Source of the DNA: Tetradesmus obliquus
Lineage: Eukaryota > Chlorophyta > Chlorophyceae > Sphaeropleales > Scenedesmaceae
Assembly: GCA_030272155.1 (NCBI GenBank)
Contig: CP126204.1
Location: 310,001 to 374,000 of the forward strand
Length of the DNA: 64,000 nt
Reading direction: 5' to 3'
Made by a program: the position numbers and the translations under genes. Below the pieces are notes generated by a model, which was given only the letters and a program-made list of their open reading frames with translations, made no database searches and had not been told where the DNA came from. Shown piece after piece: positions 1 through 64,000 of this stretch; the stretch's first letter is position 1, and every line of letters begins with the position of its first letter.

Positions 1-2
1 CA

Positions 3-52
3 CCTTGCTCAGCCGGCCCACCAGCGCCGGCAGCAGCATGTGCCTCATTACA

Positions 53-83
<31 letters not shown>

Positions 84-323
84 CCACCAGGGGCTGTGTC
101 AGTGCCTGTGGAGGCCCACTGGCTGGGGAGCTTCATGTTTAAGGGCAGCCCCAGATCTTTTGACATGGTGGGCCTGCTGCCGTGCTGCCTGGCGGGCCGG
201 GCCTTTTCTGCAGATGCCCCGAAAGGCAAGGGCCTGCGGGTGGCAGTGCGGCAGGGCGTGGCAGGGCGGGCAGCGGTGATGCTGCCAGGGGCTGTGTCTG
301 GCTACAAGCTGTTCACGCAATGA
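3..323 (+). CDS. 3' end of a class III nucleotide cyclase paralogue (partial)
   Basis: The frame is open from base 3 to the TGA at 321-323 and the 5' part lies outside the window. It begins with a Pro/Ala-rich stretch and a poly-Ala run encoded by the CAG-type tract at about 57-83. The segment HWLGSFMFKGSP...MV...LAGR...PKGKGLRV follows. This matches the C-terminal tail of the large cyclase at 4701-18838 (HHLGSFRFKGNPQPL...LAGR...PKGKGNRV), which corresponds to the last strands of class III cyclase domains. The two genes lie head to tail on the same strand, so this is probably a tandem paralogue. What is seen is the similarity of the tail; that the missing part is a cyclase is inferred. No catalytic residues lie in the visible part. 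Confidence 0.7.
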
Positions 324-2135
324 GGCGTGTGTGTGGCTCCCGGCAATAGTAGTTCACCGTGTTGTAGAACGCCCTGCACTGTCTAGTTGGCAATGGGGGC
401 ACCTGGCACCTGAGTATTGTTGCATGTTGATGTCCTTGTTTGCAGCAGAGGCGCCCAAGAGCTGCGGGTGCCATTGTGCTTGTGCGTGTAATGAATGCAA
501 CCGGCCACTTTCCTTTATGTGGCAGTGAGGCAGGGCGTGGCTGGTCGGGCAGCGGTGTGCTGCCGGCGGCTGTGTCTGGCTACAAGCTGTTCACGCAATG
601 AGGTTGGTGGCTGCAGGGGATGAGCCGCTATGCTCTGTTGTACAGCTTGCATGGTTGTGTGGATGTGTGGAGTGTTTGAATCAATGCAGTGCTGCTGTGT
701 TGAGCAACGGTTGCGCTGACAGCTGCTGGGTATTGCACTGTTTCTACTTGGTGTACTTGTCGCCTGGGCAGCATTTTACTAGTATGTCAATCCTTAAAGG
801 CGGCTGCCGTGCACTGCTGTGCGCACCACAGTCTGCAGTATGTCGGCGGGCAAGTGCCGGCACTGCCGGGGGCTGCGTCAGGTTGCAAGCTGTTCAAGCC
901 ACGATATGCATGTCTACATAAAAACTGTGCAGGCAAACACCATGAACTCGCGCAAGTGCTTTAGTTGAACCTTGTGAATGCAGCATGCTGCAGGCTCAGC
1001 ACCGCCGGCGGCTGCAACTGCAAACTGCTCCTTTTGCATAACGTGCATTATACGTACACGTGTTCGTCACTAAACAGCAATCCACGTTGAAGCTATATCA
1101 TTGCCATGTGCACCACAAGCTGCAGCATGCATGCTGCCATATCACATGCGTGGTGCCATGATGGCAGCGGGACACTAGAGTGGCAATCAGCTGTGGGCAA
1201 ATCCACCTTTTGGGACGGTTGATGCAGGTCCTCCCCCTCTTCTTTGGCCAGAGGGCTTTGGTTGCCTGCAAACGGCTTGATTTTATGGGATGTTAGCTTG
1301 CACCGCATGCGTGCTGACACTGTTTTGAGGTGTTACCACCTCAAGGCATGATGGTGCTTCAACTTGGCAGCTACTGCCTGCAGCCACTGTGTCGCAGGCA
1401 CAGGCAAAAACTGAGCAGAATGCGAGCTGCATGAATGGCTTTGATGTTACTCTTATTCAGATGATCAGCGGTGTATGCACGTGCATCAAGTGATTATTGC
1501 TACTGGCCAGGAATGTCAAGTCACACCCCTCGTCTGCATCGCTCTGCTTGCCTGTTTACAACCCTTCCAAAATTTCATGACAACAGGCACGATACGTTAT
1601 TTGTTCATCCATAGTCCAATCAAAACGATTCCCTAGTGTCACTCACCGCGTTAACAACCCCTGTCACTGACCTTTTGGGGCGCATCTTCCGTACAGGACC
1701 TGATCGCCCGCACTAGAACTATCCAAGAGCTCTGGCACAGCACATTGCGGTTTTCATTGGCATTCCATAAAGCCGAGCAGCTACAAGCAGGTGTTTGAAG
1801 GTGCGCCTGGAACGAATGCATGTCCTGGTATCAGGGGCAGCATCGTAGCAGGGTTATCACCTTATCAGTGTTCGAGTGCTGCATTGGTGCAACTGTTGTG
1901 GCTTACAGCTCGGCTTCAGGTGCTTGCTGCTCCGGACTGCCGTTGTGCTGCTGCAGTGTCGCAGCTGGGCTTCGCGATCTGCCTATGCGACTGTCAGCTC
2001 GCCTTTGCATCTCATTATAGAAAGTATGGTCTAAATCAACACATCTGTGACCAAACCTGTGTACTGGCTGTGCTGCTGCTGCTGCTGCCCTGGCTACTGT
2101 CACCGCCACTCACTGCAGCAGGTGACAGTGCAAAG
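324..2135. other. Intergenic stretch without a supported gene
   Basis: Apart from the echoes of the preceding gene end at 526-600 and about 868-1030, I see no exon with family similarity or splice-phase closure. The short open frames here are not supported. It probably holds the 3' UTR of the partial cyclase and the promoter of the gene at 2136. Confidence 0.5.
526..600 (+). repeat. Echo of the 3' end of the upstream cyclase paralogue
   Basis: This segment repeats 236-324, which covers the last 29 codons, the stop and its surroundings, with small deletions. It has the same GGCTGTGTCTGGCTACAAGC block and the same CACGCAATGAG end. A third, more decayed trace is at about 868-900. It is a partial tandem duplication of the gene end and does not look like a separate gene. 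Confidence 0.75.
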
Positions 2136-3463
2136 ATGACCAAATCAGCCCTGACCCTGCTGCTGCTGGTAGCTTGTGCTGCAAGCGCCATGGCGTACCC
2201 AAGCTTCTGGCCGGGCAGGGCACCCAACTGCCAGGCCCTGCCCACAGCAGGCATTGCATGCCACAAGGCGCCTCAGGACGACAAGTGAGCAGACACTGCT
2301 GAGCAGCAGCACAAGGCACAACGTGTAGGCTGCTTGTTATGTCCGCTGCAGAGCGCCTGGCAGCAGCAGCCGCTTGCAGCAGTGTACGGTAGCGCAAATG
2401 TCACACAATACGACACTAAAGCTCGTGACGGGCAGCCACACCACTCTCATTGCCTCAGTCAGCTGGAACCGTTGCTGTAGCAGCTCACCACACAGGGCTG
2501 CTGCCAGCAGCAGCAGCAGCACACGCCTCACCTGTAGGCTCCTGCTGGCTTCGATGCGCCTCATGCAACCGCCTGCACCCCCACACCCTGTTAACCACAC
2601 TCCTGCAATGCGCCGCACCCCGCCGCCACTTGCAGGAAGAGCACCATCAGCCTCTTCGCTGCAGGTGCCGTCACTGCTGCACCCTCACACCGCTGAACCC
2701 CTTTCACCCCGCCGCACCCCGCCGCTTCTTGCAGGAAGAGCACCATCAGCCTCTTCGCTGCAGGTGCCGTCACTGCTGCACCCTCATACCGCTTGAACCC
2801 CTCCCGCTCCGCCGCACCACGCCGCTGCTTGCAGGAAGAGCACCATCAGCCTCTTCGCTGCAGGCGCGGTCACTGCCGCCTCCAAGCCCCTGGCAGCCAT
2901 CTGTGCAGGCAAGACCTACTCAGTGCAGGTCAAGTTCCCAGAGGCCCGCTTGGCCTACCTCACTGCAGGCTCTGTGGGTGCTGCCTCAGCCCGCATCGCC
3001 ACCAACAACGCCCTCAACACCAAGTGCACCAACACCATGGTGTTTGCCAAGCCAACGGGGTTCAGCGCTTCTACAAGCTTCAACAGCGTCGTGACAGCAC
3101 CTGCTGTAGCTGGGCCGTGGACGGTGGCGGTGGCCTCTGCTACCGGCGGCTGCGCACACTTCCAGGTGTGAGGGTTTTCTGAAAGAATACGGCATGACGA
3201 GAGGCTGTGGCGTAGCGCAGCAGCCACGAGCTGGCCTGTGCAGAGATGTAGTAATGATGGCTACCAAAGTTTGCATGTTATGTGTGCTTGTTGGGACTGG
3301 GCACGCTGTGCCCCACTGGCAGCGCGGCCTGCAACCGTAAACATGCAGGGCATGTTGCAAGTTATACTTTGAAAAAGCATGCACGTAGGTGCTGACACGC
3401 TCGCCTGCGCTTCCCTTGTGTTTGCAGATCACCAGGGCAACACTCACCGTCGCCAAGTGCTAA
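2136..3463 (+). CDS. Small secreted protein of unknown function (171 aa)
   Basis: Exons: join(2136..2284, 2835..3165, 3428..3463); phases close to 172 codons with a TAA stop. The protein starts MTKSALTLLLLVACAASAMA, a clear signal peptide with a likely cut after the AxA. A mature chain with several Cys follows (NCQALP, IACHK, AAICAGKTYSV, NTKCTNT, GGCAHFQ), rich in Ala, Val, Ser and Thr with alternating hydrophobic residues, which suggests a small beta-rich extracellular domain. I do not recognise the family. The true acceptor of exon 2 is the third of three near-identical copies; use of either earlier copy gives an early stop. A TGTAA motif, the usual green-algal poly(A) signal, lies at 3567-3571. 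Confidence 0.7.
2636..2834 (+). repeat. Two echoes of the exon 2 acceptor and 5' end (99-100 bp period)
   Basis: CTTGCAG followed by GAAGAGCACCATCAGCCTCT occurs at 2636, 2735 and 2835 with spacings of 99 and 100 bp. Only the third copy continues into the full exon. Splicing into the first or second copy would keep frame for about 20 codons (KSTISLFAAGAVTAAPS...) and then meet TGA. The copies are almost identical over about 55 bp, so they are recent or are being homogenised. Confidence 0.85.
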
Positions 3464-4700
3464 GGCCAAGGAGACATCAGCAAAGCCGCTACCAGCGGCA
3501 TTACACAGCCACCAGAAGAAGCCGCTGGCGACACAAAATAAGCTTGGCTGAGCCGCATGGGCTGCCTGTAACGCCTGTCATCATCTCTGGCAGGGCAATT
3601 TCTGTTCTGCAGCAACAGCTTCTATTAAAGGCGGCCTGCATGCCCTGGCTGCTTTCCTCTGGCAGCGGTGACCCCTTTGCTACGTTTCAAATCCACAAAA
3701 TGCGTGAAGTGTGATTCCATGGTTTCCTTACACCTTACACAGCCGATATTCCACCATGATGTGGGTCAGCTGCATCCTTGTACTGCTGCTGATATGTATA
3801 TGTTGAAAATGCGGTTGGGATTATGGCCAGCATCATCGTGTATAGCATTGATGTGCCAGCTGGCAGCTGCAGTTGTGGCTCAATGTCATTTGCACTTTGC
3901 ATGATGTCATGAGTGGTAATGCATAATAAAAAATGCCACCAAGACATGGCGGTTATACCTCCAGATGCACTGGGCTCAGGAGGTTGCATACCTCCTTGCC
4001 TGCTGGAAGCTTGTCATGATGGTTTGCAGTTGGCGTCATCATGTCCTGCGGGTGACGCATACACAACATCCTGTTTGTAACGTCCAAACTGTGCGTTTCA
4101 CTGCTTGTGACTCGAAGTTCCAGCTTACCAACGTTAAACAACGCTATGGTGTGTTTGGCTGCGTGCCTTGTGGCGATATGCTGGTGCACATAGGAGCAGA
4201 AGCAGAAGCAGGAGCTGCACATGCTAATCTGAGGTTCAGCAGCCATGGTGGCCTTTCGGGGGACCACTTCTTGCCATGTGAGTGCGCATTATGTTGCATG
4301 ATGCTTATGCTTGTAGTGAATGCAATTCGGCAACTTTCTTTATATGGTGCACACTAGTGGAGACTGTTATGACCAAACAACAGTGTGAGCCTGGTGTGAT
4401 GACCCAGAAAACACTGGCTTTGCACCGAACCCTTGACAGCCGCTGCAGAATCTGTTTGTACTTATTATCACAGTTATCTGGTGATAGCGGTGTGTCGTTG
4501 CTCTGAAGTGCTGGTCGCGGATGCAACCGTAGGACAATTGATGCTGTGTGCTTTGTGAATCGTTGTCACTGTTTTAAAAAGGAACTCATATATCAAACTT
4601 GTTCGTGCATACTGAGCCTGCGTCTCAGCGGGTTCGGCCGATCAAATGCAAACTGTCTAGCGAAAGCAGGCCCCGCTGGAGCTAGGGCTTGCATGCAGCG
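3464..4700. other. Intergenic stretch, 3' UTR and cyclase promoter
   Basis: It holds the putative TGTAA poly(A) signal at 3567-3571 of the preceding gene and the 5' flank of the receptor cyclase. No exon with recognisable similarity was found on either strand. Confidence 0.5.
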
Positions 4701-7378
4701 ATGGCGAGCAATGTTCGCCTTTTTCTGCTGCTACTTTCGATTTGCACCGTGGCCGGGGTGCAGACCGCTGAGCAGCGCCAGGCACCTGCAGCAGCACCAG
4801 ACAGCTGCGGCCTGAATGACCCCCGGCTGGTTTCAAACACAACATGCAACGGCAGTTGCAGGACAGCCATACACGGAGCTCTGGTGGACATTTACAACAA
4901 CCTCAAGGGGTTTAACTGGAGCTGGGGCAACTTGGAGGACCACGCGGAGCTCAGAACACCCGCAGCAGCAGTATGGAGGCCAGACAGCAGCGAGTGCATG
5001 TCCTGCACGCTGCAACGCGGCGAGGTCGCGCCTTCCTACTGCTGCTGGGAGGGTGCCGTGTGCTGTGGCGAGCACCACAACTACATTGGGGAGCTGGGGG
5101 AGGTGACCTGCCAGCCGTATTCAGTCGTGCTGCTGCAGCTGCGCAGCGGCAATGTTGCAGGAAACCTAGGCAGCATCATGCCGCAGCTGCAGCTGCTGCA
5201 TGCGCACGGCATGGCCTACCTTGACCTGAGCAGGAACTTTATTTCTGGCGCCATTCCTGAAGCCATCGGCAGCCTCAACAAGCTGCATGTGCTGATGCTG
5301 GGCTCAAACCGTGAGTGGCGATGGGGTTCAGGCAGCAGCGGTGTTGGTTAGTGGAGGGCTTGTGTGTATGGAGTGCACAGCTGCACTGCCACCCATTACT
5401 GATGTGCAGCTGCTTTAGTTGATCAGCAGTACACAAGGCAGACCACAGCAATGAAAAGTTGGAGCAGAGTGCAAGCTGCAAGCAGGCAGTGCAGCATGTC
5501 CGGCTGATGACCGCGTGCAGCTGAGTGGCGGTGGTCTTGCCACAGCGCATGTGTGTACACTGCAAGCTATACATACCTGCAGCAGACCAGCAGTGCCTGC
5601 TGCTTCAAAGCAGCGGCTCTGGTTTATACAGCGTTAACACATCCCACAGTATCCTTGCACCACACAGCTGTTCCGCCTGTATGCACTCCTGCAACATTCC
5701 CACCTGCACTGTCCCACTGGTCTGCGTCGACCTTGCTGCTGCTGCTGCTGCTGCTGCCTCTTGTGTCGCTTGTTTGTGTCCTGCAGGCATCTCCGGCACA
5801 GTTCCTGCAAGCTTCAGCCGCCTCAACAAACTGTCTCTGCTGGACCTGGAGTTCAACTTCCTGCACGGCAGCCTCAGCCCGCAGCAGCTGTGCCCTGCAG
5901 GAAACGTCCTGCAAGCAGTGTACCTGCGCGCCAACAACTTCACTGGCAGCCTGAATCTGACAGCGTGTAGGCGGCTGGAGGTGGCAGACATACAGGTGGG
6001 GGGAAGGCAGAGTGCTAGCATGTTTCTTGCTGGCAGACAGCCGCTTGTTCAGCAGCAGCAGCGGCGGCGGCGGCGGCCACTGCAGCAACAGCGTCAAGTA
6101 GCGAAACAGTCTGCTGCAGCATATAGCACCAGGTACGGTTCATCCTGCAGCAGCAGCGGCGGCAACATCAGCAGCAGCAGCAGCAGCAGCAGCAGTGGGT
6201 TTGAGCAAGCAGCAGCAGGCAGGCCACTGTTCTGTCTCTGTGCCTGCACCTCAGCCTGTTCCTGGTTGCAGTATGCAATGCTGTCTCCTAACAGCACTCC
6301 AGCAGCCATGGACGCAACAAAGCACTGCTTGCCTGCATGTCCTGCAGGAGAATGGCTTCACTGGTCCGCTGCCAATCGGCAGGACCAACCGACAGCTGGC
6401 TGTGCTGCGTGCCCGGCTGAATGATTTTAGCGGCACGATTCCTATTGATGTGTGGGAGCTGCCGCAGCTGATGACGTTTGACGTCACCAACAACAGGTGG
6501 GTCTGCAGCTGCAGTAGTTACAGCACCAGGCGCAGCGGTGGCCGCTGGCGACACTGCAGCAGCTGGCGCCACACCTGCTAGGTGCCCTATGACTGCATGG
6601 GTTGCTGCACATCTTCATCAGCAATGCTTGCACTGGCTGCGCGGCGATCAGGAGGCGGCAGTATGTGGGGCAGCAGTCAGTGGTGGTGGCGATCGCAAGC
6701 ATAGCCACTGAAGTCAGCAGTAGATAGCATGCTGCACAGCAACCTGTACCTGGGCACAATTGCTAACACATGTGCTGCTGCTGCTGCTCCTGCTGCTGCT
6801 GCTGCCTGCAGCCTCTCAGGCAGCCTGCCTCAGAATGCGTCCCCCAGCGTGTTCCTGACCAACCTGTACCTGGGCAGCAACAACCTGAGCGGGCAGGTGC
6901 CGCGCGGCATGACTGAGTCCAGCCAGCTGTCCAAGCTGGACCTCAGCGACAACTTCATGCTGACTGGGGTGCTGCCCGAGATGAAGTGGGTGACATGTGT
7001 TGCACAGTTGCTGTGTTATGGTTTGATGCTGAAATCTGTCCAGCCAGCTGTCCATGCTGGACCTCAGCGACAACTTCATGTTGACGGGGACGCTACCGGA
7101 GATGAAGTGGGTGTTTCCTTGCTTGCGTGTGCATGCACACTAGGGCATCCTTGCGCGCACATCAAGAAAGGCTGATGGGAACTGGGCATAAATGCTGGAG
7201 CTGCATCTTCTGCGCAGCACTTTACGCTGCCTTGGCGTGCAGCTGTCAGGCTCGTGCACTGCATGGACACCGATGGGGCTTGCGGCAGCTGCTTTGGCTG
7301 CTGCTGCTGCTGCTGCTACCCAACCATGGCCTGCACTCCAACTGCCAATTTGCCTCAAACCTGCTGCTCACATCATGC

Positions 7379-7409
<31 letters not shown>

Positions 7410-10400
7410 CGCTGCTTCAATTTGCGCAGGTGGATGCAGGGCCTGCAGCAGCTCTCAATCAGCAACACGCTCATCTCCGGCACCATTCCGGAGTCGCTGT
7501 CCCAGCTGCCCTACCTGGAATCCGTAGACATGCACAACACGCTCATGACCTGCTGTGGCAACTGGAGCGACGTGCAGTCGCGGACGCCAGCGCAGCTGCT
7601 GCCGGCGTTCCTCACGTTTGATGCGGATCTGAAGCGCTCGCCTTCCAATGAGATGCTGGGGCGTAACCCCCTGCTCAATGCTTACATGAACACGGGCCAG
7701 AACATGCTGTGAGTGTCCAGCTACTGCTGAGATGCTGAGTGGTGTCCAGTTGCTGAGGTTATGCACTGCCTGCTTTAAGTGATGGCATCATCATTTGTTG
7801 CTGTGATGCAGCACTACCTGCGCGTGGCTGCCCTTGCTGCTCAAGCGTAGATGAACTCATGCCAGAACATGCTGTGAGTGGTGTCATTCTCATCTGTTGC
7901 TTGAGGCTGTGCACTGCCTGGGTTTGGCTGTGCCCGCTGCGCTGCGGCTGCATGCATGGTGTGCCTGTGCACTGTCAGTCAATATGTCAATGCACATGAT
8001 CTGGTGCTGTTTTTCATGGCAGCCGTGATGTGCAGCTGCCCTTGCCAGCGGCGTACATGTGCTTGCCCTGCTGACCCTTACTGGTCCACCCCCCAACTCC
8101 AACCATTCACATGACCTACATCACCCCCTGCACTACTACCACTGCCGTTGCAGCTGTGGGTGGTGCAGCGTGACCTAGATCACCAAATGGCATCCACAAG
8201 CACTTGACATGCGTTCGCACCATGTTGCTACAGCTGACGTCTTCTCTGTCTGCGCAATTGTCCGCATGCTGCTTGCTGCGCAGCTGCGAGTCGGTGCGGC
8301 GCGACCCGGGGCACCAGACGGTGTCCACCAGCCTTGTGCTGCGGCCAGCCAACCTGAGCAGGCAGGCGTGGAGCGTGGACCCCGAGTACTTCTGGTTCCA
8401 GCGCTGCTCATGCATCAACGTGAGTGTTGGCATGCCCGGCTGTGCATCGCAAAACTGTGATTTGGTCTGGTGTGATGTGGTGTGGGGTGGTGTGGTGTGA
8501 TGGGGTGGGGTGGGGTATCGTAGGGCCGGAGCACTTCTAGTTCCAGCGCTGCGCGTGCATCAACGTGAGCGCTGAGCTGCAGGGGTGCTGCTTGGCTGTG
8601 CAGCTTTGTGTTGTGATAGGCAGAGGTGGATCACGTGGGGTATGGTGCGTTGTGGTGTGATGTGGAGACAGCGCTGCACCTGCATTGTCGTGCGTGCTGT
8701 GCGCTGCGGAACCCTGTGGTGTGTGGTTTTGGGTGCTGGCCGGGCCAGCTGCAGCAGAGGAATGACATGTCACGCCTGCCCCAACAACATGCTCTGCGAC
8801 TCTACCTGCGAGCTGTTGCTGCTGCTGGTGCCTGCAGGGGTACACCGCGCGCTATGAGAACAGCGCAGCAGCGGTGTGGTGCAACACCAGCTTGCACCCC
8901 CCTGGCAGCGATGCGGCGAAGAAGTGCATTGAGATGCAGGTGCTGACCTGCGTGAAGAAGCCGCCGCTGGCAAAGGAGCAGATTGCAGGTGTGGCATTTG
9001 GATTTTTTGGTGCATTCTCGTGCCTGGGATGCATTGTGCACATGCGGGTATGGCCCTTTCTATAGTGGCTCAAGGCCTGGAGTGTCGATGCATCAGTACA
9101 GGATCACCCGAGCTGCAACTCCCACGGCACACCCACTCAACATTGGCTTAGTATTCGTGTCATCCGCTGCTGTGCAGGCCTTGCGGTGGGGGGCACGGCG
9201 CTGCTGCTGCTGATGGTGATGCTCACGAGCCTGTCGCTCAACATGTGCATGGCGCGCACCGGCAAGATCAGGCGCCAGCTCAACTGGTGGCACAAGCACC
9301 TGGCGGGCATGCCGCGCAGCGGCAAGATGGCTATAGTCATCACAGACATCGAGGGGTACTCAGGTGTGTGCTGCGATTGTCTTGTGGCTTGAGAGCGTAG
9401 CAGCAGTGGTGGGTAGCATTGCCGCTGCTGCTGCGTGGTGTGAGCTGCCGTCATACTGTGCTGCTCAAGGTGCTGCCCAAAGGTGATGTTTGTGTGTATT
9501 CTGCCGCACATCACGCTGCTGCTTCCTTGCAGACCTGTTCAAGCGCTGCCCGGAGCTAATGTACCGCGCGCTGACGCTGCACAACAACGTCATCCGGCGC
9601 GCCAAGTACGCCAACTGCGGCTCCACCGTGCAGCAGGAGGGCGACTCCTACACGCTGGTCTTCCACGACGCCTTCGACGCGGTGGCCTTCTGCCTGCAGG
9701 TGCGCGGTTCAGCAGGTTAATCTAGGTTGTTTGGGTTGTGCTAGGCATGGCGGGGCCTTTCACAGCGCCCTCGGTGCGACGACCTTCTACCTGCAGGTGC
9801 ACATGTCAGTGCTGTTGCATATGGTTGTGTGGCTGCGGTGAGGGTTGTGTGCAGCAGGAGGCCGACTCCTGCACGCTGGTCTTCCACGACGAATTCGACG
9901 CGGTGGCCTTCTGCCTGCAGGTGAGGTTTGACCAGGTTTGACCTGCTGCCTGAGTTTGGTTAAGGTGGCATTATGCTTGCAGGAGGGCGACTGCTACACG
10001 CTCGTGTTCCACGACGCCTTCGATGCAGTGGCCTTCTGTCTGCAGGTGTGCGGGATCTTTGTTTGTTTGAACCTATGCATGGAGCTTTGCAGGAGTCAAT
10101 CGTGCCTTGCAGAACTGTGTTGTTCAGCAGACATAGACATGGTGGGGTGTGCAGTAATAATAGCCATGTAGGATGTCGCCAGGGCGGCAGGGTAACTGCA
10201 GTTGCAGCTTCAGTGACACCCAGTCCGCTGGTGCATGTCGTTTGCATTGCCAGCAAACAACTGAGTGCATTTGTCTGCTCATGAATTGCTTCTTGGCTTC
10301 CCAGCTGCAGGCGCACCTGGCTCGCATGAAGGTGCAGTGGCCGGAGGGGCTCAGGTGCTGTCATGTGCTGTCACACTGACACACCACTGCATGTTGTGTT

Positions 10401-11976
10401 TGAATCTGGTTGCAGGCGCAGCTGGCTCGCATGGAGGTGCAGTGGCCGGAGGGGCTCAGGTGCTGTCATGTGCTGTCACACTGACACACCACTGCATGTT
10501 GTGTTTGAATCTGGTTGCAGGCGCAGCTGGCTCGCATGGAGGTGCAGTGGCCGGAGGGGCTCAGGCGCTGTCATGTGCTGTCACACTGACACACCACTGC
10601 ATGTTGTGTTTGAATCTTGTTGTGCAACCTGCAGGCGCAGCTGGCGCTGATGGAGGTGCAGTGGCCGGAGGGGCTCATGGAGGCGGACAGCAGCAGCCAC
10701 ATGCAGCTGCGTGCAGCAAGCAAGGCCCGCCGGCCCAAGCGTGAGTAGCTCGCGATGCAGTGCATAACCATTTGAGCTGCGCATCCTGCAAGTGTGCTGT
10801 TGCGCATACGAGCTTTGCATGATGCATGTGCTGATCCAGGGATGGTAGCACATCTGCTCGTTTTGCCACTCTGTGATGCACAGTGGTTGAGGCTCACGGC
10901 GGTGCCGTGCGCTGTTGGTGAGTAGTGCAGCAGCGCTGCATTGCAGGGAGCCACATGTTTGCGCCATAGCGCTGACATTGCTGCTGCTGCTGCTGCTGCT
11001 GCAGTGCCTCAGCTGGACTCGCTGCTGACTGGCGGCACCAGCGGCTGGCTGCGCAAGTCGCGCCCCAACATCAAGGCCGCCAGTGAGTGGCCTGCTCTTG
11101 CCTCATGCACGCCACCTTGCTGTCGCATGGTGTACTCGCTCATTGTGTCAGATGCATGCTTCTTATGTGTCATGTTGTGCATCAGGCAGGCGGCCATTTG
11201 GTGTGTCTCAGCAGTCTCCTGCTAGACCTGCACGCCTTCTGGCTGCTGCGTGGTGCACATAACACCAGCGTCTTCAAATGCATATCATCGCAGCAGGCAT
11301 GTTGTGCAGCAGACAGTGTGTGTATGCAGCTGCTTCTTGATTATGCAGGAGAGCAGCTGCTCGACTTCACGCATAGACATAAAGCTTACCGCATCAGCGT
11401 GTGTGCTCTGGTTTCATGCTGCAGGCAGCTTCGGCATGCACGCACAATCCACTGACAGCTTGCAGGCAGCCGCAGCAGCAGGCGGCAACAATGCTGGTGC
11501 TGGCCCCTCCGTGCTCAGCGTGCGCCACAGCGGCCGCAGCCGCAGCCGCATGCTGGACTATTTCAGGGGTCACCAGGGCCTGGCGGGTGGTGCCGGCATG
11601 TTTAACGGCCTGCGCGTGCGCATGGGCGTGGTGACTGGCGTGGTGGAGGGGCCTGCGGAGCCCGGTGCTGCACTCGCAAATATCATGAACAGCAGCCTCT
11701 ACAAGCTGGCGCTAGGTGGGTTTGGTCAGACATCAGGTGGCTCTCTACCCCACGCTGCAGGATCATCATCTGTCTGTGAGAACTTTAACTGCCCCCTCTT
11801 TTAGTGTGCAAATCAGGCCTGTTACAGCGCTGCGTGCTTTGTGTGCATTGCTCTAAAGATCCGGCTGGCGACTGCTGCTGCTGCCGCAGACATATTAGAT
11901 GCGGGCAACGGCTGCCAGATCTCCACAGACGAGGCCATGTTTGCGCGCATCAAGGAAGTGCTGCAACCCACATGCT

Positions 11977-12040
<64 letters not shown>

Positions 12041-13216
12041 CACTGCCGCAGACGTCTCCGATGCGGGCAATGGCGGCCAGATCCTGATGGACGAGGCCAC
12101 CTGCCTGCGCAACAGCAACTTCTGAAACATCACACACTGCCTGCTGCCGCTGCTGCTGCTGCTGCTGCTGCCGCAGACGTGTCCGATGCCGGAAACGGCG
12201 GCCGGATCCTGATGAATGAGGCCACCTGCCTGCGCAACAGCGACATCTGAAACATCACACACTGCCTGCTGCTGCTGCCGCCGCCGCAGACGTATCAGAT
12301 GCCGGCAACGGGGGCCAGATCCTGATGGACGAGGCCACCTTTGCGCGCATCAAGGAGGAGCTGCACCCGCTGGGGGCTGTAGATGCCAACGGGCTCAACT
12401 ATGACAAGCTTGCGCAGCGCACCTCGCTCTGGCAGCTGCTGTGCCTGGGCACGCTGTGCAGCTCGCGGTGAGTTGTGCTGCGTGCTGTGCAGCGCTGGTT
12501 GTTGAATTTGCTGTAGTTCCCTGCAAGGGATGCTCTGTTTGCATGCAAAACTTGTGTGTACGCACAGACAACTGGTTCATGTGAACTCTGTCGCGCTGCA
12601 ACAATCAACAGCGCACGCGCACGCTTGCCGCCAAAACCTCACGTGACATGCTGGGCGGGGCAGTGGTGCAGTTGAAACACGACCCCCACTTCGTACTCAA
12701 CAGCCCTTTCACGCGTCACAACACATCCTCGCTTCCCTGTACATTGAATGATGTCCCTGCAGGCGCCACGACATGCTGGACGCTGACGAGGCAGTCGTGC
12801 TGGACATGGGCCAGTACACCCACGTGTGTATGCGCGGGCATCGGAGTTGATCACCTGAACCTTCCTGTACGTTGAACATTGTCCCTGCAGGCGCCACGAC
12901 ATGCTGGATGCTGACGAGGCGGTCGTACTGGACATGGGCCAGTACGAGGTGCCCGCGCCGCCACAAAAGGTGGCCAGCATGCGCAACGCCAACGCCTCGC
13001 TGCGCCAGTCGCTGAAGATCGCGTGGCCGCAGATGCTGACGCAGCCGCACGCCGCAGATCCTCCTGCAAGCCGCTGCTTGCAGGAAAGCGGCGGCGGCTT
13101 GCAGGAAAGCGGCGGCGGCTTGCAGGAAAGCGGCGGCTTGCAGGACGGCTACCTGCTGCAGCCCACCAGCTCGCTGCCAGGTGCCGTGCCGCTGGCATGC
13201 AGCAGCTACGGCTACG

Positions 13217-13248
<32 letters not shown>

Positions 13249-15480
13249 GGATCAGCCGGTGGCGCTGATGCCAGCGGCAATGCCACACTTGCTGCCAGGC
13301 AGCGGGTGCGGCTGGTGCAGATTCTTGCGCCGTCGCTGGTGGGCCGTGCTGCGGTGTGGGGCAACCAGCTGTCACTGAAGAGCAGCTGGGTGTGCTGCGA
13401 TGCGCCTTACTACGAGGCTCCAGGTGCGTGGTGCGGCCAGCAGAGCTGCATTGATGTTTGTGTCTTTTGCGGGCTACCTGTGAATACGTGTGACGCCCTT
13501 GGCGGTGTGTCCTGCCTCGTTGCGCGCGATTGTTTTGTCAGCATGGTTTTGTGCTGCTGTGTGGGCGCAGCGTGTCGGTGCTGAGTGCTGTGCATCGCTG
13601 CACAGCTGCTGCGTCCGAGCTGCGCCTAAGCAACGCATGTTTTTGAATACACCGCCTGCTTTGTTGTGTTGCATGTTGAGGTGTGACTAGCAGCAGGCGC
13701 CTGCGTCAACTTTTCCCTGCAGCCAACACTGTGTTTTGTGTGCTCCTTGTTTCCTATCGCTGCTGCAGGTGCTGTGGAGGCCCCACTGGGCAACGCAGTT
13801 GCAGGCCGCACCAACAGCCTGGGCACTGCCGCAGCCGCAGCGGGTGCTGCTGCGAGCTCGTTTCCGCAGCTGCAGCTGCAGCAGCAGCTGGATACATCAA
13901 CAGCAACCGGCAGCACTGGGCTGAGCCCAACTGCCTCCCTGAGCCTCAGTGCAGCAGACGCTGCTGTTGCTGCTGCCACTGACGCAGCTGGTGACGCACC
14001 CAAACACAAGTATGCTGTCGCTGCATTTGCGTCAGTGGACAGCGAGCAGCAAGCTATGCTCTGCACCTCGCCGCCAGCAGCAGCCAGCAGCTACTGGCAC
14101 CACAACGCGCCGCAGCAGCAGCTGCTCGGCCGGCAGCTGGCGGCCCCCATGCCACCTGTCACAATGGTGTTTTTAGTTGTGGAAGGTGCCAAGGTATTTG
14201 GCAAGGGGCGGCGGCCGCTGGTAAAGGAGGTGCATGCACAGCTTGCGGCACTGCTGGTGGAGGCACTCAAGCACACTCAAGGAGGCTACCTGTGCAGGAT
14301 GCAGGTGCGTTTGATTTCATAAATGCTTTACCAGCAGATGGTGTGCAGTTGCGCTGGATGCAAGTGTGCGCAGATGTTGTCTCGTCCTCCCGACGCGTAG
14401 GCAGTTTGGTTTGTCTGCAGAATTGGATTATTCTGTGAGTTAGTGTTGTTTGCGACGATGAGTCGGCCGCTGGTAAAGGAGGTGCATGCGCAGCTGGCGG
14501 CGCTGCTGGTGGAGGCACTCAAGCATGTGGCTGGCGGCTACCTGGGCAGAATGCAGGTGAGCTTGATCAATGCTTTGTCTGCAGGGGTCTGATATTCTAT
14601 GAGTTGGTTATTTGACGGTGGCCAGCTGCTGGTGGAGGCACTCAAGCATGTGGCTGGCGGCTACCTGTGCAGGATGCAGGTGGGTATGAACAACCGATAT
14701 TCAAGATGTTCTGTGGTTGACAGAGCGGTGCTATGAGTGGCTGCGGCTGCAGGGAGCTGCATTGCAGCAGTCACACTACCTTGGCACCCCCCCTAGTTCA
14801 CTAAGGGTACCCCCTAGTGGTGCTGGACTGCCCATGTCACTAAGCCCTGACCTTAGTGACAAGCCCCTTAGCAGGCCAGACCTTAGTGACACCCTTAGCT
14901 GTTGGTGCTGCCACACTGCTAAGCCCCTTAGCAGGGCAGGTCAGCACCACTGGAAAAGCCCCTGTAGCGTGTCTGTTACATTCGAGTTGCTGCACAACCA
15001 TCGCTGAGACGAGGCAGGCATCCCAGCACCCATTGCAGTGGCTGCTGTCAGCACCTCCTGCCTGCCTGCTGCTGCTGCCGCTGTCATGGTGTGCTTGCAT
15101 ATTGCTTCTATTCCCGCACCGCCAGCGTCAGGTGATCATGACCTTCCGTTTTTGGTCTTGATCAATATTGTCTTTCGCTTGTCTCGCTGGCGCGAAGGCA
15201 GATTGGCGTGTCTGCAGGGCTGAGTTGTCTTTGTATTGTATGTTATGACGCTGGCGGCGCTGCTGGTGGAGGCGCTGAAGCACGTGACTGGCGGCTACCT
15301 GTGCGGGATGCAGGTGCGCTCAAGTCATGAACGTGCTTGACCAGGAGATGGTGTACAATCGTTCACACCTGTGCCGGGTGTGATTTCCGTATGCGTGCTG
15401 ACGTCACTGCTTCTAAGGCGCTCATAAGCACGGCAGTGCAACTGCACAGCCCAGCTGGCTAGAGTGCCGACCATGTGTTG

Positions 15481-15555
<75 letters not shown>

Positions 15556-17494
15556 AGGAGGGCGACCTCAAGTTAATGGTGGCCTTCAGCAGTGCCAGGT
15601 CAGCGCTGGAGTGCTGACCCATTGCTGTGCTGCTGCTGCTGCTGCTGCCGCAGGAGGGTGACCTCAAGTACATGGTGGCCTTTGCCAGTGCCAGGTCAGC
15701 GCTGGAGTGGTGCCTGCTGGTGCAGGAGGCCGCGCTGTACCTGCACTGGCCTGACAAGAGGTGCGGCGATTGCAGTGGGGCCCGAGTGTGGCAAATGTGT
15801 TGTTGCTGTGATGGTGCAGGAGGCTGCGCTGTACCTGCACTGGCCCGACAAGAGGTGCGGAACTTGCAGTGGGTTGGAGTGTGGCAAGTTTCTTGATGTT
15901 GTGATGGTGCAGGAGGCGGCGCTGCACTGGCCAGACAAGAGGTGCGGTGGCAGCGGCGGCAGCAGCTTGGCGTAGAGCTGCATGCGCCATATGCACATGC
16001 AGCTTGTCATATAAGTGCATGCGCCATATGCACATGCAGCGCTGCTACAATACATGGTGACGCCCGCTTGGGATCGCTCACATGCATGCCAAGACTAGGA
16101 AGCGTGCATGCTTACATTCTTGCTGACAATGCTATGCTTCTGCTGCTGCTGCTGCCGGCGTGGCCTGCAGCTTTGCGCGCATCCCGCAGCTGCGCAGTGA
16201 GTACGACGCCGAGGGCCAGCTGGTGTTCAGGTGCGCTGCAGGCTTGGGTTGAGCCCTGTGTTGCACAAATGCAACTGCCCTGGACATCTTGCTGCTGAAG
16301 TGGGGCTGCATGCGTGTGTTCATCCCATTGGCAATGCAATATGTACCGTAGTTTGTCACAATCAGCACCGCCTTCCGCCGGCCTGCGCACATGCATCATC
16401 AAGCATTGCTGCCGCCGCTGCTGCTGCTGCTGCTGCTGTTGCGGCTGCTGCTGCTGCCAGGGGCCCGCGCCTCAAGATGGGCGTGTGTGAGGGCGTGCCC
16501 CGCACCATCATCCCAGACCACCTGGGCAGGTGAGGCAGCACAGTTGCACACTTCAAAAGCAACTGAGTAAGGGATCTGGCAGGTGTGCATGGTAAATTTG
16601 GACCTGCTTCACGTGCACCACAGTACGAACGCTCCGCAACCCAGTTGGCATGCTTGCTGCTGCTCTGGGTGCTGCTGGTACAGCATCGTAGCTCTCTGCC
16701 AATCCACATAGCAGGTATCACGTACCATCGGCTCTGCTTCACGCGTTCTCAACCCACTGACGTTTGCCGATCAACTTTCAAAACCCTGCAGGGCCGACTA
16801 CCATGGCAGCTCCATCAACCAGGCAGCGCGCTTCATGGACGCGGGCGCACACGGCGGCCAGATCGCCTGCGAGGCTGACCTGGCAGCAGCAGTGTTTGCG
16901 GAGTGGGCACGCAGCGGCAGCAGCAGCAGCAACGCCACGCCCGGCGGCAGCAGCGCAGCTGACGAGGAGGGCGCTTCAATGGATCCAGCCGTTGTGCGGA
17001 CGGCGTCTGCGCCTGTTGCAGCAGCAGGGGGCGGTGCTGCTGCTGCTGGGTCAGGCCGTGTAGAGGACTGCATGCTGCTGGATGGTGCTGGCGGCAGTGC
17101 TGAGCTGGACGGGGAGTGTGGCGATGCAGGCGTAGGCGGGCCGTCTGTGCTGCGCAGCAACACCAGCAGGTCGCTGGACAGTGGGCTAGCACAGCTGCGC
17201 AGCACTGGCAGCAGCGAGGCCGCACAGCAGCAGCAGCAGCAGCAGGGGGCGGCTGCTGGGGCTGCAGGGTGTGTTAGGTGCACCTGCAGTGCTAGCTGTC
17301 CTGCAGACAGTATGGGTGCTTCAGGCTGCAACTGTGGAGCAGTAGCAGCAGCAGCAGCAGCAGAGGAGTGCGGCAGAGATGAACATGCAGGCAGCATGGG
17401 ATCGCCTTTTGCCACATCAGCTGACGCAGCTGCTATTGCAGCCGGTGCTGCTGCTGGCATGCCGGCCGGTTCAGCTAATGCTGTGCCTGATTGC

Positions 17495-17526
<32 letters not shown>

Positions 17527-18838
17527 GCAGCCTGCCTTGAGCGGCGAGTGCAACACCACCAGCAGCAAGGAAAGTGGCACAGCAGCAGCAGCTGCAGCAG
17601 TAGGCGGCAGCGGCAGCGGCCTTGGAAGGCGCCTGTCCCGTCTCTTTGTCAAGAGCAGCTCCACACGCAGCAGGCTCGGCCATAGCAGCACCGACATCAA
17701 GCAGCAGGAGCTGCAGCTGGCAGCAGCAGCAGCAACTGACGAGCAGCACACTGCTGCTGCTGCTGCTGCTGCTGCTGGCAAGGTCGCCTTTGCTGGGCCT
17801 GGCCATCCATCAACAGCAGCAGCGCCGCCGCCGCCGTCGGCAGCTCCAAGGTTTGGGCTGTCCGAGGTTCCACGGGTGCCTGTGGCTGTGTCTGCGCACC
17901 ACCTCGGGTCGTTCAGGTTCAAGGGCAACCCCCAGCCGCTGCAGATGGTCAATGTGATGGCAGCTAGCCTTGCAGGCAGGGCCGCATTGTTCCCTGCAGA
18001 CCCGCCGAAGGGAAAAGGCAACCGCGTGGCAGCAGGCGACGGCCTGGCTGGATCTGCTATAGCTCAGCTGCCTACACTTGCACTACAGTACAGAGCGCGC
18101 GTGCCGCATCATGTGCTGGAGCTAGTCCCTGCTACTCCGCTGGCAGGTGGGGTGGGTGCGGCAGATCGGAAAAGCTTGCTGCAAGGGCAGCTGCGCACGG
18201 CCAGCTTGCCTGTCACTCGCAGCCGTACCATGATGGCAGGGCTGCGGTGGGGCGCTGGCTCCCCTGTAGAAGATGCAACGCAGCAGCAGCAGCAGCAGCA
18301 GCAGCAGCGCGTGGAGCATGATGTAGAGGGTGGGCTAGGGTTTGGCATAGGGCTGCTGCGGCTGCCCAGCAGCAGAGCTTCCTCCTCTGGCCGGTCCTTG
18401 AGTTTCCTCATGCAGCAGCGGCACACCCCTAGCATTCCTGAGGAGCCGGGGTGGGATGCAGCAGCAGCAGGCAAGGACGTAGGGGCTACAGCACCAGCAG
18501 GGTACGCAGACACATGCGGCGTTGATGTGCGCAGCAGCACCAGCAGCAACGGAAGTGGCGGCTGGGCCAGCAGCTTAGGGGGTCTGTTTGGCGCAGGCGG
18601 CAGCCACAGCAGCAAGGCGCGGCTGGCGCAATCCTTACGCAGCCAGAGTGCAATAGTCAGCCGCCGCAGCAGCGGCAGCGGCGGCGGCTATGAGAGCGCA
18701 GGCATCGGGCCATTTGGGCGCAGCAGCGGCAGCGCACCGCATTCACAGCGTCCCAGCGCTTCTAACGGCGCAGATGTGGTGATTCCTCTGGCTGTGCTAC
18801 GGGAGCAGCACTCAGCTGCGGCCCCTGATGCTGCCTGA
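4701..18838 (+). CDS. LRR receptor-type class III adenylate/guanylate cyclase (2021 aa, 19 exons)
   Basis: Exons: 4701..5310, 5787..5995, 6348..6496, 6812..6985, 7430..7708, 8284..8419, 8838..8988, 9178..9363, 9533..9699, 10635..10740, 11005..11082, 11425..11715, 12290..12467, 12891..13423, 13769..14304, 15654..15760, 16171..16230, 16461..16529, 16792..18838. Phases close exactly. Order of parts: signal peptide (1-26, MASNVRLFLLLLSICTVAG); Cys-rich cap and leucine-rich repeats (to about 470, e.g. YLDLSRNFISGAIPEAIG); juxtamembrane Cys region; membrane span 570-592 (GLAVGGTALLLLMVMLTSL); first cyclase domain with metal Asp motif VITDIEGYS (about 623-631) and EGDSYTLVF (667-675); second cyclase domain 1211 to about 1370 with FLVVEGAK in place of the TDIEG motif, EGDLKYMVAF, and DYHGSSINQAARF (Asp1342, Asn1349, Arg1353). 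A low-complexity Ala/Ser/Gln insert of about 330 residues separates this from the cyclase tail (HHLGSFRFKG, about 1710), followed by a disordered end. It should sense an extracellular ligand and make cAMP or cGMP; which nucleotide is not clear from the sequence. Confidence 0.8.
7039..7106 (+). repeat. Echo of the 3' end of cyclase exon 4 (LRR)
   Basis: This repeats the last 23 codons of exon 4 (QLSMLDLSDNF..LTGTLPEMK) including the donor context GATGAAGTGGG. The genuine exon end is at 6985. The echo has no acceptor in front of it, so it cannot form a full exon, but its donor could compete with the true one. If intron 4 upstream of it were retained, the frame would not be kept. Confidence 0.8.
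8527..8566 (+). repeat. Echo of the 3' end of cyclase exon 6
   Basis: TTCCAGCGCTGCGCGTGCAT CAACGTGAG repeats the end of exon 6 (TTCTGGTTCCAGCGCTGCTC ATGCATCAAC, donor at 8420). The copy carries an in-frame TAG in place of the Trp codon but keeps GTGAG. A weaker trace is at about 8667-8690. Confidence 0.75.
9848..10045 (+). repeat. Two full echoes of the metal-site part of cyclase exon 9
   Basis: Segments 9858-9920 and 9983-10045 are each 63 bp. Each is preceded by CAG and followed by GT, and encodes a version of the EGDSYTLVF...AVAFCLQ segment of exon 9: EADSCTLVFHDEFDAVAFCLQ split as EADSCTLVF and DEFDAVAFCLQ, and EGDCYTLVF with DAFDAVAFCLQ. Both are phase 0-0, so inclusion would add 21 residues without a frameshift. 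The genuine exon ends at 9699. They could be alternative cassette exons or relics of duplication; splice data would decide. Confidence 0.85.
10311..10634 (+). repeat. Triplicated 105-bp unit: echoes of cyclase exon 10
   Basis: Units start at 10311, 10416 and 10521 (exact 105-bp period), and the genuine exon 10 starts at 10635. Each unit has an acceptor CAG, 44 bp encoding a version of AQLARMEVQWPEGL, then CTCAGGTGC. The genuine exon has CTCATGGAG at that place, so a one-base change creates a GT in the echoes. Units 2 and 3 are nearly identical, including 61 bp of intron. Inclusion of one 44-bp copy would shift the frame. Confidence 0.9.
11890..12250 (+). repeat. Three echoes of cyclase exon 13 (DAGNGGQI segment)
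   Basis: Copies start at 11890, 12052 and 12177, each after a CTG-rich tract ending in CCGCAG; the genuine exon starts at 12290. Each encodes a variant of D(I/V)(L/S)DAGNG(G/C)QI..(D/N)EA. The second and third copies end in an in-frame TGA (12123-12125 and 12248-12250) and would act as poison exons. The first stays open into the CTG tract at about 11978. This is the clearest case of 5' exon parts with intact acceptors being multiplied. Confidence 0.85.
11975..12038 (+). repeat. (CTG)n tract in the cyclase intron, about 20 units
   Basis: A perfect CTG run lies between the first and second exon 13 echoes and precedes the acceptor of the second. Confidence 0.95.
12763..12830 (+). repeat. Echo of the 5' end of cyclase exon 14
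   Basis: CTGCAG followed by GCGCCACGACATGCTGGACG repeats the start of exon 14 (12891) for about 55 bp with silent or near-silent changes (RHDMLDADEAVVLDMGQY), then diverges. The upstream 30 bp of intron (CCTGTACATTGAATGATGTC) is repeated as well. Confidence 0.85.
14464..15313 (+). repeat. Three echoes of the 3' end of cyclase exon 15
   Basis: Segments 14464-14556, 14626-14679 and 15251-15313 repeat the end of exon 15 (genuine end 14304). They encode versions of LLVEALKH(V/T)..GGYL(C/G)(R/G)MQ and each is followed by GT (GTGAGC, GTGGGT, GTGCGC). They have donors but no clear acceptor. Confidence 0.85.
14813..14953. mobile_element. Small palindromic insertion, MITE-like candidate
   Basis: Lying between two exon 15 echoes, this about 140-bp stretch starts CTAGTGGTGCTGGACTGCCC and ends with the near reverse complement GGGCAGGTCAGCACCACTGG. 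Inside are repeated direct and inverted CTTAGTGACA / CACTAAG and GCCCCTTAGCAGG motifs, so a long hairpin can form. This fits a miniature inverted-repeat element, but no target-site duplication was established. Confidence 0.4.
15481..15557 (+). repeat. (CTG)n tract, about 25 units, ending in an acceptor
   Basis: A nearly perfect CTG run ends in CTGCAG, immediately before an exon 16 echo. It acts as the 3' end of an intron-like unit. Confidence 0.95.
15558..15653 (+). repeat. Echo of the 5' end of cyclase exon 16
   Basis: After a long CTG tract ending in CTGCAG, 15558-15615 repeats the start of exon 16 (genuine start 15654): EGDLKLMVAFSSARSALE then TGC TGA, an in-frame stop. A second short CTG tract at 15630-15653 leads into the genuine acceptor. 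Confidence 0.85.
15814..15947 (+). repeat. Two echoes of the 3' end of cyclase exon 16 (93-94 bp period)
   Basis: The end of exon 16 (GTGCAGGAGGCCGCGCTGTA..., ending in CCTGACAAGAG before GTGCGG) recurs at 15814 and 15907. Each copy keeps the AAGAGGTGCGG donor context. The period of about 93 bp includes 50 bp of intron. Confidence 0.85.
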
Positions 18839-18871
18839 CGGCCATGATGTAGCAGCAGCAGCAGCAGCAGC

Positions 18872-18935
18872 AGGTGTGATCCCTCTGGCTGTGCTACGGG
18901 AGCAACACTCAGCTGCCAGTGCGGCCCCTGATGCT
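18872..18935 (+). repeat. Echo of the cyclase C-terminal codons after the stop
   Basis: ATCCCTCTGGCTGTGCTACG onward repeats 18780-18833 (IPLAVLREQHSAA...APDAA) just downstream of the TGA at 18836-18838, separated by a (CAG)n tract. It is in another frame relative to the main chain. Either the gene end was duplicated, or a frameshift moved the stop upstream. Confidence 0.7.
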
Positions 18936-19059
18936 GCTGATGCCCACGATGCAGCAGCAGCAGCAGCAGCAGGGCCGTTTGGCAGCAGCGCAGCAGACAA
19001 GGGCTGGCCTGGTGGTCAGCTGCGGGCTGATGTGGAAGGCCAGCAGGAGCTTGCTGCTG

Positions 19060-19490
19060 GCAGGTAGGCTGCTGGCATGCATGTGCGCTGGTGGCTGAGC
19101 TGGCAGGCAGGCTGGCAGGGCAGGCTGCTGGCAGCTGCGCTGGCAGGCAGGCAGGCTGGCTGTTAGGTAGGCTGCTGGCATGCATGTGCGCTGGCAGGCA
19201 GGCTGCTGGCAGGCAGGCTGCTGGCAGGTAGGCTGCTGGCATGCATGTGCGCTGGCAGGCAGGCTGCTGGCAGGTAGGCTGCTGGCATGCATGTGCGCTG
19301 GCAGCTGAGCTGGCAGGCAGGCTGCTGGCATGCATGTTAACATGTGCGCTGGCAGCTGAGCTGGCAGGCAGGCTGGCAGGTGGCCTAGCCTTTAACAGGG
19401 CGAGTTTATACGCAGTAAAAGCAAAGCTGCGCACCATTAGAGCAGATGTGCGCTGGCAGCTGAGCTGGCAGGCCGGCTAGCAGGTCTGCT
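19060..19490. repeat. Minisatellite of GGCAGGCAGGCTGCTGGCAT type
   Basis: An array of variants built from CTGGCAGGCAGG, TAGGCTGCTGGCATGCATG and TGCGCTGGCAGCTGAGC. It fills the cyclase 3' flank, probably its 3' UTR. The ORFs through it read as Cys/Pro/Ala repeats and are not supported as genes. Confidence 0.85.
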
Positions 19491-22400
19491 GGCAGCAGCC
19501 CAGCCTATGCATGCAGCAACGGGTGTTTCAGACAGGCTGTGAGGCAGTGCATGGCCAGTGACCAGGGAACAAGGTTCCTGCCAGCGAGGTTGCGGTTGTG
19601 GTCGTTGCGTGTTGGCGTTTGTTAGAAGTTGGCGTGCACTGTGCTGCAATGCACGGCATTGTTAGTGTTCTTCCTTGTGAATGCGACAGAGTTGTCTGGG
19701 TGTGTCCTGTATTGGTGCAGATATGCCGCAGTAATAGTGGCGGAGTAGCGCGTAGAGGATAAGTGCACTGCACTTTGCAGGTTGCCACAGCTGTTGTGTT
19801 GATCACTGCATCCTTATGTGTGTGTTGTTTGTTGAAAGGCAGCTCTGGTGGCAAGTTCTGTTGGCATCCATCACTTATCTGAACGGTTGCCAGTGTCAGA
19901 CTGCTTGGGTTCAGTGCATCAAACATGTCTTTTTATACCACAAGGACCGGGTGCTGTGCTGCAGCAGCTTGCTGCTGTGTGTATCAAACAGAGTGTGCTT
20001 GTGTTTTTTTTAATGCAGGAACTCATGTCGACAGAAAGCAAGTACAGCAATGCAGCTGATGCTGCATGTATAAGAACGAGTTCAAAGCATGTAGTGCACT
20101 GAAAGGGCATCTTGTGATTGCCGTTTGTGCTGACTTAATGAGTAGCATACATGATGCAAGGTGAAGTCCTGCTGGTGTGTGAATTGGCTGTCGCCAGGAT
20201 GAGCTGCAACTGCATGCCCACACAACCGACAAACTGGTTTTGTGAAGCAGCAGCAGCATGCCTGCCAGTGCATGTGAGCCGCGCTTATCTGGCATGTGTC
20301 ATTCAGGGTTCAAGTTTCAAGTACTGCCTAAATGCAGGCCCTTTGGTGGCTGCAGCTGTATTGCCTGGAGAGCATGGGGCCTTCCACCTTATTCGAAAGC
20401 CTGCTGCTGAAGGTCCTATATGACTGGCTGGTGCTGCGCATACTATGCGTGTGGCACACGCTGCAACGCACTGCGCAGTGCCTGCTGTGCTGTGCCCTGC
20501 TGGTGTGAACTGTTGTTGCATGTTTAGCCTGCAGCACTTGGCCGCCAACGGCTGCCAGCTCATTGCAGTTGGTTGATGCTGCTGCTGGACATCCCCCAGC
20601 CACTGAACAGATCCAGGCGACAGGGAGGCTTGTCGTGTGCAGCAGCAACAGACTGCTTCTCTAACTGCTCTTGTAGTGAAAGAGAGAAAGTGGCCTGCTG
20701 CAGGATTTGGTGCCTGGCTTATGGAACTTCCACCATCTGGACTGCGGCGACGTCTTGTTGCAGCAGCTGCGGTTTGCCTCAATCATTGATGATCAAGATA
20801 CTCTTGGCCGATGCTGATGTCATTCGGTACCGCATTGTGACTGGTATTGCACCACAAGGCAAGCATATGGTCTTGAAGACCAAACTGTCTCTTGATATCA
20901 ATACACATTGATGTGTCCACACTGTCATGGTAACACAGGCAGCACGGCCTCTAAACATGCGGCACAGCTGTCCGCTCTACTGCTCTTACTAAGAGTAGTA
21001 AGTGTGCCAGGGAAGTCTGCAGATGTTGCCGCCGCCTAGACTGCACCAGCACGGCTCGGTGCACTAGACAGCATTGAATCACTTGAACCGCTTCAAAACC
21101 TGGTGCGACAGTCTGTCACCACGCATATGCCACATCACCATAGTCCGCCACTGCATCTGCATGCCACTGGCACCGGAGTACTGCTGCAGGCAGCCGCTGC
21201 TTCCTCGGCCGTGCAAGCCTGCATTTGAGATGCAGGCGTACAGATCAGGGTGAGCACAGCTTGCGAGGCTTCATGCAGCCATCGCCACCCACACATTGGT
21301 TGCATGAAGTAACATAACGTAATGTAACGTAACGTAGTATTGGCATGCAGGAGGGCTTGCGGTATACGCTGTTCTCGCCCTGACCACTACGCCTGCGACT
21401 CAAATGCACGCTTTCACAGCCACCACAATGGTGCTGCAGATAATGCTGCTGATGCTGTGCCACCAACAGTGTAGCACATGCTGTGTGTGATGTTCCGCAG
21501 CTGCTAGGTCATTGCAAACCGACCCAGTTGTATGCTGTTTGTGGCTTGCGTACACAAGTAAATAAAAGGAATGAGCATGACAGCATGGCAACAAAACACC
21601 TAACACAACAGAAGTTGCCAGGTGGATGAAGATGGTATTGTACAAGCTGGTGACGTGCCAGCCGCATGTTCAGGCTGGCAGGCTGGCAGGCTGGCACGGC
21701 AAAGCTATGCCAGTGCACTTCGCTGGATACGCAACCATGTTGGTCTCCAGCAAGGCAAAGGAATGTGGAAAACAACTGCATATATGGGGCAAAGGAATGT
21801 GGAGGGCTGTGGTTTTGTGGCATAGTGCCCCCACAGCCCTCCTGAGGCCTTGACGCAACAAAACATGTGGGGAATGCATGCAGCATCCGTAAATAAGCAT
21901 GAGCAAATAAATGTGAGTGTGAAGTAACATACGTAACATGCTTGACCAACTATCACTCAGACGAGCGCTCCAAAGTTGAATCACCATACTGTGACGGTGT
22001 AGCAGCGCGTAGGTTGGCTGCCTGGGCTCCGGCCTCATGCGCGAGGGAAAAGCACACATAGAAACAATGCACAAGGAAGATGCACATGAAGGATGCACAA
22101 GCAATGCAGGAGCATAGTAATGCTTCGAACCAGATGTCGCGACACACAGTGTTGTGTGTGGAGCACTGGCATACGTGATCCAGCAGCTTCACACATAAAC
22201 CGAATACAGTAGGTGAAAGGCATCCAGGGTATGTCCCCCCCATTAACATGCACAACCAGCCACTGTGGAGTCCAGCAAGTGGCGCTCTCAAACAGAAAAG
22301 GAAGACTCAAGGAATGCAAGACGATCCAAGCGGATGCAACACATGACAAATAACATCTCCTCTTCAGCTGTGCTGAAGAGCTGCGCCACCAAACTTTGGT

Positions 22401-23286
22401 GAGGTCGCCCAGCATGCTGCCGCACAGCAGCCAGCACGGCACGCACATACAGTCACACTTCATGCAAGACCGCAGGAATCAGGCCCCAATCGGCAGATGC
22501 AAAGACTGGCTCATCAAAACACAGGAGAAGCGAGCCGTGACAGTCGACTGAAAAGAATACAGTCCCGCATGCTGCAGGTGGCCCAGCCCGCAACAGCAAG
22601 GGCTGCTGTGCGGCAACAGGCATGCATCCATGCAGCAGCAACCACTCACAAGCCGTGTGAAAGCACAGCAGTGCTCCCACACAGCAGCACTCCGTCCCAT
22701 GATACATAACAGTATGTAACATAATAGTACTTCAATTCTGTCACACGGTACAGCAGCAGCAGCAGCAGCCTGGTAGGCTGCCCATACCTGTGTGCTGTAC
22801 CATACCACCACCCAAAATTCAAGGACAGGGCTAACATAAGGAGGTGTCGACTCTGCAAACACTCGGCTACCTTGAAAAGGAGCGCCGCTGAAGTCATATA
22901 CATACATCAACTGGCTGAAGCGCGGAATCCACGGGTGAAGTATTGCAGCTCATATACACAGAAACAGTGACCCCGTAAGGATGTCGATGAGGCACGCAGC
23001 AAATTGCTGCGCAGGCAAGCTTGCGCTGGCCACGCCAGCACATGCTCTGAAAGCTCACTCTGCTGGCTGCTTCACCTGCAAGCGCACTTGCTGCTTGGCA
23101 CCACCACATGACAGCAAATTGCTGCCTAAACAGAGCAACCAAGCCCTCAGGCCATTTGGAAACAGCTCCACTCGATACGGAACCATATGTCCCGTATGCA
23201 CAGTGCAGGCAGCCAATCCTTCTTCACAGTGGTTCCGGCAGCAGCTGCTGCTGCCACTAGCAGCACTGGCAGCAGCTGTTGCAGCT

Positions 23287-25562
23287 TCAAGGGTGCAGGT
23301 CGGAGAACAAGTGGTCCCCCCTGACATGAAACATACTGATTGCAGAATCTTCCAGCTCAGATGCTGCTAGTGTGCATTTGGGGCTGCCGCTAGCATTCCA
23401 CACATACACCTCACACTCAGATGCAGCAGTGCATGCATCCTTGCAGGCAGCCTCGTCAGTGACACCGCTAGGCTGCCTGGCAAGCGCAGCACCCACAGAC
23501 TGGCTCAGGCCCCACACAGAGTAGTCATCACCGTTGCCGATCTTGAAGCCAACACTGTGGCTGGGGCTGGCAGTCACCTCGTTTAGCATGCTGCACCTGC
23601 CGCTGACCTGACCAGCCTCACTCGCAACAAACTTGTACATCACACAAGTGGCAGAGTCTATGCAAGCTGCTGCGCATGCGGGTCCAGTAGCTGCATCGAT
23701 GCCACTCCAGGCAGCCTCATCCGCCAGTCTGAACACATCGAAGCGGGCGTCAATCAGCGTAGAATGGCACTGCTGGGATTGGCTCGCACCCTTCCTAGAG
23801 GTGGAGCCAGCAGCACAGGCAACGCATGCAACATCGGGTGAGGAACCCCCTGCTGCATATGTGCCGTTGCCACACTGCACACAGCCAGCGCCGCCATAGC
23901 CAGGCGCGCACACAGCACACTCAGCAGCACTTGTGGCTTCATCCATCTGAGTGGACCAGCCAGCATTGCAGGAAATGCAGGTGGCATTGGCTGCAGCCTC
24001 GGTTCCACCAGTGGAGAAGCTGCCCTTGTCGCAGGGGGCGGGGATGCCATCAGCGCCCATCTTCCAGCCAGGCTGCACCACACATTGGCTCTCAGAGGTC
24101 CTGCCAGCAGAGACAGTAGTCCAGCCAGTGCCGCATTGTTTGCAAGGCAGGCGGTTGTTGCCCTCGTTGTATGTGCCGATCGGGCACTCCTGAGGGATAG
24201 TCGAGGTTGTGCCCCATCCAGGCTTCACCAGGCAGTCAGCATCAGAGGTGTAGAGCTCGTTGCTGCTGCGGTTTCTGCTCTCCAGGGTGTCCAGGGTGTA
24301 TGTGTCGCCAGGGCAGGCGTTGCAGCGCGCATCAGACGCCACGACACGGCTGGTGTCGTCGCCAAACGTGTTCTTTTCGCAGGGGGCCGCTGTGACAGGC
24401 GACATGGAGTTAAGGCCCCAGCCCGCAGGAATCAAGCAGGCATCAATGGACACGGAGCCTTCCTCCTTGGTGATGAGGCCAGTGCCGCACTGCAGGCAGG
24501 ACAACGCAACAGCAGAGCAGTTTGAGTTGTCGATGCATGACAGCAGCAACAGCAGCAGGCTGCAGCACAGGTTGAGAGCAGCAGCACTTCCTTGGCGGTG
24601 ACACAGCCAAGGCAACTACAGCCTACTGCTGCTGCGGTTTTGGTTTGGTCGCAGCTCAGCACAAACCGCTTCTGTCGAAGCCCGTGCACTCTTACAAGCT
24701 TCAGCAACACACACTGCAGTCGGCATCACGTCAGACATGGCTGCCGCACCTGGATGCATCCGTTGCGGTTCCACTCCGTCTTGTAGGAGTTGAGGGGGCA
24801 GGGCGTGATGGCAGAAGCATTAGGCAGCAGCTCATAACCCGGAGGCGCCAAGCACAGGGGGACACCCGTGGCACCCGTATCTTCTGTCTTCCAGCCGTTG
24901 GGGCAGGGCGCGCAGGACGTCACATACGCCTCCTGGTCCTGGTAGGTGTCCTGGGGGCATTCCAGTGCCTCTGTTGCATCATTAGGGTTGATGTAGTAAC
25001 CCTTTTGAGCGAGGGCGCAATCATCAGGGCTTGTGCTGCCTTCGTCGGCTGTGGTGATGCCCTCAGGGCAGGATGCGCAGGTGGTGTTGGAGTTGATTTC
25101 GGTGGTGTAGGTGCCCCGCTTGCACAGCTTGCCGATGCCCTTGTCTTTCTTAGAGCCGGCCGGGGCCTCTGCAAGGGAGGGAGGGTTTGTGGCAGCAGCA
25201 GGCAGGCCGCAAGTTGTTGGAACGAAGCTGTGCACAAGAGCATGAGACCACAGGTTGCCAAATCCCTTGACCTTTTTGGATTTGGCAGGGGCCTCTGCAA
25301 CGGGGTTTGTGGGAGGAGCGTGTGCAGGGTGCAACAGGCGGCAGGGTGCAAGCTGTTGCGGCACGCATTTGCGCTGGCATGAGCATCAGCATGTGTCGTG
25401 GATGGCAAGCGCAACCCAGTAAGACCCCTACTTTTGTTGGGGTGCCGACACGCACCAAACATAGCCGAGCAGAAGCACAAAAGTACCCGTCGGCGCAGCA
25501 TAACAGCAGCCAGACGCCACTGCCGCCGCAGCAGCAGCAGCATCACAGCAGCAGCCAGCAGT

Positions 25563-25593
<31 letters not shown>

Positions 25594-26687
25594 CGGCAGC
25601 GCAGCCGGCACTCACGGCATGCAGAGGCAGAGGTTGAGCCATTCCTGGCCGTGGTCAAGCCAGGCCCGCAGTTCTGGCAGACGGCTGTGTTGCCTCCGAT
25701 GTTGTAGGTGCCGACTTCACACAGCACGCCTTCCAAAGTAACATGGCCATCAGGTGCCTGCACTGACACGCGGCCGTAGCCGGGCTTGGTGAAGCACTGA
25801 GCCTGGCTCTTGGCTCCCATAAAGGTGGTGGCCAGGCCATCTGGGCAGTCAGCCTCCTCATTGTTTGGGTTGAGGGAAGCATCGCCGCCTGGGCAGTAGT
25901 TGCCAATGGAGCAGGGCTGGCAGTTCTTGTTGGCATCCATGGCCAGGCCAGGAGCACAGTCTGCACGGCACAGAAAAGGCAAAGCAGCAGACAGCAGATG
26001 AGGATATGGAGTGGGTAGAGGGGCAGGAGGGTTAGCAGTGAAAGCGGTCGATGTATTTGAGTGTCACTGGCAAGGCAGCGATGCAGCAAGAGCAACCTGC
26101 CGCAGAAGCATCAGACACGACAGCAAGGAACCAGCACCTGCCAAGAGCAGGTGCCTAGCCTCAGTTTAGGTATTCCAGGCCATGTTCTGTCATTCATTCA
26201 GGGCATGCAGCAATTCAACATCGACAAGAAGCTGGCTGTTGTGCAGGCTGCAGCACGGCTTGCTGCTCATCCTGCAGCTGTGACTTCAAGCCCAGGCAGA
26301 CGTACTATGCTGCACCTTGGCAGTGGCTTACACTTTGACAGGGTCACACATTAATCGGCAGATAATCATTTAGTTATAGTTGCCTTATAGCTTACCGCAT
26401 ATCTTGGAGGAGCCATCACGACGCAGCCTGTAGCCAGTGTCACAGCTGGAGCACACCAGCTGGCTGGTGGTGCCTGTTCCTCGCTGGTTGCGGCACACAG
26501 CGCAATGAGGGTTGACCCTCGAGCAGTTCATCGGCCTGAGCTGCTGCAGTTGCCGGCCAGGAGGGCTTGTGACGGTGCTATACTTAAGTTGTAGGCCACC
26601 AGCAGAGGCCTGGGCTGAGGCAGCGACAAGCACCAGAAACACGGCGTTCCAGACCCTGTAGCCCATCGTAATAGTTTTATAGAACAT
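23287..26687 (-). CDS. CRP1: secreted Cys-rich protein with ephrin-receptor-like repeats (752 aa)
   Basis: Exons: complement(join(23287..24489, 24750..25168, 25616..25960, 26396..26687)); phases 1, 1, 0 close exactly. The start chosen is MFYKTITMGYRVW; the inner Met (26666) is an alternative and gives a tidier signal peptide (VFLVLVAASAQA). The mature chain has many CxxC pairs in repeats of the type CPxGTYN...CxxCGxGWTT...SQC, which match the GCC2/GCC3 ephrin-receptor-like fold. The last about 150 residues form two apple/PAN-like units (CAAACIDSATCVMYKF; CKDACTAASECEVYVW) ending in FHVRGDHLFSDLHP. It is probably extracellular, in wall or matrix; ligand unknown. Exon sizes (292, 345, 419, 1203) match CRP2, 4 and 5. 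An echo of exon 3 lies in intron 2. Confidence 0.85.
25250..25297 (-). repeat. Echo of the 5' end of CRP1 exon 3
   Basis: On the minus strand TTGCAG followed by AGGCCCCTGCCAAATCC... (from 25294) repeats the start of exon 3 (25168): EAPAKSKKVKGFGNL against EAPAGSKKDKGIGKL. It lies about 126 bp upstream of the true acceptor and has its own intact AG. Confidence 0.85.
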
Positions 26688-27703
26688 AATGAAAGATAAA
26701 GAAGGACCTTTGCCACACGCGCAGCTACTTGCGAGCCAATTGCTAGTGAACTTCGGTGGAATGGATTACTACTTCTTTAGCTCTGATTGGCTCTTAGTCT
26801 GTCACAACTTTGCAACAAACCTACACGTAAAACCTCCTGCCATCTTGCTCAGATGACGATACATGTGTTGCTCGATGCTATACCATCCGGTGCGGTCCGA
26901 GATCCAAGTGTGACGGACTGGACATAAGTGTGATTTCTGCAGCTGCGTCCTCGCAGCGCAAATGCACGACAGTAGCTAAACTTTAAACTGTGTTTTGATA
27001 AATTACGGTTGCAATCGAGGGCTGAGGCCTGTCAGTGCACACCTGCCAGTAAATAGCCGCGCAGAGTTGCTAGGCCAGGTGTTGCATGATGCCAAACCAT
27101 AGTTAACAGCCTGTTCGTGATTTGTTTTAAGCATTTCTGACACAGAGCATCAAAGCACAAAACGGTAAAGGTGATTCACTCATGCGACATGCCTGTGGCA
27201 CTGCTTAGTGTGCAATGCCATTGGAGGCAGCCAGCTGTGATTCAAAAATACACACCAGCTCTGCCGCGACTGGCAGCAGATCTGCCTTATGCAGGCAAAC
27301 ACCGATGCATCAACACTCAACAGTGCGAAGACATGCCGATCTTTTGCAGGGCTGTGTCACGCTATGCAGCTGCAACAGGACGCTAGCAGCATGCCATGCA
27401 GTGTGTCATGCTTGAAGCAAGACCTGCGCAATGCACAATCAAGGCTTCGCACCAGCCGCCCTTGTCAAACACCACATGTGATGCGCAGCACGCCAACCAA
27501 GCAATTGACAACAACGCAGGAGCTGATCCAGAAAACTAGAATGCACGGACCAGTTGTGTCAAAGCGCACAGCATGGCTGTCAACCCCTGCGAGGCTAAGT
27601 ACCAGATTTGCGACAGAAGTCGTGCGTTTAGTTCAAGCCCACAGCACTCATGCTGAACATGGAAAACTCAAAAGGCTGCCAACATCCAGCCATGATGGGT
27701 TAT

Positions 27704-27740
<37 letters not shown>

Positions 27741-28629
27741 TGCAGCAACCGATCTGCGTGGCTGGCTGCAATGTGCCAACATGTGCAAGCCCTGATTACC
27801 TGAAAAGCAATTACTTGCGACAGGCTTGCTTGCTCACAGACCACTCAGGCAGACAAGCAACCTGTCGGAACCCGTGACATAAAAAAAAGCAGACCAGCAA
27901 CCTGCTGATTTGCCTCCAGTGCTCTGTTCTCTTTCAGTAAAGTAATAAATAAGAAGTAGTAAACTGACGTGGTTGTGATGCATTCAATGGCATGCCAGTA
28001 CGAAACACGCTGTCATGGTGACAGACGTAAAAATGCAGTGCTACTATCCCACACATGTAGATGCGTGCCGTGTTCTGAGCGCGCAAAGCGCATGAAGCAG
28101 TGCAAACCCTCGCCAAATGAATGCGACAATCAGCAGTTCAATGCACAATGATGGCCCAACCCCAGGCCCCAATCCACACTGCTGTCATACCCTATAGATG
28201 CATGAATTGCACAGTGCCAAGAGTCTTCCTCTGCCAGTTGCGCAAGGCACAAACAACAATTTCTGCTGCCTCAAGCTGTGATCCCTTGCCAGCATGGAGA
28301 ATCTCGCTGGGAATCATTGCCTGCATTGTCAAATGCGGCACAGCAACAACATTGCAGCAGGCTGGCCAGAGAGCGCCTGACAATGCACATCAAAATGGAC
28401 TCCAAAGGCAGCATGCAGCATGCAGCATGACGCAGAGCCCAAGCCTCAGCAGTCTGACATGCAGCACAGCAGCACCATTGCCGCAGGCTGGCCAGTGATC
28501 ATGAGCGCGGAATAAATGCACATGCAAGGTGCCTGCTGTCACTCACACACGCCTGTCCCCGTGGCAGTACCACTGCCACACTTGGTCAGAACAGCAGCAA
28601 CATACTTGACAGCAGCAGCCACCCTGCCG

Positions 28630-28661
<32 letters not shown>
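26688..28661. other. Gene-free stretch: CRP1 promoter and CRP2 3' flank
   Basis: It carries the AGTCCGTCACACTT element and a (CAG)n run at 27703-27740 flanked by unremarkable sequence. The ORF with a poly-Gln run at about 27650 has no supporting homology or signal. Confidence 0.5.
26906..26919 (-). promoter_or_regulatory. Shared upstream element AGTCCGTCACACTT (CRP1)
   Basis: On the minus strand the 14-mer AGTCCGTCACACTT, preceded by CC, lies 219 bp before the CRP1 start. The same 14-mer lies before CRP4 and 13 of the 14 bases before CRP5, at nearly the same distance, while the rest of the promoters looks unrelated. Confidence 0.55.
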
Positions 28662-30876
28662 TCAAGGTTGCCGGTTAGAGAACAAGTGGTCGCCCCTGAC
28701 ATGAAACATGCAAATTGTAAAAGCCTTCACCTCTGATATAGCTAATGTGCATGCACCGCCATTCACAGTTCGTTGCCACACGTACACCTCACACTCAGAC
28801 CTGGCATTGCAAGCGTCCTTACATGCTGTCTCATCAGCAATGATCGACGGCTGATCCATCAGCGCAACACCCACAGCCTGGTTGAAACTCCACACAGAGT
28901 AGTCGTCCCCAGCGCCAATCTTAAAGCCCACAGTGTGAGAAGGGTCAGTAGTAACCTCATTTAGCAAGCTGCACTTGCCGCTGCCTTCCCCTGCCTCATT
29001 CACGATGAATTTGAACATCACACAGGTGGCAGAGTCAGCACAGGCAGCACCACACCCGACACCAGTAGTAGCCGCAGGATGCTCCGGCCACTGCGACTCA
29101 TCTGCAATCCCAAACACGTCAGCTCCAGCATCAATTAAGTTAGCGTAGCATTGCTGGGATTGAGAAGCTCCTCTTTTTGACGTTGATCCAGGGGCACAGG
29201 GCGAGCACTCATCGCCTGCCCTTGCACCCCCGAATGCATATGAGCCATAGCCGCATGGCCTGCAGTTTGCGCCGCCGTGGCCAGGCAAGCACAGCGTGCA
29301 TGCATCAGCGCTCATTGCTTCAGCTTCTTCTGTTGTGAAGCCAGCAGCGCAAGGAACACAAGTTCCGCCAGGACTACCCTCGCTGCCGCCAGTAGAGTAA
29401 GTGCCCCTTTCGCATGGGACTAATGCATTCTTAGCGTCCAACATCCAACCAGGTTGCACCACGCATTGGCTCTCAGAGGTCTGTCCAGCAGCAACAGTTG
29501 TCCAGCCGGATCTGCAGTGGTGGCAGGGGGAGCGGTTCCTGCCCTCGTTGAAGGTGCCAACTGGGCACTCCTCGGGTGTTGTTAAAGTAGTGCCCCAGCC
29601 AGGCTTCACCAGGCAGGCAGCCTCAGAGATGTAGTACTCGTTTTCGTTGCGGGTTCGGTCTTCAATTGTGTCCAGAGTGAACATGCGGGCTGGGCAGGGA
29701 GTGCAGCGCGCATTGGCTACTGCAACACGGTCCTCGGCTTCACCATACGTGTTATTTTCGCAGGGCTCGGCCACCATAGGGGCTGCAGAGGTGAGGCCCC
29801 AGCCGGCAGGAATCAAGCAGGCGTCCTTGGATGTTGTGCCAGCCTCACTAGTGATGAGGCCAGTGCCACACTGCAAAGGGTAGAGGCAGGTGCAGCAGCA
29901 GGTCATGTCAGCAGGGAAAGCGCATGTGGTTGGAATGCATGTGGTTAGCAGTGTTTGTGAGATGAACAAGGCAGCCATGCAGTTGCTCCCACTGCTGCTG
30001 CGCTGCTGCTGCTGCTGCTGCTGCTGCAGGCTTGAACAGCATGGATGCAGTTGCCGCTGCTGCTGCTGCTGCTGCTTTTGTTGATCCTAAGTGCTGGTTT
30101 GTGAACATGCCGTTGGACATATCCAGAGCTGCTGACAAGCAACCTGCTTTTTTATCAGGACAAACTGCAGCTGGCCAAGCCAATCTCAACGCCAGCTGCT
30201 CACCGCCACGCATGGGTTCCTGTTCCAGTCAGCCTTGTAGGAGCCGACAGCGCAGGCAGTGATGTTGGTGGCACCATCCTTCAGCTCAAATCCAGGTGGG
30301 GCCAGGCACGCAGCATCACCAATGGCACCTGCCTCCTGTGTCCTCCAGCTGTTGGGGCACGGAGTGCATGCAGTGACAGCAGCCTCCTGGTCCTGGTAGG
30401 TGTCTAGTGGACACTCTAGTGCCTCTGCTGCATTGTCAGGGTTTATGTAAAACCCCTTTTGGGCCAAGGAGCAGGCAGCAGCACTGGTGCTGCCATCACC
30501 GATTGTAGTGATGCCGTCAGGGCAGGCATCACAGGTGGAGTTCAGGTTGAAGTCAGTAGAGAAGGTGCCCTTTTGGCACTTCTTACCGCTGCTGTTGTCC
30601 AGGTAAGAGCCAGGGGGCGCCACTGCACAGGCAAACAAAAAAAACACAGGAAGGGCAGGAAGCTGGTTAGGGTTTGTGCGCCTGCACTTGCAGCAATTAC
30701 ACGAGAACGTATAAGGATCAGGTGAAGTACATTGCCTCGGCGCCGGTGCGGCTGATGCTCTGCTGCGGTACAGGTAGCGCTACCAGCAGCTTCTGTCAAC
30801 TTCTGTAGAGGTGGCAGAGTGCACTGCAGCACTAACTTTGAGGCAACGCTTGCAGCTCCAGCTGCAGCTCCTGCTC

Positions 30877-30907
<31 letters not shown>

Positions 30908-31556
30908 TACTGCTGCTGCTGCTGTTACTGCTGCTGCTGTTACTGCTGCTACTGCTGCTGCTGCTACAAGACGCAGTTTAGCATTTGCTGTCGCAACGCG
31001 AGCTGGGCAAGCCACTCACTGCATGCAGCGGCTGAGATTGAGCCGTTGGTGGCGGTGGTCAGGCCTGCGCCGCACTTCTGGCAGCCGGCAGTGTTGGAGC
31101 CCACATTATACCTGCCGGCTTCGCACAGTGCGCCAGAAACATACACCTTGCCGTCGCTGCCTGTCCTAGACGTGCGGCCGTAGCCGGGCTTGGTGAAGCA
31201 CTGCGCTTGGCTCTTAGCACCAGCAAAGGTGGTCTGGAGGCCTTTCGGGCAGTCGAGCTCCTTGTTTTGTGGGTTGAGCGTGGTGTCGCCACCCAAGCAG
31301 TACTTGCCCACAGAGCATTGGATGCAGTTCTTGTTGGCGTCCATTGCCAGTCCAGGAGCACAGTCTGCAGCGTACAGATGCATGTCTCCCATTAGCAAAG
31401 CTCATGAGCTGGGTGTTGGTAAGCTACTTGACGACGACAGCAGAAACAATACCAGTAGAAACTGGTTGCCGAGCCACCTCTGGACATCACCTATGGGCAG
31501 GGCAAGTGTGCAGCAGGAGTTGCTACAACGTTTGCAATGCCATGCTGGCAGCAAGC

Positions 31557-31596
<40 letters not shown>

Positions 31597-31945
31597 CAGG
31601 TCACCTGAGGTGGCCTGCAGTAGGTGCACCACGTCCTCCTGCGTGACATGAAAGCGCTGCTTTTGATCACTTCTCACCGCATGTTTTAGATATGCCATCA
31701 CGCCGTAGCTTGTAGCCACTGGCACAAGTCGTGCACACCAATTCGCTGTTGCGGGTGCCGGTGATCCTTTGGTTCCGGCATTTGCTGCAGTGCGCGTTGA
31801 CCTTCGTGCAGTTGATTGCTTTCGGCCTAGCCTGTAGCAGAAGACGGCTCTGCTGCTGCTCTTCCGGGACTACCCGGGCTGCTTGTGCTGCTAAGGCTGA
31901 ACCAAGCAGGACTAGTGCAGCTGCTGCCAGGAATCTGCTGATCAT
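28662..31945 (-). CDS. CRP2: secreted Cys-rich protein with ephrin-receptor-like repeats (746 aa)
   Basis: Exons: complement(join(28662..29870, 30204..30622, 31020..31364, 31678..31945)); phases close exactly. The signal peptide is MISRFLAAAALVLLGSALAA. Then come the family N-terminal box (NCTKVNAHCSKCRNQRITG, VCTTCASGYKLRRDG), the GCC2/GCC3-like repeats, and the C-terminal apple/PAN-like pair ending FHVRGDHLFSNRQP. Same four-exon structure and phases as CRP1, CRP4 and CRP5. It lies in tandem with CRP1 on the minus strand, about 2 kb apart. Introns contain (CTG)n tracts (e.g. 30877-30965 with CTG/TTA/CTA variants). Codon use by eye is less biased than in CRP4/CRP5, which suggests lower expression. 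Confidence 0.85.
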
Positions 31946-32184
31946 GTCAACAATTTTCGCAGCAAGAAACTGTTTTTAGTCCTCTAAAGTGAGCAAAACG
32001 CAGCTGAACCGCTAACGGGCTGCAACCTTTCAAGAGGTCAGGCCGGATGGGCATCACAGACTGTCGCGTGCTCAGCACATTAGCTAAAACTAGTCAGTGT
32101 TGTCTAAAGTTGCTTTTCGATAGAAGTCTAGCTACGATGCTGTCTGTATCAGCAGAGGTAATGGCGTCACCGCATTGGCAGGGG

Positions 32185-32192
32185 CGGACTGG
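32185..32192 (-). promoter_or_regulatory. Possible degenerate CRP upstream element (CCAGTCCG)
   Basis: On the minus strand GGCCAGTCCG, matching the first half of the shared element including the two bases before it as in CRP5, lies about 240 bp before the CRP2 start. The second half (TCACACTT) is not kept. Weak on its own. Confidence 0.25.
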
Positions 32193-32683
32193 CCAGAAGT
32201 GTGGTGCATGCAGACATGACATGGCGGTCACTCCCGGCAAGACAGAAAACGGTTCTCAGACCGGTACCTGCCCATACACCACTCACTATTACTGCTTGGT
32301 TCCCTGGCAATGAGGCAACTGCTGATGCAGAGGTGACGGTGCTGGCAGTGGGGCCTTAGTGCTGCTCAGCAGCTTCAGGGTGACCAGCAGTGCTGCTGGG
32401 CAGGCTAGCCTGCCAGCGCTGGCAGTGCCAGCTGTGACCTATTCGTTGTGTTTGTGATGTTTTCTCAAGTAACAGGACAAAAATTATTGTTGCGCGGACC
32501 CCATGAGCCTTGGTTGGTTTTTTTGTGGGTAAAACTGTGGCCGTAGTGAGTCTGTTTGGAGATTATTCACAATAAAAAAATCCTGCGACGCCGACATCAT
32601 GATGATGCGCAACACACATTGTGAAGTCCCTCGCTGTCATTGTGCAACGCCGATAAGACGCTTTAGAAGCGCTATAGCAGCTG

Positions 32684-32805
32684 CAACCTAGATGACTGCA
32701 ATTACGCGGCGCCGCGATCCCTCAGGGCAACCTAGATGACTGCAATTACGCGGCGCCGCGATCCCTCATGACAACCTAGATGACTGCAATTACGCGGCGG
32801 CCGCA
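32684..32805. repeat. Three 44-bp tandem repeats with GC-rich palindrome
   Basis: Units start at 32684, 32728 and 32772: CAACCTAGATGACTGCAATT followed by ACGCGGCGCCGCGATCCCTC and four bases. GCGGCGCCGC is a perfect palindrome; the third unit breaks off in a NotI-like GCGGCCGC. Intergenic; possibly a protein-binding array, but function is unknown. Confidence 0.85.
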
Positions 32806-34464
32806 GTTGCTGCGCTGCTGGCTTGACACGATGCCCATCGGCGCCGGCTGGTGGCACCAGCACAACATGTTGCTGATGGCCAAGCACCAAGAGCCAGCTT
32901 AACACACATGTGCTGCATGCACTGTGCCTGGCAGGTGCAGATGCCTTTGGATGTTTGAAAGCCGTCTCCAGCAGTCATGCATGACACATACACATGCACA
33001 TAGAAATGATTACATATGCATATGATGCACTTGTGCTACAGCCACACGCCAACTTGCAACAGAACGCACACCAGGTATGTGCTGCACGGCCATCCAACTT
33101 CGTTCCTGAACCCGCAACGAGCAGTTGTGGCAATGTACAGCAAGATGCGCAGCCTGCAATCACAATATGCGACGCAATGCGCGAGCGTCCCACGCCAAAA
33201 AGATGCACCACGCACAAAGGGTAGGGCGCCTCACAAGTTAATTATGTATGCAGGGTCAATCAATGCAGGACAATGTCCAATGCTAGGAATGCAGGCATCA
33301 AATAGTGTTCAGTGTGGCCGCTCAATCGCAAAAGTGCCTGTGGCGACAGACATTGCCAATCAACAGTAAGTCACTCAGCATTGCACTGCTGTCAATGAGC
33401 GGGATCATGGCATTGACCCACAGCGGCACACACTCGTAAAGCCACACCACAAACCCCAGCTACCTCCTCACAAAGACACAAGGAATGATTGCTACCTGGT
33501 AAGCAAGCAGCAGCACGATCTCAACCCAGCACACAACCATACACAGAGGTGCGCCTGGCTAACTTGCACCTCTGATCTGCTGCTTTTCTTCCCTGCAGGC
33601 TGCAACACAACAGGCGGTTGCCAGGAGTCCAAACACGCTCCCCTAAACAGGAAACAGGTTTCAGAAACAAGAAACAGTTATGTCTCTGAACTCCAGATAA
33701 ACGTGATGCAGCCTGAGGCCCTCACTAAACCACACATGAAAACTCACGTTGCGATGTGACAGTAGTGTCAGCTGCTGCCCAACTACTGACACTGCTTCGG
33801 CAAAAAAGGAGGAAGGACCAGCCGCGCCACGCAAGCACAAACTAATGGCACTGTAAGGAATGCAGACTCCAGACGCATCAGCAACACTGAACCAGAAGGG
33901 TAGGAAGCACATCCCTTGCAAGTGCCCTCTGCAGTTATCTGCACTTGCAGGCATATATTGCTCAAAACCTACCCCATATCCGCTGATATGGTTGTGTAGA
34001 CACAGAATGAGGAGCAGATGTTGAGGTGATGGTCTCATGAACAAGGCAGGCTGTTTGGAGCTGGCGGTACCAGCCGCACGTGCCAGCAACTACACATGGG
34101 TGCATGCTACTAGCCGCTAGTAGTAGTAGCCGCTACATGGCATGTAGTGACTACACAGACTGCAACACGATGCTGTTCAATGCACCCTGTTCATGAGAAC
34201 ACTCTCGCACCCATGCATATAGAAGGAATGCCCACTAACCAATTACACAGTCGATTGTTGTGCAGCCACCACTGCAACAGTTTTGGGGCTCAGCCAAACC
34301 CCAGCGTCTTCTCTTTGCTGCAGTACGCATGGCATGGCCTGCACCATGCAGCAAAGACGGCTGCTGCTGCTGCTGCTGCTGCTGTGCTGGTCACAGCCAG
34401 CGCACCATCACCCAGATCCAAACCAACAGCAGTGACCCAGCGCTTGCTGCTGCTGCTGCTGCTG

Positions 34465-35356
34465 TCACAGCAGGGCCGACTCAACAGTGAGTGTGGATGC
34501 ATCTGGATCTAGAACATAATCCGGATGCGTCAGCGAACCCAGTGTGAAAATGCACTTTGTACCGGGGTAACCGCCAGCAGGGTATCTGGCAGGCTGTAGC
34601 ACTGCTAATGCCTCTCTGACTGGGATCCAAGGGGAATCTGTGGCACCTCGGCTGTGCCCTGCACCAAGATCTCCGGAAACTGCCAGATTCATCTCACCGT
34701 TAGAATCTGTGAAGCCGTCATGATCTGGGCTTACTGACCAGGTGCCTGCCACGGAGAAGCCGCTGATAGGTGTGCTGCCATTTACTGCTTTTGCGTAGAT
34801 CTTCACATGGCAGTAGAACCAGCGGCGGCTGCGACGGGCGTCGAAGTAGACTGTGTTAGTCATCAGCGCACGCATGCGGGGCCGTGGATCGCCTTCAGTT
34901 GGCGGTGGCAGCGGCGGATCAGGTACTGGGCTGGGGCTGGGGCTGGGAGGCGTAATGTCTGGTAAGGGTGACGGGCTTGGTGACGGTGTAACTTCTGCGG
35001 GTGGCGGTGTGGGTGATGGTGAGGGGGGAATTTCTGCGGGTGGCGGTGACGGTGACGGGCTGGGTGATGGTGTAACTTCTGCTGGGGGTGATGGTGATGG
35101 TGACGGTGATGGTGAGGGTGATGGCGATGGGCTGGGTGACGGGGAGGGTGACGGGGAGATCAGCGGAGGCAGCGTTGCGAGCATATTGGCGACATTGAGG
35201 CGCCTGCCTGACACAGATTTGCCAGAGTAGTAGCTGCTGGTGACGCCGCTGCTCATCACGAGTGACTTGATGGCTGCTGCAGTTGGCATGCCGCCATACT
35301 GGCGCAGGTAGCCGGATGCGTACAGCGCGATGGCACCAGTGACGTGAGGCGCAGCT

Positions 35357-35397
<41 letters not shown>

Positions 35398-37373
35398 GGG
35401 CAAAGAGAGAGGAAGGGTCAACCAGGGAATGGACAGGGGGTGGTTGTACATGCCAGGCAGTGGGTATGCACTAGCAGGGGGCTGTACTATGCAGCAGCAG
35501 CCTGTGCATGCGGCAGGCATGCTTGCAGCTAGCCACAGACATGGCGATGCATCCCAAAATTGCAACAGTAACTATCACATACGCGGTGGGAAGCATCTCT
35601 TACCCATAGATGTGCCAGAAAGTGTGCTGATTGTATTGGAAGGGTAGGTCGATAGGATGCTTGAGCCGGGAGCAAACAGGTCAACACTAGTTGCACCAAA
35701 ATTGGAGAAGCTCGACACTGCTCCATTCTGTGCATGTGATCCCACAGAGATGATGTTGGGTAGGTTGTAGCCGCTGGGATAGTTGATGCTTGCATCTGTG
35801 TCTGCCGCCGAGTTGCCGGCAGCAGCGACAAAGAGGATGCCGGCTGTGTTGTGCGCAGAGATGGCATCGTAGAGCGTCTGCGGTTCGCAGGAAGGACACA
35901 GTACACAAGGCAGTACATGCAAACGTCAATCATTTGATCTGGCGCATGTCACTTTAGGAATAGCACCAAGCGCAACAATTAAACACCGCTCAAGTGTGAG
36001 CAAACATGCCTCAATGCACAATAGGTGCTACGGTGTGATTGTGCACGCTTGGGAACAAGCATGCTTTCTGCAAAAAAACCGCAACACGCGCCATACCTGT
36101 GAGAAGCCTCCCCCGCCCCACGAGTTTTGTGTGGCCACCAGGTTTAGGTTGTAGCGGCTCTTCAGGTCCAGCAGGTACCACAGCGCGGCTGCAGCATCTG
36201 ATATCGTGCCAGACCGGGAGCTGCAGCAGCAAATTATTGTGACAACAGCAGAAAGTGAGAGAGTGCGCAGCTGCTACCTGGTAGCAGAGTATGGTTGCAC
36301 GCAACATGATATGCTGCTGGTGGCCCACACAGCAAGGCACAGCATTGTTGCACATCATCGGCCGCATTGCTGTCCAGCTCGCATGCAAATACATGCAATC
36401 CAGCTGTATACAGCAGCAGTGCAGCAGCAGCTAAGAACACCTGGTGCCATGCATTTAACTGCGGTTATCTTGACGCTGGATTGTTGTTGTTGTCTGGATT
36501 ATTCACGACCAACAAGTCAAACACAAGGCCTGCGCCGCGCCCGCCATGCAGTTTTTCTCTCATCTGGTGCCCATGAACTTGACAGGGATGATCTTGACGC
36601 TTATATTTAGTATTGTTTGGTTCAAACCAACAAAGTCAAACACAAGGCCCATGCTGCGCCCACCATGCAGCAGCAGCAGCCTCTCTCACCTGGTGCCCAT
36701 GAACTTGACAGGGATGATCTTGACGCCTCGCTGGCACACCCCTACCACACCAACGCCGTTGTTGCCCTGGGCGCCAATGGTGCCTGCAGCAGCAGCAGCA
36801 GCAGCAGTCAGGCAATTTTGTGAGCGAGTCCATGCCGGCATTGAGGCACCCGGGCCCCAACCTGGCCTGCTGTCATGATTGCAGCTTGCAAAGACAGTAC
36901 TGCCTGCTATATTGCAGTGAGCAGCTCAAGGCGCCCTGCAGGTGGACAGCACCAAGACGGAGAAGGAGGTCAAGAAGATGCCTGAGAGCACAGCAGCCAC
37001 TGCCGCAGCCAGGAAGGTCTACAGTATGCATGCCGCACCTGCAACATGTGTGCCGTGGTCATCATAGATGTCATCATACGGCGTCTTGTCATCATTTCTG
37101 AAGTCCCATCCACTGGCATCATCAATCAGCCCGTTGTTGTCGTCATCCACGCCGTTGTTTGCAATCTCTCCAGGGTTTGTCCAGATTGCGGCCGCCAGAT
37201 CTGAATGGGTGATCTGGATGCCAGTGTCAACCTGCAGCAGTAGCAGCAGCAGCAGCAGCAGGTGATGAAGGTCCGCTTCGAGTTAAAATGCATCTACCAT
37301 GAATAACCTGCTGCCACAGGTTGGCAGTGCGCAATTCAACTGACTTGAGCACAGGCTCTGAACAACAACAGCT

Positions 37374-37442
<69 letters not shown>

Positions 37443-37649
37443 GTGACTCACCACGCCCACCACCACACCAGAGCAGTTGGTGTAACCAGCAGCCCACGCT
37501 CCTTTTGCATTAGCGCCAGCGTCAGCATCCATCATGCCCCATAGGCTGGCGTAGTAGGGGTCGTTTGTTGTCGCCTGGCTGGCGTTGAGCAGGAAGTTGG
37601 GCTCAGAGTACTCCACATATGAGTCTGCAAAACAGCAGCAGAGCATGTA

Positions 37650-37700
<51 letters not shown>

Positions 37701-39117
37701 GCATGTGGCATACGGTCAGACACCATGCAGAATACGGCGGTAGCAGCAGCAAAGATAGCCCAGCAGCGTAGTCAACCCCTTTCTCCATCCTGCCGCAGCA
37801 AGGCTTCCGTCATTCTAGAGGTTGTGCAATGTTGGAAGAGGAAGTTGGGCTCAGAGTACTCTACATAGGAGTCTGCAAAACAGCAGCGGAGCATGTAAAC
37901 AAAGTCAGGCACTCCATGCAGTGTGTGGCAGCAGCAATGGCAAAAATACTATTTTCTGCTGGTAGCTGAGCGGCAGTGTCAGCGCCCTCAAACGCGCTGC
38001 TGTGGAAGCAACGAGAAGTGCGGCCAGCTGCAGCTGTATCAACATTGATGTGTCAATAGGCTGCTGGTCCTCATCCTCACTGCATGCCTTTACAGCTGCA
38101 GACATGCTGCTGCTGCCAGCAGTGCTTGGCGGCAGCTGCAACTTACCGCCCTTGATGCTGCCCGACAGCTCCTTCAGCTTGGCCTTTGATGGCTTGCCGC
38201 CAGGTGCGGTGTCATCCACAACTTTGACCAGGTGAATGTCGCCCGTGGTGGCACCATTGCCAGCCCGCAGCAGCTTTTTGGATGTGCCCTTGCCCTTGCC
38301 CATAGCGATGCCCTTTTTGGGCATGTCGGCCCCAGGCTTGAAGAGCACAATGAGCTGCAGGCGTGCAAAGACAACACACACACAGCAGGCTAGTTTAAGT
38401 GAGGCGCACTGTGCCTCGCTGTGACAGGGAGAAAGGCACTACTAAACAATAGCTGAGAAGCAGTTGTACTTGGCGCGTAAAAGAGTTTTTTGAGCTGCAT
38501 GCCGCCGCTGCCGCAGCGGCTGTCAGGGTTGCTGCTGCTGCTGCTGCTGCTGCTGGCACTGCTGCTGCTGCCGCCCTTGAAAGTGGCGCTGCTTGCGACA
38601 ATTTGTATGGTGGATTGTGGGGATAGCACCGCAGCAGACACTTCCCAGTTGTGCTTACTAAAACAACTACTGCAACTTCTGCAACTATCCTCCAGACTCG
38701 ATTGAATCTGCCGTGTCACGGCAATGCTCAGCATAAGCTGCTGATGAATAGGCCGCTCAGGATGCATGCTGGAGATTCTGGACGCCAAAAAAATCCAGTG
38801 CCCTGCATTGTGCATAGTGTGGTGCGCTGCTGTTGTGTGTCTGGTACTGCTATAACGCTGTCAACTGCTGCTGGCTGCTGCCTTGTCCTTCACGTTCTGC
38901 TAATGCTGCTCCCAATCTGTGTGCAGTTTTATGTAAACATTTCAACCTAATTTGTCACCTCATCATCCACCATAGGAATGTCAGCTGTGTAAGGGTCCTC
39001 AACAGCTTGCAGCAGGTGCCGCATGTGCTGCTGCTCCTGCAGGGGCCTGGCACTGCACGCAAGCGGTGCTGCTACCAGTAATAAGACCGCGATACGGATT
39101 TGAATCAAGCATGCCAT
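34465..39117 (-). CDS. Secreted subtilisin-like serine protease with (Ser-Pro)n linker (704 aa)
   Basis: Exons: complement(join(34465..35354, 35604..35877, 36097..36220, 36690..36783, 37039..37231, 37452..37624, 38147..38354, 38959..39117)); phases close to 705 codons. Signal peptide: [21 protein letters not shown] propeptide follows ([15 protein letters not shown]...), then the peptidase S8 domain with the full triad: Asp182 in [12 protein letters not shown], His239 in [20 protein letters not shown], Ser407 in [13 protein letters not shown], and oxyanion Asn339 in FVAAAGNSA. After the catalytic domain (about residue 460) comes a (Ser-Pro)n linker of hydroxyproline-rich type, then a C-terminal domain of unknown kind (about 190 residues). 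It should cleave proteins outside the cell. Algal subtilases of this class include the Chlamydomonas hatching enzyme, so a role in wall turnover is possible. It is divergent from CRP3, with 1.1 kb between starts. Confidence 0.9.
36461..36605 (-). repeat. Echoes of the 3' end of subtilase exon 5 (about 120-126 bp period)
   Basis: On the minus strand the end of exon 5 ([10 protein letters not shown]) and the following intron with CCTTGTGTTTGACTTTGTTG recur once in full and once in part downstream of the genuine exon end (36690). In the full echo the donor reads CCAGATGAG instead of CCAGGTGAG, so the echo donor is dead by a single base. Confidence 0.8.
37375..37441. repeat. (CAG)n tract in subtilase intron 3
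   Basis: About 20 CAG units lie directly after the exon 3 donor (37451) as read on the minus strand, i.e. (CTG)n near the 5' end of the intron, unlike most tracts, which sit at 3' ends. Confidence 0.95.
37840..37874 (-). repeat. Echo of the 5' end of subtilase exon 3
   Basis: On the minus strand TTTGCAG followed by ACTCCTATGTAGAGTACTCT repeats the exon 3 start (37624; [12 protein letters not shown]) together with about 40 bp of the preceding intron (GGAGCATGTAAACA). After PNFL the copy diverges. Its AG is intact. Confidence 0.85.
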
Positions 39118-40256
39118 TGCTGTCGCAGAGTGGTGGGAGCTGCGTGTTAATGCGGTGCCTCAGTGGGCTGGCACCCCTGCAGTGCAGCACAAGCAGCAGC
39201 ACAAACGACAAGGTAACTTACGCCAAGCCCGCAGTGCTGTCGAAGCGCCATTAGAAAGATGGATACTTGATTTTGTAGCCCCCTCGTGTTCGCTTTGTTG
39301 CAGCGAATGGGCAGAATCGGCACATGATGCACGAAAGGAAATACAACTGGCTCGTGTGCACCCAAAGCAATACCATCCCTGAATAGTAAATTGTGAACAT
39401 GTATAAGCCAGTTTATTAACCCACACATCAGCTGCTCCTGTCAACCAAGCAGCCCATTATAATAAGCCCACCGCAAAGTCCAGATGCCACGGTCCAGTAC
39501 TCAAAGCTATAATTCTTCTCTTTCACACACAAATGGACCTGCCTTATCAGGCCCGACGCCCCAAACGCCATGCAACAGGCTGATGTCGTATGTTCATGAC
39601 TACACGTCTGTATGTTAAAATTGTATCTACCTTATGCGATATGGTACCCAAATAATGCCTGAGACACCCCACATCAGCTTCAGGCTCGTGATAAGCCAGT
39701 GTATTTTTTGCAACCCCGCGATGAACATCACCGTGAAGACTGCACCTGCAGGTAAACCCGCAAGCCTTGTGGGTCATGATGGTTTCACATCACCCAGGTC
39801 TTACTATATTTCGGTATACTTGTCATCACGCTTATTTGTTTGCAGCACGTTCCCCTACGTAGTGTAGCTACGGCCTGCGGGCATTTCCATTGAGCAACAG
39901 CTCCTCACTGAAACCAGCATCAACTTGCAATAAAGCCAAAACATACATTTTTCATGCGGTTTCAGTCGATTTGGGGGAACGACGGCCTCCAATCTTGCAT
40001 CGTGATAATCCCCTTGGTCCCTGCCACTGCTGCCGGACTGAGCTGGCCTCGAGCCACCGATTGAATTACGCAACCAAGACACTACGTCAAACGCTTAGGC
40101 CACGCTACGAATTTGGCAGGCTCAACACCGCATCCACAACAGCGTACAGCAGCATAGGCTCAGTACCAACAGCAGTAGAACAGCACTAGCAGCACAGGGC
40201 AGCACAAGGACCATTGAGCAAGCAGCAAGATAGCCACGATCCTCACAAACTAGAAT
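39118..40256. other. Divergent promoter region, subtilase / CRP3
   Basis: The two start codons face away from each other over 1.14 kb, so the region must hold both promoters. A CGGACTG half-site (reverse of CAGTCCG) at 40034-40040 lies about 217 bp before the CRP3 start, in inverted orientation compared with the other CRP genes. No gene is visible here. Confidence 0.5.
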
Positions 40257-41998
40257 ATGCAAATGGCTAGGCACGGCAGAGCTTACACGCTGCAAGTGCT
40301 GCTGGCGAGCTTGCTGTTGTGCTGCTTGGGTTCAATCAGCGCATTTGAAGAAGTCCTCGCTGTTGATACCATCACTGGTGTAACACGCCACCTCATGGCA
40401 GCAACAGCCACTCGAGAGTGCAGCACAGTGCATAGAGGTGAGCACTGCAGAACTGTTTCCTAGTTCCTTTCAAAGGACACCGCACATATGCATTGCTGTT
40501 TGAAGGCAACAGCAGCAGCAACAGCAGCGGCAGTAGCAGCAGCAGCAGCAGCAGCAGCAACAATGCGGCACAGCACACAATGATTGCACTGGGTGTGGGA
40601 ATATCATGGTCTGGTGAACAGATCAGACACAGGAAGCAGCAGCTTCACGCCAGCTTGCAACAGCAGCATCAGCAGCGTGACGTGCTTTGAACCCAACGCC
40701 TACAATCATAAACTTTTCAGCACCTGCAACAACTGCCATGGCACAAAAGCTGCAACACAGCAAACATGATGTCGAACACATCTTCTTCCTCGCTGCTGCT
40801 GCTGCTGCTGTGTGCAGCATGTTCGCGCTGCAAGCAGGTCAGCGCCAACCCCGATACACTTGCACAGCAGCTGGCGGCAGCAAACGAGCTCGGCAGCTAC
40901 ACAAAGTCAAACACAACCAGCAGCAGCAGCAAGGTGAAGACTGTCACAGTGCTGGTGTGCACCGCATGCCAGCCTGGGTTCGCGCTGCGCCGCACAGACC
41001 CCTACCCTATGCGGTAAGTTGGCATGCTGCAAGTGCACAGGCTTCAGCACATGTGTGCAACACCATCACAGCCATTTCTTGATCTACAACTTAGTGCTCA
41101 TCATGCTGCAGCCAGAGCTGCATGCCGCAGCACCGCTCTCCTCTGATCACTGCCCGTCCTTCACTCTCCTCTGGGTGCCGTCATCCATGTGCGCTGCCTG
41201 TGTACTGCGCTGCCGCCGAACAATCGCAGGTGCGACTGTGCACCCGGGCTTGCGCCTGACGGCGCCGGCGGCTGCATGCCATGCCCCAAGGGCAGGTTCT
41301 GGTGAGGCGCCTGGTGTGCAGCACGTCCCGTGTTTCTGCCTGTTTGTCTTTGCCTGTGTGCGACAGGCTGTTTGCCATGCCCCAAGGGCAGGATCTGGTG
41401 TGTGCAGAGCTTGCTGTGTCTGTGCCTGTTTGCGGCATGCTGCGTGCCATGCCCCGAGGGCAGATTCGAGTGAGGTGGCCACTGTGTGCAGCACTAGTGG
41501 CCTTTTTGCAGTTGTAGGTGCTATGCAGCTGGTGGACAGCAGCACAAAAAGGCACTACAGGGTTGCAGAGTGTGTTTCTCCACTGCCTGGCCTGTTGCCA
41601 CTGCCGCCGCCTCCGCTGCTGCTGCTTCTGCTGCTGCAGTTCTGGCCCTGTGAAGACTGAGAAGGGCGTCGTGACTGGCTCCAGTGACCCCAGCGCCTGC
41701 TGCTGCATAAAATGACTTTCCTTGACCCTGCAACTCTTGATCAGCAGGCACGGAGGCAAGCTGTGTTGCACGCATCTGGGTGTTGTAAACTAAGCCCTGC
41801 AATCATAGGTTTTCATGTTCACTGCTTGGCCCGCCGCTGCTGCTGCTGCTGCTGCTGCAGTTCCGGCCCTGTGAAGACTGAGAAGGGCGTCGTCACTGGC
41901 TCCAGTGACCCCAGCGCCTGCCCCTTTGGCCTGACCACCATCACGCAAGGCGCGAGAAGCAAGATGCAGGTAGGAGGAGCACGGGCAAACCGCGATAT

Positions 41999-42032
<34 letters not shown>

Positions 42033-42994
42033 GCATGTATGGTTCGTATGCATGGTTTGAGCAGTGTCGTTGGTAGCGACGCGTTGCTGGGTGTTGCCGC
42101 GGCACGCCTCAACCTCACTGAACTTGCTCTGCCTTTGCCTGGGGTTGGCTGACTGCAGATGTACCTGCGCTGTATGCTTCTGGAATTTGTGTGTGGTGCA
42201 TGGCGCTGCCTGTGAATTGCACCTCCCCTGCCTGCGCTGTGTGTTTCTGTGCTTGACTGCTGTGCATGGCGCTGCCTGCCATGACGCTGCCTGTGATTGC
42301 ACCTGCCCTGCCTGCGCTGTTGGAACCGAGTTTGCATTGTACATGTGAGCAATGGACTGAAGTGGGTGTCACAATGAATGCTGCGTGCTGTTGAATCTGC
42401 GTGCAGTGCATGACGCTGCCTGGCTATGGCCGCAAATCCAACCGGGAGCCTGGCACTGGCACACTGGCCCTGGAGTCTGAGCTGTGCAGCCTGGGAACCT
42501 ACAACTCAGGTAAGGGCCAGCTACTGCTGCTGCTGCTGCTGCTGCCAGCCGCCGGCAGCCACCCCCCTACTGCTGAGTTATCACTACTGTTCATGCGGCT
42601 GTGGGTGACAACATGCAGTGGACATTCGCTTACCCTCCGGACGTGTGGTCGGTATACATACCGCTACATACCGCTCTGGAAGTGATACCGGGCCATAGCT
42701 GTGCATGCGTGACTGCTGTATGTGTTTGTATCATGCGCTGCAGGCGGCAACACTGGCGGCTGCCAGCAGTGTGGCAATGCCATGACCACCAGGAGTGAAG
42801 GCAGCGCCAAGAAGGAGGAGTGCGGTGAGCAGCAGCAGCAGCAGCAGCAGCTGCAGCAAATGCATGACAAGGCAGGTGCCGTGTTATGTGGTTAGCCGTA
42901 TCAAAGAAGCAGGTCAGCACTGCTGTGAACTTGCTACTTGCACCACGCGATGATGCCTGCTCTTTGCGCTTGCCTGTCTCTTGGCCTGCTAATC

Positions 42995-43034
<40 letters not shown>

Positions 43035-45129
43035 CACAGTCGCCCCCAAGGGCCATTTCACCTACAACGGCATCGCCAAGAAGTGCCAGAAGGTGAGGCG
43101 GCAAGTTGTGGGGAGTGCTGGAATTGGCCATGCACTGCTGGGGCTGTCAATCCCACGGCCACTGCATGCTGCTGCTTGCACATATTGAGCCGCCGCCGCA
43201 TCAGAAGTGTCACTGCAACATCATGCCGTCTGCTGCTCCTGCTGCAGGGCACCTATTCCTCAGATTTCAACGATCAGTCCTTCTGCACCAAGTGCCCCAA
43301 AGGCATGACCACAACAGACGAAGGCAGCATCGACGCCATGGCCTGCTCTTATGCGCAGCGCGGCATGTTTGTGTCGACAAATGGCGAGGGCGTTGAGTGC
43401 CCAGTGGATACGTATAACGACGCAGAGCGCATGGATACCTCATGTATTGTGTGTCCTTTTGGACTGAAGACGGAGACCACGGGATCAGAGGGAGTGGCCA
43501 TGTGCCTGGCGCCCCCTGGCTGGGAGCTGAGGTGAGCCCTCTGCGCTCTGTTGATCCCCCCCAAATCGTGAAAAACGTGTAGACACTTTGAATGTTGAAG
43601 TTTGGGTTGAGATGAGCGCGCTGACACTGCTTGAGACTGCACATGTGCATTGCCTGCCACAACGTGCATGGTGCTGTGGTGGCAGCTGATCGGCTGTGAC
43701 GAACGAGCCCTGTGGGTGTGGGGTTGCCATGTGCCTGGCACCCCCAGGCTGGGAGCTGAGGCGAGGGCGCTGGCTTGTCTGAAGTGCACATGACGTTGCG
43801 CGCCACACTGTGCATGATGCTGAATCAACAGCTGAGCAGCTGACAAGCAATCCCTGGTTATGGAGCCGCCTTGTAGTTGTGTGGGAGCCGCCTCGGCGCC
43901 TTCAGGCTGGGAGCTGCGGTCAGGCTGGTGACTATGCAAGCGACTGTATGTACATGTACTGTGGAGTGTAGTCGTCTGTGTGGAGCTGTCATGCCAGCTT
44001 CCCAGCTGCCAGCGAGTCATGCATCTTGATGCTGTTGCGCTGGTTCCGGCGCAGGCGTGCAGCGGCATTACTGCGCAATGTGGGTGAAGCATGTGTGGGC
44101 AGCACCAAGGTTCCTGTTGCGCTCAAACCTATTTACCAAACACCCTGTACAACACCCCGCGCTATCGTTTAGTATCATTCATGCATGTATGGTTGTTGTG
44201 CAGGGAGTGGGAGGGTGCTCTCACCATCACCCCTTGCAGGCTGGGCTGGTACAAGGACGGCTGGAACAAGAACCCCTGCGTACCCGTGAGTTGTAAAGCA
44301 TTTTCAGTACAGTGGCTTCAGGCTTTCCATGTTGCAAAGGTTCCCCCATAGTCATGCATAAGCTCAGGGAGCAGCAAGTCCTGCAGCTCATGTACTGCAT
44401 GTGCCCCTGAGGGCTTTGTGCAGTCTGCTAGCCCTTGTGTATCTGCACCTGCTGAACTGTACAAATATGTTTTGCTGGGAACTGCAGCTGTGCTGTAACT
44501 GTGTGGCATTGCTACTTCCCCCACTCAATAGCCAGCAGATGCCATGCACTCCGCGCCTGTGCAGCAGTCACTTAGCGGCACAATCCTGCTGCATGACCGC
44601 CTGCCCTGTGCTGTACCCCTGCTGCTGCATCACCCCCATCCTTTCCACAGTGCGGCCAAAACATCGACACTGATGGAGAAGGCACTCCCTCCATCGACGG
44701 CTGCTTCATCCCCCCCGGCTACGGATCTGTTGTCGATCAAAACGGCATCATACGCGCAGAGCTTTGTGTGGAGAACAGATTCGGCTACAATGGCCGCATG
44801 TACCAGATACAGTCGGCCTTTTGCCAGGCCTGTGATACCAACACATTCACAAGAGATGTGCTGACTGGGACGCCGGCTGCAGCTGGCTACACTGTGCCTG
44901 AGGATTGCCTGGTGATGCCTGGCTGGGGCATCGACATAACACTTACTGCAGTACCCTGCAAGATTGGTGAGTGGTGGGTGGCTGCAGTGCATTAAGGCCT
45001 GTTGACACGTGTGCCAGAGCTATGTGTAAGCAGATTAAATACATGTGGACACAGCTGGCGCTTGATGTTTAGGTGGGTTAGTCGCACATGCGATCTGAGC
45101 TTTTGGTTGTGTACTGCTCTTGACATGTA

Positions 45130-45212
<83 letters not shown>

Positions 45213-45328
45213 AGGCACGTACAACGAGGGCCTCAACCGCAAGCTGTGCCAGCCCTGCCCCACACTGTTCACCACGCTGTGGGAGCGGGCCAACAGCTCC
45301 ACTCACTGCGTGATCAAGCCGGGCTGGT

Positions 45329-45364
<36 letters not shown>

Positions 45365-45544
45365 TTATTTTACAACATATGTTTGATACATGCTAGCAAG
45401 AGCCCCTTTGTGATCAAGCCGGCCTGATGAGAAGTGCCAGCAGCAGCAGCAGCAGCAGCAGCATCTGAAAGCATATTTTTCATATGTGTTGGGAGCTAGC
45501 TGCTAGTTTTGGCCAATTTGCGATCAAGCTGGGCTGGTACGCAG

Positions 45545-45578
<34 letters not shown>

Positions 45579-47675
45579 TGCAGCAGCAAACCTGCGAGCC
45601 TGCCAGCCGCGTGACCGCAGCACACCTGGCTAGTGCCAGTAGGTTGATCCTGCACTACATTACGGCATGGCCTTGACTGGGACTATACTGTCCACCCTGG
45701 GCAGCTGCTCTGCCCCTCGTGCGCAGCTGACCATTTGCAGCCTGCTACTGCTGCGGTGACGCTGTTGTTGTGCATCCGCGTGTTTGGAGGGCCATACACA
45801 CAACATTGAGCCTGCCCAAGCCCTGTGGCCTGGGTACCTTCTCAGCAGCTGACTGTTAGCTCTTGGTCTTTGTGCACTTGCTGTATCAAACAGGGCCATG
45901 GACACAGCGTTGAACCTGCCCAAGCCGTGTGACCTGGGCAGCTTTTCAGCTGGAGGTTCCCTGGCAGACCCAGGGTGTGTGTGCAGGCCTTGCCCTCCAG
46001 GCTACACCACACAGACAGACCAGTCGATTGCCGAATGGGAATGCAACGGTGAGCTGCTGCTGCTAGTGATGCTTCTGCAGCTGCTACCAACATCACTGGC
46101 GTGCCTGTCTTACAACACCCTCACTAGCTGCAACTATGGCTCTGTTGTCTTCCTGCAGCTTGCACTGTGGATCATGGCAGCACCAGCTGTGGATTCTGCC
46201 ACTACCATTTGGCATGTGGCACTCAGCTACCACCATCGCTTGGCCTATTTTGCGACAAACTCACTAGCTGCAATCATCTTGCCTGTGGCTCTGCCTGCAT
46301 CCTGCAGTGTGCATTGCGGGCCACGGCAGCGCCAGCTGCAGCTATTGTCCTTATGACACCTTCAGCACAGGGGGCCACCACACAGAGCTCAACTGCTGGC
46401 CCTGCCCTGCTGGCACTACCAGCAGCAGGATGGCAGAAGATGATACACGCTGCCTTGCTACCATGGTGGATGCTGACAACGATTACTTTCCACTGAGTGA
46501 TGAAACCAAGTGGATGCCACAAGCTGGTGTGGAAAGCGGGATGGTTTGTAACCGCGCGTGTGATGACAGCGCGGCTTGCATTCTGTACAGATTTAGGTGA
46601 GATGCAGGTGCTGTAGCGGCTGATGGCATGCACATGTCTGAGGGGTATTCGCGAGGCGCTGGCAAGCGACAGATGACGCTTCATGCCATCCACATAATCA
46701 CCCATGCTGTAGCAGCAACCAGTGCAGGCGAGATGGGCTGCGGGTTCAGCTGGTTGCCAGGCGCATGCTCCTGTGTGGGTGTTGCTTTGAAGCTGTTACG
46801 CACCTTGCAACTTGTTGCGAGTATCTAGGTGTGCATCCAGCAGTCTGGCTTTTGCCACCAATAGGTGCATCTAGCGGTGAAGCTGTGCAGTTGGCACTGA
46901 TTCGATTGCTTGTCTGCTGCCGCTGCCTGCTGTTGCCATCCGTCTGTCCATCTGGGTTCCTCAGCTCCAATGTCAATGGTGAGCTCAGCATACTCGACTG
47001 CCATTGCTCAGCTGCAGCCTAGCCCTCTTATAACATGTTGTAACACGTTGCACAGCAGCCTGCATGTATGCCAAAGCAACGTCGACGTATGTGAATGGCC
47101 AAGCTCACACGATCTATGCTTCCCGTCATGCCAAGCAGCCTGCTCAACCAAACAGCATGCAGCCCTGTTGCACATACCTAGGAGCGTACGGCAGTTCTCG
47201 CCCCACCCTGCTGCTGCTGCTGCTGCTGCTGCTGCACAGGCCCGCCGGCATGCCAGCTGTTGCTTGAAGACCCGGCAGGGCAGCAGCTCATTGGCCTCAA
47301 GGCAGGAGGTGGCATGGACTATGTGATGTACACAATTGATGAAAACTTGGCAGTCGGTGTGCTGCTGGCTGAGCATGCTGACAAGACCCCTGAGCAATGC
47401 ATGGCAGCATGTGCCACCAACGGCTGCGAGCTGGTTAGTATGGCGCTACCCAACATGCCTGATGCTCCTGGACCGGTAAGGCGCCTGTACAGATGAAGCA
47501 GCGGTTTGTCGATGCTGAATGTGTTTCAGCGCTTGAACGTGATGGCGCCTGCAGCAGCCCATAGCATGCAGCAACAGGTGGGATGAGCGCAATCCAACAC
47601 CTGCAGAGGCAGCTTACCCGTGCCGTGCTCAGGTTTTGGTGCTGTCAGCATGATCTGGTGTCGTGGTCCACTGAA

Positions 47676-47749
<74 letters not shown>

Positions 47750-47907
47750 TGCTGGTGCTGCTGCTGGTGCTGCTGCAGTGCAAGCTGTACAAGAGTGTGA
47801 GTGACGCCGACTGGGTGGGCATGCATCACGTGCAAGGAAACAAGCTCTTTTCCGACGGCTTTGTTAGGGAGCGTATCCCAGGAAACACGATAATAGGAGA
47901 ACTGTAA
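40257..47907 (+). CDS. CRP3: divergent, 16-exon member of the Cys-rich secreted family (803 aa)
   Basis: Exons: 40257..40437, 40818..41013, 41230..41301, 41861..41969, 42407..42509, 42744..42824, 43040..43092, 43248..43531, 44204..44285, 44651..44966, 45215..45326, 45894..46048, 46308..46596, 46965..46978, 47240..47475, 47779..47907. Phases close exactly. The signal peptide (LLASLLLCCLGSISA) is followed by the family box split over exons 1-2 (ECSTVHR + ACSRCKQ). GCC2/GCC3-like repeats follow (CDCAPGLAPDG, CPKGMTTTDEGS, CPVDTYNDAE). The end is an apple/PAN-like pair (CNRACDDSAACILYRF; CMAACATNGCELVS) and HHVQGNKLFSDG. Exon 14 is a 14-nt microexon, needed to keep frame and alignment (YRFR-SSNVNG-GPPACQ). 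The three introns of CRP1, 2, 4 and 5 have counterparts here, plus twelve more. Echoes are found next to many exons. An alternative start is the Met at 40263. Confidence 0.8.
41378..41475 (+). repeat. Two echoes of the 3' end of CRP3 exon 3
   Basis: GCCATGCCCCAAGGGCAGG with a following TCTGGTG (about 41378-41402) and GCCATGCCCCGAGGGCAGAT (about 41448-41475) repeat the end of exon 3 (MPCPKGRF, genuine end 41301). The first keeps a GT at the same place. Confidence 0.75.
41640..41700 (+). repeat. Echo of the 5' part of CRP3 exon 4
   Basis: After CTGCTGCAG, the first about 60 bp of exon 4 (SGPVKTEKGVVTGSSDPSAC; genuine start 41861) are repeated with two changes, then the frame runs into TGCTGCATAAAATGA. 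The CTG tract in front is duplicated as well. A transcript using this acceptor would end early. Confidence 0.85.
42195..42330 (+). repeat. Echoes around the CRP3 exon 5 acceptor
   Basis: TGCATGGCGCTGCCTG and CATGACGCTGCCTG blocks at about 42197, 42263 and 42281 resemble the start of exon 5 (TGCATGACGCTGCCTGGC at 42407). The GAATTGCACCTCCCCTGCC / GATTGCACCTGCCCTGCC blocks between them show a tandem unit. Confidence 0.55.
43728..43925 (+). repeat. Two echoes of the 3' end of CRP3 exon 8
   Basis: GCCATGTGCCTGGCACCCCC and AGGCTGGGAGCTGAGGCGAG (43728-43765) repeat the end of exon 8 (AMCLAPPGWELR, genuine end 43531). A shorter copy, GGCTGGGAGCTGCGG, is at about 43906-43920. In both, the GT of the donor (GAGGTGAGC) is altered. 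Confidence 0.75.
45131..45214 (+). repeat. (CTG)n tract, about 27 units, forming the 3' end of CRP3 intron 10
   Basis: A perfect run of CTG ends in CTGCAG, and exon 11 starts at 45215. The whole pyrimidine tract region of this intron is CTG repeat. Confidence 0.95.
45409..45545 (+). repeat. Two echoes of the 3' end of CRP3 exon 11
   Basis: GTGATCAAGCCGGCCTGATGAG (shortened: GTGATCAAGCCGGCCTGATG, 45409) and GCGATCAAGCTGGGCTGGTA (45521) repeat the exon 11 end GTGATCAAGCCGGGCTGGTG (45308-45327). Each is followed by its own (CAG)n tract, so exon end plus tract form the unit. Confidence 0.8.
45786..45865 (+). repeat. Echo of the 5' part of CRP3 exon 12
   Basis: AGGGCCATACACACAACATT followed by GAGCCTGCCCAAGCCCTGTG GCCTGGGTACCTTCTCAGCAG repeats the start of exon 12 (genuine start 45894; NLPKPCDLGSFSA). 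The AG is replaced by GGAG context. It is about 80% identical by eye. Confidence 0.75.
46160..46215 (+). repeat. Echo of the 5' part of CRP3 exon 13
   Basis: CTGCAGCTTGCACTGTGGAT CATGGCAGCACCAGCTGTGG repeats the start of exon 13 (46308; CIAGHGSASCSYC) as CTVDHGSTSCGFC, with an acceptor CTGCAG in front. It is more diverged than most echoes and so probably older. Confidence 0.7.
47678..47778 (+). repeat. (CTG)n tract forming the 3' end of CRP3 intron 15
   Basis: About 24 perfect CTG units are followed by CTG/TTG/GTG variants and the acceptor CTGCAG at 47773-47778; exon 16 starts at 47779. Confidence 0.95.
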
Positions 47908-49393
47908 ACTGCTTGCACCCAAGCTGCCCCTTTGCTGGCACATTGCTAGCGGGTGCTGTGGTGGGTTCAGCAGCGGATTGCTCTGCCGCGTTTCTGGCTC
48001 ATGAACATCAGGTGGTAATGCGCCTGGCACTGATGCAGCTGATGGATCCTGCATGCACAGTGAAGCAGGATTGGGTTGCGTAGCATGCTAGCTGCGTTTG
48101 CATGCCTTCCTTGCGCTATCCTTCCGTGCGGTTTTCCTGGTCATAACAAATACAGAGACTCAGTGTGTTGTAAGTTAGGCAGCATTGTGCATGTGCACTG
48201 CGTAGCGCGCGACGCAGTGCACCATTTCAGAGTATGATTACGCAGGCCTGTGAGGTTGAGTGGTTGTTGGTGCAGTTGGCAGATCTTCCTCTTGCCTATA
48301 CATCTTGTGGGTGGTTTTGCTCAGCATCTGGAAACCGGTCGACACTCTATGCTGCTGTTGCATCTAGTACTTCCGCGAAAGCACCAACAAGTGGCAAGCA
48401 TGGGGGAGGCGATGGTGCAAAGTAATGAGACACAGCACAAGCCCTCTGCACATGCATGGCACCAGGGCACCAACCACTGTGCACGTCTTCCTCTGCAACG
48501 CACGCGCTCAGAGAGAGGTACACTCATATGATATTGTGCTTCGTTATGCATCCGGAAACCCTGCCTCTTTACAGCCAACTTGGTGGTGTCTGCAGTGCGC
48601 TGACATTTTGTATTGGTGGGTTTTGAACTCATGTTTCTTTAGTGATTGGCGTTGGTGCATGGGCTCAGCATGGTATGCGACCAGCATGCACCTGCACATT
48701 GCCTGTGGTTGTGTGACCACACTGTGTCACATACGGCGTAGGTTGAGTTGGGTTTTCCCGCATTCCACCACACACGCGCACACCCTGGCACCTCCTTATG
48801 CAGGAGCTTTGCAACCTTTAAGCATGCCGTGAGTTGTGCAGACTGTGCTGCTTGGTTGCTGTCCAGGCAGAAGTTATGCCCATTGAACCTCGTCCGTACC
48901 CAGCAGTGTGCAAATGATGATAATGTGCATGGTTCGGAGCGCAATGCACGCTGCATTGCACGCATCATATTCAGGCTGTTCAGGCTACATTTGAGCGCAG
49001 CTGTGGGTGCCTGGCAATGCATAATGCCCAATGCGGCGAGGCTGTTCTTGTAACAATGTCATGATGTTTGCCACTGTACTCATGCAAGCAGTCAACCATC
49101 TGCCAACGCTGTTGCGAGCTGCTGGTAATGCAGCAGTGCGAAACACAGGAAGGACATTTTCACTGTTTCTCGCAGCTTCATTGATGTAGTGCACTACATT
49201 CATGCAATGATACAGGCACGTAACTGGGACGCTGTTAACGTAGTCATCAGCATCATCATCGGCAGTGCTGTTTGACCGCCAGTCAACAGCCTGGCATGCC
49301 AGCTGACTGTACCAGTAAGGTGCAGATTTGTTTTAAGACAGCTGAAAAGTGATCGTTGCTCACCTCGAAAAGGTGAAGAAAAGCTGGTGATCA

Positions 49394-49641
49394 AGACACT
49401 ACGAGCTGTGCTAACGCAATCCGACCATGACGCAGGAGCTTCAATGCGACGTTCTTGGCACCACCTATTTTCTGGACCCAATGCCACGTGCTTGATAAAG
49501 CCATGATGATTTCTCATATTATGTCGAATAACACTGCATTCTCTGAGGCGCGACGCAAACTCCGCATAGTAAGCCGGTATGGTCGACACTACGAGCTGTG
49601 CTAACCCATCAGACCATGACTCTGGAGCTTCGGTGCGACCT
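49394..49641. repeat. Direct repeat pair upstream of CRP4
   Basis: GACACTACGAGCTGTGCTAA ... CCGACCATGACGCAGGAGC TTCAATGCGAC (49394-49450) recurs at 49585-49641 with about 80% identity and a 190-bp offset. It lies just before the shared CRP element and could be regulatory or a relic of local duplication. Confidence 0.7.
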
Positions 49642-49662
49642 TCACACCTCACTCTTGCTGCT

Positions 49663-49676
49663 AGTCCGTCACACTT
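49663..49676 (+). promoter_or_regulatory. Shared upstream element AGTCCGTCACACTT (CRP4)
   Basis: The element lies 203 bp before the CRP4 start on the coding strand. It is identical over 14 bp to the CRP1 copy (219 bp upstream, coding strand) and over 13 bp to the CRP5 copy. Confidence 0.55.
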
Positions 49677-49878
49677 AGCCGGGAGTCCGAACTCAGCAAA
49701 GCACTACTTATAGGCGAGTTCATTCCGTTCGTTATTATCATCAGCTACTTAGAATGATCTCCATAACGTTGCCAACTGCAGAACATCAACCAAAGAGAAT
49801 CAGACGCGACTGTAATAGCACCAAGTTTATACGCTTTAGTAGCCATCAGTAGCTCAACCTACTCGGGAGACTCTACTT

Positions 49879-52800
49879 ATGTCTCATAATATCGTTGCCG
49901 TAGCAGCCCTCGTGCTGCTGTGTGCTGCCTCGGCACAGGCATCTCGCTGGAGCCTGGAGTCCGACCAGCAGGGCCGCAACCTGCTGCAGACCCCTAACTG
50001 CACCAAGGTCGACGCCCACTGCTCAACTTGCCGAAACCAAAGGGTCGCAGGCACCCGCCGCACCGAGCTGCTGTGCACCACCTGCGCCAACGGTTACAAG
50101 CTGCGTCGCGATGGCACCTCAAAGCATTGCGGTAAGCAGAAAAGCTTGCAACATCAGTTGATTTGGCGAATTGATGGCTTTCCATAAATTTCGGAGCGGG
50201 CAGGTCGTGCAAGCTCTTCGCTGGTTGATGAGTCATCACCCAGTACAGCTGTATTTCAATAACCAGCCCTGCAGCCCTCTCACAGCTGCTCATTTGAGTC
50301 ACGTGGTAACGTTATCTCAGTATCTGCTTATACATCCCCTTTCGTCCGTTGCTCTGCCCTGCCCTGCAGACTGTGCCCCTGGCCTGTACAAGAATGACAC
50401 CTCCGGCGAGTGCGTCTCCTGCACTGTTGGCAAGTACTGCCCAGGCGGTGACGCCGCCGGCGCCAGCCCCGCCTCCCCTTGCAATGCTGGCCTGGCCACC
50501 ACCTTTGCCGGCGCCAAGAGCCAGGCTCAGTGCTTCACCATCGCTGGCTACGGCCGCGTGTCCATCAAGGCGGCTGACGGCAAGGTGACCGTGGAAGGCA
50601 CTGTGTGTCCTGTTGGCACCTACAACGTGGGCAAGAACACTGCCGGCTGCCAGAAGTGCGGCGCAGGCCTGACCACCGCCAGCAGCACTACCATGACTGC
50701 TGCCGGGTGCGGTGAGTGCTGCGCCTGTTCCTTTGCTCAAACAACGTTGCACCAGTGTGCAGCAGATAGTGCCACAGCGCTTGGATGCAGCAGCAGGCAC
50801 AGCAGCAGCAGCATAGACATGACAGCAGCGAGTCAAGAACGCAACGCACGTAATACTCATGTGAACAACAGCAGAAGCAGCAGCAGCAGCTGCCTGATGC
50901 TATGTGGGCTCGTATTGCCTGCACCTCACTCCTCCTTGCTGTCTGCCCTGCTCCCTGCCTGCTGCAGTGGCCCCTGCCGGCTCCTACCTGGACAAGGGCA
51001 TCGGCAAGCTGTGCCAGCGCGGCACCTACTCTACCGCCCTCAACTCCGCCTCCAGTTGCACCCCCTGCCCTGATGGCATCACCACCGCCAACGAGGGCAG
51101 CGACAACAGCAACCTCTGCACACTGGCCGCCAAGGGCCACTACATCAACCCTGCCAATGCTTCAGAGGCGCTGGAGTGCGACTATCATACCTACCAGGAC
51201 CAGGAGGCACCCGTGAATGAATGTAAGCCCTGCCCCCACGGCTGGAAGACCAAGGAGAAGGGCGCAACTGGCGTTGCCCTGTGCCTGGCCCCGCCCGGCT
51301 TTGAGCTGGCCAACACAGGAGAGAATGACAACATCACTGAATGCCAGATGGGCTGGTACAAAGCCGACTGGAACAGGAACTTGTGCGTCAAGGTGGGTGG
51401 CTGAAGTTGATGCTTGTGCCTTTCAGCAGCAACTGTAGTGCTTGCTGTTGAAACCGCATGAGACGTGTAGCGTGCAGCAGCGGCGATAGAAATAACCAGC
51501 TGCAATGCAATGCTGGCCTGCACGTGAGCTTCTGTAGTGTGCTCAAATGCTGACTGCGACAACGCAGCAGGCAGCCACCATTCTGTTATGTTATGTTGCG
51601 CTGTGTTACGTCATATATCTACTGCTTTCTTGTTGACGCCGCACAGCATGGACATGCCTCACACACCTGCTGTTCTTCTCTGCACTGTCACTGCTGCTGC
51701 TGCTGCTGCCTGCAGTGCGGCGCTGAACTCATCACTGCAGCAACCGGCTCCGTGTCCAAGGATGCCTGTCTGGTGCCTGCCGGTTACGGCCTGGTCTCCC
51801 TGAACCCTATGGTGGCTGAGCCCTGCGAGGCCAACACCTACGGCCACACCTTGACCCGTGTTGCTGTGGCCAACGCCCGCTGCACCGCCTGCCCAATGAA
51901 CATGTTCACCCTGGATATCCTCAACAGCGCAGGACGCATAGGCCTGTACACCTCTGAGGCTGCCTGCCTGGTGAAGCCTGGATGGGGCACAACCGCCACC
52001 CTCCCCCAGGAGTGCCCAGTCGGCACATACAACGAGGGTAAGAACCGCTCACCCTGCCAGCCCTGCGGCACTGGCTGGACCACTGTCGCTGCCGGCAAGA
52101 CTGCTGCAACCCAGTGCGTCATCCAGGCCGGCTGGAAGATGGGCGCTGATGGCATCCCCGCCCCCTGCGACAAGGGCAGCTTCTCCACTGGTGGAAGCGA
52201 GGGCGCACCCAACGCCACCTGCATCAACTGCGCTACTGGCTACTCAACCCAGGAGGACGAGTCTGTCAGCAATGATGAGTGTTCTGTCTGCGCACCCGGC
52301 TATGGTGGCGATGCTACTGACTGCGTGGTGTGTGCCAATGGCTACTATTCGTATGGCGGCGGCTCCAAGGATGTGCCCTGCACGCAGTGTGCTGATGGCT
52401 CCACTTCTGCCAAGCACGCAACCCACCCCCAGCAGTGCTACTCCACCCTGATCGACGCGCGCAAGGACGTGTTTGCAGTGGCCAATGAATCGATAACCTG
52501 GACGACGGACGCTACCGCTGACACTGCTGCAGAATGCGGCACTGCATGCACGAACTCTGCCGGGTGTGTCATGTACAGGTTTGACATCACCAACACCGAG
52601 ACGGGCGCTGGCACATGCAAGCTGTACCCTAAGACTGAGGGTGGCTCGCACCAGGTTGGCTTCAAGGTGGCTGACGGCGCTGACTATGTGGTCTGGCCTG
52701 TTGACCAAGCCATTGGCACGGCCCTGACAGATCAGAGTGCTGCTGCTGCTGCTAACAACACAGTCACATGCATGGCAGCATGCAACGAGGCTGCGGAGTG

Positions 52801-52924
52801 TGAAGTGTTCCATCTTACAGGCACCACATGCACCCTGATGAGCTCTGTGTTGGAGCAGGCAGCCCTCAGCATGTTCCAGGTCCGGGGCGTTCAGCTGTAC
52901 TCAGACATCCCATACCAGGTGTAA
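49879..52924 (+). CDS. CRP4: secreted Cys-rich protein with ephrin-receptor-like repeats (742 aa)
   Basis: Exons: 49879..50131, 50370..50711, 50968..51392, 51716..52924; phases 1, 1, 0 and total 743 codons. Signal peptide: MSHNIVAVAALVLLCAASAQ. N-terminal box: NCTKVDAHCSTCRNQRVAG and LCTTCANGYKLRRDG. GCC2/GCC3-like repeats follow (CTVGKYCPGGDAAG, CPDGITTANEGSD, CPVGTYNEGKNRSPC). The C-terminal apple/PAN-like units (CGTACTNSAGCVMYRF; CMAACNEAAECEVFHL) are more divergent than in CRP5, and the end is FQVRGVQLYSDIPYQV. Codons are strongly biased to GCC, CTG, AAG and AAC by eye, which points to high expression. A 92-bp block is identical to CRP5. Confidence 0.9.
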
Positions 52925-55672
52925 GCCGTTAACTGATGGCTGCATATGTCTGCATCATAGCGCCGTGGTTTTTGACTGCCATGTTGATGGCTGATTGATG
53001 GCAACTTGTGCTGCCATTTTGCAACACGCATGTTATAACACCATATCCACCATACAGGTTGCTCAGTTGTGAGTTTGCATAGCACCAGTTTGAATGTTCC
53101 GAATGGTCCGCTCCATACTGGCTGCCAAAGCATTGTTGACACAGCATACACCACCTGCTGTGACGGCATGGGAGAAGCTGGGTCGTTGATTTGCTGCTGC
53201 TGGTTACACCCACAGCAGCAACTACGGCTCTTGAGCGAGGTCAATTTCCTTCTCATTGCTTACATGTGGTTCATCATTTGTGTGGCTCATATGTCACTGC
53301 ACATAAGCCACCGTCCATTCATTGCTGCTGCATGCCTTGTTCCGAGTGCGGTGCGCAACTTTGGCTGCTGCTGTTGTTCTATGTGCCGCACATCACCAGC
53401 TGTCTTTACAGAGAGCATCATCCTTCAGACCTTTTGCATACTTTCTGTTGCATTCCTCATCACGGCAGGCTTGGCCTGCCTTGATTCACTCACCTATAGC
53501 ACGTTGTGAACCCCATTTGCATGGGGGGCCGTTTCGCATTGGCCCAGATGTTCCACTCGTTTCTGTACCGCCTGTGTGCATGGGCGGGGGTCATGTATCT
53601 GCCAGTACTTGTTTTGAGGCTCGGTTGCATGGTTGGTATCACCCGCTGTCATGGGATCAATGCATCTATCATCACCACGATCATTCATGTTTTGCTGCAC
53701 GCGCTCCACCACAGGAGGCAGGCACTGTTGTTGAGTGCTTTGTTTCATGCTTTGCAACATGCTGCTTGTCTTGTGGCCATGGCGCCTGCATGCGAGTGCT
53801 GCACTGTTGAGTGCGCGCTGAGCAACTTAGCAAACTCAGTTCATTTGAGAAGTGTAGTGTGTGGGCTGCGTCAGACAGTGTGTGGGTTTCTGGATGTGTT
53901 CCTGGAAGGGTCTTGTATCTGCCCATACGGGGATAGACTCAATGCATGTCATGCATTGAAGCTGCTTCATATGCTGTGTAGTTGCTAGATGCTATGGAAC
54001 ACCCATCTTTTGGACATGTTTGTGTTGCTCTTGCTGCCTCACGGCAGATCATGCACACCTTTGGTATCCTGCCTCCTTAGTTTTGCATTGCTTTTGACGA
54101 GCCCACCCCTATGTTCAGACCAGTTTGTGTACTTGCAGATTTGCCTGCACATCTACATGCAGTGGATGTGCATTGATGTTGCCTTTACAATCCTTGATTA
54201 CTGCGGTGCCAGAGCCGCTATGATTATAAGCACTGTACGGTGTTCAACCAGGATGGCGGCCAACCCTCACGCTTGCAAGTGGTGATTGGCGCAGCCATGC
54301 TGTTTTTTCACAAACCTTTGTTGCATACATACGCATCCCAGGCCGCTGCTCTGACGGCAGCTAGCCATCACTGTTGGTATGTACAGCCGGCCGCTTTTTG
54401 AAGGCCTGTAGCCCCTGATTACGCAGTCGATTGCAGGACTAGTGCACAAAAGCCGTTTTCTGTGTTTGTTTTGACGCTCGCGCATCAGCGTGGCGAGACA
54501 GTGCTGCATTGCAGCCAGTGCATCTGGCGCTAAATCAGCTCCCAGCATAACACAGCATTAGTGGTGCTGCTGCCACAGGTGTGTGACATGCAGGCAGTTG
54601 GCATGTTCAGCAGCAGAGCTGCAATGCACTTGAATCGAAGCTTCTTGCTGGGATGCAAGCACCTCTGGGCTCGCCACTGCAAGCAGTATTGGTCTTAGCA
54701 CTGCTACCACTGCATTGTTGCGGAAGGTTGGTTTGAGATGTTGAAATTCGTGACTGAACGGACCATTTGGCCGTTTGTTGTTTGTACAGCTGGCTGTTTC
54801 CAGCGCCTGCTCTGCCTGCTGATTTTCTGCGGTATGCATGCTACATGGCTTGCTGCCATGGTAACGCTGCAGCCTGCCAGCAGTTGATGTTCAGAAGAAT
54901 GATATGTTCTGTAACATCCATTGCATGATGAATAGCGTGATGGGTTGGTTGCTGTGAAGGTTATCGCTGGCAGCCGTCGAGCATCACATACAACACTGGC
55001 GGTGCCAGTGGTGGTTGCTGATAGTACATCTTCAGCATCACCTGCCATACAAAGTTGCGTCCTCTGTAACTAACAACTGTCATGACTCAAAGTGACTACT
55101 TCTTTAGTTGTTTGCAGCCGACTGAAGCACAGCTCCAATTCATCGACACGAGACACATTCTAGAAACCAGTAGGCAGTGATCCATCAGAAAAAGCGGCGA
55201 ACAGCCAGCCATGCACAGTGTTTGCAGATTCGTGATCACAGATGCACCAGTCGCTTGCTTGAAACCATGGCTGCAGAACTGGCGTAAAGGACGCGGATCG
55301 TGCTGCCAAGTGGATGCCGCACTGCAATTTGCACAGCAGTGCAAGCCAGTCTCCTCTTGGAGATACGGTAAGACGTTGGCAGCATGCCCATGATTCATGT
55401 TGCGTGAACCTCACACATTCAGCAGCATATGGATGGCCCTGTCCACAGTCCCTTAGGTGCAGTCTGTGACAAGTTGCAGGATGCAAGCCGGAGGCTGCAA
55501 TGCAGCATAGCTGCGAGAGCACCATGGAAGCATGCGCTTGGCAGCCATTTAGGATGCCATGCACATGTGCTGTTGGGCTGTTGGAGTGGCACTTTTTCAG
55601 GTACATGTGCACCAGGAACCGGTCAGCTGCTGCTTCTGCTGCTAGCAAGCTTTGCCTAGGTCAAAGGTTTCT

Positions 55673-55677
<5 letters not shown>

Positions 55678-55740
<63 letters not shown>
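55678..55740. repeat. (CAG)n tract, about 21 units, intergenic
   Basis: A perfect CAG run stands away from any gene model, showing that such tracts are not limited to introns here. Confidence 0.95.
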
Positions 55741-55741
<1 letters not shown>

Positions 55742-56955
55742 GCAGCCTTGCTGCTCCATTGCTGCGCAGTTGAGGAGCAGCAGTGCTGCTGCCATCACGT
55801 CTTGCAATGTTGCCAGCCAACGCTGCTGAAAATCACAAGAATGTCAGACTACAGGCGTACTGCCATCCTCCTATAAGAGTGTCCAACGCTTGCGGAACAC
55901 GCACAGTGGCTAACAGAACAAACTCCTCCTGTGCATAGTGTTTGGTAGCTTTGATGACTAGCTTTATGTATGTTCACAACCACACTGATGGCAGGCAGAG
56001 GGGCTGCTGCTGATGCTGCTGCTGCTGCTGTGCTGCACTGATGAGCACCACCACAGCTGCAGCAGGCGCAGCTAATTTGCTTTTGTGTCACAGCACGCCT
56101 CTGCACTTTGTTTGCGCAGCGCCACGCTGGCACATGCTCACTGCCGGTTGCACATTGCATTGCCTGCCAGCTTTGACTATGGCTGAGTGGGCTGCAGCGG
56201 ATAGTGCCTCCTGCAGACTCAATGCATCTGCTGCAAGGAAACCACATCATGTGGATCTGTGCACACGTTATGATCACAGATCAACCAATGCACGGGGTGC
56301 AGGGGTAATACAACGGATCAACAGGCTTCCAGATTCAACCTGGAAGCGCATCTTCTCCATCACATACAGATAAAGGTCGTGCACATCATGCGCATGAGTC
56401 ACGCGCCAGTGGTGTGACAACATCAGCAATGCTCTGGCAGCGCTGTCACAGCAGTGCTGCACATCACCTGGGGCTGCCTGGAGCCATCTGTTTGGCAACT
56501 CAGCGAGCAAGATTGTACCGGAATCAACACTATTCTCATGCATATAATGCCGCGACGTCTACAGCAGGATTTCGTAAGCAGCCAAAGCACAACTTCAAAT
56601 CTTCGGAGCCCTCCACATTGCTCAAACGTGGTCATTCCATAATGTCTAACCAGATTAGAAGCTTATGCAGAGTTGAAATGTGGAGTGGCTGTCCGGCGAA
56701 GCACAAGGGCTTATGCCCGGCGAGCCGTTTGCAGAACATGTTCCAGGTTTAGCAGCGCTGCATTGCCACAAAACAGCACGGAAATCAGCGAGAACGATCA
56801 GAGCAATAATATTCAGCATAGTTGGCGACGATTATTACTATAGTGTGAAGTTCTGGACGAGGACTTCCCCGTGGCTCCATGTACACACTGTGAGCTTCGC
56901 TGTGAAGGGCTGCAAGTGCGGACTGCAGGGGAGGACTGCAGTCACTCTTTCGGCC

Positions 56956-56968
56956 AGTCCGTCACACT
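56956..56968 (+). promoter_or_regulatory. Shared upstream element AGTCCGTCACACT (CRP5)
   Basis: The 13-mer, preceded by GGCC, lies 216 bp before the CRP5 start; the next base is A instead of T. A TATA-like TATAAA follows 31 bp downstream (56999-57004). Confidence 0.55.
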
Positions 56969-56998
56969 AGACAGCAGGCCGCACCCAACCTGCAACCG

Positions 56999-57004
56999 TA
57001 TAAA
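56999..57004 (+). promoter_or_regulatory. Possible TATA box of CRP5
   Basis: CCGTATAAAGC lies 180 bp before the start codon, leaving room for a 5' UTR of about 150 nt. Supported only by motif and position. Confidence 0.35.
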
Positions 57005-57183
57005 GCTTCGCGAAGCACAGCAAGCTGCATCAAGTTCAATTCCAATCGCAACTAATGCATTGTAGTCGCAATTAACAGGAAGACAGAACATTCAGAACCA
57101 AACCGAACGTGTAGCAGTCCTCTACTACTGGTCTTCAACGCGTCGGCCACAGCCCTGACATATTGCAGCAAAAACCTTTCATT

Positions 57184-60163
57184 ATGGCGCGCAGATGTAT
57201 GGCCGCAGCAGCGCTTGTGCTGCTGTGTGCTGCCTCAGCACAGGCTGCCAGGTGGAGCCTCGAGACCGATGAGCAGGGTCGCAGCCTGCTGCAGGAAGCC
57301 AAGTCCCCCAACTGTACCAGGATCGACGCCCACTGCTCAAAGTGCCGCAACCAGAGGATCCCAGGCACCCGCCGTAGCGAGCTAGTGTGCTCTACCTGCG
57401 ACAGCGGTTACAGGCTGCGCCGCGATGGCATCTCAAAGACATGCGGTGAGTTGGCTGCCCATTTCTTGCCATGACCGACAGCAGCAGCAGCAACAGCAGC
57501 AGCGTTGCCAGCGTTGCTTCTCCTGCACCGCAGCCAGTGCAACATTGGCTTGCTAGCTCACCACTGCTGTCAGCTGGGCAGTTGTTGCACGCATGCTGCT
57601 AGGCTGCCGGTGTTTCCTTAGCTGCTGCTTCATTGCACACCATACTGACCCATGAACCCTGCCTGCCCTGTGCTGCACCCTTCAGACTGTGCTCCTGGCC
57701 TGGCCATGGACGCCAACAAGAACTGCCAGCCATGCTCCAAGGGCAAGTTCTGCCTGGGTGGTGACGCCACTGTCAACCCCACCAACGCAGAGTCCACCTG
57801 CCCTGACGGCCTCGAAACCACCTTTGCCGGTGCCAAGAGCCAGGCTCAGTGCTTCACCAAGCCCGGATACGGCCGCACTGCCGCCAAAGGCAGTGACGGC
57901 AAGGTTTCCCTGGCCGGCGTGGTGTGTGACATCGACACCTACAATGTGGGCTCCAACACTGCCGGCTGCCAGAAGTGCGGTGCAGGCCTGACCACTGCCA
58001 CCAACGGCTCCGACTCCGCCGCTGACTGCCGTGAGTGCCTCTAGCACTTGTGTAATTAATGGTTACTGCTGTAGCTGTGTTGCAGCAGGAGTAGCAAGGT
58101 GCTGTCATGATGCTGCCGCACTGAATGACAGATTATGTGTACAGCGGCTCCTGCAGCTGAGAATGTGGCAGCAGCAACTTGATCTAGCGCAGTCATGCAT
58201 TGAACACTGATGTGGCAGCAATGCTGTGGGTTGCTGCGATGCATCGCCTGACTTTCTTGCTGCTGCTGCTGCTTCTGCAGAGGCCCCTGCCGGCTCGTAC
58301 ATGGACAAGGGCATCGGCAAGCTGTGCCAGAAGGGCACCTACTCCACCGCCCTGAACACCAACGCCAACTGCATCCCCTGCCCTGATGGCATCACCACCG
58401 CCGCCGAGGGCAGCACCACCGCTGCTGCATGCTCCCTGGCGCTCAAGGGCTACTACATTGACTCCATCAACTCCACAAATGCCATCAAGTGCCCCCTGGA
58501 CACCTACCAGGACCAAGAAGCTGCAGTGACGTCCTGCACTCCTTGCGATCATGCCTGGAAGACCAAGGAGACTGGCGCCACTGGCCCCGCCCTGTGCCTG
58601 GCCCCACCCGGCTTTGAGCTTAAGGATGGTGCCACCAACATCACTGCTTGCGCTGCTGGCTCCTACAAGGCTGACTGGAACAGGAACCCATGCGTGGAGG
58701 TGAGTTGCCTTGCCCTGGCTTGATTGATGCTTGGATGATATGTGTGCAGCTGTTGTATTGCACGGGATAGCAGCAACAGCCCATTGCTTTCCAGCAGTTC
58801 GTTATTGCATTCCTGTCTAGAGTGTTGCATCAAGCTTACAGCACTAGCTTTGATCAGCCTAGTTGGCAGCCATCTAGGCCGCTGCTTGCACATGGCCACT
58901 CTTCCACAAGCCTGTCACTCACCCGCCTCTGCTGCCCCTGCTGCTGCCTTCTCATCCCTACAGTGCGGTACTGGCCTCATCACCAAGGAGGCTGGCTCCG
59001 TGTCCAAGGATGCCTGCCTGGTGCCTGCCGGCTACGGCCTGACCTCCCTGTCTCCTATGGTGGCTGCGCCTTGCGAGAGGAACACCTACGGCGACAGCGT
59101 GGACCGTGCTGCTGTGGCCAACGCCCGCTGCACTGCTTGCCCTGCCGACATGTTCACCATGGACACCCTGGAGACCAGGACCCGCAACAGCAACGAGTAC
59201 TACACCTCTGAGGCTGCCTGCCTGGTGAAGCCTGGATGGGGCACAACCGCCACCCTCCCCCAGGAGTGCCCAGTCGGCACATACAACGAGGGCAAGAACC
59301 GCCTGCCCTGCCACCACTGCGGCACTGGCTGGACCACCGTCGCTGCCGGCAAGACCGCTGAGAGCCAGTGCGTTGTCCAGGCTGGCTGGAAGTTGGCCGC
59401 TGATAACATCCCCGCCCCCTGCGACAAGGGCAGCTACTCCACTGGTGGAACCGAGGTTGCACCCAACGCCACCTGCACGCCCTGCGCTACTGGCTACTCA
59501 ACCCAGGAGGACGAGTCTGTCAGCAATGAGGAGTGTGCCGTCTGCGCACCTGGCTTTGGTGGTGCTAACTGCGGTCAGTGCACATGGGGCACATTTGCTT
59601 CTGGCGGCGCCAAGGTTGGCGATGCCTGCGCAGCTTGCGCCAGTGGCTCCACCTCCAGGAAGGGTGCCACCCAGTCCCAGCAGTGCTACTCCACCCTGAT
59701 TGATGCCCGCAATGACGTGTTCAACCTGGCTGACGAGGGTGCCTGGGCCAACAACCTTGCCACCACCGGCACCACTTGTGGTGCTGCCTGCGATGCTTTG
59801 GACGCATGCGTGATGTACAAGTTTGTGGTGAACGAGGCTGGTCAGGGCAGTGGCAAGTGCAGCCTGCTGTCTGAGGCAAGCAGCCCCAGCCACACTGTTG
59901 GCTTCAAGATTGGCAATGGTGATGACTACTCTGTGTGGGGCCTGAACCAGGCTGTGGGTGCTGCGCTTGACCCCATGCCTGCTGCTGCTGGTTCTGCCAG
60001 CACAGAGGCACTGTGCAAGGAAGCATGCACCTCTGCAGCTGAGTGTGAGGTGTATGTATTTACTGGCACCACCTGCACCCTAACCAAGTCAGAGCTGGAG
60101 CAGGATTCCATCAGCATGTTCCACGTTGTGGGTGCCAAGCTGTACTCCGACCTGCACCCTTGA
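57184..60163 (+). CDS. CRP5: secreted Cys-rich protein with ephrin-receptor-like repeats (741 aa)
   Basis: Exons: 57184..57445, 57686..58030, 58281..58699, 58964..60163; phases 1, 1, 0 and total 742 codons. Signal peptide: MARRCMAAAALVLLCAASAQ. N-terminal box: NCTRIDAHCSKCRNQRIPG and VCSTCDSGYRLRRDG. The GCC2/GCC3-like repeats include CSKGKFCLGGDATVNP, CPDGITTAAEGST, CPLDTYQDQEAAV and CPVGTYNEGKNRLPC. The last about 150 residues carry the apple/PAN-like pair (CGAACDALDACVMYKF; CKEACTSAAECEVYVF) and end FHVVGAKLYSDLHP. Most similar to CRP1 in the end and to CRP4 in the middle. Strong codon bias suggests abundant product. No transmembrane or GPI signal at the C-terminus, so a soluble or matrix-bound protein is likely. 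Confidence 0.9.
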
Positions 60164-62264
60164 AGCACAGCGATGTGAAGCGCATATTGTAGTGGTTTGT
60201 GCACTACCCTTTGAGCTTCGATGCTGCAGCAGCCTGCCAAACAAGCTTGCTGCTGTGTTTCTGTCAGGGGCCATTTGTTTCATCCTGCGCTCTGCAGCCC
60301 TTTGCTGTATGTGCATCACGTTTGTCATGATCCTGCCCTTTCTTTGCATCTATTTCCATCCTGCAGCAATCCCTATGATTACTGCTGTAGGGTGGGCTCA
60401 ATCTTTTCGTGCGCACACTCCTGCCTCAAGGCACAAATAGTGCAGTTACAATGCTGAGTCAGCATCCTATGTTCATTTGATGTGAGATACCCTTTTCTAT
60501 TCCAGTGCTATTCTGCTTTTGTCTAGCAATACGCGGTTGCTCTTCAGACTAGGTTGCACATACACTGTCAAGGCTTGTATATGATGAAGAATCCACTTTT
60601 GCTGCTAGATGTAGCAACAGGCGGTAGTCATTGTCATTCCCTTTTGCAGCAGTGTCACCATTGTTGCTTCATGCTCCTCTTATGCATCCACTTGAGTGCT
60701 TGCCCCCTGATTATACTTGCAGCCAAACCGGCTGCCTATCTTTCACTGCATACGCAGCGTGCTCAAAAGTTCAAAGCCTCCAATGCGGTGTTTGGGATCC
60801 TATGTCATTCGGCTGGGATGCTTATCACACTATTTGCAAGTTCCACATCCTGCCATCATTGGTTCCAGGTTGTGTTGAAGCTGTCCGTGACAGTGCAGTG
60901 TATAGCGTGTACACGCTGCTTCCTTTGTGTGACTTTGCAGTACCCAGAGGTAACACTGTCAACGACACACCACAATGGCACTTGCCAGCAGCCTGATGAC
61001 TGTCCTTTCGCTCCAAGACTGCAGCTGTCACAGCTCTCACCTAACAGGCCTGGTACCATGCATTGAAACAGCTGTACCGCCTACCAGGCTCAAGGCTTGA
61101 GCTCACTCGCCTTGATATAACACTGTCATCAAGAAGTTACATGACGGTTGACTGGCTAAGTCCACCACTGGATGCGTCGGTGCAGCGGTGGCCTGTAGAA
61201 AGAAATGCAGGAACTGCTTCTTGGCCTAGCTCCTGTACTGTTAACTCCTTCAAGCACGCAGCCGAAGAACACACGGGCAGCTCCAGTATACTGCTTACTA
61301 GTAAGCAAAAAGCCTGAGGCGGATCGAGGCAGCACACAACGTGACCTTGGGCACTTTTAAAGCACTATCCATCACAGGCAGGACCAACAGAACAAGCACA
61401 CACTGTGGCACAGAGTGCCTGATAACTGTCCCGCTTCAAACCGTAACAACAATCAGCAGCATCTGCAGCGGCCTGCGGGGCTATGATCATTGCAGCAAGA
61501 CCATTGGCAGGGCTAGCAAGCTAGCTGCGCATGCGGCACAGCCAGCACCTCCGCTGCCTGTGCCGTGACTTGCTGCAGACACAGGTGGGCAAGCCTGAAT
61601 GTGCAGCGGGCCTGCACCTGGACTGCTGCAGCTGTAGCGGATGTGATGCTGCAACGGCCACAAGGACGCACACGTGCATGAATAGCAAGCATGGATGCCA
61701 GCCACACCATCTGCGATTTGTTTATAACCATAAAAGAAAAACGTTACCCTGCAACAGCCACCAGCACTCGCAGCATTGAAGCGCTTCAAGCAGGCCCATA
61801 ACAACACACTCACAGCCAGGCGAAAGCACTGCAGCTGTTTTTTTCTACCCTAGATGTACAACATCAACATGCTGCGGGCTTGCATACAGAACAGCTGCCG
61901 GACTCGCAGAGCTGCCAAGCATGCTGCTGCAGCAGCCCAGCCCCTCGGCTTGACACAGCACGCTGCATGCGCGCCACGCTGCACAAGGCGCTGCAGCCGC
62001 AGCGCAAACAATCTCACTGTTACCACATGCTCACAGCCGTGCTGCCAGCTTTTGCGCTTTGCAGCCAGGATGTCCAGCGCCATGCGCAACACATCCTCTG
62101 CAGGCACGCAGCCATAGACTTGCGGAGCTTCACACCATCATACCTTCCCCGTCCTTGCGGCCCAATCACAGCACACTGGCTGCATGATGTGCCGCCGCAT
62201 TGCAGCCGCCGTGTTGCAGCCGCCGTGTTGCAGCCCCTTCAGCGGAGCACAAGCACACACTGCC
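60164..62264. other. Convergent intergenic stretch, CRP5 / RPAC1
   Basis: Both genes end here. It includes an echo of the RPAC1 3' end at 62039-62113 and otherwise no recognisable feature. Confidence 0.5.
62039..62113 (-). repeat. Echo of the 3' half of the last RPAC1 exon
   Basis: On the minus strand the segment GCCTGCAGAGGATGTGTTGC GCATGGCGCTGGACATCCTG repeats the end of the last exon (PAEDLFRMALDILAAK) as PAEDVLRMALDILAAK, followed by a broken end. The stop region AGCACGGCTGTGAG is also repeated. Confidence 0.85.
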
Positions 62265-63235
62265 TCACAGCCGCGCTGCCAGCTTGTCACACTTTGCAGC
62301 CAGGATGTCCAGCGCCATGCGGAACAAGTCCTCTGCAGGCACGCAGCCGGTGCTCTCTATAGTGAAGATGAAGTGGTCCTTGCGCTTGCGCAACTGGATG
62401 GCCTCGGCCCACTTGTCTTGCTCCAGCAGCCGCCGCACCTGCAAGTTTGAAAGAACACAGCATCATACCAGGAACTTAAGTAACACATGGTGAAGATGAA
62501 GTGGTCCTTGCGCTTGCGCAGCTGGATGGTTTCAGCCCACTTTTCCTGCTCCAGCAGCCGCCGCACCTGCATTTTTTTTGAAAGAACACAGCATTGAAAG
62601 CAGTACAGTTTGTGTGAAGCTGAAAGGTTGCGGGTATAAGGCGCTTGCGCAGCTGGTTGGGCTCAGCTAACCGCTGCTGCTGCAAGGGCCTGACTCTTGC
62701 GCAAGGAGAGCTACACATGCACAACTGCAGACGACTGCGCGCCTATACACAGCTTGAACCACAGGCACATACATACACACACCCATACCCAGCACGCACA
62801 CATGTACACAAGCACAAAAGCAGGCGCGTAAACAAAAACAGCAATGTGACAAGCCTCAGGGCTTTCCCAAAAGGGTTTTGATCACTGCAGGTTTCCCTGC
62901 TACAAATCTACTATCTAGTTAGCAAGCATCATAGGCCGGAGTCACACAGCCACACAAACAGGCAAACATGGCACCACACCAACACCCTGCAACTGGCAAC
63001 ACACACGACAAATCGCTGAGCACCAACATGCATCAACTGCACCATGCTACAGCAGCAAACAGCAACAAAAAACGTCTGTCTGCATCTTCACCAACCTCTG
63101 CCACATACACACACAGCTGAGCAGCACCATGCCACTGCCATAGCTGCCAAGCGCACGCACGGCAGCAGCAACAACAGCAGCTGTAAACACGCAGCAGCAT
63201 ATCTGTAACAATATCTACACAGCAGCCGCACATGC

Positions 63236-63268
<33 letters not shown>

Positions 63269-63908
63269 CTCACCCGCTCGAGTTTGTCCTCATGCTGCCG
63301 CGCCTCCCCCACCACCAGCTGCCCATCCTGCACACTGAACAGGCCAGGCACTGCTGCTGCCAGCTCCTGCGCATCTGCACCTGCCACTGGCTGCAGCAGC
63401 ACCACCTCAGGATGCAGCCTGTACCATGCTGTGGCCACTGGAGACCACTTGGCATGCTCGCGGCCCACGCCTTTCACTGCATGTGCTTCCAGCTCTATGC
63501 ACTGCAAGGGTGACAGCAGCAGAAGCAGCAGCAGCAAGGAGAAGTCAGCTGCAGCAGCAGCAGCAGCCGAGGCCTCCAGCGGTGCACACAGCTGACAGTG
63601 CCGCACTTGCACATGTCGGACCTCGGCGGAGCAGTTCGTGCTTGTGCCTGCCGCGCAGCAGAGCAACATGTTGCAGCAACATGTTGCAGCAATGTCATAG
63701 CAGGGAAAGCTGTGCAGGTGCTGCAGCCATGCAAGCCAGCGCAGCCAACACTACATTTAGGAAACAACTGCTACATCCTGATGTGTCAGATATGAAATCA
63801 GCAGGTGTGGCAAGACCCACCTGGCCAGGACGCAGCTTTGCCAGCAGAATGTTTTGCTCCACGTCCCGAGGTGGCGCTGCAAACATGCCCTCCTGGCTGC
63901 GGCCAAAC
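62265..63908 (-). CDS. RPAC1: DNA-directed RNA polymerases I and III subunit RPAC1 (AC40), 3' part
   Basis: Visible exons: complement(join(62265..62438, 63274..63501, 63821..63908)); the 5' exons lie beyond base 64000. The translation reads NILLAKLRPGQ, then IELEAHAVKGVGREHAKWSP with VATAWYRLHPEV, then LRKRKDHFIFTIESTG and PAEDLFRMALDILAAK. These are hallmark stretches of the AC40/RPC40 family (alpha-like subunit that pairs with AC19 in Pol I and Pol III). Phases between the three exons close and the TGA is at 62265-62267. Intron 3' ends are CTG tracts (63911-63953 read on the minus strand). It is a housekeeping gene and the best orthology anchor in the window. The exon at 62265-62438 has partial echoes on both sides. 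Confidence 0.93.
62490..62571 (-). repeat. Echo of the 5' half of the last RPAC1 exon
   Basis: On the minus strand CTGCAG-like context (AAATGCAG) and then GTGCGGCGGCTGCTGGAGCA repeat the start of the last exon (62438), encoding VRRLLEQEKWAETIQLRKRK with DHFIFTM, after which the frame diverges. A third short trace is at about 62643-62690. Confidence 0.88.
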
Positions 63909-63910
63909 CT

Positions 63911-63953
<43 letters not shown>
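63911..63953 (-). repeat. (CTG)n tract (minus strand) at an RPAC1 intron 3' end
   Basis: About 14 CAG units on the plus strand read as CTG on the coding strand and end in CTGCAG right before the exon at 63908. Confidence 0.95.
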
Positions 63954-63955
<2 letters not shown>

Positions 63956-64000
63956 CATATGCACGGTCAACGTCGGCCAAACATGGTCAAACATGGATTG

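Follow-up and report, generated by a model that had tools for sequence, protein, structure and literature searches.

The sequence studied, hereafter the window, is a 64,000-nt stretch of the Tetradesmus obliquus genome (GCA_030272155.1, CP126204.1, positions 310,001-374,000 of the forward strand). An echo is defined as a spare, decaying copy of an exon end in the adjoining non-coding DNA, in many cases together with the splice site. Echoes were hand-picked from self-matches of the window and then realigned. This yields 31 echoes in seven named genes, with identities of 73-98%: two at the upstream cyclase end, two in the 171-aa gene, 19 in the receptor cyclase, one in CRP1, two in the subtilase gene, two in CRP3 and three in RPAC1. 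The 15 echoes of 5' exon ends all lie upstream of the presumed genuine copy, the 12 of 3' exon ends all lie downstream, and the four that copy a coding 3' end at the stop are likewise all downstream. A self-search with microsatellites masked (E<1e-3, a length of at least 30 bp, a separation of at most 1.5 kb) returns 48 direct pairs, which cover 8.3% of the window, and no inverted pair; three dinucleotide shuffles of the window, used as a control, give no pairs. The exon-end echoes in the window are confirmed as real: the first-pass annotation had counted more than 20 in seven genes, among them RPAC1, which it regarded as a housekeeping gene. Some genes are without echoes: no exon-end cluster is present in CRP2, CRP4 and CRP5 at the self-search threshold.

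At the upstream cyclase end (+ strand), realignment places the genuine coding 3' end with its stop at 240-325, its echo in the 3' flank at 519-603 (93% identity) and a second, partial echo at 863-904 (81%). Where the 171-aa gene, CRP1 and CRP3 are concerned, genuine means the copy that continues into the longer exon. The genuine acceptor and exon 5' end of the 171-aa gene (+ strand) lie at 2809-2879, with the exon starting at 2835, and are preceded by acceptor-type echoes at 2611-2680 (90%) and 2710-2779 (92%, offset 99). The genuine exon 5' end of CRP1 (- strand; 25123-25177) has one acceptor-type echo at 25249-25303 (76%), which has SKK residues in common with the exon it copies; SKK is absent from CRP2, CRP4 and CRP5. 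In the subtilase gene (- strand), the genuine exon 3' end and donor at 36684-36726 are copied at 36558-36600 with 98% identity, the donor GT of this echo now being AT, and the presumed genuine acceptor and exon 5' end at 37591-37648 are copied at 37839-37896 (95%). CRP3 (+ strand) carries an acceptor-type echo at 41641-41700 (97%) of the genuine acceptor and exon 5' end at 41862-41921, and the DNA between these copies (41701-41833) has no match elsewhere in the genome; its genuine exon 3' end and donor at 43491-43543 have a donor-type echo at 43720-43772 (85%). In RPAC1 (- strand), where homology supports the choice of genuine copies, the last-exon 5' end at 62359-62439 has an acceptor-type echo at 62487-62567 (91%) and a second, more diverged one at 62641-62684 (73%), and the coding 3' end with its stop at 62264-62348 has a stop-end echo in the 3' flank at 62030-62113 (91%).

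The receptor cyclase gene (+ strand) contains echoes along most of its length. An exon 3' end in the leucine-rich part (6917-6992) is followed by a donor-type echo at 7038-7113 (91%), and the genuine exon 3' end and donor at 8374-8442 (exon end 8419) by another at 8519-8587 (77%). The genuine cyclase exon 3' end and donor at 9628-9718 (exon end 9699) have three donor-type echoes at 9754-9809 (73%), 9849-9938 (90%) and 9979-10053 (91%), the last with five synonymous changes and one non-synonymous change. Three acceptor-type echoes, each of 81% identity, precede the genuine acceptor and exon 5' end at 10610-10677, at 10286-10353, 10400-10458 and 10505-10563, the latter two with a unit of 105. 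Another genuine exon 5' end (12290-12368) is preceded by acceptor-type echoes at 11890-11968 (81%), 12052-12114 (84%) and 12177-12239 (81%), and the genuine acceptor and exon 5' end at 12864-12945 (exon start 12891) by one at 12736-12817 (91%). Downstream of the genuine exon 3' end and donor at 14197-14347 (exon end 14304), donor-type echoes are found at 14449-14567 (82%), 14626-14689 (84%) and 15250-15357 (80%, offset 1009). The genuine exon 5' end at 15660-15712 has an acceptor-type echo at 15564-15616 (89%), and the genuine exon 3' end and donor at 15715-15766 have donor-type echoes at 15809-15860 (94%, unit 94) and 15902-15947 (83%). Finally, the genuine coding 3' end, just short of the stop (18780-18834), is echoed in the 3' flank at 18877-18937 (87%).

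A splice path that skips the echoes is supported by homology in RPAC1 and subtilase. Weak support comes from the cyclase domain, which scores 25.4 bits without two echo exons, above the Pfam cut-off of 21.9, and 20.9 bits, below the cut-off, when they are included. The outer splice sites are probably the ones that are spliced. A search for the PF00004 family gave exon fragments, which did not enter the results. Several echoes are predicted as exons by the gene finder used here. Errors of the gene finder affect the counts given below; in the pair 12052/12177, for instance, an echo counted as genuine and its stop as the end of a gene.

The wider genome was sampled at 24 preset 10-kb loci, consisting of 20 preset loci and four hold-out loci (L022-L025). 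Local direct repeats are present in 19 of the 24 (17/20 in the first set and 2/4 in the hold-out), no inverted local pair is found in the window or the 24 loci, and an E. coli control gives two pairs per 100 kb. Local direct repeats are thus genome-wide but uneven, in line with the first-pass suggestion of a genome-wide mutational habit rather than a local effect. Judged from the predictions, the four hold-out loci contain no clear new exon-end echo: most of L023 is predicted to be a coding repeat and L025 has an array in a predicted intron, so neither qualifies. The hold-out loci were left out of the junction-coverage, CTG, unit-size, flank, codon-position and stop-end counts. L017, a coding satellite, was dropped before the synonymous-change, echo-specific-change, unit-size and CTG counts, and L017 and L023 were dropped before the count of exon ends against rotation.

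Of the 107 clusters, 73 have a duplicated unit of 80-160 bp and six a shorter one; the medians for exon, intron, mixed and intergenic pairs are 119-127 bp. Units divisible by three make up 10/12 of the exon-internal pairs, compared with 5/23 of the intronic and 16/57 of the mixed ones. The echo is on the non-coding side in 56/56 pairs, which is partly by construction, as the pairs were chosen with only one copy in a genuine exon. In the search with exon ends (donor, acceptor and stop ends), a cut-off score of 25 was chosen because the reverse-complement control rises at the looser score of 20, where it gives 4, 3 and 2 hits versus 29, 21 and 11 observed. Ends defined by the gene finder are echoed for 9/35 stops, 24/146 donors and 15/149 acceptors, and for 2/56 exon middles, so the frequency of echoes is no lower at stop ends than at exon ends. 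The first-pass annotation had tied the echoes to splice junctions; this tie is contradicted by the coding 3' ends echoed in the 3' flanks of the upstream cyclase, the receptor cyclase and RPAC1. Splicing is not the cause, because the echoes copy stop-codon ends too, and splice-specific copying was rejected on this ground.

Junctions are not covered by repeats in excess: for exons of which 30 bp or more lie outside repeats, 32/314 junctions fall in repeats, against null values of 41.7 +/- 6.8 for gene space and 38.0 +/- 6.9 for whole loci. Exon-end pairs number 45/106, versus 28.8 +/- 4.4 expected under rotation, a comparison in which intergenic repeats are scarce (18 versus 32.6 expected). Compared with introns alone, the exon-end share is 0.58 against an expected 0.50 +/- 0.06. 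With coverage no higher than chance and this shrinkage of the excess, junction targeting is not supported, and a preference for junctions beyond the preference for genes is not shown.

Splice sites in the echoes are retained about as neutrality predicts. The 31 echo donors comprise 25 GT and, against 6.4 expected losses, four lost sites plus two GC, and the 15 acceptors comprise 14 AG and one lost site (2.9 expected); the decoy splice sites and the disruptive effects proposed earlier are both recovered, in that use of the echo site would give a stop or frameshift in 39/41 cases. An echo splice score at least equal to the genuine one is found for 13/31 donors and 7/15 acceptors. Of the 19 indels that fall in exon sequence, 17 have lengths not divisible by three, and in nine polarisable clusters with at least two echoes each, the echo-specific changes fall on codon positions 1, 2 and 3 in 18, 26 and 26 cases, that is, without codon bias.

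Comparison of echo and genuine copies gives a less simple picture. Anchored gapped alignments put the similarity between the non-coding flank of an echo and that of its genuine copy over the 99th percentile of mismatched pairs in 25/55 cases. Below 8% exon divergence, 13/24 echoes exceed the 95th percentile in flank homology and 11/24 have no detectable flank homology. Simulated neutral decay keeps flank homology detectable in at least 96% of echoes at up to 6% echo divergence, even with frequent indels; many low-divergence echoes thus lack the flank homology expected from simple decay. Ungapped alignments had first suggested copying that ends precisely at splice sites, a reading weakened by the anchored gapped alignment and partly revived by the simulation. 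After pairs with both or neither copy in an exon (at least 25 bp outside repeats) were dropped, 206/391 changes between echo and genuine copies are synonymous, compared with 0.246 for random changes and about 0.36-0.5, by our estimate, for one constrained and one neutral lineage. This excess of synonymous differences is strongest at low divergence. The third-position share falls with rising divergence (0.86, 0.68, 0.55 and 0.45) and varies among blocks beyond binomial expectation (p=0.03). In view of the echoes without flank homology and their mostly third-position changes, there is a small chance that a subset of echoes was exon-limited from birth or is under coding constraint. This would imply either copying between alleles with introns that are no longer alignable or, by extrapolation, thousands of echo exons kept in use genome-wide.

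With moderate confidence, we attribute the echoes to a high standing load of approximately 80-160 bp tandem duplications that survive where the coding sequence stays intact. Short tandem duplications of this unit size would arise often in gene bodies, and a unit spanning an acceptor, a donor or a stop codon would leave that coding edge present twice. The product would survive only if the outermost copy still provides intact coding sequence; the inner copy, left as an echo within the intron or the 3' flank, would then decay, its splice site or stop being a passive decoy for some time. Repeated rounds from both ends could produce longer introns. The analysis demonstrates the local, direct-only duplication, the unit sizes, the frame filter in exons, the flanks common to about half of the pairs and the unbiased changes in multi-copy sets. 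The mutation itself is presumably a tandem duplication of the break- or nick-repair type rather than CTG slippage. Several results speak against this account: the low-divergence echoes that lack flank homology, the excess of synonymous differences, the hold-out sample with repeats in only 2/4 loci, and junction coverage no higher than chance.

It is unlikely that some echoes are functional, as alternative or poison exons kept by selection. This would fit the splice scores that match or beat the genuine ones, as well as the third-position changes (55/74, in a post hoc hand tally) in 17 echoes that lack flank homology and diverge by less than 13% in the exon, some blocks being purely third-position (6/6 at L014 6992 and L016 5781/6016, and 4/4 at window 43531). 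However, it is opposed by the lack of codon bias in the multi-copy sets, the frame-breaking indels, the near-neutral loss of splice sites with mostly disruptive use, the echoing of stop-codon ends and the fall of the cyclase domain below its cut-off when two echo exons are added. An assembly chimera, in which two diverged haplotypes were joined so that the exon end of one lies beside that of the other, would account for blocks that are confined to exons and differ by synonymous changes and single-base indels, but is quite improbable given up to four graded copies per exon (12290-12368 and its three echoes), the same unit sizes within exons together with the frame filter, the flanks common to about half of the pairs and contiguous arrays such as 10306-10677. 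A diverged second gene copy was rejected as the echo source, as a 2.45-kb echo-bearing stretch of EFTUD2 occurs in full at only one genomic position and otherwise matches nothing over more than 95 bp; alleles may still be a source.

The first-pass proposal that CTG/CAG tracts drive the duplications, via slippage or template switching, is very unlikely. Such tracts are abundant and are contained in some units (L019 3633-3899), but only 27/107 clusters have a tract of at least five units within 50 bp, compared with 44.0 +/- 4.8 expected, a count in which masking may hide CTG-rich units. Just as hard to credit is that the echoes are scars of intron birth by tandem duplications or introner-like elements. 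An intron gain involving duplication across an exon edge is described in one publication (PMC4974935), and we read the end of the echo at L016 6585 as a site usable both as acceptor and as donor; however, most echoes lie within longer introns or 3' flanks, and stop ends have no intron. When 56 spacers were searched against 264 kb, the only matches outside their own locus were 13 weak ones (E 2.7e-4 to 0.01) from six spacers, and two spacers searched genome-wide match only their own array or place. A mobile element or introner as spacer was rejected, with no family in the 264-kb sample and no matches of the two spacers elsewhere.

One study (PMC2891723) reportedly found that a tandem duplication across an intron-exon boundary copies the splice signals and makes a new intron. 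The T. obliquus echoes also copy splice signals across such a boundary, but they are decaying copies in existing introns or after stops. Another study (PMC9013439) is said to describe tandem exon duplication with alternative splicing; adjoining exon copies with splice sites are common to both cases, whereas the T. obliquus copies comprise exon ends only, in most cases contain stops or are out of frame, and carry changes that look neutral where polarisable. Small tandem duplications are reported to arise by fill-in of staggered breaks and to be the most frequent kind of short (<100 bp) insertion in humans (PMC8355091). The echoes resemble these duplications as short direct tandem copies of unique eukaryotic sequence without a mobile element, and differ in the clustering of units at 80-160 bp and the high standing density, the mechanism in T. 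obliquus being inferred. In Chlamydomonas and Volvox, a green-algal survey gives the highest tandem-repeat density in introns, greater near intron-exon junctions (PMC3887541). This survey covered units of 1-50 bp, whereas those of T. obliquus exceed that length and include exon ends; the parts of the survey consulted mention no copies derived from exons.

For gene annotation, the echoes are relevant as sequences that the gene finder mistakes for exons. Because the units vary little in size, the mutational process can be measured, and the echoes hint at how introns grow. In many introns, the real splice site has one or more near-copies of itself approximately 100 bp away, and the outermost site appears to be used despite them, making the genome a natural mutant library for splice-site choice.

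Self-alignment of the window, with microsatellites masked and pair distance limited to 1.5 kb, reveals 48 significant direct pairs covering 8.3% of the bases and no inverted pairs, and three shuffles of the window yield no pairs. Exon echoes, as described in the first-pass annotation, are thus real: 31 were picked by hand from these pairs in the seven named genes, comprising 15 acceptor-type echoes, 12 donor-type echoes and 4 coding 3' ends. All 15 acceptor-type echoes lie upstream of the copy taken as genuine and all 16 others lie downstream. In the wider set of pairs the echo is on the non-coding side in 56 of 56, a count that is partly true by construction. The clearest cases are the cyclase intron at 9700-10634, where three echoes derived from the end of the upstream exon precede three derived from the start of the downstream one, and RPAC1, in which the start of the last exon is echoed twice and the stop-codon end once.

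The outermost copies are probably the genuine ones. When RPAC1 is read through them, it aligns with RPAC1 chains of solved structure, 7a6h_C being the top match (E 1.2e-31; residues 13-158 of 162), and the subtilase reading matches Peptidase_S8 (E 4.6e-46). In EFTUD2, at the sample locus L019 elsewhere in the genome, the P-loop exon start is present in three copies; in a reading that leaves out the inner two, the join is spanned by matches to 8xi2_C, a chain labelled Elongation factor Tu, chloroplastic, and to U5-116K/SNU114 chains. The echo-free path of the window cyclase scores 25.4 bits, weakly above the Pfam cut-off of 21.9, and the addition of two echo exons lowers it to 20.9 bits, under the cut-off. 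Five cysteine-rich paralogues, CRP1-5, lie in tandem at 23287-60163. CRP1 and CRP3 have exon-end echo clusters and CRP2, CRP4 and CRP5 have none at the threshold used, which suggests a recent, copy-specific gain.

The window (G000:C14:310001-374000; GC ~56%) belongs to an assembly of 104.66 Mb in 17 contigs, and PMC5966456 tabulates for Tetradesmus obliquus a GC of 57% and a mean intron of 462 bp, the remaining four algae of its table having means of 230-302 bp; this points to a Scenedesmaceae-like green alga. With the window settings, 20 preset 10-kb loci (start 1,000,001 on each contig, plus 3,000,001 on C1-C3) give direct pairs in 17 loci and 73 merged clusters per 200 kb, with no inverted pairs and none in shuffles. 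Two of four hold-out loci are also positive, L023 with a mostly predicted coding repeat and L025 with a predicted-intron array of unit 98, neither holding a clear exon-end echo. Applied to E. coli, the same detector finds 2 pairs over 100 kb. The pattern is therefore real and genome-wide, as had been proposed. Exon-end echoes at such density were not found described in titles and abstract beginnings, many journals being outside the coverage. Longer arrays were also observed: 191-bp units, ~91% identical, at the edge of the sampled stretch (L005, 1-1146); roughly 14 mostly predicted-coding units of ~274 bp, several with a short predicted intron (L017, 1-3956); and nested, mostly predicted-coding repeats with offsets divisible by three in 20 of 34 pairs (L023, 7337-9814).

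A self-trained gene finder predicted 53 genes and 226 exons (median intron 324 bp). A predicted junction is spanned by 45 of 109 clusters, a figure inflated because the finder takes some echoes for exons. Edge queries of 35-60 bp (match within 1 kb, score at least 25) find matches for 24/146 donor ends, 15/149 acceptor ends and 9/35 predicted stop ends, the last including at least one mis-call (window 12125, inside an echo), compared with 2/56 exon middles, 6/136 first-intron and 12/116 last-intron stretches; reverse-complement controls give two matches in the last-intron set and none in the others. When the count is restricted to exons of which 30 bp or more lie outside repeats, junction coverage is not above expectation (32/314; null 41.7 +/- 6.8). 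Exon-end pairs exceed rotation (45/106 versus 28.8 +/- 4.4), with 11 exon-only (16.3 expected), 32 intron-only (28.3) and 18 intergenic pairs (32.6), and their share relative to introns is 0.58 versus 0.50 +/- 0.06 expected. We read the junction and pair counts as duplication in genes generally, the exon parts remaining recognisable for longer since one copy of the pair is conserved.

The smallest offset per cluster is 80-160 bp in 73 of 107 clusters and below 80 bp in 6, and a second hump at 220-300 bp lies at about twice the main one. Median units are 119-127 bp across exon, intron, mixed and intergenic pairs; the size scale therefore belongs to the mutation and not to splicing. The unit is divisible by three in 10 of 12 exon-internal and 5 of 23 intronic pairs, which indicates that exons are struck by the same duplication process and then filtered by selection. 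A strong tandem-duplication tendency that would generate the copies, together with selection for intact coding sequence that would act on the products, is probably the best explanation of the echoes. Outside the 80-160 bp class, the window contains a 44-bp minisatellite of 2.8 copies (32683-32804); dense GGCAGGCTG-type repeats with periods of 46 and 61 bp lie 3' of the receptor cyclase (19002-19485).

In 63 genuine-echo blocks, changes at codon positions 1/2/3 number 89/87/217, with 206 synonymous and 185 non-synonymous. When polarised in the nine clusters with at least two echoes, echo-specific changes are 18/26/26 and genuine-specific changes 5/3/9. The frame is broken by 17 of 19 exon-part indels. 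Ungapped alignments had suggested echoes ending exactly at splice sites or stops, a reading that was later weakened: in anchored gapped alignment, 25 of 55 echo flanks exceed the 99th percentile of mismatched pairs, and many units therefore included intron or UTR.

One echo subset is unexplained by tandem duplication with selection for intact coding sequence. Simulation, which in part revives the idea of copies ending exactly at splice sites, predicts flank homology in nearly all low-divergence echoes, whereas it is observed in only 13 of the 24 below 8% divergence. The third-position share is 0.59 in echoes without flank homology versus 0.50 in the rest, and a post hoc hand tally of the 17 such echoes below 13% divergence gives 55 of 74 changes at third positions, the split being 52 synonymous to 21 non-synonymous. 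This subset may reflect allelic exchange, constraint on the coding sequence of some echoes, fast intron turnover or haplotype mixing in the assembly.

Splice sites in the echoes are retained near neutral expectation, both for donors (25 GT, 2 GC and 4 lost, n = 31) and for acceptors (AG in 14 of 15), and of the 9 stop-end echoes, 7 carry a stop triplet at the corresponding position. Of the 41 intact echo sites, 30 would lead to a stop if used and 9 to a frameshift, and the other 2 would insert sequence in frame. The 20-60 bp to a stop given in the first-pass annotation is only roughly right, as stops come 1-162 nt past the edge of the retained stretch. Several exon 3' ends, such as that at window 9699-9700, read CTGCAG/GTG, which fits the acceptor and donor consensus alike; donor-type echoes could therefore serve as recursive splice sites. 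A genome this rich in echoes is useful for the study of splice-site choice.
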